From positions 1-40,079 of IMG/VR virus record IMGVR_UViG_3300033149_007553: a DNA stretch of 40,079 bases. One strand, 5' to 3'. Shown piece after piece: positions 1 to 40,079 of the stretch. How positions within the stretch are numbered: position 1 is the stretch's first letter; each line of letters begins with the position of its first letter. The notes beneath the pieces are model-generated. The model was not told the origin of the DNA. It made no database searches and worked only from the letters and a program-made list of their open reading frames with translations. This DNA comes from a virus. Made by a program: the position numbers and the translations under genes.

Positions 1-1755
<1,755 letters not shown>

Positions 1756-1866
1756 CGCCGTCTTCCGTGTTTCCGTCCTCCCTGACCACTGAGCCTCACC
1801 CTCGCGGCCGGCTCAAGGGAATTCTGGCGGCAAACGCAAAGTCTTTTGGGAGAACGACATCCGTCA

Positions 1867-2100
1867 TCAGCGGCGGGCTTTGCAGACGTTCGGACAGCCT
1901 GCGGCGATCCACCCGTCGATGGCCTCACGGCTCCATCGGACGAGAGACCCGAGCCTGACAGGCGGCGGGATTCGGCCGTTGTCGACCAGGCGATAGATGG
2001 TCCTTGGCGAGCAGGCCAACAGCGTGGCCACGCCCGTGACGGTGAGCATGACGGGGGCGACGGGCTGCTCCTTCTGGGGGCGAGCATCCTGCTCCTGCAT
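1867..2100 (-). CDS. Excisionase-like helix-turn-helix protein
   Basis: Small DNA-binding protein of the MerR-like/HTH_17 excisionase type. The core reads TVTGVATLLACSPRTIYRLV, followed by a wing with RLGSLVRWSREAIDGW, the standard pattern of these 60-80 residue proteins. The ATG at 2100 is preceded by GGAAGGA at good distance, giving 77 residues. An in-frame TTG at 2148, six bases after GAAGG of the shared 46-bp element, would give 93 residues and is a real alternative. Its position upstream of the integrase on the same strand suggests it controls excision directionality. A role as transcription regulator cannot be excluded. Confidence 0.8.
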   Translation of the reverse strand: MQEQDARPQKEQPVAPVMLTVTGVATLLACSPRTIYRLVDNGRIPPPVRLGSLVRWSREAIDGWIAAGCPNVCKARR

Positions 2101-2154
2101 TTGGCCGATCCTTCCGGGGCTGGGACCACGCTTGCCGACGGCTGCCAATCGCCG

Positions 2155-2200
2155 CCTTCTGTCACCCTCTACATCTGCAGCCGTCCCGGTTTTGTCGCGC
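2155..2200 (-). promoter_or_regulatory. Shared 46-bp bipartite element, copy A
   Basis: Read on the minus strand: GCGCGACA, 13 variable bases, TGCAGATGTAGAGGGTG, three bases, GAAGG. The same blocks with identical spacing recur at 8336-8381 and 25374-25419 on the plus strand. This copy faces the excisionase/integrase genes. The layout resembles a promoter, with an upstream box and a downstream box 17-19 bases later, but the boxes do not match the standard housekeeping consensus. It is proposed as the site of a phage-encoded regulator or sigma factor. Confidence 0.72.
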
Positions 2201-2286
2201 CAAACGTGCGGATCGCAGGCGCAGCCTGCTGGGGAGATCGACGTGGTAGCCTGCCAACGTGCCCCCAACTCCCCCGTTGCCGTTGG

Positions 2287-2300
2287 CGTCAGTACTGACG
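2287..2300. promoter_or_regulatory. 14-bp perfect palindrome
   Basis: CGTCAGTACTGACG reads identically on both strands. It overlaps the stop codon of the metallopeptidase gene and lies about 90 bases upstream of copy A of the shared element, the promoter side for excisionase and integrase. It could be an operator for a dimeric regulator; nothing else supports this. Confidence 0.35.
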
Positions 2301-3206
2301 CGGCGGGCGGCAGTCGCTCAGTTCACCTTCGGGGGCGGTGAGGAACACGAGCAGATGCCGGGCGTACGGGATAACCGCGTAGTGCTCCCTGACGCTGATC
2401 CGATGGTCGGTCTCGACCCAGTCCGCCATCATGCCCAGACCGGAGCCGCACTGCCATTGAGAGAAGTCGGGGGCCTCACCAAGAAAACCACGGGCATCCC
2501 GCGATCGGAATTGCCCGTACAGCCGCCAGTACGCCCCGACATTCGCGAACGCTTCCGATACCCACCCCCAACGGATGCCGAGCTTCCCCTCGTTCTCAGC
2601 GACGGAGAAGACCGCGCAGGGGAAATCGGAGAGCCTCGTCCATCTAACCATCATGCTCGTGAGCGAGATCTGGAAGTCGCGTGCCACGTAGCGGATGTCA
2701 TCAAGGCTGGGCTCCTCACCGACCTCGCGATTGACAATCGGCGCCAGCAGAGACGACGGCATCAAGAGGCCGGCAGCAAATGAATCCGCCTCGAGCTCCA
2801 TCACCATCTCGCAGTAGGACTCGGTGTAGCATGTATACGCTTGGCCGCCTCTCTGCAGGTGATGACGGTGGCGATCCATGAAGTAATGCCCGAGTTCATG
2901 CGCGATCGTGAACCGCACCTTGGGGCAGTGATCGCCGTCATAGTGGCAGATGCGGTCGTAACGCGTGTTGTAGGCGAGGAGAAAGCGGTCGCGCTGAGTC
3001 GCCTTCCTGCGCGGGCAGTAACTCAGCCTGCCATCGAACCTGTCACCGAGGTCGGCGCCCTTCAGGAAGATGACAGGCTCCGCCGCCGCGATGGCGAAGG
3101 GATCAATGGGGTAGTCCGAGCAGCCGAGGATCGCAGCGATTCCCTCGCCCTGGTCGTTTGCCCAGTCGCGGTGGCCCCGCAGCTCCTTCCAGGTAGGCCT
3201 ATGCAT
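2289..3206 (-). CDS. ImmA/IrrE-family metallo-endopeptidase
   Basis: Zinc-dependent peptidase of 305 residues. The HExxH motif is seen as FTIAHELGHYF (about 99-109), with the downstream acidic ligand in MELEADSFAAGLLMP (about 136-150), the standard ImmA/IrrE core. A C-terminal domain of about 150 residues follows. Known family members cleave phage or ICE repressors (ImmA) or DdrO (IrrE). Here no cognate HTH repressor adjoins it. The upstream genes are an acidic small protein and an ECF sigma factor, so the likely substrate is one of those (inference). The start ATG at 3206 overlaps the preceding gene by eight bases (ATGCATAG), implying translational coupling. Confidence 0.88.
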   Translation of the reverse strand: MHRPTWKELRGHRDWANDQGEGIAAILGCSDYPIDPFAIAAAEPVIFLKGADLGDRFDGRLSYCPRRKATQRDRFLLAYNTRYDRICHYDGDHCPKVRFTIAHELGHYFMDRHRHHLQRGGQAYTCYTESYCEMVMELEADSFAAGLLMPSSLLAPIVNREVGEEPSLDDIRYVARDFQISLTSMMVRWTRLSDFPCAVFSVAENEGKLGIRWGWVSEAFANVGAYWRLYGQFRSRDARGFLGEAPDFSQWQCGSGLGMMADWVETDHRISVREHYAVIPYARHLLVFLTAPEGELSDCRPPRQY

Positions 3207-3570
3207 TTTCGTCGTCCACGTCGTTCTCCTCCCCGTCCTCAAGCGCTTCCTCTTCCATCTCCTCCAACAGCTTCTCGATCTCCGGTGGCATCTCCTCGTT
3301 GCGGTTGCGGTAGAGGGCAAGTTCCGCAGCAGGGAGGCCCGCTTCCGCATCGTCCGTCCTGCTCACACCGTGCCCGGCCTGGGCATCGGCCAATGGCTCT
3401 TCACCGCGGACCTTGCGCAGCATGCGCTGAATCGTGGCCTCCGGCAGCGCTTCGCCCCCGATAGCGTCCAGCATGGCGTCGATCTCCTCTGGCGTCTCCG
3501 GCCTGAGCCCCCTGGGCACGATGGCCTTGAAAAGGAGTTCGTTGAGTTCTCTGTCCGTATATTCAGCCAT
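3199..3570 (-). CDS. Acidic small protein between ECF sigma and ImmA; possible sigma partner
   Basis: A 123-residue protein with no domain I recognise. It begins MAEYTDRELNELLFKAI, has a helical middle (DAMLDAIGGEALPEA, TIQRMLRKVRGEEPL) and ends in a very acidic tail of about 30 residues rich in Glu and Asp. The start at 3570 was chosen because the upstream extension of the frame only shadows the sigma gene. It sits 10 bases after the ECF sigma gene and overlaps the metallopeptidase gene, so the three are an operon. Its place suggests an anti-sigma factor or protease-sensitive regulator, which is inference; no membrane segment or zinc motif typical of known anti-sigmas is visible. Confidence 0.75.
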   Translation of the reverse strand: MAEYTDRELNELLFKAIVPRGLRPETPEEIDAMLDAIGGEALPEATIQRMLRKVRGEEPLADAQAGHGVSRTDDAEAGLPAAELALYRNRNEEMPPEIEKLLEEMEEEALEDGEENDVDDENA

Positions 3571-3580
3571 GGTTGTGCAC

Positions 3581-4210
3581 CTAGCGTTCTGTGCCGCTGA
3601 AGCCGCGTTCCGCGAGTTTCCGCCGAAGTGCATCCCTGCCGCGCTTTCGGTACTGCCGGATCGTTCCCGCTGGTATGCCGCCGAGGATCCTGCCCAGCTC
3701 CGCGGCTGGCATCTCCGCCGTCGCTCCCGCGTCTTCGAGCAGGACCTTTCGGTGCGCCTCCGGCAACTCCCGAAGGGCCTCTCGTAGGGCGACCAAGACC
3801 GGCGTTTCTGGGTCCTCAGGTGCTCGGGTCCCGGACTTCTTCTTTGGGGCGGCAAGGTTCTTGAGGTAGTCGTCGCTGACCTGGCGTTCCTGGCACATCG
3901 TTTTGAAGCGTCTGGTCTTCGGGCGATCCAACAACAGGTTCTTCGCGATCTTGAAGAGGTAGCTTCTCACACTGCCCTTGGAGTCATCGTACTGCTCCCG
4001 TTTCTCCCAAAGCCGCATGATGGCCTCGCAGACGATGTCCTCCGCGTCTTCTCGCGTGAGGCGGAACGGAAGCGAGAGCAGCCAGGCCTGGATCGCGGGG
4101 GCGTAGTTCCTGACGATGTCATCGTAGACTGACTCATCCCCGCAGATGATCTTGAGTGCGATGTCTTCGTGGAGATCCGTATCCGTACTTCTTGCTGTCG
4201 CGTCGTCCAT
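3581..4210 (-). CDS. ECF-type RNA polymerase sigma factor
   Basis: A 209-residue sigma factor with only regions 2 and 4. Region 2 spans about 25-105 (EDAEDIVCEAIMRLWEKRE, then SVRSYLFKIAKNLLLDRPK, the region 2.3/2.4 pattern). Region 4 spans about 140-205 (LRELPEAHRKVLLEDA, then the HTH ELGRILGGIPAGTIRQYRKR). A basic linker with APKKKSGTRAPEDPE separates them. It is the first gene of a three-gene operon with an acidic protein and an ImmA-type peptidase, downstream of the 4238-4322 inverted repeats. It could drive its own operon, as many ECF factors do. Its target promoters are not identified here. Confidence 0.9.
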   Translation of the reverse strand: MDDATARSTDTDLHEDIALKIICGDESVYDDIVRNYAPAIQAWLLSLPFRLTREDAEDIVCEAIMRLWEKREQYDDSKGSVRSYLFKIAKNLLLDRPKTRRFKTMCQERQVSDDYLKNLAAPKKKSGTRAPEDPETPVLVALREALRELPEAHRKVLLEDAGATAEMPAAELGRILGGIPAGTIRQYRKRGRDALRRKLAERGFSGTER

Positions 4211-4237
4211 CCTGGCTTACCCTTGCGTCCGCCTCGG

Positions 4238-4322
4238 GTCGTAAGCACATACGACTAGGCGTTACAGATAGGTCGCTCCGGTTCGGGCGGCAGACCGCCA
4301 AGAGCTGTAACGGCTAGTCGTA
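4238..4322. promoter_or_regulatory. Large dyad in the divergent promoter region
   Basis: Left arm TACGACTAGGCGTTACAG (4250-4267) and right arm CTGTAACGGCTAGTCGTA (4305-4322) are inverted copies matching at 17 of 18 positions, 37 bases apart. A further GTCGTA at 4238-4243 forms a smaller dyad with TACGAC at 4250-4255. The region separates the minus-strand ECF sigma operon (start 4210) from the plus-strand DUF2188 gene (start 4492), so it is the natural place for divergent promoters and their operators. The symmetry suggests the same regulator or sigma factor acts in both directions. Confidence 0.65.
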
Positions 4323-4491
4323 ACTGTCAGTGAGGAGACGGTGTGGCAAGATGGTCTCGCCCCATCGATTCTACCTGAAGTCGGCTTGGCCGCAAGGGGG
4401 CGGCCAATTCGACCAACGACAAGACGGACCGACGAAGGCTGGCCGATGGGGCGCGTACACAACGTAAGCCACACGACCAAGGAGTGTTATC

Positions 4492-4719
4492 ATGGCAGCG
4501 AAATCGCATCATGTTGTACCAGACCCGCGTGGCGGATGGAATATTCGCCGAGGCGGCGCTGATCGCATCAGCGGGCACTTCCAGACCAAGGCCGACGCCG
4601 TGGACGCCGCCAGGGAGATCAGCCGGAACCAAGGGACCGAGCTGTTCATCCACGGTCAGAACGGCCAGATCCAGGCCCGCGATAGCCACGGGAACGACCC
4701 CTTCCCGCCCAAGGGATAG
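4492..4719 (+). CDS. DUF2188 domain protein
   Basis: A 75-residue protein matching the DUF2188 pattern almost end to end: HHVVPDPRGGWNIRRGGADR, SGHFQTKADAVDAARE and GTELFIHGQNGQIQARDSHG. The family is widespread in bacteria and phages and has no established function. AAGGAG lies seven bases before the ATG. It is a single-gene unit divergent from the ECF sigma operon, with a GC-rich hairpin just downstream. It may be a lysogenic accessory gene; no function is inferred. Confidence 0.9.
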   Translation: MAAKSHHVVPDPRGGWNIRRGGADRISGHFQTKADAVDAAREISRNQGTELFIHGQNGQIQARDSHGNDPFPPKG

Positions 4720-4736
4720 CGGCCGTCCCTGAACAT

Positions 4737-4778
4737 GCTGGCGTCGCGGGGATAGCGAGAGCCCTCGCGGTCGCCAGC
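4737..4778 (+). terminator. GC-rich hairpin after the DUF2188 gene
   Basis: GCTGGCG (4737-4743) pairs with CGCCAGC (4772-4778), and the inner CGCGGGG pairs partly with CCCTCGCG. No T-run follows. The rest of 4720-5093 holds no gene I can support; it presumably contains the promoter of the 5094 cassette, but no convincing promoter boxes were found. Confidence 0.4.
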
Positions 4779-5093
4779 GCGCCTGGGACCCGGCGGCCGT
4801 CATCATCCTGGACGACAGATTAGGCTGCGGCGAGGGCGATCGAGTCGGCTGGAACAGATCTTGACGGACCGAGCAGCCATCTAGGCAGGCGTAAGCCCGC
4901 CGGAACCTGACCATGGCAGGTTGCTTGGCGACGGTTACGTCGTAGAAAATACTGGTATGGACATGCGTTAGGTCTTGGGCGCCAGCGATGGCGCGCCATT
5001 TGCACATATGGTTCAAGGCAGGGCCACGGACCGGTCCTGTCAACCGTACAAACCTCGGCTGCCGGCATCGTAGGCCGGTGCATGGAGGCCCTC

Positions 5094-6275
5094 ATGGCCA
5101 GCACGTTCACTCCGCATCGTATCTCCTCGCCGCTGATTCTCGAACGCCTCGATCCGAAGGTCCTCTATCGGCTGCTCAAGAAGTACCAGACGTTCTTCGC
5201 GGCCGAGAAGGTCATGCCGGTGTCGCCGGGCAAGGTCGATTACGACCGACTGGCGCTTGTTCTGGCCGTGCCCACTGAGCAGATGCCCGGCCACCTGATG
5301 GCCGACCTATTCTACTGGGACGAGGTCGCCGAGATGGGGCAGATCGAGGACCTGAACGAGATCGCCGACAGGCACGGGATCACCTATGGCGACAAGGTCA
5401 CCATCGAGGAGGCGGCGCTGCTGGTGCGGATGGGCGCGCCGGAGGCCCTCGAAGACCTTCACGCCGTCTACCACGCCCACGGCCTGCTGCGGAAGAAGAA
5501 GCGTTTCTTGTCCTACTTCGCCACGGTAAAGCAGTTACCCACATGGCGCAGGCCTGCCCAGAAGGCCTTGGACTCGTTAGCGCTGGACATGGACATGTGG
5601 TACGACGCCCAGAAGAAGGGCCGGGGCACGCGCGTGTCGGTCATCGAAAAGACGGATGCCGCGTGGGTCATCGTGCGGCACGGAGGCACGTTCAAGCGCG
5701 AGAACGCTCTCGAGAACGGCGAGCCGCGGATCGTCTTCTACCGCCCGGAGGCCTACGACCTGCTCATCTACTACCACCAGCAGGGCGAGCTGGCCATCTA
5801 CAACGACAGCAGGGGCGCGAAGGAGCGGCGGGCCTACTGCACGTATCTGGGCAAGAACCTGTTTGGCGACCCGGATTTCTTCGAGCGGGCTGACGCCAAG
5901 AAGTACACGTTGGAACCACTCCGCACCAAGGGCCGGGCGGCGATGGACTGCACCGAGGTACCCGGACTCGATGCGGCCCGGCTGACCCATCTCCGGTACC
6001 AGTTCAACGGGCCTAACCAGCACTGCGTGATACACAGGGCCGCGGACGTTTTCGCCGGGCTGGAGGATCTGGGCGATCAGATTCCCGAGGAGGCCGAGCT
6101 GGTGTGCATGGGCGTGAAGCTGACGCCGAAGGGCGGGCTGGGCGGCGAGAGAACCGTCAAGCTCTACGCCCCGAACGTCTCGGTCTACGACCATGAATCC
6201 GATGCGGAGTTCGCCCACCAATTCCTCGTCACCCAGGGGTTCATCCTCCCGCGGAACGGAGCCGGGCACCCGTGA
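5094..6275 (+). CDS. Protein of unknown function, first gene of an isolated two-gene cassette
   Basis: A 393-residue cytoplasmic protein without signal peptide or membrane segments. The N-terminal part (about 1-60) contains LERLDPKVLYRLLKKYQTFF and a conserved-looking VDYDRLALVL. A middle helical region is followed by a beta-rich C-terminal half. From memory its start resembles unnamed bacterial proteins beginning with a LLxxYxxFF...DYDxLAxVL pattern, but I cannot assign a family. The ATG at 5094 is chosen over 5082 because GGAGG sits five bases before it. The stop overlaps the GTG of the next gene by four bases (GTGA), so the two are translationally coupled. The location between lysogeny and replication blocks, with its own terminator, is typical of phage-borne accessory (moron) or defence genes. 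Confidence 0.8.
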   Translation: MASTFTPHRISSPLILERLDPKVLYRLLKKYQTFFAAEKVMPVSPGKVDYDRLALVLAVPTEQMPGHLMADLFYWDEVAEMGQIEDLNEIADRHGITYGDKVTIEEAALLVRMGAPEALEDLHAVYHAHGLLRKKKRFLSYFATVKQLPTWRRPAQKALDSLALDMDMWYDAQKKGRGTRVSVIEKTDAAWVIVRHGGTFKRENALENGEPRIVFYRPEAYDLLIYYHQQGELAIYNDSRGAKERRAYCTYLGKNLFGDPDFFERADAKKYTLEPLRTKGRAAMDCTEVPGLDAARLTHLRYQFNGPNQHCVIHRAADVFAGLEDLGDQIPEEAELVCMGVKLTPKGGLGGERTVKLYAPNVSVYDHESDAEFAHQFLVTQGFILPRNGAGHP

Positions 6276-7537
6276 TCCGGTTGGACGGGTTCTGGGACTT
6301 GATCTCGTACCGGCCCGGCCTGGCGGCCGGTGCCGACGAATGGAGGCGAGCTCTCGGGGACCGTGGTTGGCGAGCTCTTCATGGGCAGCTGTTCGTCGGC
6401 GATGGGGTCGTCCGCACATGCGCTCGTTCCGATGGTCGGGCGTTCCGCGTTGTGCCCATGTCGGGGGGCGCGTACGCCCTCGTCTGCCCTGTGACCGGTA
6501 ACGTCGAGCAGGTTGGCCTGGCTGAACCGGATGTCAGGGCGTTCCGGTTGAACGTCACGGCACTGCGGTCCGAGGTTGCTGAGGCCCTGGGGGTCACGCC
6601 CGATCCGCAGCCGGTGTGGGAGGCGCCTCGTGCGTTCCCGCTTGGGACATGGGCCCCCATCCCCGGTGCGAACATTCCTGCATTCATGATGTTGCCGCCA
6701 ACGGCACGGCTGCTGAGGTCGGAGGTCTCCCGGCTCCTGATCGAGTGCGACCGAGGGTTCCTCCTCTTCGTACCGAAACAGCCCAAGCTGCCGAGCTCGC
6801 TTCGGGCCCAACTCGATCGTCAAGGGGCAGCGATCATTCCGCTGGCAGAGACCGTCGTATGCGACTCCGCGGGGCGATTCTCGGCGTCGTCTTCCTGGGG
6901 AACCTATCAGAACGCCTACTGCCAACGGCATATGGCTGACCAGATGGTCCCGGCGGAGCCGGAATATCAGTTCGCCAAGCGCGGGATGTGGGCACTGCGG
7001 TTCGCCGGCAAGGCCACCTATCTGGGGGGTGATCTGAAGGGCGCCGCCTTCATCCATCATCTAATCCGACATCAGGGGCAGGAAATCCATGTGATCCGCC
7101 TGATGGCCGACGTCGCCGGTGCAGAGCGCGCCCAAGCCACTGCCGAGGCGGAGGGGCTGGAGTTTGCTGCGAGCAACGGCGGCGACCTCGTGGACGAGAA
7201 GACGATCCGCGAATGTCGGGAGAGGTATGAGGAGCTTGAGGCCGAGCGGGAGGAGGCCCGTCGAGCGGGCGACAAGGCACGACTCGCGCGCATCCAGGAA
7301 GAGGTCGGGAAGATCGCGGCGTACCTGTCCAACTCACTGGGCCTCGGAGGTCGGTCTCGCAAGGCCATTGATGATGTCTCCAAGGTCCGACGGCGGATCG
7401 CCCGCGTTATCAACATCACTATCGACAAGATCGAGGAGAACGACCCCGATCTCGCTACTCACCTTCGAAACTCGATAAGGACCCATATCAACATGTGTTA
7501 CGCGCCCGACCGTCCCGTGCACTGGGCGCTGGAATGA
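6272..7537 (+). CDS. Protein of unknown function with a conserved C-terminal regulatory-type module
   Basis: A 421-residue protein starting with GTG at 6272. The N-terminal half (about 1-215) is not recognised. The C-terminal half has two parts: RFAGKATYLGGDLKGAAFIH...GQEIHV (about 230-275), and a helical, charged segment with YEELEAEREEARRAGDKARL, a LGLGGRSRKA turn, RIARVINITIDKIEE and HLRNSIRTHINMCYAPD. From memory this arrangement (YRxRLxEL...GD..RA...LGLGGRxR...I.TG..C.Y.P) ends many uncharacterised bacterial signalling ATPases and regulators, often with a winged-helix-like fold. It may form a complex with the product of the overlapping upstream gene. A strong terminator follows about 100 bases downstream. 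Confidence 0.8.
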   Translation: MIRLDGFWDLISYRPGLAAGADEWRRALGDRGWRALHGQLFVGDGVVRTCARSDGRAFRVVPMSGGAYALVCPVTGNVEQVGLAEPDVRAFRLNVTALRSEVAEALGVTPDPQPVWEAPRAFPLGTWAPIPGANIPAFMMLPPTARLLRSEVSRLLIECDRGFLLFVPKQPKLPSSLRAQLDRQGAAIIPLAETVVCDSAGRFSASSSWGTYQNAYCQRHMADQMVPAEPEYQFAKRGMWALRFAGKATYLGGDLKGAAFIHHLIRHQGQEIHVIRLMADVAGAERAQATAEAEGLEFAASNGGDLVDEKTIRECRERYEELEAEREEARRAGDKARLARIQEEVGKIAAYLSNSLGLGGRSRKAIDDVSKVRRRIARVINITIDKIEENDPDLATHLRNSIRTHINMCYAPDRPVHWALE

Positions 7538-7548
7538 AGAAAAACCTG

Positions 7549-7590
7549 AAGTCACGCCCAACGTGACTTGGTCACGCCGCGTGTGACGCC
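7549..7590. promoter_or_regulatory. Cluster of GTCACG/CGTGAC half-sites
   Basis: AAGTCACG (7549-7556) and CGTGACTT (7562-7569) form a perfect 8-bp inverted repeat with a five-base centre. GGTCACGCC and GTGTGACGCC follow directly, and AAGTCACAC occurs again at 7622. Five related half-sites in about 80 bases between two transcription units suggest an operator. The sites overlap the 3' untranslated region of the 6272 gene and precede the phage sigma gene. Confidence 0.45.
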
Positions 7591-7633
7591 CCGCCGGTGA
7601 AGAGCGAAAGCCGGCGAGGCTAAGTCACACAGC

Positions 7634-7680
7634 AAGGCCCGCTGAAGCGCTCCCGCCGGTGTTCTTCAGCGGGCCTTTTT
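7634..7680 (+). terminator. Strong rho-independent terminator
   Basis: AAGGCCCGCTGAAG (7634-7647) pairs perfectly with CTTCAGCGGGCCTT (7664-7677) around a 16-base loop, and the stem runs into TTTTT (7676-7680). It ends the two-gene cassette and separates it from the phage sigma gene, whose start lies 25-30 bases further on. Confidence 0.85.
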
Positions 7681-7710
7681 CGCGCCCCCGGGCGCGGGAA
7701 AGGCGTGATC

Positions 7711-8349
7711 GTGAAGAACACGGCCTTCGACCGGCGGGCGGTCTCCCCGGACCGCGAAACCCTCCCTTCTCATCCCCAGCAGCAGGTCAGCCAGCCCCCA
7801 GCGGAGCAGCTGATCGACGACTACGCGCTGGAGCGGATCGACTTCCGTGTCCGGCGCCTGGCAATCCAGTTCGACCTGTCTGAAGACGAGCAAGAGGACT
7901 ACCGCCACGACATGGTGGTGGAGCTGCTCTCGGCGTTCGACCGGTTCGACCCGGGCAAGGCGAAACGCGAGACGTTCGTCAATCGCGTACTGGACAAGTT
8001 CGTCAAGTACGCGACGCGCATCCGGTGCACGCACAAGCGCCGGCCGTGCGACAGCCCGCTCGGCTTCGATGACGTCACCTTGGGCTTCCAGCCCGTGGTG
8101 AACGATCCGCGCTCCGGGCAGATCGACGAGCAGGGCCGCGTGGAGCTCCGCCTGGACATGGAGGACGCATTGGCCCGCATGCCCGAGCGGCTCCAGCGGG
8201 TGTGCCGCGTGCTGATGGAGTTCGACCCCGCCGAAGCGGCCGAGCAACTGGGCATCTGTCGCCAGTCCATCTACCGCAACATCGCCGAAATCCGTCCGTA
8301 CTTGGCCGCGGCAGGTCTGAAAATGCCGGGCAACAGCGCGACAGATTGA
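7711..8349 (+). CDS. Phage-encoded sigma-70 family sigma factor
   Basis: About 212 residues; it may start at GTG 7705 or GTG 7711 (the GGGAAAGG upstream suits 7711 better). Region 2 is visible at about 40-110 (EDEQEDYRHDMVVELLSAFDRFDP, then RETFVNRVLDKFVKYATRI). Region 4 is at about 145-205 with an HTH, EAAEQLGICRQSIYRNIAEI. It opens the rightward replication block, and its last codons contain the first box of copy B of the shared element. Phage sigma factors usually redirect host polymerase to phage promoters, so the three shared elements are its likely targets (inference). It differs clearly from the ECF factor at 3581-4210. Confidence 0.86.
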   Translation: MKNTAFDRRAVSPDRETLPSHPQQQVSQPPAEQLIDDYALERIDFRVRRLAIQFDLSEDEQEDYRHDMVVELLSAFDRFDPGKAKRETFVNRVLDKFVKYATRIRCTHKRRPCDSPLGFDDVTLGFQPVVNDPRSGQIDEQGRVELRLDMEDALARMPERLQRVCRVLMEFDPAEAAEQLGICRQSIYRNIAEIRPYLAAAGLKMPGNSATD

Positions 8350-8381
8350 CGCCAGGTGCAGATGTAGAGGGTGCCGGAAGG
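8336..8381 (+). promoter_or_regulatory. Shared 46-bp bipartite element, copy B
   Basis: GCGCGACA (8336-8343), 13 bases, TGCAGATGTAGAGGGTG (8357-8373), three bases, GAAGG (8377-8381). The first box lies within the last codons of the sigma gene. The second ends just before the ribosome site of the RecE-like gene, so it heads the recombination and replication operon. If it is a promoter, the transcript leader is only about 15-25 bases long. Spacing is identical to copies A and C. Confidence 0.75.
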
Positions 8382-8413
8382 GAGCGAAAACCATGGACGA
8401 CACCCTCTACATC
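8361..8413 (+). promoter_or_regulatory. 13-bp perfect inverted repeat around a ribosome site and start codon
   Basis: GATGTAGAGGGTG (8361-8373), the core of the shared element, is perfectly complementary to CACCCTCTACATC (8401-8413), which encodes residues 3 to 7 of the RecE-like protein. The 27-base loop holds GGAAGGGAG and the ATG at 8393. In RNA reading through from the sigma gene this would present the start site in the loop of a 13-bp stem. A transcript starting at copy B itself may lack the left arm. Confidence 0.6.
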
Positions 8414-9208
8414 GACCTGGACATCCTGAGTTGCGAGACCGCCGAGGAGTACCACGCGAAGGCGGGCGAGTTCCTCAGCAGCCACCAGCTGCTGGACTTC
8501 ATCAAGTGCCCCTGGCTGCACCGGAAGAAGGCCTTGGGCATGATCGAGGAGAAGGACTCGCCCGCCTACCTCGTGGGTCGGGCGGCGCACGTCCGAATCC
8601 TGGAGGGGCGCGATGCTTACGAGGGGGCGTTCGCCCTCGGCGGGCCCACCAACCCCAAGACCGGTAAGCCGTACGGCGCCAGGACGAAGGCGTTCGCGGA
8701 ATGGGCCCAGGCCCAGGGCAAGCCGGTCCTCTCCCATGACCACGTCGAGCTGATCGAGCAGATGGCCTCCGGCGTGGCCATGAACGACGAGGCCGTCGAC
8801 TTGCTGCTCTACGGCCGGGCGGAGGGCGTGGTGCGGGCCGACTACTGCGGCGTGCCGTGCCAGGCGCGGATCGACTGGATTCACCCGCACCGGGGCATCG
8901 TGGACTTCAAGACGTGCGACGACCTGACCTGGTTCGAGTCCGACGCCCGTCGCTTCGGCTACCACCGGCAGATGGCCTTCTACCACGCGGTGCTGGCGCA
9001 GGCGCTCGGCGGGCTGCTCGTGCCGGTCCACCTGGTCGCGGTCGAGAAGAGGGAGCCCTTCCGTTGCGGCGTATGGCGCGTCAGCGACGACACTCTGGCC
9101 ATCGCCCAGCGGGAGAACGAGGCGGCGATCCGCCGGCTGGCGGCCTGCCGCCAGACCGACCACTGGCCCACCGGCTACGAGGAGGTCCGCATCCTCGATG
9201 TGGCGTGA
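8393..9208 (+). CDS. RecE-like PD-(D/E)XK exonuclease
   Basis: A 271-residue protein of the phage RecE/exodeoxyribonuclease VIII-like type (PD-(D/E)XK fold). The early motif is YLVGRAAHVRILEG (about 58-72), matching the G-xx-xH element of RecB-like nucleases. The catalytic pair is ARIDWIHPHRGIVDFKTCDD (about 157-177), with Asp, Asp and Lys of the DFK motif. It would resect DNA ends for phage recombination. It starts the early operon and is followed by a Sak4-like ATPase and a DUF669 protein, a typical recombination set. The ATG at 8393 has GGAAGGGAG upstream. Confidence 0.85.
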   Translation: MDDTLYIDLDILSCETAEEYHAKAGEFLSSHQLLDFIKCPWLHRKKALGMIEEKDSPAYLVGRAAHVRILEGRDAYEGAFALGGPTNPKTGKPYGARTKAFAEWAQAQGKPVLSHDHVELIEQMASGVAMNDEAVDLLLYGRAEGVVRADYCGVPCQARIDWIHPHRGIVDFKTCDDLTWFESDARRFGYHRQMAFYHAVLAQALGGLLVPVHLVAVEKREPFRCGVWRVSDDTLAIAQRENEAAIRRLAACRQTDHWPTGYEEVRILDVA

Positions 9209-9215
9209 GCATTCC

Positions 9216-9271
9216 GCGCCCGGGCGGCTTGCGGCGAGTCCACCAACCGCGACGGCCGCCCGCCCGGGCGC
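9216..9271. repeat. 12-bp inverted repeat in an intergenic gap
   Basis: GCGCCCGGGCGG (9216-9227) and CCGCCCGGGCGC (9260-9271) are perfect complements 32 bases apart. They lie in the 172-base gap between the RecE-like gene and the ATPase gene. A strong RNA hairpin here could weaken read-through or protect mRNA. There is no T-run, so it is not a classical terminator. Confidence 0.5.
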
Positions 9272-9380
9272 ATCTTGACGGAACCGGGGACCGGGGCCTC
9301 CGGGCCGCGATGGAGCGCGGCCTGGAGCCTCGGCCCGGCTGAACGACGTGACGAGAACCACCAGCGACGAGGAACAGCAC

Positions 9381-10115
9381 ATGACACTCATGGAGACACT
9401 GATCACCGCGACCACGCCGGCGCCGCCGAAGATGATCGTCTACGGCCAGCCGGGCGTGGGCAAGACGACGTTCGCCCGCTCGGCGAACGCGATCCTGATC
9501 GACTGCGAGAACGGCGCCGGGGCCGTGCCCGGGCTGACGCGCACGCCGTACCTCCAGACGTGGCCGGAGATGCGGAAGTGGCTTTCCGAGCTGGCCTCCA
9601 CGCCGCCGGACGGCGTCCCCGCCGTGGCCGTCGACACCATCGACTGGATGGTCCAGCGGATCGTCGAGCACGTCGTCGTCGATCTCGACGACAAGTCGCC
9701 CAACGACATCACCAACACGCTCGGCACGGCGCACGGGGGCTACTTCAAGGCGCGGGAGATCGTGCAGAACATCGTCTACCGCGACGTTCTGCCGATGCTC
9801 AATGCCATCGCCGGCCACGGCATCGCGATCATCCTCCTGGCCCATGCGGCCAACACGAAGATGACCACGCCGGAGGGCTTCGACCTTCGCCTGGCCGCGC
9901 CGGACCTGCCCCACTGGATCGCCCCACCCTTCATCGAGTGGGCGGACTGCGTGCTGTACGCCGCCCGGGACGGCGAGAAGCGCATCCTCAAGACCGAGGG
10001 GTCGAACGTCATTCTCGCCAAGAACCGCTACTCCCTGCCCGCCGAGCTGGAGCTGTCGTGGCCGGCGCTGATGCGGGCCTTTACCGAGAACACCACCCAC
10101 AGCAAGGAGAACTGA
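9381..10115 (+). CDS. Sak4-like RecA-fold ATPase
   Basis: A 244-residue single-domain ATPase. The Walker A motif is YGQPGVGKTTF near the N terminus (about 22-31), and a Walker B-like VPAVAVDTIDWM lies at about 80-91. A further strand, GIAIILLAHA (about 148-157), matches the RecA-fold pattern of phage AAA_24/Sak4 recombination proteins. Such proteins assist annealing or strand exchange together with an SSB. The ATG at 9381 is preferred over an upstream one because GAGGAA lies seven bases ahead. The DUF669 gene begins four bases after the stop. Confidence 0.85.
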   Translation: MTLMETLITATTPAPPKMIVYGQPGVGKTTFARSANAILIDCENGAGAVPGLTRTPYLQTWPEMRKWLSELASTPPDGVPAVAVDTIDWMVQRIVEHVVVDLDDKSPNDITNTLGTAHGGYFKAREIVQNIVYRDVLPMLNAIAGHGIAIILLAHAANTKMTTPEGFDLRLAAPDLPHWIAPPFIEWADCVLYAARDGEKRILKTEGSNVILAKNRYSLPAELELSWPALMRAFTENTTHSKEN

Positions 10116-10119
10116 CCCC

Positions 10120-10578
10120 ATGGCGAACCTGAACGGATTCAACGCGAACGAAGTCGAACCGAACACCGCCCTCGACCCGCTGCCGGCGGGCAAGTACCTG
10201 GCCGCCATCACTGCCAGCGAGATGAAGCCGACCAAGGCCGGCGACGGCAGCTACCTTCAGCTCGAGTTCACCGTCGTCGACGGCGACTGCAAGGGCCGGA
10301 AGGTCTGGGACCGGCTGTGTCTGAACCACCCGAACCAGCAGACGGTCAAAATCGCCCGCGGCAACCTGTCGGCCATCTGCCGCGCGGTCGGCGTGATGCA
10401 GCCGAAGGACTCCGTGGAGCTGCACAACATCCCCCTGGTCATCACCGTCAAGCTCAAGAAGCGGGACGACACCGGCGAGCTGGCCAACGAGGTGCGCGGC
10501 TACGCGAAGAAGGAGACGGCCGCGGGCCAGCCGCAGCAGGCCCCGGCGACCGACAGCACGCCGCCCTGGAAGCGCTGA
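10120..10578 (+). CDS. DUF669 protein, likely phage ssDNA-binding protein
   Basis: A 152-residue protein with the DUF669 layout: a short N-terminal segment (NEVEPNTALDPLPAGKYLAAI), then YLQLEFTVVDGDCKGRKVWDRL (about 45-66), ending in a flexible tail with PPWKR. DUF669 proteins are found in phage recombination operons beside Sak/Sak4-type recombinases and resemble OB-fold SSBs in their disordered tail ending in a short motif. It probably coats single-stranded DNA during replication and recombination. Confidence 0.85.
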   Translation: MANLNGFNANEVEPNTALDPLPAGKYLAAITASEMKPTKAGDGSYLQLEFTVVDGDCKGRKVWDRLCLNHPNQQTVKIARGNLSAICRAVGVMQPKDSVELHNIPLVITVKLKKRDDTGELANEVRGYAKKETAAGQPQQAPATDSTPPWKR

Positions 10579-10589
10579 GGGCGGATCCG

Positions 10590-10988
10590 ATGGACCTGGT
10601 CCTACCCTATCCGCCCAGCATCAACCACTACTGGCGCCGGGTCGGGCCGCGCACGCTCATCAGCCGGGAGGGCCGGGCGTTCCGCCGGGATGTTTGTGCC
10701 CTTTTGGGCGGCGGCGGGCCCCGCAAGCCGCCGGCCGACGGGCGGATCGCGCTGGCGATGGACGCCTTCCCGCCCGACCGGCGCCGGCGCGACCTGGACA
10801 ACCTCCAGAAGCCCGTCCTCGACGCGCTGGAGCACGCGGGCGTGTACGAGGACGACAGCCAGATCGACCTGCTGGTCACGCGCCGGCGCCCGGTGGTCAA
10901 GCCCGGGCGCATCGAGATCCGCCTGGACGAGCTGCCCCTCAGGCGCTGTCCGCTGTGCGGCGCGCCGCTACGCCCGGAGGACAACTGA
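10590..10988 (+). CDS. rusA: RusA-family Holliday junction resolvase
   Basis: A 132-residue endonuclease. LPYPPSINHYWRRV at the N terminus and DRRRRDLDNLQKPVLDAL (about 55-72), followed by DDSQIDLLVTRRR, are diagnostic of RusA, including the catalytic Asp residues. It cuts four-way junctions before packaging. The C terminus carries CPLCGAPL, a single CxxC pair not needed in RusA and possibly half of a dimeric zinc site. The ATG lies 11 bases after the DUF669 stop. Confidence 0.93.
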   Translation: MDLVLPYPPSINHYWRRVGPRTLISREGRAFRRDVCALLGGGGPRKPPADGRIALAMDAFPPDRRRRDLDNLQKPVLDALEHAGVYEDDSQIDLLVTRRRPVVKPGRIEIRLDELPLRRCPLCGAPLRPEDN

Positions 10989-10990
10989 CG

Positions 10991-11653
10991 ATGGACCGAC
11001 CCAAGCGCATCTACATCGCCGGGCCCATGACCGGCCTGCCCGAGCACAACTTCCCGGCTTTCCACGCGGCGGCCGAGCGTCTCCAGGAGGCCGGCTGGGA
11101 GACTGTCAATCCGGCCGAGAACTTCGGCGGGCGGACCGACCTTCCGCGCGAGAGCTACCTCCGCGCCGACATCGAGCTGCTGGCCGCGTGCGACGCCGTC
11201 GCGATGCTCCCCGGCTGGGAGGACTCGCGCGGGGCGAAGCTCGAGTACCTGATTGCCTGGGAGCTCGGCATGCCGATCTTCGACATCGCCACGCTCCAGA
11301 CGATCGGGCCCAACCCCCCGGTGCCGGCCGTCAACATGCACCGCCTGACCGTCGTTCACAACGAGCAGCCCGAGCAGCCCGAGTCCGTGCTGGACGAGGC
11401 CAAACGCATCACGGGCGGCACTCGGCGAGAGGACTACGGGCACCCGGCCGACGACTTCCGCAAGACCGCGCGGATGTGGAGCGGGATCCTGGCCGGCAAG
11501 CTGCTCGACGGGGCCGAGATCACGGCGATGGACGTGCCGCTGTGCATGATCGCGGTGAAGCTGGCCCGCCAGGCCCACCGGCACAAGCGCGACAACCTGG
11601 TGGACATCGCCGGCTACGCGCGGACGGCGGCCATGGTCGCGGGGGATGAGTAG
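10991..11653 (+). CDS. DUF4406-DUF6378 fusion, nucleotide-metabolism type
   Basis: A 220-residue two-domain protein. The N-terminal domain (about 1-100) begins RIYIAGPMTGLPEHNFPAF and contains RADIELLAACDAVAMLPGWE, the DUF4406 pattern related to nucleoside 2-deoxyribosyltransferases. The C-terminal domain (about 130-215) contains GTRREDYGHPADDFRKTARMW and AVKLARQAHRHKRDNLVDIAG, the phage DUF6378 pattern. The fusion suggests handling of nucleotides or their salvage during infection. Enzyme activity is not proven for either family. It starts two bases after the RusA stop. Confidence 0.85.
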   Translation: MDRPKRIYIAGPMTGLPEHNFPAFHAAAERLQEAGWETVNPAENFGGRTDLPRESYLRADIELLAACDAVAMLPGWEDSRGAKLEYLIAWELGMPIFDIATLQTIGPNPPVPAVNMHRLTVVHNEQPEQPESVLDEAKRITGGTRREDYGHPADDFRKTARMWSGILAGKLLDGAEITAMDVPLCMIAVKLARQAHRHKRDNLVDIAGYARTAAMVAGDE

Positions 11654-12424
11654 ATGGCGAAGGCCAAGAGCAAGACCATGCTCGCCTTCGGCGATGTCCA
11701 CATCCCGCACGCAAACGTGCGGGCCGTGGAGGTCTTCTGCCGCGCGGCCGAGCGCATCCGGCCGGACCTGCTGATCTGCTTGGGCGACCTGCTCGACTGT
11801 GGGCAGTTTTCCTCGCACCCGCCAACTCACGGCATGCCGGAGACCGACTACGAGGACGATCTGCGCCAGGCTAACGCGCTGCTCGACCGCCTCCAGGAGA
11901 CCTGCGAGCGCCTGGTGATGGTCGAGGGCAACCACGAGTACCGGCTCGATCGGTGGGCGGCCGCCACGGCCGAGGGACGCGGGGCCTACTCCCTGCTCGC
12001 ACCGCGCAGCCGGCTGGCTCAGGGCCGCAGCCGGTTCACGTACGTGCCGTACGGTTCGGTCGGCGGGACGTACCCGCACCACCGGGTCAACTCCCGGGTC
12101 ATCGCCGTGCACGGCTGGTCGTACGCCAAGCACGCGACGAAGAACCACCTCCAGATCAGCCAGGGCAAGAGCGTCATCCACGGGCACACGCACCGCGCCG
12201 ACGCCAGCATCATCCAGAACATCTGGTCCCCGGGCCGAGTGATCCAGGCCCGCAGCGCCGGCTGCCTGTGCAAGCCCATCCCGCTGTACGGCACCGGCAG
12301 GCCCGTGGAGTGGGTCAACGCGTTCATCCTGGGCTACCTCGGCCGGCGCAGCGACACGCTCTACACGATCCCGATCATGGACAACCGCTGCACCCTGCCC
12401 GACGGCGCGGAGGTCGCGGCATGA
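11654..12424 (+). CDS. Metallophosphoesterase
   Basis: A 256-residue calcineurin-like phosphoesterase with all metal-binding motifs in order: FGDVHIP (about 12-18), GDLLDCG (about 43-49), GNHEYRLDRW (about 93-102), AVHGWSYAKH and GHTHRAD (about 175-181). Phage enzymes of this type act as DNA or nucleotide phosphatases or nucleases; the substrate is unknown. It directly abuts the previous stop codon, and its own stop overlaps the helicase start (ATGA). Confidence 0.93.
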   Translation: MAKAKSKTMLAFGDVHIPHANVRAVEVFCRAAERIRPDLLICLGDLLDCGQFSSHPPTHGMPETDYEDDLRQANALLDRLQETCERLVMVEGNHEYRLDRWAAATAEGRGAYSLLAPRSRLAQGRSRFTYVPYGSVGGTYPHHRVNSRVIAVHGWSYAKHATKNHLQISQGKSVIHGHTHRADASIIQNIWSPGRVIQARSAGCLCKPIPLYGTGRPVEWVNAFILGYLGRRSDTLYTIPIMDNRCTLPDGAEVAA

Positions 12425-14148
12425 CCGGAGGACTGTTCACACCGCCGAAGACCGCGCCGATCACGCTGCGGCCGTATCAGCAGGAAGCGGTCGAGGCCGT
12501 CTACGATCACCTGCGCCGGCGGGACGACAACCCGTGCGTGGTCATCCCGACGGCCGGAGGCAAGACGCCCGTGATGGCGGCCATCTGCCGCGATGCCGTG
12601 CAGCGATGGGGCGGGCGCGTGCTGATCCTGGCCCACGTGAAGGAGTTGCTCGAGCAGGCCGTCGAAAAGCTGCACACCATGGCACCCGACCTGTGGAGCC
12701 GGATCGGCGTCTATTCGGCCGGCCTCAAGAGCCGCGACACCGAGCATCCCATCATCGTGGCGGGCATCCAGAGCGTCTACCGCCGGGCGGCGGAGCTGGA
12801 CCGGTTTGACCTGATCTGTATCGACGAAGCGCACATGATTCCGCCGTCCGGCGAGGGGATGTACCAGACGTTCCTGTGCGACGCGCGGGTGGTCAACCCG
12901 AACGTACGCCTCATCGGCCTGACGGCGACGCCGTTCCGCATGACCAGCGGCATGATCTGCGAGCCCGAGAACCTGCTCAACCACGTCTGCTACGAAGTCG
13001 GCGTCCGCGAGCTGATCGTGCAGGGCTACCTCTGCGCGCTCAAGACCAAGGCGGGCCGGCGGAAGGTGGACACGTCCAATCTGCACATCCGCGGCGGCGA
13101 GTTCATCGCCGGCGAGGTCGAGGCCCTGATGGATGACGACTCGCTGGTCCTCTCCGCCTGCCGCGAGATCGTCGACCACACGCGGGACCGCGGCGCGGTG
13201 CTCATCTTCGCCAGCGGTGTCAAGCACGCGCAGCACGTGCAGCGCGTCCTCGAGGGCCTCGGTTGCGAGTGCGGCTTCGTCTGCGGCGAGACGCTGCCGT
13301 TCGAGCGCGCGGAGACGCTGAAGCGTTTCCGCGACGGCGAGCTGAAGTACCTGGTCAACGTCAACGTACTGACCACCGGGTTCGACGCGCCGAACATCCA
13401 CTGCGTGGCGCTGCTCCGCCCGACCAACTCGCCGGGCCTCTATTACCAGATGGTCGGTCGCGGCTTCCGGCTGCACCCGTCGAAGGACAACTGCCTGGTG
13501 CTGGACTTCGGCGGCAACATCCTGCGGCACGGGCCCGTCGATGCGCTCCAGATCAAGGACTGCGGCGGCAGCAACGGCGAGGCGCCGGCCAAGGAGTGCC
13601 CCGAGTGCCAGGCGGTGATCCACGCGGCCTACGCCGTCTGCCCTGAGTGCGGATACGAGTTCCCGCCGCCGCAGCGCCAACAGCACGATCGCCAGGCGTC
13701 CACGGCGGGCATCCTGTCCGGGGAGGTCACCGAGACCGAGTACGAGGTCACAGAGGTCTACTACAGCGTCCACGTCAAGCGGGGGGCACCCGCGGACCAT
13801 CCCCGCACGCTCCGCGTCGACTACCGCTGTGGCTTCAACGACTACCACAGCGAGTGGGTCTGCTTCGAGCACACCGGCTATCCCCGCGCGAAGGCGGAGG
13901 CCTGGTGGAAGGCCCGCAGCCACGAGGACGTGCCGGAGATGATCGAGCAGGCCGTGGACATCTGCGAGGCCGGCGGGATCGCTCCCCCCCGGACCATCAC
14001 CGTGCGATCCGTCACGGGCGAGAAGTACGACAGGATCGTGAAGCACCAGCTCGGGCCCATCCCGCCTCGGCTGGACGGCAGCGACGAGCGCGACGAGGCC
14101 AGCCCGGGCTTGCCCGGCTGGGTGGACGAGGACGACATCCCCTTCTGA
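12421..14148 (+). CDS. DEAH-box superfamily 2 DNA helicase
   Basis: A 575-residue helicase. Motifs in order: Q-like LRPYQQEAVEAV (about 17-28), Walker A PTAGGKT (about 42-49), DEAH in CIDEAHMI (about 133-140), TAT in GLTATPFR, motif V in TTGFDAPNIH and motif VI in QMVGRGFRL (about 342-350). A zinc-ribbon-like segment CPECQ...CPECGYEF (about 393-420) follows, then a C-terminal region of about 150 residues with no recognised domain. The type resembles UvsW or restriction-type helicases used by phages in replication restart. It overlaps the phosphoesterase gene by four bases. Confidence 0.92.
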   Translation: MTGGLFTPPKTAPITLRPYQQEAVEAVYDHLRRRDDNPCVVIPTAGGKTPVMAAICRDAVQRWGGRVLILAHVKELLEQAVEKLHTMAPDLWSRIGVYSAGLKSRDTEHPIIVAGIQSVYRRAAELDRFDLICIDEAHMIPPSGEGMYQTFLCDARVVNPNVRLIGLTATPFRMTSGMICEPENLLNHVCYEVGVRELIVQGYLCALKTKAGRRKVDTSNLHIRGGEFIAGEVEALMDDDSLVLSACREIVDHTRDRGAVLIFASGVKHAQHVQRVLEGLGCECGFVCGETLPFERAETLKRFRDGELKYLVNVNVLTTGFDAPNIHCVALLRPTNSPGLYYQMVGRGFRLHPSKDNCLVLDFGGNILRHGPVDALQIKDCGGSNGEAPAKECPECQAVIHAAYAVCPECGYEFPPPQRQQHDRQASTAGILSGEVTETEYEVTEVYYSVHVKRGAPADHPRTLRVDYRCGFNDYHSEWVCFEHTGYPRAKAEAWWKARSHEDVPEMIEQAVDICEAGGIAPPRTITVRSVTGEKYDRIVKHQLGPIPPRLDGSDERDEASPGLPGWVDEDDIPF

Positions 14149-14159
14149 GGGAAGACGCC

Positions 14160-14603
14160 ATGGACGGCAAGCAACCCATCTGCCACATCATCCGCGGCCT
14201 GCCCGGTGCGGGAAAGAGCACTCGCGCCGCCCGACTGGGCTGCCTGGTGATCTCGCCCCAGGACATGTACGCCACGCGCGCCGGCGTCTACCGCTTCCGG
14301 GAGGGCCAGGACGTCGCGGCGATCGGGTGGGCGACACGCCTGGCCATTGTCGCGATGGAGGCCGGCGTGGATTTGGCGATCGCCGAAGTCCTGCCGCGCC
14401 GGGAGGACGTGGCCTACTGGGCGAACCTAGCCCGCCGGCACGGCTACCGCGTGCGGGTCACCGACCTGGACATCACGCCAGCGCTGTCCGACCGGCGCAA
14501 CGTCCACGACGTGCCCCGGCCCGTGATCGATCGGATGGCCGAGGCCTGGGAGTCCTGGGACGTCGAGACGGGGGCCGTGATCTCAACCAGCAAGGAGGCA
14601 TAG
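14160..14603 (+). CDS. P-loop kinase-like protein
   Basis: A 147-residue protein with Walker A GLPGAGKST (about 13-21) and an overall size typical of small nucleotide or polynucleotide kinases and zeta-toxin-like P-loop proteins. A strand and acidic residues in VDLAIAEVLPRREDV (about 68-82) could supply the Walker B position. It may phosphorylate nucleotides or DNA ends. The gene lies 11 bases after the helicase stop and ends just before the methylase ribosome site. Confidence 0.78.
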   Translation: MDGKQPICHIIRGLPGAGKSTRAARLGCLVISPQDMYATRAGVYRFREGQDVAAIGWATRLAIVAMEAGVDLAIAEVLPRREDVAYWANLARRHGYRVRVTDLDITPALSDRRNVHDVPRPVIDRMAEAWESWDVETGAVISTSKEA

Positions 14604-14605
14604 CA

Positions 14606-15676
14606 GTGACCACGACGTGTGCAATGGAATGCCCCGTTGCCGTGGATGATGAGTTCCGCAGCCTCGTACCGCCCCTCACGGACGAGGAGCGGGCCGGCCT
14701 GGAGGCGAACCTCCTGCGCGACGGGTGCATCGACCCGCTGATCGTCTGGGCCGAGCAGCGCATCCTGCTGGACGGACACAACCGCAAGGAGATCTGCGAC
14801 CGCTACGGTATCGACTACCAGACGCGGGAGCTGAGCCTGCCCGGCCGAGACGAGGCCAAGCGGTGGATCATCGAGCACCAGTTCGGGCGCCGGAACCTCA
14901 CGCCGTATCAGCGGGCCGAGCTCGCCCTGGCACTCAAGCCCCTGCTGGCGGCCGAAGCGAAACAGCGGCAGGGGCGTCGAACCGACCTGGGCCAGGACCT
15001 CGGTCAGAATTCTGACGGAAGTGACACGAAGCGCCAGCTCGCCAGCATTGCCGGTGTTTCCCACGATACCATCGCCCGCGCCGAGTACCTGTCCGAGCAC
15101 GCCAACGAGGACACGAAGGCGGCTCTGCGGGCCGGCGAGACATCCATCCACGCCGAGTACACGCGCCTGAAGCGCCCCCACGTCGCCCACAACGCGGGCG
15201 ACAACGAGTGGTACACGCCGGCCGCGTACGCCGAGCGGGCCCGCGAGGCGATGGGCGGGATCGACCTCGACCCCGCATCCAGCGAAGCGGCCAACGGCGT
15301 CGTCCGGGCCAGGCGATTTCTCACGCCCGACGACGATGGCCTGAGCCGGCCCTGGCAGGGCCGCGTGTTCATGAACCCGCCGTACGCCCAGCCGCTGATC
15401 CAGCGGTTCTGCGGGAAGCTCATCGACCACTTCCGCGCCGGCCACGTCTCCCAGGCCGTGGTGCTTGTCAACAACGCGACGGAGACCAAGTGGTTCCAGT
15501 CGCTTCTCGGCGCGGCGTCGGCCGTGTGCTTCCCGGCCGGCCGGGTGCGCTTCTGGCACCCCGAGAAGAAGGCGTCGCCGCTCCAGGGCCAGGCGGTGAT
15601 CTACCTGGGCGGCGACGAGGAGGCCTTCACCGAGGCGTTCGCGGACCTGGGGAGCGTTTGCCATGTCGCGCGATAA
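14606..15676 (+). CDS. ParB-N/adenine DNA methyltransferase fusion
   Basis: A 356-residue protein. The N-terminal part (about 10-190) has the ParB/Srx-like segment IDPLIVWAEQRILLDGHNRKE and KRWIIEHQFGRRNLTPYQRA, plus a helical HTH-like KRQLASIAGVSHDTIARAEY. The C-terminal part begins at NEWYTPAAYAE (about 210) and has GIDLDPASSE and RVFMNPPYAQP, matching phage DNA N-6-adenine methyltransferases of the Dam type (NPPY catalytic motif). It likely modifies phage DNA. The GTG start has AAGGAGG seven bases upstream. Confidence 0.88.
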   Translation: MTTTCAMECPVAVDDEFRSLVPPLTDEERAGLEANLLRDGCIDPLIVWAEQRILLDGHNRKEICDRYGIDYQTRELSLPGRDEAKRWIIEHQFGRRNLTPYQRAELALALKPLLAAEAKQRQGRRTDLGQDLGQNSDGSDTKRQLASIAGVSHDTIARAEYLSEHANEDTKAALRAGETSIHAEYTRLKRPHVAHNAGDNEWYTPAAYAERAREAMGGIDLDPASSEAANGVVRARRFLTPDDDGLSRPWQGRVFMNPPYAQPLIQRFCGKLIDHFRAGHVSQAVVLVNNATETKWFQSLLGAASAVCFPAGRVRFWHPEKKASPLQGQAVIYLGGDEEAFTEAFADLGSVCHVAR

Positions 15677-16097
15677 CGGGGCCAATCCGATGCGCTGGGA
15701 CTGCTCGAAGCGGGGCTGCTTCAACATCATGAAGCGCCCGAAGATCGAAATGCTGGCCGACTGCCTGCCCGGCAGGATCGCCTTCACCGACATCGACGGC
15801 ATCGCGGAAGTCTGCGGCAACCTGCTGCTGCTGGAATGGAAGGACCACCGGGAGATCGGCACGGGCCAACGCCTCCTGTTCGAGCGGATGACGCTGCTCT
15901 GCCCGGCCACGGTGCTGATCGTGGAGGGCGACGCGCAGGACATGTCCGTCCGCAGCGTCAGCACGGTCTCGGACGGCCTGGTCTCGCCCCCCGAACCGGC
16001 CGATCTCGGCGGCCTGCGAAGCCAGATCCGGCAGTGGCGCGACTGGGCGCTGGCGAACTCGGCGCTGCGCAACGGACAGGGGGCAACATGCAGCTGA
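15663..16097 (+). CDS. Small PD-(D/E)XK nuclease-like protein
   Basis: A 144-residue protein. GRIAFTDIDGIAEVCGNLLL is followed by LEWKDH (about 37-62), giving the spaced Asp and ExK pattern of a PD-(D/E)XK nuclease core. A strand with ATVLIVEGDA follows, then a C-terminal helix. The family is not one I can name. It overlaps the methylase gene by 14 bases and the primase-helicase gene by 10, so it is embedded in the replication operon. It might process replication or recombination intermediates. A loss-of-activity relative is equally possible. Confidence 0.72.
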   Translation: MSRDNGANPMRWDCSKRGCFNIMKRPKIEMLADCLPGRIAFTDIDGIAEVCGNLLLLEWKDHREIGTGQRLLFERMTLLCPATVLIVEGDAQDMSVRSVSTVSDGLVSPPEPADLGGLRSQIRQWRDWALANSALRNGQGATCS

Positions 16098-18235
16098 CGG
16101 GCACCACCATCGCCGATGCCGCCCGCGCCTATCTCGACGCCGGGCTGTCCGTACTCCCGGCGCGGCGGGACGTGAAGTACCCGGCCCTGCCCCTTTGGGG
16201 TCAGTACAAGGAGCGCCTGCCGACGCGGCCGGAGGTCGACGCTTGGTTCGCCAACGACCGCGACGCCCTGTGCATCGTCACCGGCGCCGTGTCGGGCAAC
16301 GCGGAGATGATCGACTTCGACTACGGCGGCGAGAAGTTCGACCCGTGGTGCGAGAAGGTCCGCGCGGCCGCGCCGGGGCTGATGGAGAAGCTCGTCATCG
16401 AAGGCACGCAGTCCGGCGGATGGCACACGGCGTACCGCAACGAGGGGAAGGTCTGCGGCAGCATGAAGCTCGCCCAGCGCAAGCGCCCGGTCCGCGACGA
16501 GGAGATCACGCTCGACAAGGATGGCAGGGAGATCGTCATCCTGCACGGCAAGGAGTACGTCGTCCGCGTCGACAAGGACGGCTCGAAGTACGCGATCATC
16601 ACGCTGATCGAGACGAAGGGCGATGGCGGGCTGTTCCTGTGCGATCCGACCGACGGCTACGCCCTCGTCCAGGGCGACTTCTGCGACCTACCCGTTCTGA
16701 CCGCCAAGGAGCGCGACATCCTCCTGCGCTGCGCGCGGGAACTCAACGAGTACACGCCCCCCGTGGCCCCCCGTGGCCACACGTTGGCCCCTGGGGCGTC
16801 CGGGGCCGGCCGGGCGGCCGGTGGGCCAAGCGGAGGCGCTCTTCGCCCTGGCGACGACTTCAACGCCCGTGGCGATGTGCGCGCCCTGCTCGAGCAGCAC
16901 GGCTGGACGCTGGTCAAGGGCGGCGAGAACGAGTACTGGCGCCGGCCCGGCAAGGAGAAGGGTACGTCGGCCACGCTCAAGGATGGCGTGTTCTACGTCT
17001 TCTCGTCCAACGCGCCGCCGTTCGACGCCGACACGCCGTATGCGCCCTTCAGCGTCTACGCGCTGCTGGAGCACGACGGCGACTTCGAGCAGGCCGCCCG
17101 GGCGCTGCGGGCGGAGGGCTACGGCGGTGACGAGCCCGACGATAGCGACGTCGATCTGTCTGGCATCCTGGCCAACCTTGAGCCGGCCCCGTCGCAGGCC
17201 CGGAGGATGTTCGTCCGTTGGTCTGACATCAAGCCCCGCCCGCCGTCTTGGCTGATCCGGGGGCTGCTGGAGCGGGACTCACTCGCACAGATCTACGGCG
17301 AGAGCGGCTCCGGTAAGACGTTCTTTGGCCTCGACGTGGCCTGCCGGCTCGCGACGGGTACGCCCTGGCGGGAGCATGCCGTCCAGCCGGCCCCCGTCTT
17401 CTACCTGGCCGGCGAAGGTCGCCAGGGCATCGGTCGGCGCTTGGCGGCATGGGCGACACACCACGGTGTCACCCCCGGGGACGCGCCGCTGTTCGTCGGA
17501 CCGGCCGTGGCGGTCACTGATCCTGACCAGCTCGCCCGCGTGATGGCCGAGATCGCGGCCGAGGCCGACGGCGAGAGGCCAGGCCTGATCGTCCTCGACA
17601 CGCTCGCGCGCTGTTTCGGCGGGGGCGATGAGAACTCCACCCAGGACATGAGCCAGTTCGTGTCGGCCTGCGACGCCCTGCGGGGGCGCTGGGGCTGCTG
17701 CGTCCTGGTGGTGCACCACACGGGCCTGACGGACCGAACCCGCAGCCGGGGCAACTCCGCACTTCGGGCCGCCCTCGACGCCGAGTACCGCATCAACCAG
17801 CCTGAGCGTGGGATTCTGCGGCTTACGGCCACGAAGATGAAGGATGCCGAGATCCCACCGCCGCTGTCCCTCGAGCTGGTGACCGTGGAGCTGCCCGGCA
17901 TGGTCGACGAGTACGGCAACCCCGTCACCTCGGCCGCCGTGGACGTGATCGACGCCGACACATCCGCCATCGAGTCGGCCGTGAAGTCCGCGGGCCGTCC
18001 TGGCACGTGGGCGGAGATCATCCTGGGCGAGGCCGCTCGCATGTCGAGCGGGCAGTTGGAGGACCTTCGCCAGGCCTGCGTCTCCCTGGGGCTGAAGCAC
18101 CGCTCCACGTGGACGAGGACGCTCGCCAAACTCCATGCCGACGGCCGGCTGATCGTGGACACGGATGAAGGCGAGTTCGCATTCCCCAATCACCCAAAAT
18201 CGGAGAAATCCGTTGCGAAACCCCCCGTTGCGTAG
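16088..18235 (+). CDS. Primase-polymerase fused to RepA/DnaB-type helicase ATPase
   Basis: A 715-residue replication protein. The N-terminal prim-pol domain (about 1-200) shows the metal-binding MIDFDYGG (about 74-81) and TQSGGWHTAYR (about 109-119) with the conserved GGxH motif. A linker rich in Gly, Ala and Pro follows (about 225-260). The C-terminal ATPase has Walker A YGESGSGKT (about 402-410), Walker B LIVLDTLARCF (about 498-508) and VLVVHHTG (about 540-547), as in AAA_25/RepA hexameric helicases. It would prime and unwind phage DNA. Its last codons run into the iteron array at 18211-18467, the expected place for its origin. Confidence 0.92.
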   Translation: MQLTGTTIADAARAYLDAGLSVLPARRDVKYPALPLWGQYKERLPTRPEVDAWFANDRDALCIVTGAVSGNAEMIDFDYGGEKFDPWCEKVRAAAPGLMEKLVIEGTQSGGWHTAYRNEGKVCGSMKLAQRKRPVRDEEITLDKDGREIVILHGKEYVVRVDKDGSKYAIITLIETKGDGGLFLCDPTDGYALVQGDFCDLPVLTAKERDILLRCARELNEYTPPVAPRGHTLAPGASGAGRAAGGPSGGALRPGDDFNARGDVRALLEQHGWTLVKGGENEYWRRPGKEKGTSATLKDGVFYVFSSNAPPFDADTPYAPFSVYALLEHDGDFEQAARALRAEGYGGDEPDDSDVDLSGILANLEPAPSQARRMFVRWSDIKPRPPSWLIRGLLERDSLAQIYGESGSGKTFFGLDVACRLATGTPWREHAVQPAPVFYLAGEGRQGIGRRLAAWATHHGVTPGDAPLFVGPAVAVTDPDQLARVMAEIAAEADGERPGLIVLDTLARCFGGGDENSTQDMSQFVSACDALRGRWGCCVLVVHHTGLTDRTRSRGNSALRAALDAEYRINQPERGILRLTATKMKDAEIPPPLSLELVTVELPGMVDEYGNPVTSAAVDVIDADTSAIESAVKSAGRPGTWAEIILGEAARMSSGQLEDLRQACVSLGLKHRSTWTRTLAKLHADGRLIVDTDEGEFAFPNHPKSEKSVAKPPVA

Positions 18236-18334
18236 CCGTTGCGTAGCAATTCTGTCACCCCGTTGCGTAGCCCGTTGCGTGCCCGTTGTATACGCAATGT
18301 CGAATGCAACGGTGGGAGGCAAAGCGTGTTTTCG

Positions 18335-18353
18335 CAGCAGGTTATGCCTGCTG
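18335..18353. other. Hairpin at the centre of the first iteron dyad
   Basis: CAGCAGG, loop TTATG, CCTGCTG: a perfect 7-bp stem. Forward-oriented repeats lie on its left (18211-18290) and reverse-oriented repeats on its right (18357-18390). This fits a cruciform or initiation structure within the origin. Confidence 0.55.
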
Positions 18354-18418
18354 ATGTACGCAACGCTTACGCAACGCAATTACGCAACGCCCGGGCCGTT
18401 GCGTGTTGCGTTGCGTGG

Positions 18419-18437
18419 GGGGGTCTATAAGACCCCC
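18419..18437. other. Hairpin at the centre of the second iteron dyad
   Basis: GGGGGTC, loop TATAA, GACCCCC: a perfect 7-bp stem. Forward repeats precede it (18397-18416) and reverse repeats follow it (18442-18467), the same symmetry as the first hairpin. It lacks a T-run, so a terminator role is less likely than a replication structure. Confidence 0.55.
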
Positions 18438-18595
18438 ACGCACGCAACGCGGCCCCACGCAACGCGGACTCGCCATAGGTACTCCGCGGCGAGGGCTTCT
18501 CCTGACGGCCGTGGGAACAGCCGCGCCCATGGGCAGAGTTTGTTTGCGCTGTCCGGTTTTTCGCAACTGACCCCAACGCACATGGAGGTGCAACC

Positions 18596-19915
18596 ATGAC
18601 CAAGACTTACGACGTGGAATTGCGACCCATCGACGCCATCCGGCCGTACGAGGGCAACCCGCGCGTCAACGACCAAGCCGTGGACGCCGTCGCGGCCAGC
18701 CTGAGGGAGTTCGGCTTCCGCCAGCCCATCGTGGTGGACGCCGACGGCGTGATCATCGTCGGCCACACGCGGTGGAAGGCCGCGCGGAAGCTCGGCCTGG
18801 CGAAGGTGCCCGTCCACGTGGCGAAGGACCTCTCGCCCGACCAGGCGAAGGCCTACCGCCTGGCCGACAACCAGACGAACACGCTGGCCGAATGGGACTT
18901 CGATCTGCTGCCGATCGAGTTGAAGGACCTCCAGGGCGCTGACTACGATCTAAGCCTGCTGGGCTTCGACGACAAGGAGCTGGCCAAGCTGCTCGACGGC
19001 GAGGCCACCGAGGGCCTGACCGACCCCGACGCGGTGCCCGAGCCGCCGGACGAGGCGACGACCCAACCGGGCGACCTGTGGATTCTCGGCAACCACCGCC
19101 TGCTCTGCGGCGACAGCGGGAGCGAAGCCGACGTCGACCGCCTCCTCGGCGGCGCGACGATTGACCTCGTTGTGTGCGATCCGCCCTACAACGTCCGCGT
19201 CGAGCCGCGCAGCAGCACGGCCATCGCCGCTGGCCTGAGCTCCTTCGGCGACAAGAAAGCCCAGCTGCACCACCAGGGCTTCGACCAGGCGCGGGGCGTT
19301 ACCGACCCCAAAAAGGCCCGCAAGAAGATGCGGGCCAAGGACCGACCGCTGGAGAACGACTTCGTCAGCGACGAGGCCTTCGACGAGATGCTGCTGGCGT
19401 GGTTCTCGAACGCCTCCCGAGTGCTCAAGCCGGGGGGCTCGTTCTACATCTGGGGCGGCTACGCGAACCTCGGCAACTACCCGGGCCCGCTGAAGAAGGC
19501 GGGGCTCTACTTCAGCCAGGGCATCGTCTGGGACAAGCAGCACCCGGTGCTGACCCGGAAGGATCTCATGGGCGCATTCGAGATCTGCTTCTACGGCTGG
19601 AAGGAGGGCGCCGGGCACAAGTTCTACGGGCCCAACAACGCCACGGACCTCTGGCACGTCAAGAAGGTCAACCCTCAGGCGATGGTCCACTTGACCGAGA
19701 AGCCCGTCGAGCTGGCCGTGCGTTCGATCCAGTTCAGCTCCCTGCCGGGCGAGAATGTGCTGGACCTCTTCGGCGGCAGCGGCTCGACGCTGATCGGCTG
19801 CGAGCAGACGGGCCGGCGGGCGTTCCTGATGGAGTTGGACGCGCTCTACTGCGACGTGATCGTCCAGCGGTGGGAGCAGTTCACCGGCAAGAAGGCCGAG
19901 CGGGCTCAGCCATGA
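18596..19915 (+). CDS. ParB-N/DNA methyltransferase fusion, second phage methylase
   Basis: A 439-residue protein. A ParB-like nuclease domain (about 5-100) reads IDAIRPYEGNPRVND and VIIVGHTRWKAARKLG. The methyltransferase part starts near QPGDLWILGNHRLLCGDS (about 160-177) with VVCDPPYNV (DPPY, about 196-204), KPGGSFYIWGGY, and ends with FGGSGSTLIGCEQTGR (AdoMet motif I, about 388-403). The order is that of beta-class N4-cytosine or N6-adenine methylases found in phages. GGAGG precedes the ATG. It is the first gene downstream of the origin array and probably protects or marks phage DNA. Confidence 0.92.
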   Translation: MTKTYDVELRPIDAIRPYEGNPRVNDQAVDAVAASLREFGFRQPIVVDADGVIIVGHTRWKAARKLGLAKVPVHVAKDLSPDQAKAYRLADNQTNTLAEWDFDLLPIELKDLQGADYDLSLLGFDDKELAKLLDGEATEGLTDPDAVPEPPDEATTQPGDLWILGNHRLLCGDSGSEADVDRLLGGATIDLVVCDPPYNVRVEPRSSTAIAAGLSSFGDKKAQLHHQGFDQARGVTDPKKARKKMRAKDRPLENDFVSDEAFDEMLLAWFSNASRVLKPGGSFYIWGGYANLGNYPGPLKKAGLYFSQGIVWDKQHPVLTRKDLMGAFEICFYGWKEGAGHKFYGPNNATDLWHVKKVNPQAMVHLTEKPVELAVRSIQFSSLPGENVLDLFGGSGSTLIGCEQTGRRAFLMELDALYCDVIVQRWEQFTGKKAERAQP

Positions 19916-19923
19916 TACGGGCG

Positions 19924-20457
19924 CTATCGGTTCCGGAGCCAGAGGTAGTTGTCCAGATAAACGCGAGCAGGCAGGTGGAGCTCTTGGGCATATTCGGATG
20001 CGAATCGCTGGAACTCTCGATGGGCAGGACGGCCGAGATGTTTGAGCCCCGGCCACGCCGGAAGTCGGCCCCGGCCTGCTCGCTGTTTGAGGGCGGTCGC
20101 CACAATGCGGTCCAAGGGTATCTCCGCCAGGGGTTCGATCCGTTCAAGATGGTATTCGCGCCGGAGGTAGTGATCGCAGATGCAGGCCCGCATGAAGAGG
20201 TTGATGGCCTTACGAGCAGTTCCCCAAGGTCGCACCTGAACCTGCAGCGCGGCAAGAATCCCTTCGGTTCTGTCGTCAAGCCACTGCTCATAGGCGACCG
20301 CTTGGTGGCTCGGGATGCCTCGAAGCTGGAAACCCACGAGATGGGATTGGATTGCTCGCACGACACCTCGTTCCTGGTTTCGGAGGGCGTTCCCGCCGAG
20401 TGCTCCTACCGCATTGAACTCCTGCAAGAGCCTTATGAAATCGACTTGACCGTTCAT
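19924..20457 (-). CDS. Unknown protein, lone minus-strand gene
   Basis: A 177-residue soluble protein starting MNGQVDFIRLLQEFNAVG. The middle contains RPWGTARKAINLFMRACICDHYLRREYHLERIEPLAEIPL (split here only for description), which looks like a conserved core; the C terminus has PGLKHLGRP and ARVYLDNYLW. I do not recognise a named family. The start at 20457 has AAAGGG upstream. It converges on the methylase gene with eight bases between stops, and is a separate unit from the minus-strand operon beyond the hairpin at 20551. The composition appears less GC-rich than its neighbours, suggesting a recently gained accessory gene. Confidence 0.75.
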   Translation of the reverse strand: MNGQVDFIRLLQEFNAVGALGGNALRNQERGVVRAIQSHLVGFQLRGIPSHQAVAYEQWLDDRTEGILAALQVQVRPWGTARKAINLFMRACICDHYLRREYHLERIEPLAEIPLDRIVATALKQRAGRGRLPAWPGLKHLGRPAHREFQRFASEYAQELHLPARVYLDNYLWLRNR

Positions 20458-20550
20458 CGTCTGTCGCCCTTTGCCCTGCGCGGCCTTCGGCCGGCAATCC
20501 CGCAGCTTCGCGATCTTATAGCACGTGACTCTCGTCAGCACAACTGCGAG

Positions 20551-20575
20551 CGCCCCGGCCGCAGGGACCGGGGCG
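20551..20575 (-). terminator. GC-rich terminator-like hairpin
   Basis: CGCCCCGG (20551-20558) pairs perfectly with CCGGGGCG (20568-20575) around a nine-base loop. It lies about 27 bases after the stop of the HARE-HTH gene, at the end of the 22703-to-20602 minus-strand operon. No T-run follows on the minus strand, so it may need other factors. Confidence 0.5.
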
Positions 20576-20601
20576 TCGTGGGTGGTGGGATGAGGCGCGA
20601 G

Positions 20602-21237
20602 CTACCTGGCCAGCTCGAACTTGCCGCGGTCGACCTTGCGGAAGCGGCTGTCATCGCCCTTCTTCTGGCACTCGCGCAAGATGGCGGCGTAGATTGTGGC
20701 CGCGGGGGTCTTGCCCTGCGTCTGCCAGTAGCCCTTGGCCAGCATCCGCTCGGCCATCTGCTTCGTGTTGAGCGGCTCGCCGGCTTCGGCCAGGACCTGC
20801 GCCGCGGCGTCCAGGCCGCTCGGCTTGCGCTGCTTGGCGGGCTTGTCGGCCTTGGGCTGGCGCTTCTTCTTCTCGGCCGCGACGGCCTGCATGGCGGAAT
20901 TGACTGCGTCGGCCTTCGTGGCCTCCGTGATTCCGCCGCGCTTCTTGCGGGCCGTCGGCACCTTGACGCCCTTCGTCAGATCGCCCTTCTCGACGGCCTC
21001 GACTGTGGCAGCCACGCCTGCCTGCCGGTCAGGCAGGTCGGGCTTGGCTTTCTCGCCGGGTCCGCGCGTCTCGTGACGGAGGCGCTGGGCGCTCTTGATG
21101 CGGACCTTCTTCTTCGTCGTGATGTTCGTCGCGTCCCACCCGCCTCGCGGGTTCTCCGCGTCGATGCGGACGGTCGCCATCCGACCGGACACCTTCGCGG
21201 CGTAGAAGCCGCCCACTTTGACCTCGTCCTTCTTCAT
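20602..21237 (-). CDS. HARE-HTH winged-helix protein
   Basis: A 211-residue basic protein. The N terminus (about 1-50) is beta-rich and KOW-like (VKVGGFYAAKVSGRMATVRI). A lysine- and alanine-rich linker follows. The C-terminal 70 residues match the HARE-HTH domain: SGLDAAAQVLAEAGEPLNTK, MAERMLAKGYW, and a conserved end, RFRKVDRGKFELA. HARE-HTH domains bind DNA or link chromatin and restriction proteins. Residues about 69-75 (LPDRQAG) are encoded by a 21-bp palindrome also present in an unrelated gene at 35904. It is the last gene of a minus-strand operon opposite to its surroundings. Confidence 0.85.
   Translation of the reverse strand: MKKDEVKVGGFYAAKVSGRMATVRIDAENPRGGWDATNITTKKKVRIKSAQRLRHETRGPGEKAKPDLPDRQAGVAATVEAVEKGDLTKGVKVPTARKKRGGITEATKADAVNSAMQAVAAEKKKRQPKADKPAKQRKPSGLDAAAQVLAEAGEPLNTKQMAERMLAKGYWQTQGKTPAATIYAAILRECQKKGDDSRFRKVDRGKFELAR
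21017..21037. repeat. 21-bp palindromic repeat, copy 1
   Basis: The arms CCTGCCTG and CAGGCAGG surround a CCGGT-type centre; on the minus strand the whole element is identical at all 21 bases to 35904-35924. It lies inside the HARE-HTH gene, is read there as LPDRQAG, and sits in the linker between the two folded parts, where an insertion would be tolerated. Confidence 0.8.
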
Positions 21238-21265
21238 CGCTGCATCTCCTCGTGCTGGGGGCCTG

Positions 21266-21442
21266 CTACGAGGCCCAGTCCTTCAGGAACGCGACCCACT
21301 CGTCGCGCGTCATCGGTTCGTGCGCTTCGGTCGCCTCGTCGTCCTCGACCCGCCACAGCGATGGGTCGATCGGGTCGGCCGACACCCGGACTCGCCCGCG
21401 TGCGAGGCGATTGGCCTGCTCGATGGTCAGCGTCTGGTCCAT
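21266..21442 (-). CDS. Small acidic protein of unknown function
   Basis: A 58-residue protein starting MDQTLTIEQANRLARGRVRV, with a C terminus TRDEWVAFLKDWAS. AAGGAG lies upstream of the ATG at 21442. The reading frame extends further upstream, but that part only shadows the neighbouring gene. It is in the minus-strand operon, 17 bases after the previous stop. No family is recognised. Confidence 0.68.
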   Translation of the reverse strand: MDQTLTIEQANRLARGRVRVSADPIDPSLWRVEDDEATEAHEPMTRDEWVAFLKDWAS

Positions 21443-21459
21443 GCGGTTCTCCTTGGCGT

Positions 21460-21897
21460 TCAGATGCCCAGCTCGTCGTACAGGCGGTTGAGCTGCTCTG
21501 GCCCGCCGACGAGGTCGATGAGCGTATCGGCGAACCAACGGACCTGGCGGTTGACGGCCTCGTCGTTCGTTCGGACGGATTCGAGGTGCGCCACCATCGC
21601 TGCCACGGTCTGCGGCGAGAGGTTCTCGCGGAGTGCGTCGGACAGGGAATCGACGGCCTTGTCATGCCGAACCGGCTTCTGGCCGGCGGCGTGGTCGCGG
21701 TCCCAGAACGCCAGGATCTCGTCGTCGCTGTAGCCCTTGCGGCGGAAGTACGCCAAGTCGCTGGGCGAGAACATCGGGTGGCTGGCGATGCGCTCGGCGG
21801 TTGTCGGCGCGTCGTCGTCCTGGCGTTCCGGGACGGTCACGCGGACCTTCCGGCCGGCGTGCTCCGCCTCGTACGTCTTGGGTCGTTTGCGATCCAT
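21460..21897 (-). CDS. Unknown small protein of the minus-strand operon
   Basis: A 145-residue soluble protein. The N-terminal quarter is short and basic (MDRKRPKTYEAEHAGRKVRV). A helical segment follows, with SPSDLAYFRRKGYSDDEILA and FWDRDHAAGQ, then a C-terminal helix pair ending EQLNRLYDELGI. The SDLAYFRRKGYSDDEI part has the look of a small helical interaction motif. No family is identified. Its start is 15 bases after the upstream 59-residue gene. Confidence 0.72.
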   Translation of the reverse strand: MDRKRPKTYEAEHAGRKVRVTVPERQDDDAPTTAERIASHPMFSPSDLAYFRRKGYSDDEILAFWDRDHAAGQKPVRHDKAVDSLSDALRENLSPQTVAAMVAHLESVRTNDEAVNRQVRWFADTLIDLVGGPEQLNRLYDELGI

Positions 21898-21912
21898 GGT
21901 CGATCCTCCCGC

Positions 21913-22092
21913 TCAGCGGCTCTGTACGACGGTCAGTTGGAACGTGGTGCCGTCCTTGCACCGCACCACGACGCCGCGGTTGCGTGTCAGGACGCCGGCC
22001 TCCTCGAACGTCCGGACGCTGGCGACCTCCGGGACGATCTCCTCGTCCTGGAGCGTCTCGTACAGCATGGTTTCCATCTCGATCTCGTTCAT
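21913..22092 (-). CDS. 59-residue small protein
   Basis: A short open frame with a strong AAGGAGA ribosome site five bases before the ATG at 22092. The product begins MNEIEMETMLYETLQDEEIV, has a middle VRTFEEAGVLTRNRGVVV and ends CKDGTTFQLTVVQSR. The beta-strand pattern in the second half suggests a small folded domain. It stands in tandem with the other minus-strand genes, and the spacing and ribosome site make it credible despite its size. Function unknown. Confidence 0.7.
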   Translation of the reverse strand: MNEIEMETMLYETLQDEEIVPEVASVRTFEEAGVLTRNRGVVVRCKDGTTFQLTVVQSR

Positions 22093-22166
22093 GTTGGTCT
22101 CCTTCTGCCGGGTAGCGCCGGCTGCGCCGCCGACGTCCGGCCGTCCGGGCGCCCGCGGCGGGGCCG

Positions 22167-22196
22167 CCTGCCCGCCGTAGCCTCGGCGGAGGCAGG
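22167..22196. repeat. Palindromic repeat between small genes
   Basis: CCTGCC...GGCAGG ends enclose complementary inner arms (CCGCC/GGCGG) around GTAGCCTC. It resembles the 21-bp palindromes at 21017 and 35904 in its outer CCTGCC/GGCAGG bases and belongs to a widespread style of REP-like element. It lies in the 117-base gap between two small genes. Confidence 0.6.
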
Positions 22197-22209
22197 GGCC
22201 CCGCGCCGG

Positions 22210-22478
22210 TCAGTCCTCGAAGGTGGCGATCGCCCGCCGGTACTCGGCGACGTCGCCGTTGGTCCCGCGGTAGCCGTCGAGGTGCTGCTGGAGGTCTCGG
22301 GCGACCTTGTAGTTCTCGTTGCAGCTCCAGGCGTCGGCCAGCAGCCGGAAGGGCTTCCGGACCACGCAGGTCCGCCCGTCCTTCGTCTCGATGGCCTTCA
22401 CCAGCCGGTGGAGCGGCCATCGCGGGTGATGGTCGCCGTGCCGTTGGGGCCTTCGATGTCGATCCGCGTCGTCTTCAT
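22210..22478 (-). pseudogene. Small protein gene with a one-base frameshift
   Basis: Translation from the ATG at 22478 (AGGAGAAG upstream) gives MKTTRIDIEGPNGTATITRD and then GRSTGW with a TGA at 22398. From about 22405 the continuation lies in another frame: RLVKAIETKDGRTCVVRKPF, followed by LLADAWSCNENYKVARDLQQ and ending EYRRAIATFED at 22210. The two halves would make one protein of about 89 residues if a single base were added near 22405. Either the gene is broken, the assembly has a base missing, or a ribosomal frameshift is used. No slippery motif is obvious. Confidence 0.65.
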
Positions 22479-22490
22479 GGCGTGCTTCTC

Positions 22491-22703
22491 CTACTCGGCG
22501 TGCAGTGCGATGATGGTCCGGGGCGTGTACCCGCACCGGCGGGCCTCGGCGTTGATGGCCTTGCGGACGGCGCTGCCCGGCAGGGCAGCCAGGTAGATGC
22601 CCGCCAGGCGCTTCCATCCCAGCCGCTCGATGCGGCGCCGGCCGTCGCGACCGATGGCCATCATCCACTCGTGCGTCTGGGCCTTGGGGTTCCTCGTTCT
22701 CAT
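22491..22703 (-). CDS. Small basic protein, first gene of the minus-strand operon
   Basis: A 70-residue protein starting MRTRNPKAQTHEWMMAIGRD, with a basic helical middle (RRRIERLGWKRLAGIYLAAL) and end RRCGYTPRTIIALHAE. AAGGA lies six bases before the ATG at 22703; an in-frame ATG at 22724 is possible but has no ribosome site. The strongly basic helices suggest DNA or RNA binding; no family is recognised. It is closest to the dyad-rich divergent region at 22728-22880. Confidence 0.65.
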   Translation of the reverse strand: MRTRNPKAQTHEWMMAIGRDGRRRIERLGWKRLAGIYLAALPGSAVRKAINAEARRCGYTPRTIIALHAE

Positions 22704-22727
22704 CGTAAGTCCTTTTTTATCCATGGC

Positions 22728-22880
22728 TTGCCTTCCCATTTGCCACTGACATGTTTGCTCGACCGGCGGCACATGGGAAGGCAATTCCGGCCCCCGCCGC
22801 CAGAATCTCCCGCCCGTAACTGGCGCACATATCGCCGCTTACGACATGTGGCGGAGATTCTCGCCGGAATGTGCCGCTCC
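22728..22880. promoter_or_regulatory. Dyad-rich divergent control region before the packaging genes
   Basis: TTGCCTTCCCAT (22728-22739) and ATGGGAAGGCAA (22773-22784) are a perfect 12-bp inverted repeat. AGAATCTCC (22802-22810) and GGAGATTCT (22853-22861) form a second pair. CCGGCGGCACA (22763-22773) is partly complementary to TGTGCCGCTCCGG (about 22868-22880). The region separates the minus-strand operon (start 22703) from the plus-strand packaging genes (start 22901), so it probably carries both promoters and their operators. Confidence 0.55.
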
Positions 22881-22900
22881 GGTGGCAGGAGGACATGCCC

Positions 22901-23101
22901 ATGAGCGAGACGGGGCCCAGCCTGACGGCGCTGACCGTCGCCCAGGCCGCCAAGGTGCTCAGCGCCGCCGGCGGGCGGCGGATCACCGAGGAGATGCTCC
23001 GCGCGGACATCGACGCCGGCGCGCCGGTCAACGCCGACGGCACGCTCAACCTGGTGCACTACACGGCCTGGCTCGTGCGGGAGGTAGCCGGTGGCGATTG
23101 A
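22901..23101 (+). CDS. Small HTH protein, probable terminase small subunit
   Basis: A 66-residue protein: SLTALTVAQAAKVLSAAGGR, ITEEMLRADIDAGAPVNADG, NLVHYTAWLVRE. The ALTVAQAAKVLS and ITEEMLRADI segments look like a short HTH. It overlaps the large terminase gene by 11 bases, the usual place for a small subunit that recognises the packaging site. The same ITExxLR...AG...NLxxYxAWL pattern occurs at the N terminus of the large subunit. The start at 22901 is set by AGGAGGA eight bases upstream. Confidence 0.7.
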   Translation: MSETGPSLTALTVAQAAKVLSAAGGRRITEEMLRADIDAGAPVNADGTLNLVHYTAWLVREVAGGD

Positions 23102-25358
23102 CCCGCGCCAACTCCGCCCGTCGATGCTGACGCGGATGCTGAACTCCACGCCGTTGGGCGAGGTGATCAGCGAACGGCAGTTGCGCCGCCATCGGAACCG
23201 GGCCGGCTACCGCATCGGCGACGAGAAGCACGTGGATCTGTTCCGCTACGCCGCCTGGCTGGCGTGGCTGCGCCACGATCCCGCGCCCGCGAAGGAGCCG
23301 GCCGACTACGAGGCGATGAAGGAGGCCGCCCGCGCACGCAACGCTGAGCTGTCGGCCATCGGCCGGGATATCGGCGACATCCCCGAGGTGATCGACTTGG
23401 AGCGGAAGGCGCAGGCCGAGATGGACTTCCGGTTCTTCTGCGAGGCCTACTTCCCGCAGACGTTCAGCCTGCCGTGGTCCGACGACCACCTGAAGGTGAT
23501 CGCCAAGATCGAGCAGGCGGTCCTCCGCGGCGGGCTGTTCGCCATGGCCATGCCGCGTGGCAGCGGCAAGACAACGCTGGCCGAGACGGCCTGCATCTGG
23601 GCGATGCTGACCGGGGCGCGGGAGTTCGTCTGCCTGATCGGCTCGGACGCCGGGCACGCCCGGAGCATGCTCGAGAGCGTCAAGGTCGAGTTCGAGACCA
23701 ACGACCGGCTCCTGGATGACTACCCCGAAGCGGTCTACCCGATCCACCGGCTGGAGCGCATCCACAACCGGGCCAAGGGCCAGCTCTGCAACGGCCAGCA
23801 CACGCGGATCGTCTGGACGGCCGACGAGATCGTCCTGCCGACGATCCCGGACTCCAAGGCGTCCGGCGCGATCATCCGCGTGGCCGGCATTGAGAGCCGC
23901 ATCCGCGGCATGAAGTTCAAGCGCGCCGACGGCCGGGCCGTCCGCCCGTCCCTGGTAGTGCTTGACGATCCACAGACCGACGAGTCGGCTCGCAGCGATC
24001 AGCAGGTCCGCTCCAGGATGGAGACGCTCAACGGCGCGATCCTGAACCTCGCCGGGCCGGGCCAGAAGATCTCCGGCATCATGCCCTGCACGGTCATTCG
24101 TCCGGGCGACATGGCCGACCAGATCCTCGACCGCGACAGGCACCCGGCGTGGCAGGGCGAACGGACGAAACTGGTCTACGCCTTCCCCGCGAACGAGAAG
24201 CTCTGGGAGCGGTACGTCCAGATCCGGGCCGACAGCTTTCGCAACGACGGCGACGGCCACGAGGCCACGGAGTTCTACCGTCTGCACCGCGAGGAGATGG
24301 ATGCCGGCGCCGTCGTGGCCTGGCCGGAGCGGCACAACGAGGACGAACTCTCGGCCATCCAGCACGCGATGAATCTCAAGCTCCAGGATGAGCGGGCGTT
24401 CTGGGCCGAGTACCAGAACGAACCGCTGCCGGAGGACGAGGGGGACCCGGACCAGCTTCCGGCCGACGAGATCGCGGCCAAGGTGAACGGCCACGGGCGC
24501 GGGGAGGTGCCTATCGGGGCGAGCCACCTGACGATGTTCATCGACGTGCAGGGCAAGGTGCTGTTCCACGTTGTGGTCGCCTGGGAGGACGACTTCACCG
24601 GCTACGTTGTCGATTACGGCACGTACCCCGACCAGCGGCGGGCGTACTTCACGCTGCGCGACGCCCAGAAGACACTGGGCCGGGCCGCGCCCGGGGCCGG
24701 CCTGGAAGGCTCGATCTACGCCGGGCTGGAGAAGCTCACGGGCGACTACCTGTCCCGCCGCTGGCGGCGCGACGACGGCGCGGAGATGCAGATCGAGCGC
24801 TGCTTGATCGACGCCAACTGGGGCCAGTCCACCGACGTGGTCTACCAGTTCTGCCGGCAGAGCGGGCGCTCGGCCATCGTGATGCCCAGCCACGGGCGCT
24901 ACGTTGGGGCCTCCAGCGTGCCCTTCAGCGAGTACAAGCGGAAGCGAGGCGAGCGGATCGGCCACCACTGGCGCATCCCGAACACCCAGGGCCGGCGGCA
25001 GGTGCGCCATGTGCTGATCGACACGAACTACTGGAAGAGCTTCGTCCACGCGCGCCTGGCCGTGGCCATGGGCGACCCGGGCTGCCTGTCGCTGTTCGGC
25101 CGCAAGCCGGCTGAGCACCAGCTCCTGGCGGAGCACCTCACCGCCGAGTACCGCGTGCGGACCGAGGCGCGAGGGCGGGTGGTCGACGAGTGGAAGCTCC
25201 GAGCCGGCAGCCCGGACAACCACTGGCTGGACTGCCTGGTCGGCTGCGCCGTCGCGGCCTCCATCCAGGGGGCCGTGTTGCCGGGCACGGACCTCAAGGC
25301 GCCTCCGGCACGACCACGGATGAAGCTATCGGAGATTCAGCGGGCGCATCGGGGGTGA
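23091..25358 (+). CDS. terL: Terminase large subunit, GpA type
   Basis: A 755-residue packaging motor. An N-terminal HTH-like segment (about 8-60, ISERQLRRHRNRAGYRIGDE then VDLFRYAAWLAWL) precedes the ATPase. Walker A is MAMPRGSGKTTLAE (about 152-165), and Walker B is SLVVLDDPQTDES (about 285-297). The nuclease part begins with MFIDVQGKVLF (about 481-491) and has LIDANWGQSTDV (about 572-583) and DNHWLDCLVG near the end, as in phage GpA/lambda gpA-like terminases. It cuts concatemers and pumps DNA into proheads. The GTG start has GGGAGG upstream. Confidence 0.93.
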   Translation: MAIDPRQLRPSMLTRMLNSTPLGEVISERQLRRHRNRAGYRIGDEKHVDLFRYAAWLAWLRHDPAPAKEPADYEAMKEAARARNAELSAIGRDIGDIPEVIDLERKAQAEMDFRFFCEAYFPQTFSLPWSDDHLKVIAKIEQAVLRGGLFAMAMPRGSGKTTLAETACIWAMLTGAREFVCLIGSDAGHARSMLESVKVEFETNDRLLDDYPEAVYPIHRLERIHNRAKGQLCNGQHTRIVWTADEIVLPTIPDSKASGAIIRVAGIESRIRGMKFKRADGRAVRPSLVVLDDPQTDESARSDQQVRSRMETLNGAILNLAGPGQKISGIMPCTVIRPGDMADQILDRDRHPAWQGERTKLVYAFPANEKLWERYVQIRADSFRNDGDGHEATEFYRLHREEMDAGAVVAWPERHNEDELSAIQHAMNLKLQDERAFWAEYQNEPLPEDEGDPDQLPADEIAAKVNGHGRGEVPIGASHLTMFIDVQGKVLFHVVVAWEDDFTGYVVDYGTYPDQRRAYFTLRDAQKTLGRAAPGAGLEGSIYAGLEKLTGDYLSRRWRRDDGAEMQIERCLIDANWGQSTDVVYQFCRQSGRSAIVMPSHGRYVGASSVPFSEYKRKRGERIGHHWRIPNTQGRRQVRHVLIDTNYWKSFVHARLAVAMGDPGCLSLFGRKPAEHQLLAEHLTAEYRVRTEARGRVVDEWKLRAGSPDNHWLDCLVGCAVAASIQGAVLPGTDLKAPPARPRMKLSEIQRAHRG

Positions 25359-25373
25359 GATTCCGGGGATTCA

Positions 25374-25419
25374 GCGCGACAAAAACGGCCCGACTGCAGA
25401 TGTAGAGGGTGCAGGAAGG
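25374..25419 (+). promoter_or_regulatory. Shared 46-bp bipartite element, copy C
   Basis: GCGCGACA (25374-25381), 13 bases, TGCAGATGTAGAGGGTG (25395-25411), three bases, GAAGG (25415-25419), overlapping the ribosome site of the next gene. It stands in the 73-base gap after the terminase gene and heads the portal-to-tail operon. Spacing is identical to copies A and B. Confidence 0.75.
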
Positions 25420-25431
25420 GAGACCGTTCTC

Positions 25432-25629
25432 GTGGCTGAAGACCTGGACAACGCGATCAAGCAAAACGCCGAAGGCCCCGCCCGGGCCAGCGCGGACGGC
25501 GTGTCGGTGCAGCAGCACAAGATCACCGACCAGATCGCCGCCGACAAGCACCTGGCCAGCAAGAACGCCGCAGCCGGCAAGGGCCTCGGCGTTAAGCTCG
25601 TGAAGCTCTCGCCCGGAGGGACGGTCTGA
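25432..25629 (+). CDS. Small head-tail joining-position protein
   Basis: A 65-residue protein directly before the portal gene, overlapping it by one base (TGATG). The sequence has NAIKQNAEGPARASADGVSV, QQHKITDQIAADKHLASKNA and a C terminus KGLGVKLVKLSPGGTV. From memory the QQHxxxDQIxADxxLASK pattern recurs in small proteins preceding lambda-type portals. The place matches that of lambda gpW, the head completion protein, but sequence similarity to gpW is not evident. The GTG start is preceded by GGAAGGGAG of copy C. Confidence 0.7.
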   Translation: MAEDLDNAIKQNAEGPARASADGVSVQQHKITDQIAADKHLASKNAAAGKGLGVKLVKLSPGGTV

Positions 25630-27047
25630 TGTGGCCGTTCGGCAAGCGGAAGTCCCGCAAGGCACGACGGGTCGCCAGGATCATCCGGGCCAGGTACGAC
25701 GCTGCCACGACGAACGCTGAGAACGCCCGGCACTGGGCGAACGCCGACGGGCTGTCGGCCGATGCGGCCGCCAACGCCAACGTTCGGCGGATCCTCCGCA
25801 ACCGCAGCCGTTACGAGGTCGCCAACAACTCCTACGCTAAGGGGACCGTCCTGACGCTGGCCAACGACGTCGTCGGGACCGGGCCGCGGCTTCAGGTACT
25901 GACCGATGATCCCGAAGCCAACCGGATCGTTGAGCAGGCCTTCTCCGGGTGGGCATCGGTGGTGGGACTGGATGAGAAGTTGCGGACCATGAGGATGGCG
26001 AAGGCAACGGACGGCGAGACCTTCGCGATTCTGACCAGCAACCCGAAGCTGCCGGCGCGGGTGACGCTCGACCTGCGACTGGTTGAGGCCGACCAGGTCG
26101 TGACCCCACTGCCCCTCGTGGGGCTGTCAAGCGAGGTGGACGGCATCTCGTTCGATCCGTTCGGCAACCCCGTGGCTTACACCGTGCTCAGGAAGCACCC
26201 CGGGGGCAACCGGATCGGCGGCGCCCTGGCGTACGACCGCATCCCTGCCGATTCGGTGATCCACTGGTTTCGGGCCGACCGGCCGGGGCAGCACCGCGGC
26301 ATTCCCGAAATCACACCGGCGCTGCCGCTGTTCGCCCAGCTCCGGCGTTACACGTTGGCGGTGCTCGGAGCGGCCGAAACGGCCGCGGACTTCGCGGCGG
26401 TGCTGTTCACGGATGCTCCGGCCAGCGGGGAAGCCGCGGCCGTCGAGCCCATGGACGTGGTCGAGCTGGAGAAGCGCATGGCCACGGTGCTGCCCGACGG
26501 CTGGAAGCTCGGGCAGATCAAGGCGGAACAGCCGGGCACGACCTACGGCGAGTTCAAGCGGGAGATCCTCGGCGAAATCGCCCGCTGCCTGCTCGTGCCG
26601 ATCAACGTCGTCACGGGCGATTCCAGCCGCCACAACTACGCCTCCGGCCGGCTGGACCACCAGACGTACTTCAAGAGCATCCGGGTCCAGCAGTCCCATC
26701 TCAACGAGGTGGTGATGGATCGCATTCTCTCGGCCTGGCTGGCCGAGGCGATGCTGCTGACGGATCTCTCCTTCCTTCGCGGCCTCGGCGAGATCCCCCA
26801 TCAGTGGTTTTGGGACGGCATGGAGCACGTGGATCCGGCGAAGGAGGCACTGGCCCAGGAGAAGCGGCTGAAGAACAACACGACCACGCTGGCGGATGAG
26901 TACGCCAAGCAGGGCAAGGACTGGGAGACGCAGCTTCGCCAGCGGGCGAAGGAAAAGCAGCTCATGGCCGAGCTCGGCCTGACGGAGGCCGAGGCGGCAC
27001 CGCGGCGCACGAAGGAAGGAAACGAGGTGGATCGTGCCGCTGCTTGA
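25629..27047 (+). CDS. Portal protein, lambda gpB family
   Basis: A 472-residue portal, the dodecameric ring at the capsid vertex. Family signs: the N-terminal RYDAATTNAENARHWANADG, then RNRSRYEVANNSYAKGTVLT and LANDVVGTGPRLQVLTDDPE, the middle PADSVIHWFRADRPGQHRGI, and YKTYF-like SGRLDHQTYFKSIRVQQ. All are typical of phage_portal_2. A charged, Lys- and Glu-rich C terminus follows. Its last 14 bases overlap the capsid gene. Confidence 0.95.
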   Translation: MWPFGKRKSRKARRVARIIRARYDAATTNAENARHWANADGLSADAAANANVRRILRNRSRYEVANNSYAKGTVLTLANDVVGTGPRLQVLTDDPEANRIVEQAFSGWASVVGLDEKLRTMRMAKATDGETFAILTSNPKLPARVTLDLRLVEADQVVTPLPLVGLSSEVDGISFDPFGNPVAYTVLRKHPGGNRIGGALAYDRIPADSVIHWFRADRPGQHRGIPEITPALPLFAQLRRYTLAVLGAAETAADFAAVLFTDAPASGEAAAVEPMDVVELEKRMATVLPDGWKLGQIKAEQPGTTYGEFKREILGEIARCLLVPINVVTGDSSRHNYASGRLDHQTYFKSIRVQQSHLNEVVMDRILSAWLAEAMLLTDLSFLRGLGEIPHQWFWDGMEHVDPAKEALAQEKRLKNNTTTLADEYAKQGKDWETQLRQRAKEKQLMAELGLTEAEAAPRRTKEGNEVDRAAA

Positions 27048-29154
27048 GAAGCGCCAGGGCGAAGGCCACGGGCAGTTCGTCAAGCGGTGCATGGGTGACG
27101 ACGTGATGGTTCGCGAGTTTCCCGACGCCGAGCAGCGCCGGGCCGTGTGCGAGAGACAGTGGGAAGGAGCCCAAGCGATGTCCACGGAGAAGATCGAGTA
27201 CCTGACGATGATGGCCACGCCGACGATCGAGGCCGCCGGCGGCGAGGGGGATGACCTGCCGAGCTTCAACATGGTCGCCTACACGGGCGGGACGATGCGC
27301 ATCACGGGCTTTCCCCACCCGGTCGTCGTGGACCTCAGCGGCCTGGAGATCCCCAGCCAGAACCTGCCCATCCGGCTGGACCACGAGCGCCGCCAGGGCG
27401 TGGGACACACCCGGCGCATCGTCGTCGAGAACGGCACGCTCGTGGCCGAGGGCCTCATCAGCCGGGACACGTCCTGGGCTCGCGACGTCGCTCGCAGCGG
27501 CGCGAAGGGCTTCCCCTGGCAGGCGTCGATCGGCGCGCAGGTGGTCGAGGCCGAGTTCGTCCCGCCCGGCGGGCGCGTGCAGGTCAACGGCCAGGAGTTC
27601 ACCGGCCCCGTCCACGTGGTGCGAAAGGCCGTGCTGAAGGAGATCAGCTTCGTCGACAGCGGCGCCGACCGCGGCTCGTCCGCGAAGGTCGCCGCCGAGA
27701 GCAACGAGGAGAAGACCATGAAGACCAACGTCAAGGACGACGACGGCAAGGCTCCCGAGCCGAAGGGCGCGGAGCCGGAGAAGGTGGAAGCGACTGGCGA
27801 GGGCACGGACGCCCTCACCGCCACCGATCCCGTCGCGGAGATGCGTGCGAAGGCGGCCGCGGAGACCAAGCGGATCGCCGCGATCGAGAAGATCTGCGAC
27901 GGCAAGCACGCAGACATCCAGGCCAAGGCCATCGAGGAAGGCTGGGACGCCACGCGCACGGAGCTGGAGGTGCTTCGCGCATCGCGACCGAAGGCGCCCG
28001 CCATCCACGACGGTAGCGCTACCGAGGTCACCGGCCAGGTTCTCGAGGCCGCCTGCCTGATGACCGGCGGGATCCGCGGCGATGACCTGCTGCGGACCCA
28101 TGGCGAGCCGAATGTCGAGGCGGCCGACAAGCGCTACCGCGGCGGAATCGGCCTCCAGGAGCTGCTCCTGGAGGCGGCGTGGGCCAACGGCTACACCGGG
28201 CGGACCTTCCGCGACAGCCGGGCCGTGCTGCGGTTCGCCTTCGGGCATCGCATCGAGGCGGCCTTCTCGACGGTGGACATCAGCGGGATCCTGTCCAACG
28301 TCTCGAACAAGTTCCTCCTGGAGGGCTTCTTCAGCGTCGAGCGGACCTGGCGGAATATCTGTGCCGTCCGCAACGTCTCCGACTTCAAGACCGTCACGAG
28401 CTACCGGCTGATCGGCAAGGACCAGTACGAGCAGGTCGCGCCCGGCGGGGAGCTCAAGCACGGGACGCTGGGGGAGGAGAGCTACACCAACAAGGCCGAC
28501 ACGTACGGCCTGCTGCTCTCCATCGACCGGCGCGACATCATCAACGACGACCTGGGCGCCATCACGACCGTGCCGAGGAAGCTCGGACGGGGCAGCGGCC
28601 TGAAGATCAACGACATCTTCTGGACGGTGTTCCTGGCCAACAGCGGCTTCTTCAAGACCGCCAACAAGAACTACATCTCCGGCGCGGACACCGCGCTGTC
28701 CATCGACGGTCTGACGAAGGCCGAGGTCACCTTCATGGACCAGGTGGACGGCGACGGTAAGCCGATCGGGATCATGCCGGCGATCCTGCTGGTGCCGACG
28801 GCCCTGTCGGCCATCGCGACGCAACTCTACAAGTCGCTGGAGCTGCGCGACACGACCAGCAGCACGAAGTACCCCGTGGCCAACCCGCACCAGGGCAAGT
28901 TCCGCGCGGAGGTCAGCCGGTACCTGTCGAACAGCGCCTACACCGGCAACTCGGCGAAGGCGTGGTATCTGCTGGCCGACGCGAACGACCTGCCTGTGAT
29001 CGAGGTCGCGTTCCTCAACGGCCAGGAGAGCCCCACGATCGAGACGGCCGAGGCGGACTTCAACGTCCTGGGCATCCAGATGCGGGGCTATCACGATTTC
29101 GGGGTGGCTCTGCAGGATCCCAAGGGCGGAGTCAAGGCGAAGGGCGAGGCGTGA
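27034..29154 (+). CDS. Fused prohead protease and major capsid protein
   Basis: A 706-residue polyprotein. Residues 1-48 carry FVKRCMGDDVMVREFPDAEQ, typical of a short segment ahead of prohead proteases. The protease spans about 75-215 with His 117 in LPIRLDHERR and Ser 165 in WQASIGAQVV, as in HK97-type S78 enzymes. A charged helical segment (about 230-320) would act as scaffold. The rest (about 330-706) is the capsid part, with GGIGLQELLLEAAWANGYTG, SGILSNVSNKFLLEGFFSV and KINDIFWTVFLANSGF, resembling Mu gpT-like capsids. Good internal starts occur at 27178 (GGAAGGAG) and 27718 (GAGGAG), which could yield shorter products. Confidence 0.9.
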   Translation: MPLLEKRQGEGHGQFVKRCMGDDVMVREFPDAEQRRAVCERQWEGAQAMSTEKIEYLTMMATPTIEAAGGEGDDLPSFNMVAYTGGTMRITGFPHPVVVDLSGLEIPSQNLPIRLDHERRQGVGHTRRIVVENGTLVAEGLISRDTSWARDVARSGAKGFPWQASIGAQVVEAEFVPPGGRVQVNGQEFTGPVHVVRKAVLKEISFVDSGADRGSSAKVAAESNEEKTMKTNVKDDDGKAPEPKGAEPEKVEATGEGTDALTATDPVAEMRAKAAAETKRIAAIEKICDGKHADIQAKAIEEGWDATRTELEVLRASRPKAPAIHDGSATEVTGQVLEAACLMTGGIRGDDLLRTHGEPNVEAADKRYRGGIGLQELLLEAAWANGYTGRTFRDSRAVLRFAFGHRIEAAFSTVDISGILSNVSNKFLLEGFFSVERTWRNICAVRNVSDFKTVTSYRLIGKDQYEQVAPGGELKHGTLGEESYTNKADTYGLLLSIDRRDIINDDLGAITTVPRKLGRGSGLKINDIFWTVFLANSGFFKTANKNYISGADTALSIDGLTKAEVTFMDQVDGDGKPIGIMPAILLVPTALSAIATQLYKSLELRDTTSSTKYPVANPHQGKFRAEVSRYLSNSAYTGNSAKAWYLLADANDLPVIEVAFLNGQESPTIETAEADFNVLGIQMRGYHDFGVALQDPKGGVKAKGEA

Positions 29155-29195
29155 TCGTAGTGCCCGTCCCCTGGAACACTGAGGAGAACTGAGAG

Positions 29196-29537
29196 ATGGC
29201 AACGGCAACCTTCATTCACGACGGCAACGCGATCGACTACACGCCCGGCTCCGACGTGGCGGCCGGCGACGTGGTGGTGCAGGGCGAGCTGGTGGGCGTG
29301 GCCAAGACGCCCATCGCGGCCAATGCCCTCGGAGCGCTCGCTGTGACGGGTGTGTTCGACTTCCCCAAGGCAACGGGCGGCGGGACGGCCATCGCCGCCG
29401 GTGCGAACGTGTACTGGGACGTCGCGGACAGCGAGGCGAAGGAAGACTCCGAGGCCGGCGCGAACAAGCTCATCGGCAAGACGATCGCCGCCGCCGGCGA
29501 TGACGACGCGACCGTGCGGGTGCGGCTGAACCAGTAG
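29196..29537 (+). CDS. Capsid cement protein, DUF2190 type
   Basis: A 113-residue protein with the DUF2190 pattern: ATFIHDGNAIDYTPGSDVAA, GDVVVQGELVGVAKTPIAAN and DATVRVRLNQ at the end. These proteins decorate and stabilise capsids, similar in role to lambda gpD. Its place just after the capsid gene fits. Confidence 0.92.
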   Translation: MATATFIHDGNAIDYTPGSDVAAGDVVVQGELVGVAKTPIAANALGALAVTGVFDFPKATGGGTAIAAGANVYWDVADSEAKEDSEAGANKLIGKTIAAAGDDDATVRVRLNQ

Positions 29538-29570
29538 CACCTGCTCTGCGGCGCAGGCACGGAGGCCGGC

Positions 29571-29939
29571 GTGATGGGTGACCTTCTTCGGCAAGGATGC
29601 CAATGGCTGGCGCAGATGCGCGGGGCGCACTGCGCCAGCCAGGTCACCTATCGGCGGGGCGAGACGGAGCTGGCCTTCAATGCCACGTCGGGCAAGCCCG
29701 ACCGCGACGTCGAGGACCAGTTCGGCGTCCGCGTCGGGGCCACGATGGTCGACTTCCTGATCGCCGCGGCGGACTTCGAGCCGACGTTCGGCGAGCCCGA
29801 GGCAGGCGACCAGATCGTCGCGGACGGCCGGGTATACGAGGTGCTCGACCTCACCGGCCAGGGGCACTGGCGATGGAGCGGCGTGCCCGGCAGCACGATG
29901 CGGATTCACACGAAGCAGGTAGGCACGGACGCCCCCTGA
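29571..29939 (+). CDS. Head-tail connector (gpFII-like)
   Basis: About 122 residues from GTG 29571 (GGAGG five bases upstream) or 121 from ATG 29574. It has the pattern of small phage head-tail joining proteins: a short helical start (LLRQGCQWLAQMRGAHCASQ), then a beta-rich part with VTYRRGETELAFNATSG and EAGDQIVADGRVYEVLDLTG and an end MRIHTKQVG. The gene order portal, capsid, cement, connector supports the role. Its stop overlaps the next start by one base. Confidence 0.75.
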   Translation: MMGDLLRQGCQWLAQMRGAHCASQVTYRRGETELAFNATSGKPDRDVEDQFGVRVGATMVDFLIAAADFEPTFGEPEAGDQIVADGRVYEVLDLTGQGHWRWSGVPGSTMRIHTKQVGTDAP

Positions 29940-30175
29940 TGTGCAGCGAATCGGACCAGTACGACCGCGTGTGCAAGGGCGAGTTCGCAGCGATCCACAC
30001 GAAGCTCGACCGGCTGGATGAGGCCGTACGCGGCAACGGCAAGCCGGGCATCCAGCTTCGCCTGGACCGGCTGGAAGCCGCCGAGGCGGTCCGCAGCCGT
30101 CTCCTGTGGATCATCGCCGGCGCCGCGGTCGCGTTGGCGTTCAGTGCCCTGTGGCGCCTCGCGATCGGAGCGTAG
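29939..30175 (+). CDS. Small coiled-coil protein with C-terminal membrane anchor
   Basis: A 78-residue protein. The first 50 residues are helical and heptad-like (FAAIHTKLDRLDEAV, IQLRLDRLEAAEAVRSRL), followed by one hydrophobic segment (LLWIIAGAAVALAFSALWRL). The shape resembles XhlA-like or holin-associated proteins. Such genes usually sit in lysis modules, so its place amid connectors is unusual; a scaffold or exclusion role is possible. Confidence 0.7.
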   Translation: MCSESDQYDRVCKGEFAAIHTKLDRLDEAVRGNGKPGIQLRLDRLEAAEAVRSRLLWIIAGAAVALAFSALWRLAIGA

Positions 30176-30181
30176 AGGCAC

Positions 30182-30619
30182 ATGGCCACGATAATCGACA
30201 TCGCGGACGCCGTGGCGGCGACGCTCAACGATCCGGGCGAGCCGGGCTTCTCGCAGTCGTTCACCGCCGAGCGGAAGGCTCTGCCCGCCTTCGAGCTGGC
30301 GGACCTGGCCGGTCTGCACGTGACCGTGGTCCCCAAAGGCGTCGAGGTGACGGGCGCATCCCGGAGCCTCTGCCAGCAGGACTACCAGATCGACGTGGGC
30401 GTGCAGAAGAAGGTCGGCTCGGAACTGGAAGCCGACGTCGCCGCCCTGTGCGGCCTGGTCGAGGAGATCGCCGCGTTCCTCCGGCGCCGCTCGCCGACGG
30501 GTGTCCCGGGCGCCGCTTGGGTCCGCTCGGCTAACGAGCCGGTCTACTCGCCCGAGCACCTGGCTGAGAAGCGACTGTTCACGTCGGTGCTCACGGTGAC
30601 GTACCGGCTGATGAAGTGA
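30182..30619 (+). CDS. Tail completion-type protein
   Basis: A 145-residue mixed alpha-beta protein without membrane segments. The start is MATIIDIADAVAATLND and the end is EKRLFTSVLTVTYRLMK. The final Val-Leu-Thr-Val-Thr-Tyr strand and the size are typical of phage tail terminator or completion proteins located between connector and tail tube genes. This assignment rests on shape and context. Confidence 0.6.
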   Translation: MATIIDIADAVAATLNDPGEPGFSQSFTAERKALPAFELADLAGLHVTVVPKGVEVTGASRSLCQQDYQIDVGVQKKVGSELEADVAALCGLVEEIAAFLRRRSPTGVPGAAWVRSANEPVYSPEHLAEKRLFTSVLTVTYRLMK

Positions 30620-30629
30620 GGTCGCAGTC

Positions 30630-30884
30630 ATGAACAACGTAGTCATGCGGAAAATCACGGTCACGGGCAGCTATCAGCCGCTGGTGTCAGGCAGCCTCGT
30701 CGCGTCGGTCACCATCTCCACGCCGCCGACGAACGCCGCCAACGTCTTGTTCAAGGGCGATGACGGTTCCGACGTGCCGTGGGTGCCCGGGGAGTGGCAT
30801 GAGTTCCGGTCCATCGAGCTGGCCGGCATCCAGGTCAAGGGCACGCCCGGCGACGTGGTGACAGCGGTCGGAGGCACGTGGTAA
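30630..30884 (+). CDS. Small beta-rich virion protein
   Basis: An 84-residue protein of strand-rich composition: ITVTGSYQPLVSGSLVASVT, then a PPTNAANVLFKGDDGSDVPW segment and EFRSIELAGIQVKGTPGDVV. The NVLFKGDDGSDVPW...GEWHEF...VKGTPGD layout recalls small phage structural proteins with a beta-barrel. The stop overlaps the next start (TAATG), so it is likely produced with the fibre-like protein and may be its partner or base. Confidence 0.6.
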   Translation: MNNVVMRKITVTGSYQPLVSGSLVASVTISTPPTNAANVLFKGDDGSDVPWVPGEWHEFRSIELAGIQVKGTPGDVVTAVGGTW

Positions 30885-31945
30885 TGGGCTACTGGGGTAT
30901 CGCAACCGGCGTGATCGGCTCGGCCGAGCTGGCCGATGGCAGCATTGTCGCCATCGACCTGGCGGATGGTGCCGTCACGACGTGCAAGCTGGCCAACGAC
31001 GCTGTCACCGACATGAAGCTCGCGCCGGAGGCCGTCCAGACGGCCCACGTCGCCGACGGCGCCATCGTCGCGGCCCATATCGGCATGGGCCAGGTCTTCG
31101 GCGCGCACATCAGCGACGACCAGATCGGCAACAGCAAGCTCGTCAACGGGTCAATCACCGGCGGCAAGCTCTGCTACGGCGGCGGCTTCAACTTCGCAGG
31201 CAAGGTCCGCACCTGTGGGAGCTGCGGATTCGTCATCCCCAATGGCGTCGGATCTTCCGAGGCTGGTGGGCTTCGCTACTGCAGCGCCAGTTCGGTCCTC
31301 CAGTACTACAACGGCTCGTGGCAGAGCATCACCGAGAGCGGCTACCAGCTCGGGACCGACTTCTACCTGCCCACCAGCCACGCCTGGAGCCAGGACGGGG
31401 AGCTCTGGTGGGACAGCGGCTCCTACCGCCCCGCGTTCTACTGCGGCGGGTCCACCTACTGCCTGTCCACGTACGAGGAGTTCAGCAACCTGTGCAGCAC
31501 CGTTGATGACGTCTGCTCCTGCGTGGCCGACAACTGCTCGCGCATCGACAGCCTGGAGTCGGCCGGCTTCTACTCCCTCGGAGACGACTTCTACCTGCCG
31601 TCGTCTCACGCATGGTCCGATGACGGCGAGCTGTGGTGGGACAGCACCTACTACCGCCCCGCGTTCTACTGTGGCGGCAGCGAGTACGGGGTTCTCAGCA
31701 ACCCGCTGCCGACCACCGTCCCCGGGAACGACGGTGAGTTGAAGTGGGACGACTGCAACTACCGGCCGCAGTACTGCTGCGGGGGATCGGGCTACGAGCT
31801 GTGGGCGCTGTGCACGCCGCTGACCATCCCGACCGCTTACGACGGCAGCAACAACGGGGAGCTGCGGTGGTGCAGCAGCTACAACCGGCTGGAGTTCTAC
31901 TGCAACGGCTCCTGGTACTACATCAACAGCGACGGCAGCGCGTGA
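30884..31945 (+). CDS. Cysteine-rich fibre-like protein with repeats
   Basis: A 353-residue protein in two parts. The first 105 residues consist of short repeats such as GSIVAIDLADGAV, NDAVTDMKLAPEAV and DGAIVAAHI, typical of a beta-helical tail fibre shaft. The rest carries at least four copies of a unit GEL-W-(5-6)-R-x-x-FYC-x-GS-x-Y, for example DGELWWDSGSYRPAFYCGGS and DGELWWDSTYYRPAFYCGGS, often preceded by FYLPTSHAWS. Phage proteins with GxLRYxxxxxxLxFYNGSxW repeats are known, but here a cysteine stands in most units (about 18 cysteines in all), implying disulfides or metal sites. It may contact the host surface. Confidence 0.8.
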   Translation: MGYWGIATGVIGSAELADGSIVAIDLADGAVTTCKLANDAVTDMKLAPEAVQTAHVADGAIVAAHIGMGQVFGAHISDDQIGNSKLVNGSITGGKLCYGGGFNFAGKVRTCGSCGFVIPNGVGSSEAGGLRYCSASSVLQYYNGSWQSITESGYQLGTDFYLPTSHAWSQDGELWWDSGSYRPAFYCGGSTYCLSTYEEFSNLCSTVDDVCSCVADNCSRIDSLESAGFYSLGDDFYLPSSHAWSDDGELWWDSTYYRPAFYCGGSEYGVLSNPLPTTVPGNDGELKWDDCNYRPQYCCGGSGYELWALCTPLTIPTAYDGSNNGELRWCSSYNRLEFYCNGSWYYINSDGSA

Positions 31946-31966
31946 CGGGAGGCACGGGAAGACCCC

Positions 31967-32512
31967 ATGAGCAAGCCGAAGTTCTACATCGACCCGACGA
32001 AGACACGGGCCATCGTACTGACCTGGCCGGACCGGTCGCTGACGTGGGAGGCGGCGGCGTGGCTGTACAACACGTTCCCGCCGCCGAACGTCATCGCGCT
32101 GTGCGTTCGGGGGATCACCGAGGCTCGCAACACCGCGGTCCGCGAGCTGGTGCTCAAGGCCCCAGAGAAGATCACGGACTTCATCTTCATGGACCGCGAT
32201 ATGCGCCCGGGGTTGGCGACGCTACCGTTCCTCCAGGCCGACGGGGACATCGTGGCCTGCGAGTACCCGCTGGCCGACATGCGCGCGTGGGCGGACCCCA
32301 CCGCCCTGCACATGGGGCTGGTCCGCGTCAAGCGGAAGGTCTTCGAGGCCGTCGAGGCCCCGTGGTTCCTGTTCGAGTACTCGCCCGACGGCGCGCGGCG
32401 CGCCAAGTGTGAGTGCGCGTACTTCCGAGACAAGGCCCTGGCCGCGGGGTTCGGCCTGGTCCGCGCCGGCTGGTGCGACCACGACCCGCATGCCGTGGGC
32501 GGCAGACACTGA
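31967..32512 (+). CDS. Glycosyltransferase-like (GT-A) protein
   Basis: A 181-residue protein. After the N-terminal strand (RAIVLTWPDRSLTWEAA) it has a nucleotide-sugar fold pattern with GITEARNTAVREL (about 48-60) and the DxD-containing ITDFIFMDRDMRPGLATLPF (about 69-88). EYPLADMRAWADP follows, and GWCDHDPHAVGGRH at the end could hold the metal or product. This fits small GT-A glycosyltransferases seen in phages. The place next to a fibre-like gene suggests it modifies that protein or host surface glycans. Confidence 0.72.
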   Translation: MSKPKFYIDPTKTRAIVLTWPDRSLTWEAAAWLYNTFPPPNVIALCVRGITEARNTAVRELVLKAPEKITDFIFMDRDMRPGLATLPFLQADGDIVACEYPLADMRAWADPTALHMGLVRVKRKVFEAVEAPWFLFEYSPDGARRAKCECAYFRDKALAAGFGLVRAGWCDHDPHAVGGRH

Positions 32513-32525
32513 GGAGGCAAGGGAA

Positions 32526-32759
32526 ATGCCCAGACAAGTTACGACCGAGATCATCGACACGCCGGAAGGCAAGCAGCTTCGCATGCGAGAGGTCCGCACG
32601 CGGCAGCGGGAGCTTCGTGCCCGCCAGGTCGAGCAGATGATCGCCGGCATGGATCGCCGGATCACGGGCCTTCAGAGGGACCTGGCGAACGTCCAGGCCG
32701 AGAGGGACGACCTGGCGGACAAGCTCGCCCAGATGCAGGCGGCGCCCCAGGGCGCCTGA
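32526..32759 (+). CDS. Small coiled-coil protein
   Basis: A 77-residue, highly charged helical protein: MREVRTRQRELRARQVEQMI and LQRDLANVQAERDDLADKLA form heptads over nearly the full length. It lies between the glycosyltransferase and the tail tube. It may trimerise with the fibre-like protein or act in assembly; no family is recognised. Confidence 0.7.
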   Translation: MPRQVTTEIIDTPEGKQLRMREVRTRQRELRARQVEQMIAGMDRRITGLQRDLANVQAERDDLADKLAQMQAAPQGA

Positions 32760-32788
32760 TTCGTGTGACAGGCAAGGAGGCCTGAACG

Positions 32789-33244
32789 ATGAGCGACAAC
32801 TTCACGCTCGGGATGGACTGCAAGCTGTACTACAAGACCACGCCGCTGACGGGTCCGCCCGACGGGACCGGCTGGACCGAGATCGACAACGCCAAGGACG
32901 TGAACCTCCAGCAGGAGAACGGCGAGGCGGACATCACCACGCGCGCCAACAACGGCTGGCGGGCCACGGCCGCGACGCTGAAGGAGGCGACCATCGAGTT
33001 CGAGATGCTCTGGAAGCCCTCGGACGCCGCCTTCACCGCGATCCTGAACGCCTGGCTGAACGCCTCCGAGATCGCCGTCGCGGCCCTGGATGGTGCGATC
33101 GACGAGGCCGGCAACCAGGGGCTGGTGAGCAACTGCATGGTGACGAGCTTCACCCGCAACGAGCCGTTGGAGGAGGCCGTGACGGTGAGTGTCACGCTCA
33201 AGCCGTCCAGCTACACCACGTGGTACACGGTGCCGGGGAGCTAA
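32789..33244 (+). CDS. Major tail tube protein
   Basis: A 151-residue protein typical of phage tail tube proteins: a beta-rich start (LGMDCKLYYKTTPL), WTEIDNAKDVNLQQENGEAD, TTRANNGWRATAATLKEATI, then EFEMLWKPSDAAFTAI and an end VTVSVTLKPSS. It forms the tube through which DNA passes. It precedes the tail chaperone genes in the usual order. Confidence 0.88.
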   Translation: MSDNFTLGMDCKLYYKTTPLTGPPDGTGWTEIDNAKDVNLQQENGEADITTRANNGWRATAATLKEATIEFEMLWKPSDAAFTAILNAWLNASEIAVAALDGAIDEAGNQGLVSNCMVTSFTRNEPLEEAVTVSVTLKPSSYTTWYTVPGS

Positions 33245-33247
33245 GCC

Positions 33248-33769
33248 ATGCGGAGCTTCAAGGACAACGCCGACCGGACGTGGACAGTCACGCTGAACGT
33301 CTACGCCGTCAAGAAGGTCCGCGATTTGCTGGGTGTGGACCTGCTGGACCTCGGCGGCGAGCCCTCGACTTCGGCCGGGCCAGTCGACAAGCCGGACAAC
33401 GGGCTTCTGTACCGCCTGATCGCCGACCCCGTCCTGCTGGTGGACGTGCTGTACGTCGTCTGCCAGGAGCAGGCCGACGAGGCGAACGTCACGGACGAGC
33501 AGTTCGGCCGGGCCATGGCGGGCGACGCAATCGACGGCGCAACGAAGGCCTTCCTGGAGGAGCTGGCGGATTTTACCCCGAGCCCGCGCGACCGCGCGCG
33601 GGCCAGAAAGGTGATCGACGCGACGTGGAAGCTGATCGACAGGGCCCAGGACGTCCTGGACGCCAGGGCCGACGCGGAACTGGATCGCGCCGCGGAGGCC
33701 GCGTTGTCGGCCCTTGGCAGCTCGTCTGGGAGCTCGCCGGCTTCGTCGGAACCGACCCCGGCCCCCTGA
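33248..33769 (+). CDS. Tail assembly chaperone, first frame (gpG-like)
   Basis: A 173-residue protein. The start is MRSFKDNADRTWTVTLNVYA, followed by VRDLLGVDLLDL, LVDVLYVVCQEQADE and AFLEELADFTPSPRDRARAR, as in gpG-like chaperones that bind the tape measure. The low-complexity end (Ser, Ala and Pro rich) after about 155 is the portion that an alternative frame replaces. The -1 frame open from upstream to 34026 carries a conserved-looking second part. Confidence 0.8.
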   Translation: MRSFKDNADRTWTVTLNVYAVKKVRDLLGVDLLDLGGEPSTSAGPVDKPDNGLLYRLIADPVLLVDVLYVVCQEQADEANVTDEQFGRAMAGDAIDGATKAFLEELADFTPSPRDRARARKVIDATWKLIDRAQDVLDARADAELDRAAEAALSALGSSSGSSPASSEPTPAP

Positions 33770-34026
33770 CGATCCGCGAGCTGCTGTGGATGGCCGGGGG
33801 CCGCAACCGGCGGCTCTGGGACCATTCAGCCACGATCGCAGCCGCGGCGCTCAGCGCGTTCCGGACCAAGATGATCGACCCCGCCAAGCTGCACCCGTAC
33901 GAGCGCGGCGGAAGGAAGAGCAAAGGCATCCCGCTGACGGCGGGCAACATCGGAATCCTCAAGACGGTCTTCGTGGACGGCCCCGCCAGGAGGGCGGGGC
34001 GCAACGGCAAGGAGCAAGGGCCATGA
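33700..34026 (+). CDS. Tail chaperone extension in the -1 frame (gpGT-like)
   Basis: The frame one base back relative to the 33248 gene reads PWQLVWELAGFVGTDPGPLT followed by IRELLWMAGGRNRRLWDHSA and ends at 34026. No start codon with a ribosome site precedes this segment. The WELAG...LTIRELLWMA pattern is that of the second part of tail chaperones made by -1 frameshifting (lambda G-GT). The product would be the 33248 protein shifted before about 33712. The coordinate given is only where the segment becomes recognisable. No canonical slippery heptamer was found. Confidence 0.7.
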   Translation, partial: RVVGPWQLVWELAGFVGTDPGPLTIRELLWMAGGRNRRLWDHSATIAAAALSAFRTKMIDPAKLHPYERGGRKSKGIPLTAGNIGILKTVFVDGPARRAGRNGKEQGP

Positions 34027-34250
34027 GATGGATCGCATGGGTCGTGTTGGTGCTGGTGGTGCTGACCATGGTCGGCTGCCAGTGGGCAAAGTTCAGCGAG
34101 GCGTGGAACGGTCCTCAGGCCGGCGCGAGCAAGGCCACGCTGGCGACGGACGGGCGCTTCCGCTACGTGCCGGTCGGCACCGGCCGCTGGCGGGACGCCG
34201 ACGGCAAGGAGCACACCGAGACGGTGTACGCCCGCGTCAAGGCGAAGTGA
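34023..34250 (+). CDS. Small lipoprotein
   Basis: A 75-residue protein with an N-terminal hydrophobic segment (MRWIAWVVLVLVVLTMVGC) ending in the lipobox-like LTMVGC, so Cys 19 may be lipidated. The mature part is small and polar, ending with the charged HTETVYARVKAK. The start overlaps the previous stop (ATGA). Phage lipoproteins include spanins and superinfection-exclusion proteins; neither can be assigned. Its place in the tail operon is unusual. Confidence 0.75.
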   Translation: MRWIAWVVLVLVVLTMVGCQWAKFSEAWNGPQAGASKATLATDGRFRYVPVGTGRWRDADGKEHTETVYARVKAK

Positions 34251-34287
34251 GCAGGCGGCCAGGAACCAAGGAAGGAGACGCAGAGCC

Positions 34288-35019
34288 ATGAAGGCAGGAA
34301 CGTGGATCATCGCGGTGCTGGTGGTGTCGCTGATGGTGATGACGTGCCCGGCTGCGGACGCCCCCGCGCCGGCGAGGGACGGGAAGGTGGAGGTCACCCC
34401 TGCCCGGCCCGACGTGACGTACAAGGCCGACGGCGGAACCTACCGCCGGGAAACGACCGTGATCGCCCCGCCGTGGGGCAGCGACCCGGCCAAGACGGTC
34501 TCGGCCATCAAGCCCTTCCAGGCCGAAGGCATCACGCTGCCCGACTTCCGCAGCGACGGAATGGACGTGCGCGGCGGAGGCGGGTCGTTCAGCGGCGGCG
34601 GGATGGAGAGCATCCAGGACGTGGTGCGCCGTCGGCCGGTGCTGCTGTGTGTGATCGGCGGTCTGGCGCTGCTGGCGGGAATCGTCGTGGCGATCTGGGC
34701 GGGGCGCGTGATGCTCGGCCTGGCCGTGTCGGCCGGGGGTGGCGCGCTGATCGCCGCCGGCGTGCTCTTCGAGGCCTACCCGTGGGTGGTGCTCCTCGCG
34801 GCGCTCGTGGCCATCGGCCTGGGCATCTGGTGGGTCGTGGACGCCCGCTTCGCCGGCCGGGCCAAGGTGGCGCTGGCCGCTGTGGTCCGTGGCGTGGAGA
34901 AGGCCACCGGCAGCGCGGACGTGAAGGCCGCGATCGGCGACGCCGCGAAGCAGGCCGGCAGGACGAGCGTCGTGAAGGACACGATCTCCCAGGCCAAGCG
35001 ACAGGCCCGGATCAGTTGA
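34288..35019 (+). CDS. Membrane protein with signal peptide and three membrane segments
   Basis: A 243-residue protein: signal sequence (TWIIAVLVVSLMVMTCPAAD), an extracytoplasmic stretch of about 90 residues ending in a Gly-rich GGGGSFSGGG, then hydrophobic segments PVLLCVIGGLALLAGIVVAI, VMLGLAVSAGGGALIAAGVL and WVVLLAALVAIGLGIWWVV, and a basic, helical cytoplasmic tail. The number of segments recalls holins, but the large extracytoplasmic part does not. Function unknown. It follows the lipoprotein by 37 bases. Confidence 0.8.
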   Translation: MKAGTWIIAVLVVSLMVMTCPAADAPAPARDGKVEVTPARPDVTYKADGGTYRRETTVIAPPWGSDPAKTVSAIKPFQAEGITLPDFRSDGMDVRGGGGSFSGGGMESIQDVVRRRPVLLCVIGGLALLAGIVVAIWAGRVMLGLAVSAGGGALIAAGVLFEAYPWVVLLAALVAIGLGIWWVVDARFAGRAKVALAAVVRGVEKATGSADVKAAIGDAAKQAGRTSVVKDTISQAKRQARIS

Positions 35020-35047
35020 CAGGCCCGCAGCGGCCGGGAGCGGTCCC

Positions 35048-35197
35048 ATGCTCGTGGAGACGTACTGGATCGACGTGACGTTCTGGCCATGGGCGCTGTG
35101 GCCCCCCTTCGCGTGGCTCTGGCGGTGGATGGGCCACGTGCCACGCTGGACCGTGCGCATCCGTCCGTGCGACCCGCCGCCCGATCGGCGCGAGTAA
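35048..35197 (+). CDS. 49-residue tryptophan-rich small membrane protein
   Basis: A short frame from ATG 35048 giving MLVETYWIDVTFWPWALWPP, then FAWLWRWMGHVPRWTV and a polar end. Eight of 49 residues are tryptophan, and the hydrophobic part could span or lie on a membrane. It is placed between the membrane protein and the gp10-like gene with little spare sequence. The ribosome site is weak (GGAGCGG). Alternatively the frame is not translated. Confidence 0.5.
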   Translation: MLVETYWIDVTFWPWALWPPFAWLWRWMGHVPRWTVRIRPCDPPPDRRE

Positions 35198-35201
35198 CGC
35201 C

Positions 35202-35645
35202 ATGCTGCGGATGAAGACGGTCAGCGTGGAGACGTTCTTCGACCGCAGGAAGGTCATCCGCGCGGCCGACAGGGCCAACCGGCGGAACCTCTCCAAGGCG
35301 GGCGCCTTCATCCGCACGGCTGCGAGGCACAGCATCCGCAAGCGCAAGGGCGCATCGCCGCCCGGCTCGCCGCCCAGCTCGCACACGGGACTGCTTCGGC
35401 GGTTCATCTTCTTCGGCTACGAGCGCAGTCGGCAGACTGTCGTCGTCGGCCCGATGCGGCTGAACCAGAAGGCCGGGGCAGCCCCCGCAGCCCTTGAACA
35501 CGGCGGGACATCGGTGGTGGTCGAAGGCACGCGCCGGCGGCGCCGGAAGCGCCCCGTGCGGATTCGGGCGCGCCCCTATATGGGCCCGGCGCTGGCCAAG
35601 GAAGCGCCGAAGTTCCCGAAGCTCTGGGCGAATTCGATCAAGTGA
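35202..35645 (+). CDS. HK97 gp10-like tail component
   Basis: A 147-residue basic protein: KVIRAADRANRRNLSKAGAF, IRTAARHSIRKRKGASPPGS, PPSSHTGLLRRFIFFGYERS, then a loop AAPAALEHGG and RARPYMGPALAKEAPK near the end. The KxxxxxG..PPSxHTGxLRRxIxF and PYMxPAL patterns match gp10/minor tail assembly proteins at the head-tail interface. Its place after the membrane genes is late for that class. Confidence 0.82.
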   Translation: MLRMKTVSVETFFDRRKVIRAADRANRRNLSKAGAFIRTAARHSIRKRKGASPPGSPPSSHTGLLRRFIFFGYERSRQTVVVGPMRLNQKAGAAPAALEHGGTSVVVEGTRRRRRKRPVRIRARPYMGPALAKEAPKFPKLWANSIK

Positions 35646-35664
35646 CGGAAGAGGAGCACTCGCC

Positions 35665-35934
35665 ATGACGGGATCACAGACCTTGACGGAAACCGACCGC
35701 GAGCTGGCGCCCAAGCCCGCGGGTTTCACGACCACGACGTTCCGCATCTACCGGGCGCGGGACGGCTGGCGATGGCGCGCTGTTCGCGCCAACGGCCGGA
35801 TCGTCGCCGACGGCGCGGAGGCCTACACCCGCAAGGCCGGCGCGCGGCGGGCCGTCTGGCGATTCATCGCCGCGATCGACCGCGAGAACATCCGTGTGTC
35901 CTACCTGCCTGACCGGCAGGCAGGCGAGGACTGA
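35665..35934 (+). CDS. YegP/DUF1508-like small protein
   Basis: An 89-residue protein with FRIYRARDGWRWRAVRANGR, IVADGAEAYTRKAGARRAV, the DUF1508 pattern of a small beta-alpha unit. The family has no clear function. The final residues YLPDRQAGED come from the 21-bp palindrome at 35904, three codons before the stop, so the insertion replaced or extended the C terminus. The GTG of the tape measure follows three bases after the stop. Confidence 0.8.
   Translation: MTGSQTLTETDRELAPKPAGFTTTTFRIYRARDGWRWRAVRANGRIVADGAEAYTRKAGARRAVWRFIAAIDRENIRVSYLPDRQAGED
35904..35924. repeat. 21-bp palindromic repeat, copy 2
   Basis: Arms CCTGCCTG and CAGGCAGG around ACCGG. It is the exact reverse complement of 21017-21037 and is read in the same frame as LPDRQAG in a gene on the opposite strand. 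It lies at the extreme 3' end of the DUF1508-like gene. Confidence 0.8.
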
Positions 35935-35937
35935 TCC

Positions 35938-37890
35938 GTGGCCAACACGACGGGCATCAAGGCCGGTCGGGCGTACGTCGAGCTCGGCGTGGGCGACAAG
36001 CTCACGGCCGGGCTTAAGCGCGCGCAGGCCCGGCTGAAGGCGTTCGGCGAGGGCGTCACACGCTGGGGCACGCGCATCTTCGCCGTTGGCAGCGCCTTCG
36101 CCGCCCCGGCCGTCGTCGCGGCGAAGTCCTTCGCCAGGATGGGCGACCAGGTCGCCAAGATGGCCAAGCGGACCGGCCTGTCCGTCGAGACGCTCTCGGA
36201 ACTGCGCTTCGTCGCCAGCCAGACCGGCACGGAGTTCGAGTCGCTGGAGATGGCCTTCCGCAAGATGCAGCGGTCCATCTACGACGCCGGACGGGGCTTG
36301 TCCACACAGACGGACGCTCTGGCCGACCTGGGGCTGCGGTTCGAGGAGCTGGACGGGCTGTCGCCCGAGCAGCAGTTCAAGCTGCTGGCCGAGGCGATCT
36401 CGCGGATCGAGGATCCCACGCGCCGGGCCGGGATCGCGATGACGCTCTTCGGGCGGACGGGCACGAACCTGCTGCCGATGTTCGCCCACGGGGCGGCGGG
36501 GATCGAGAAGCTCCAGGCGGAGGCCCGCCGGCTCGGGCTGACGATGAGCGGGAAGGACGCCAAGGCGGCCGAGGACCTCACCGATGCCTTCGACAAGCTG
36601 TGGAAGGTCGTCAAGATGGTGGTCTTCCAGGTCGGCGCGGCCCTCGGGCCCGCGTTGACGGAGATCGGCGAGCGAATGGCAGCGTGGGCGTCGTCGGCAA
36701 TCTCCTGGATCAGCCAGAACCGCGGCCTGATCGTTTCGCTGGCGAAGCTCGCCGCTGGGATCGTGGCGGCCGGTGCGGCGCTGATCGCGGTCGGCAAGGC
36801 CGTGACGCTGTTCTCCAGCCTGATCGGCGTGGCCGCGACGGTCCTGGGGGCGCTGCTGTCGCCCATCGGCATGGTGGTCACCGCCGTCGGGGCGCTGGGC
36901 GCGTACCTGCTGACGTCGACGCAGGTCGGGGGAAAGGCCCTCGACTGGCTCGGCGGGAAGTTCGCCACACTGAAGGAGGACGCCCTGGCGGCCTACCAGG
37001 GCATTGGCGACGCGCTCGCCGCCGGCGACCTCGGCCTGGCCGCGAGGATTCTGTGGCTGACACTCAAGGTCCAATGGAAGCGCGGCGTGCACGCCCTGCT
37101 CGATGTGTGGCTGGGCTTCAAGCACGGCTTCCTCAAGCTCGTCTACGGCACGTGGTACGGGGCGCTGGCCCTGGGAGAGCTGATCTGGCACGGCCTGGAG
37201 ATCGGCTGGATCGAGACGACCAGCTTCCTGTCGAAGACGTGGAGCCGCTTCGTGGGCTTCTTCAAGCGGACTTGGCACCAGATGTCGGCCGCGGCGCAGA
37301 AGGCCTGGACGTGGATCAAGAGCCTCTTCGACGACTCGGTGGACGTCGAGGCCGAGTACGCGCGTATCGACCAGGCCAAGGCCGACGCGATCGCCCGGAT
37401 CGAAGACGACCAGGCCCGGGCCATCGCCCAACGGGAGCAGGAACGTCGGCGGAAGCGCGAGGCCGAAGAACGCCGTCACCAGGCCCGTATGCTGGAGATC
37501 GGCCAGGCCCACCAGCGCAAGCGCGACGAGATGGCCGACGAGTACCGCGACCGGATGAAGGGCGCGGAAGATGAGCTCGCACGGGCCCGAGAGGAGTGGA
37601 AGGCCGCGCTGGCGGAGGCCCGCAAGAAGCGCCAGGCCAGGGAAGCCGAGGCAGGCCCCGACAGGATGCCGGGCCCGGACGACATCCTGAATCGCATCCA
37701 GGCCGCCGCGGGCAGCCTCGGCGAGCAGCTCAAGACCTCCGTGCGGGGCACGTTCAACGCCGCGGCTGGCCTGTTTGGCTTCGGCGCCGGCTCGACGATG
37801 GAACGCACCGCCGTCGCCGCCGAGCAGACCGCCAAGAACACCCGCGATATGAAGCGCCTGCTCGAGGACGCGGGTGCCGAGTTCGAGTAG
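35938..37890 (+). CDS. Tail tape measure protein
   Basis: A 650-residue tail length protein. The N terminus (KAGRAYVELGVGDKLTAGLK) with helical repeats such as SFARMGDQVAKMAKRTGLSV, ETLSELRFVASQTGTEFESL and LFGRTGTNLLPMF is typical of lambda/TP901-type tape measures. Hydrophobic segments occur at about 270-320 (LAKLAAGIVAAGAALIAVGK, then GVAATVLGALLSPIGMVVTA). A long charged coiled coil follows (about 475-570). By its length the tail is about 100 nm at the usual 0.15 nm per residue. The GTG start follows the preceding stop. Confidence 0.9.
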   Translation: MANTTGIKAGRAYVELGVGDKLTAGLKRAQARLKAFGEGVTRWGTRIFAVGSAFAAPAVVAAKSFARMGDQVAKMAKRTGLSVETLSELRFVASQTGTEFESLEMAFRKMQRSIYDAGRGLSTQTDALADLGLRFEELDGLSPEQQFKLLAEAISRIEDPTRRAGIAMTLFGRTGTNLLPMFAHGAAGIEKLQAEARRLGLTMSGKDAKAAEDLTDAFDKLWKVVKMVVFQVGAALGPALTEIGERMAAWASSAISWISQNRGLIVSLAKLAAGIVAAGAALIAVGKAVTLFSSLIGVAATVLGALLSPIGMVVTAVGALGAYLLTSTQVGGKALDWLGGKFATLKEDALAAYQGIGDALAAGDLGLAARILWLTLKVQWKRGVHALLDVWLGFKHGFLKLVYGTWYGALALGELIWHGLEIGWIETTSFLSKTWSRFVGFFKRTWHQMSAAAQKAWTWIKSLFDDSVDVEAEYARIDQAKADAIARIEDDQARAIAQREQERRRKREAEERRHQARMLEIGQAHQRKRDEMADEYRDRMKGAEDELARAREEWKAALAEARKKRQAREAEAGPDRMPGPDDILNRIQAAAGSLGEQLKTSVRGTFNAAAGLFGFGAGSTMERTAVAAEQTAKNTRDMKRLLEDAGAEFE

Positions 37891-37904
37891 GAGGGGAGGC
37901 AAGG

Positions 37905-38723
37905 ATGCCCATCACCGTCGAGGAGAAGTACCTCAGCCGCCCGACGAAGGACAGCGGCCAGGGCGAAGGCACGGAAGAGCTGCTGTCCGTCGAGCTGCAC
38001 TACCTCGTCAAGGGGACGGACAACGAGCTCCTGGCCGCGCAGGCGGTGCGCACTACGGCACCCGCGACGCACAACGGACTGGATCGCGGCGAGATCGCGC
38101 TCGAGCCCATCGGCCCGACGCAGTGGGAAGCGACGGTCCAGTACATCCCGCCCGACTCCCAGGAGATGCAGCCGGGCGACTCGTCCTACAGCTTCGACAC
38201 CGGCGGGGGCACGCAGCACATCACCCACAGCAAGCAGACCGTGGGCAGCTACGCCCCGCCGGGCAAGACGGCCCCCGACTTCGACGGCGCGATCGGCGTG
38301 ACGCAGGACAGCGTGGAGGGCGTGGACATCACCGTGCCCGTCTACCGATTCTCGGAGACGCACATCAAGACCGACGCCCAGGTCACATCCGCCTACAAGG
38401 GCACGTTGTTCGGCCTGACCGGTAAGACCAACAATGGCAGCTTCAAGGGCTTTGCTGCCGGCGAGGTGCTGTTCCTGGGCGCTTCGGGCTCGAAGCGGGC
38501 AGACGGCGACTGGGAAATCACGTTCAACTTTGCCGCCAGCCCAAACAAGACGGGCTTGACGGTCGGCAGCATCACCGGCATTGCCAAGAAGGGCTGGGAG
38601 TACCTCTGGGTCCGTTACGCCGACGAAGTGGACGCCGGGGCGAAGATGCTGGTGAAGAAGCCCGTCGGCGCCTACGTCGAGAAGGTCTACGACGAGGGCG
38701 GCTTCAGCGGCCTGGGGATCTGA
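37905..38723 (+). CDS. Tail-associated virion protein after the tape measure
   Basis: A 272-residue beta-rich protein. GGGGAGG precedes the ATG by a good distance. The body has repeated strands (TEELLSVELHYLVKGTDNEL, PTQWEATVQYIPPDSQEM, SYSFDTGGGTQHITHSKQTV) and VEGVDITVPVYRFSETHIKT, then a part with DWEITFNFAASPNKTG. The location directly after the tape measure is where distal tail or tail tip proteins are encoded. No named family is recognised. Confidence 0.72.
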   Translation: MPITVEEKYLSRPTKDSGQGEGTEELLSVELHYLVKGTDNELLAAQAVRTTAPATHNGLDRGEIALEPIGPTQWEATVQYIPPDSQEMQPGDSSYSFDTGGGTQHITHSKQTVGSYAPPGKTAPDFDGAIGVTQDSVEGVDITVPVYRFSETHIKTDAQVTSAYKGTLFGLTGKTNNGSFKGFAAGEVLFLGASGSKRADGDWEITFNFAASPNKTGLTVGSITGIAKKGWEYLWVRYADEVDAGAKMLVKKPVGAYVEKVYDEGGFSGLGI

Positions 38724-38725
38724 CG

Positions 38726-39775
38726 ATGGCGACCGGCGACGCGCTCAAGAAGGTCCGCCCCGGCGACCGGCTCAGGATCCCGGCCAAGGCGTACAACGCC
38801 TTCGTGGAGGTCGCCGCGGCCCACCGTGCCGGCCAGTCGAGTCTGGACCGGACCTTCCAGCGCGGCCATGCCTGGCAGTCCGGCATCGTGCCTGTCCGCA
38901 ACGACACAGGCGCCGATCGGGACCGTTTGTCCGTCCTGGCCATCGACGGGCCGGTCTTCGCGCCCGACAACGGCGGCGGGGCAGCCGACGAGGCTTTCAT
39001 CCGCCGCGTCGTGCTCAAGGGCACCACGCCGTCGCGGCCGTCGGACGTCGGCTGGTTCGTCATCACGCTCGAGCCCATCGGCGCCGGCAAGATCGGCCGG
39101 GCCTGCGTCTCGGGCGTCTGCCCAGCGCTGGTGAAGTACGAGGAAGACTGGCACTACTTCGCCGACATCACCGACGGCGACAGCGGGAAGTTGACCTCCG
39201 GCGAACGGGGTGCCGCTGAGCTGCTGTGGGTCTCCGACTCGGCCGGGGGCAGCAGCGCCATCCTCGCCGTCGTGCGCCTGGCCAACTACCCGCCGTCGCT
39301 GCACTGGGCGAAGGTGTCTTCCGACTGGTCGAGCGGCAACACGATCGACGCCAACCCGTGCAACGATGACGGCAGTGACGTGGACACGAGCATCGACCTC
39401 ACGCTCTACGCCGTCTCGGACACCGACCACGACTGTGACTACGTCTACGCAAAGGAAGACGACGTGGTCGCCTACGTCCCCTGGGGGGAGGACAAGGGCG
39501 TCCTGGTGAACATCATCCATGGCGGCCTGTTCGAGTACGCGAAAGACCTGAGCCCGCAACCGCCTACCGACGATGACGACACGCACTACACGGACACCTG
39601 GGACCGGGACGATGACGACGACAACAACCTGGGCCTCACCCTTTACATCCAGACCCGGGAATACATGGACCCGGACACCTACCACTGGATCGCCGTCATG
39701 CGCAAGGTCCAAATCGACAGCCTCGGCTGCTGGCGGCACGTAGGTCCCGAGCACCACGTCACTATCTCCAGCTAG
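38726..39775 (+). CDS. Distal tail-region protein with acidic stretch
   Basis: A 349-residue protein, two bases after the previous stop. It starts MATGDALKKVRPGDRLRIPA and has a beta-rich central part (VLKGTTPSRPSDVGWFVITL, IGRACVSGVCPALVKYEED). Near 275-305 it is very acidic (TDDDDTHYTDTWDRDDDDDN), perhaps a metal-binding or interaction loop. KAYNAFVEVAAAHR near the N terminus resembles the short helical module of other phage tail-tip proteins; the function is unknown. Confidence 0.7.
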   Translation: MATGDALKKVRPGDRLRIPAKAYNAFVEVAAAHRAGQSSLDRTFQRGHAWQSGIVPVRNDTGADRDRLSVLAIDGPVFAPDNGGGAADEAFIRRVVLKGTTPSRPSDVGWFVITLEPIGAGKIGRACVSGVCPALVKYEEDWHYFADITDGDSGKLTSGERGAAELLWVSDSAGGSSAILAVVRLANYPPSLHWAKVSSDWSSGNTIDANPCNDDGSDVDTSIDLTLYAVSDTDHDCDYVYAKEDDVVAYVPWGEDKGVLVNIIHGGLFEYAKDLSPQPPTDDDDTHYTDTWDRDDDDDNNLGLTLYIQTREYMDPDTYHWIAVMRKVQIDSLGCWRHVGPEHHVTISS

Positions 39776-39803
39776 CCCGCCAACCGCCCAAGCCCTGGCG
39801 GAA

Positions 39804-40079
39804 GTGTACACGAACCTGGAATGGTACTTCCGGCAGTACGCTTCCGGAGACGGCTTCCAGGACTTCGGCGACGGCTGGACGGAGGGCGTGGCGAACCTCT
39901 GGCGCACCGACACCGCCGTCTGCCTGGGCTCGTATACCTACAGCGGCGGCCAGTTCCTCAACGGCACGATCACCGACCCGACCCCGTACCCTCCCGGCGA
40001 CCAAGTCGTGGGCTACGGCGCCAACGAAGGCTTCGGCGGCAACTACGTCGTCGCCTGGTTCGACTGCGAGTACCCATGA
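39804..40079 (+). CDS. Unknown protein near the right edge of the window
   Basis: An open frame of 91 residues ending with TGA on the last base. The product begins YTNLEWYFRQYASGDGFQDF after the initiating GTG and has GTITDPTPYPPGDQVVGYGA and YVVAWFDCEYP at the end. The composition (aromatic, Gly and Asp rich) is like the preceding virion protein, so it is probably another tail or tip protein. The GTG at 39804 has no clear ribosome site. The frame stays open upstream to about 39771, overlapping the previous stop, so the true start may differ. Confidence 0.5.
   Translation: MYTNLEWYFRQYASGDGFQDFGDGWTEGVANLWRTDTAVCLGSYTYSGGQFLNGTITDPTPYPPGDQVVGYGANEGFGGNYVVAWFDCEYP

Follow-up and report, generated by a model that had tools for sequence, protein, structure and literature searches.

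A Planctomycetota phage very probably controls its excision, recombination and particle-building genes through its own sigma factor

Results

A bipartite element stands ahead of three phage modules

Our analysis indicates that a virus of Planctomycetota very probably controls its excision, recombination and particle-building genes by means of its own sigma factor. A bipartite element recurs ahead of three gene modules in the window (the whole 40,079-nt stretch of viral DNA analysed), and we observed its fixed spacing, its placement across related phages, its tie to one sigma clade and the joint change of its copies within phages. On sequence comparisons we put the probability at roughly 0.86 that the element is the promoter for the phage's ECF-like sigma factor (7705-8349) and drives the three modules.

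The element, GCGCGACA-N13-TGCAGATGTAGAGGGTG-N3-GAAGG, is present in three exact copies. Its 38-base pattern matched without mismatch at 2163-2200 on the minus strand and at 8336-8373 and 25374-25411 on the plus strand; no further site was found in the window with up to three mismatches allowed, and 100 dinucleotide shuffles yielded none, with none expected by chance. The pattern search and the shuffles ruled out a chance repeat. The first-pass annotation had described three 46-bp bipartite copies with a spacer constant in length and not in sequence, and these were recovered where it had placed them: in all three copies the spacer was 13 bases long and unlike in sequence, and the pattern was followed by exactly three variable bases and GAAGG. 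Its further statement that the boxes do not fit the common housekeeping promoter also held, with no consensus-meeting site in 1800-9000. The window therefore holds a repeated element that stands ahead of phage modules and is distinct from housekeeping promoters.

Copy A (2155-2200, minus strand, located by pattern search) precedes an HTH_17/AlpA-like excisionase gene (1867-2100, minus) and a tyrosine integrase gene (1-1755, minus); the excisionase start codon lies 79 nt past the T of TGCAG, and the same type of spacing (79-80 nt) was seen in two relatives (G006 and G002). Copy B (8336-8381, plus strand) precedes the recombination/replication block, which begins with a DUF3799 (exonuclease VIII-like) gene (8393-9208, plus) and continues with a Sak4-like annealing ATPase (9348-10115, plus) and an SSB-like protein (DUF669; 10120-10578, plus). 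Copy C (25374-25419, plus strand) precedes the portal-to-tail block, of which a conserved 65-aa gene (25432-25629, plus) is the first and a lambda-family portal gene (25629-27047, plus) follows. The three downstream units annotated earlier were thus borne out for the excisionase/integrase, exonuclease/Sak4/SSB-like and portal genes, and corrected for the terminase large subunit, which lies upstream of copy C and outside the block behind it.

The gene ending inside copy B encodes an ECF-like sigma factor

The proposed reader of the element is encoded at 7705-8349 on the plus strand (phrog_1740, E 2e-12), and its stop codon (8347-8349) falls inside copy B, as had been claimed. Upstream of it lie genes for two conserved early proteins of unknown function, g397 (5082-6275, plus) and g421 (6272-7537, plus), for which comparison of sequence profiles with solved structures gave nothing useful. 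Sigma70_r2 was detected by Pfam in 8/8 members of the sigma family (best 1e-6); the window's protein on its own fell under the Pfam cut-offs. Sigma region 4 was weak by Pfam and by fold corresponded to SigL domain 4 (TM 0.65). Profile matches to the PDB ECF sigma factors CnrH and SigE spanned both regions 2 and 4, and fold comparison also matched ECF sigma factors, the best PDB matches overall being SigE, CnrH and SigH. The structure model was of middling confidence (pLDDT 75, pTM 0.41) with a poorly placed linker. Taken from profiles and model, the protein appears to fit sigma-70 group IV (ECF-like), with regions 2 and 4 and without region 3. No anti-sigma factor linked to the gene was recognised. 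Another ECF sigma gene, of a more typical kind, lies at 3581-4210 on the minus strand of the window and is absent from the first-pass annotation.

The element recurs in related phages together with one sigma clade

A search upstream of the equivalent blocks in related phages, as the first-pass annotation had suggested, found the element ahead of the same modules. Some 20 further phage contigs carried it, for the most part in these positions: before the 65-aa/portal gene in at least 10, before the DUF3799 block in at least 5 and before the excisionase in 3. It also preceded operons of DUF2924 and serine integrase genes, non-homologous to those of the window, in four cases (G016, G034, G166, G376a); no copy was found ahead of the excisionases of G376b and G376c. 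The 5' box stood exactly 13 bases ahead of 41 of 43 3' boxes, and both 3' boxes without one belonged to G412, whose sigma factor is non-canonical. In five phages (G005, G014, G016, G017, G019) the T of TGCAG, where the 3' box begins, is followed 17-18 nt later by the start codon; if transcription began at that codon, GCGACA would fall at about -36 to -31 and ATGTAG at about -12 to -7.

Any match to the element (up to one mismatch) was found in only 7 of 392 Planctomycetota genomes, those with multiple copies being prophage carriers, and this rarity ruled out a host regulon. Short-pattern matches in five unrelated contigs (L020, L024, L028, L031, L032), which diverge after TGCAGATGTAG, were rejected as chance.

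Sigma relatives were sought in genomes with a widened sigma alignment, and 13 close (E below 1e-50) and 27 weaker relatives were compared. All 13 close relatives have the element, its 5' box lying between -62 and +13 nt from the sigma stop codon; none of the 27 weaker relatives has it at that stop codon. Relatives with the same sigma gene and no motif, which the first-pass annotation had named as evidence against its proposal, were not found among the close set. The 13 element-bearing sigma factors fell in one supported branch (98/97), along with five mostly long-branched sequences without the element. Among element-bearing phages whose contigs cover the early region, only the 7705-8349-type sigma was present in all. 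The element was seen without this gene in nine contigs (G001, G003, G004, G007, G009, G013, G014, G015, G017) and in chance matches (G020-G024); none holds the DUF3799 block, so we take these for structural-region fragments or chance matches, not exceptions. Across phages, sequence comparison indicates that the element accompanies this sigma gene and is specific to it. Since the two adjoin, linkage accounts for part of their shared history, and it is the unlinked copies that carry the argument.

Boxes change together within a phage

Where the boxes have changed, they vary together at unlinked sites of one phage (GAGACA, GGGACA, GCAACA, GATATAGA). Boxes of one phage differed from each other at 2.30 of 26 positions, those of different phages at 5.04, and 0 of 2000 permutations were as extreme. 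For spacers the figures were 5.60 of 13 within phages and 6.72 between them, which argues that the copies are not recent duplicates.

In several phages with more distant sigma factors, equivalent places carry a different, private element, which recurs where the sigma gene ends and before genes for portal, excisionase, serine integrase, replication or terminase functions. An undirected whole-contig repeat test of the sigma 3' region gave p < 0.05 in 11 of 31 loci (Fisher p 1e-4 overall), a weak test because GC-rich coding sequence yields many chance matches. It was replaced by a directed test on pre-named upstream regions with cross-phage controls, in which within-phage matches exceeded cross-phage matches (permutation p 4e-4). 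At about 12 distant sigma loci these methods detected no recurring private element. One host genome (G376) contains four related sigma loci, and three of these each have a variant element of their own.

Proposed mechanism and alternatives

The dedicated regulon under the phage's own sigma factor, as first proposed, is supported at the sequence level by module placement, the sigma-clade tie, the joint change of boxes and the private elements. From these we infer a promoter, its reader, its start sites and an order of events. GCGACA of the 5' box would serve as the -35 element and ATGTAG, part of TGCAGATGTAGAGGG, as the -10 element, both recognised by host RNA polymerase in complex with the 7705-8349 sigma factor. 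The sigma factor would be made from an early operon (5082-8349) upon prophage induction or infection, and would then start A (excisionase/integrase), B (recombination and replication) and C (portal-to-tail) simultaneously. The promoter of the recombination block would overlap the sigma gene at its 3' end. Transcription is predicted to start near 8374 at copy B, by analogy with the short-leader copies of relatives, and near 25412 at copy C.

The first-pass annotation had also allowed for another phage regulator, in which case the element would be an operator or activator site for g397, g421 or the second sigma factor (3581-4210), with the 7705-8349 sigma a mere neighbour. In many element-bearing phages the genes for g397 and g421, with no known function, do come before the sigma gene, and the second sigma is the clearer ECF factor. 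Yet each of these candidates, and the IrrE peptidase, is absent from some element-bearing phage, which disfavours them all: g397 is missing from G166 and G376c, both g397 and g421 fall short of the family profile in G016 with its three element copies (a single-seed profile gave a weak g421 match, 2e-8), and among canonical-element phages the window and G006 alone have the second sigma and IrrE. A pair of boxes spaced as in a promoter and placed immediately before start codons also suits a sigma factor better than an operator, and we regard this alternative as improbable. We give hardly any credence to recombination, packaging or replication sites, or to footprints of a spreading small repeat; three near-identical copies in one genome, one of them at a module border beside the integrase, would fit such an origin, but every copy is oriented toward the gene behind it, the boxes hold while the spacers vary freely, and the element is reused before the non-homologous integrase operons.

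An action in RNA, as a conserved 5' leader governing how the three messages are translated or how stable they are, draws on a predicted hairpin at copy B. Its 5' arm (8352-8373, plus) is the 3' box with the preceding bases and its 3' arm (8401-8420, plus) lies within the exonuclease coding sequence, where 8401-8413 is a perfect inverted copy of GATGTAGAGGGTG; the exonuclease Shine-Dalgarno sequence and AUG are in the loop. The predicted fold is strong and partly covarying and, in read-through mRNA alone, would mask the ribosome-binding site of the exonuclease gene. It is retained strongly in G006 and in part in G376a/b and is not kept in other relatives. However, no comparable fold was found at copy C (z +0.9) or at the B site of G008 and G376c, and with start codons 17-18 nt after the start of the 3' box in several phages, a two-box leader fits only if transcription begins upstream of the box within the sigma gene. 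We consider a leader function quite unlikely, less so than the repeat origin and more so than another regulator.

Beyond the promoter reading itself, the chances seem to us evenly balanced that Planctomycetota prophages hold a radiation of sigma-promoter pairs, in which each lineage places its own promoter before whatever excision, replication or packaging modules it carries and neighbours in one host do not cross-fire, and that the copy B promoter doubles as a hairpin arm blocking exonuclease translation from read-through message until the sigma factor acts.

Relation to known systems

Xpf drives the late operon of PBSX. It resembles the protein described here in being a small group IV sigma-like prophage protein; the present case differs in phage lineage and host phylum. 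The putative regulon here is also wider than late genes, including the excision/integration and recombination modules, one promoter would lie inside the sigma gene 3' end, and the promoter sequence would be particular to each phage lineage. In the T4 late genes e, soc and 49, read-through message has its ribosome-binding site hidden in a hairpin, and transcripts from the late promoter begin within the 5' arm or beyond it; an equivalent arrangement is predicted at copy B, with a different phage and sigma factor. Bacterial ECF sigma factors share the sigma2-sigma4 architecture (by profile and fold) and a bipartite promoter at fixed spacing, whereas the sequence here lies under Pfam cut-offs and its boxes are unlike the GGAAC/CGTC type of ECF promoters. 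Xpf of PBSX in Bacillus subtilis is listed as a positive control factor (PMC10141391), and gp28 and gp34 of SPO1 and gp55 of T4 are sigma subunits encoded by phages, which turn the host polymerase towards phage genes (PMC9429907). SPO1 and T4 grow lytically and express middle or late gene classes at set times, whereas the phages here carry integrases and the proposed regulon includes the excision module.

The papers searched contained no report of such a system, nor any description of lytic control in Planctomycetota phages. The proposal gives uncultured phages a concrete and testable circuit of regulation. It would also supply over a dozen natural matches of sigma factor and promoter, varying on both sides, which could serve the study of ECF-type promoter choice and yield expression parts that work independently of one another, and G376 would offer a natural case of insulation among co-resident prophages.

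The element precedes the same modules in the window and in related phages

The three copies of the element lie exactly where the first-pass annotation had placed them (copy A, 2155-2200, minus strand; copy B, 8336-8381, plus; copy C, 25374-25419, plus), with identical 8- and 17-base boxes separated by a 13-base spacer that is free in sequence and followed by three bases and GAAGG; the chance expectation in the window is zero. Copy A leads into the excisionase and tyrosine integrase genes, copy B into those for the DUF3799 exonuclease (8393-9208, plus) and for Sak4-like and SSB-like proteins, and copy C into a 65-aa gene (25432-25629, plus) and the portal gene, the terminase large subunit gene being upstream of copy C. 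The window, a virus entry in IMG/VR, is 40,079 bases long and is laid out like a prophage: its left end (1-61) holds the 3' portion of a tRNA gene, likely the attachment site, next to the integrase. We infer its host phylum from its relatives.

When viral contigs and bacterial genomes were scanned for exact matches, about 20 more viral contigs were recovered, along with three contigs from Planctomycetota genomes. The genes behind the element in these mostly matched those found in the window, being the 65-aa/portal gene (G001, G003, G004, G005, G006, G007, G013, G014, G015 and G017), the DUF3799 exonuclease (G005, G006, G008, G016 and G019) or the excisionase (G002 and G006). The integration/excision module behind the element has a tyrosine integrase in the window, G006 and G002, whereas in G016, G034, G166 and G376a it has a serine integrase together with DUF2924. 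In the serine-integrase phages the integrase operon points the same way as the sigma gene and leads into it, which makes a positive loop possible; in the window the two are divergent. Across the joined phage contigs and loci, GNRACR stood exactly 13 bases 5' of TGCAGATRTAG in 41 of 43 boxes, a count set partly by selection because most loci were retrieved with the 13-base pattern; contigs retrieved through the sigma gene (G034, G166, G376) agree with this spacing. Lone 3' boxes were rare, and the two TGCAGATRTAG boxes without a 5' box were both in G412, whose sigma is non-canonical. One contig (L007) carries, besides a canonical copy at 5661 (minus), a two-mismatch copy at 8571-8620 (GCAACG-N13-TGCAGATGTAGA) before a small gene, and in L116 (G034:C376, 9069-9535) the sigma 3' end, element and exonuclease gene start are duplicated locally.

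The element follows one branch of phage sigma factors

A homologue of the sigma gene (7705-8349, plus) was present, with the element at its end, in every element-bearing viral contig reaching the early region; element contigs without it do not cover that region, as DUF3799 is missing there also. Searching 392 Planctomycetota genomes with a profile yielded further sigma loci, and 40 sigma genes were examined for an adjoining element. The element was present at all 13 sigmas with E < 1e-50, its 5' box -62 to +13 nt from the stop codon, and at the gene end of 0/27 weaker sigmas. In five of the 13, the sigma stop codon is the TAG of the 3' box. In a tree, a single branch with good support (98/97) held these 13 sigmas and five other rows, most of them long-branched, that lack the element, and the boxes are kept although the sigmas of the branch diverge to ~30% identity.

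Phages with weaker sigma homologues retained the gene order and carried different elements. G256 has CCCACAGA..CGAACATACCTAATAGG at the sigma end, before the portal block and before a primase/helicase gene; G410a has GTCACA..TTTCTCCGGTA..AATAGG at the sigma end and before excisionase/integrase; and in G010b CCCGACA..CGCCGGTAGGTAATGGGGAC occurs as a pair, one member at sigma and the other at excisionase. Pairs were also found at sigma and the serine-integrase operon (G010, G048) and at sigma and the terminase operon (G076), with further pairs in G033, G064 and G410b and weaker ones of the same kind in G132 and G178. In a directed test of regions named beforehand in non-canonical phages, positive cases gave 24-33 of 38 within-phage matches against a cross-phage control maximum of 25, one related pair apart (permutation p 4e-4). 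The directed method found no private element at about a dozen other sigma loci, and an undirected test was weak.

Box sequences also changed jointly within single phages, to GAGACA..TGCAGATGTAGT in all copies of G034, GCGACA..TGCAGATATAGA in all three of G166, GGGACA..GATATAGACAGTG in both of prophage G376c, and GCAAC[AG] in the G376a and G376b copies. Among 25 copies from 10 phages, boxes differed at 2.30/26 positions within a phage versus 5.04/26 between phages (0 of 2000 permutations as extreme). Spacers, which a recent duplication would have left similar, differed at 5.60/13 positions within versus 6.72/13 between phages. A trans-acting factor reading all copies would explain the joint change at unlinked sites. 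Genome G376, with at least three related prophages bearing variant elements and a fourth sigma locus (L119-L121, L136-L141, L167), is a good system for testing cross-talk between co-resident prophages.

Other phage products might be that factor in place of sigma 7705-8349, but each fails on distribution. The second sigma (3581-4210, minus) and the IrrE peptidase (2289-3350) occur in only two canonical-element phages, g397 (5082-6275, plus) is missing from G166, G376c and G016, and g421 (6272-7537, plus) is marginal at best in G016. The sigma encoded at 7705-8349 is a two-domain, ECF-like protein; Sigma70_r2 was found in all members of its family, and profile and fold comparisons matched CnrH, SigE and SigH, the structure model being of middling confidence. 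No close relatives were found among 50,697 deposited phages. Phage sigma factors with their own promoters have long been known, as in T4 gp55 and SPO1 gp28/gp34 (PMC9429907) and PBSX Xpf (PMC10141391). New here are the phage group, how broad the proposed regulon is, the position of one predicted promoter within the end of the sigma gene, and promoter sequences that are specific to each lineage.

Proposed promoter geometry and a predicted hairpin at copy B

In G005, G014, G017 and G019 the gene behind the element has its start codon 17 nt past the T of TGCAG, and in G016 the distance is 18 nt; where that gene is DUF3799, use of this start is indicated by the conserved N-terminal stretch PLVRLGQG that follows. 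Were transcription to begin at that codon, GCGACA would fall at -36 to -31 and ATGTAG at -12 to -7, which matches the spacing in sigma70-family promoters. On this geometry, starts in the window are predicted near 2162 (minus), 8374 (plus) and 25412 (plus), the latter two giving ~20-nt leaders that would begin just 5' of the Shine-Dalgarno sequence.

At copy B the 3' box is predicted to pair with exonuclease codons 3-9 in a strong RNA hairpin that encloses the ribosome-binding site (8352-8420; MFE -37.7 kcal/mol, z -5.7). G006 shares the hairpin (z -4.8), and G376a/b share part of it; two base pairs have both partners exchanged (C-G to U-A; G-C to A-U), several others still pair through wobbles and one is broken, in a comparison with few independent lineages to which codon constraint contributes. 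A message from ~8374 would lose the whole 5' arm and shows no folding (8370-8425, z +0.8). T4 late genes have the same arrangement as that predicted here.

Other features of the early region

The genes of the conserved early proteins g397 and g421 usually lie just upstream of the sigma gene, and the two proteins are fused into a single one in locus L130; a family match was sought for both and none was found. The second sigma gene, of more typical ECF type, is followed by a small gene (~3350-3570) and the CapP-like IrrE peptidase (capP model match, 5e-36), a set that is possibly a damage sensor and switch releasing the early operon. Between the second sigma gene and that operon, an 18-nt inverted repeat at 4250-4322, whose arms (TACGACTAGGCGTTACAG / CTGTAACGGCTAGTCGTA) are 94% complementary and separated by 37 nt, resembles a pair of divergent promoters or operators.
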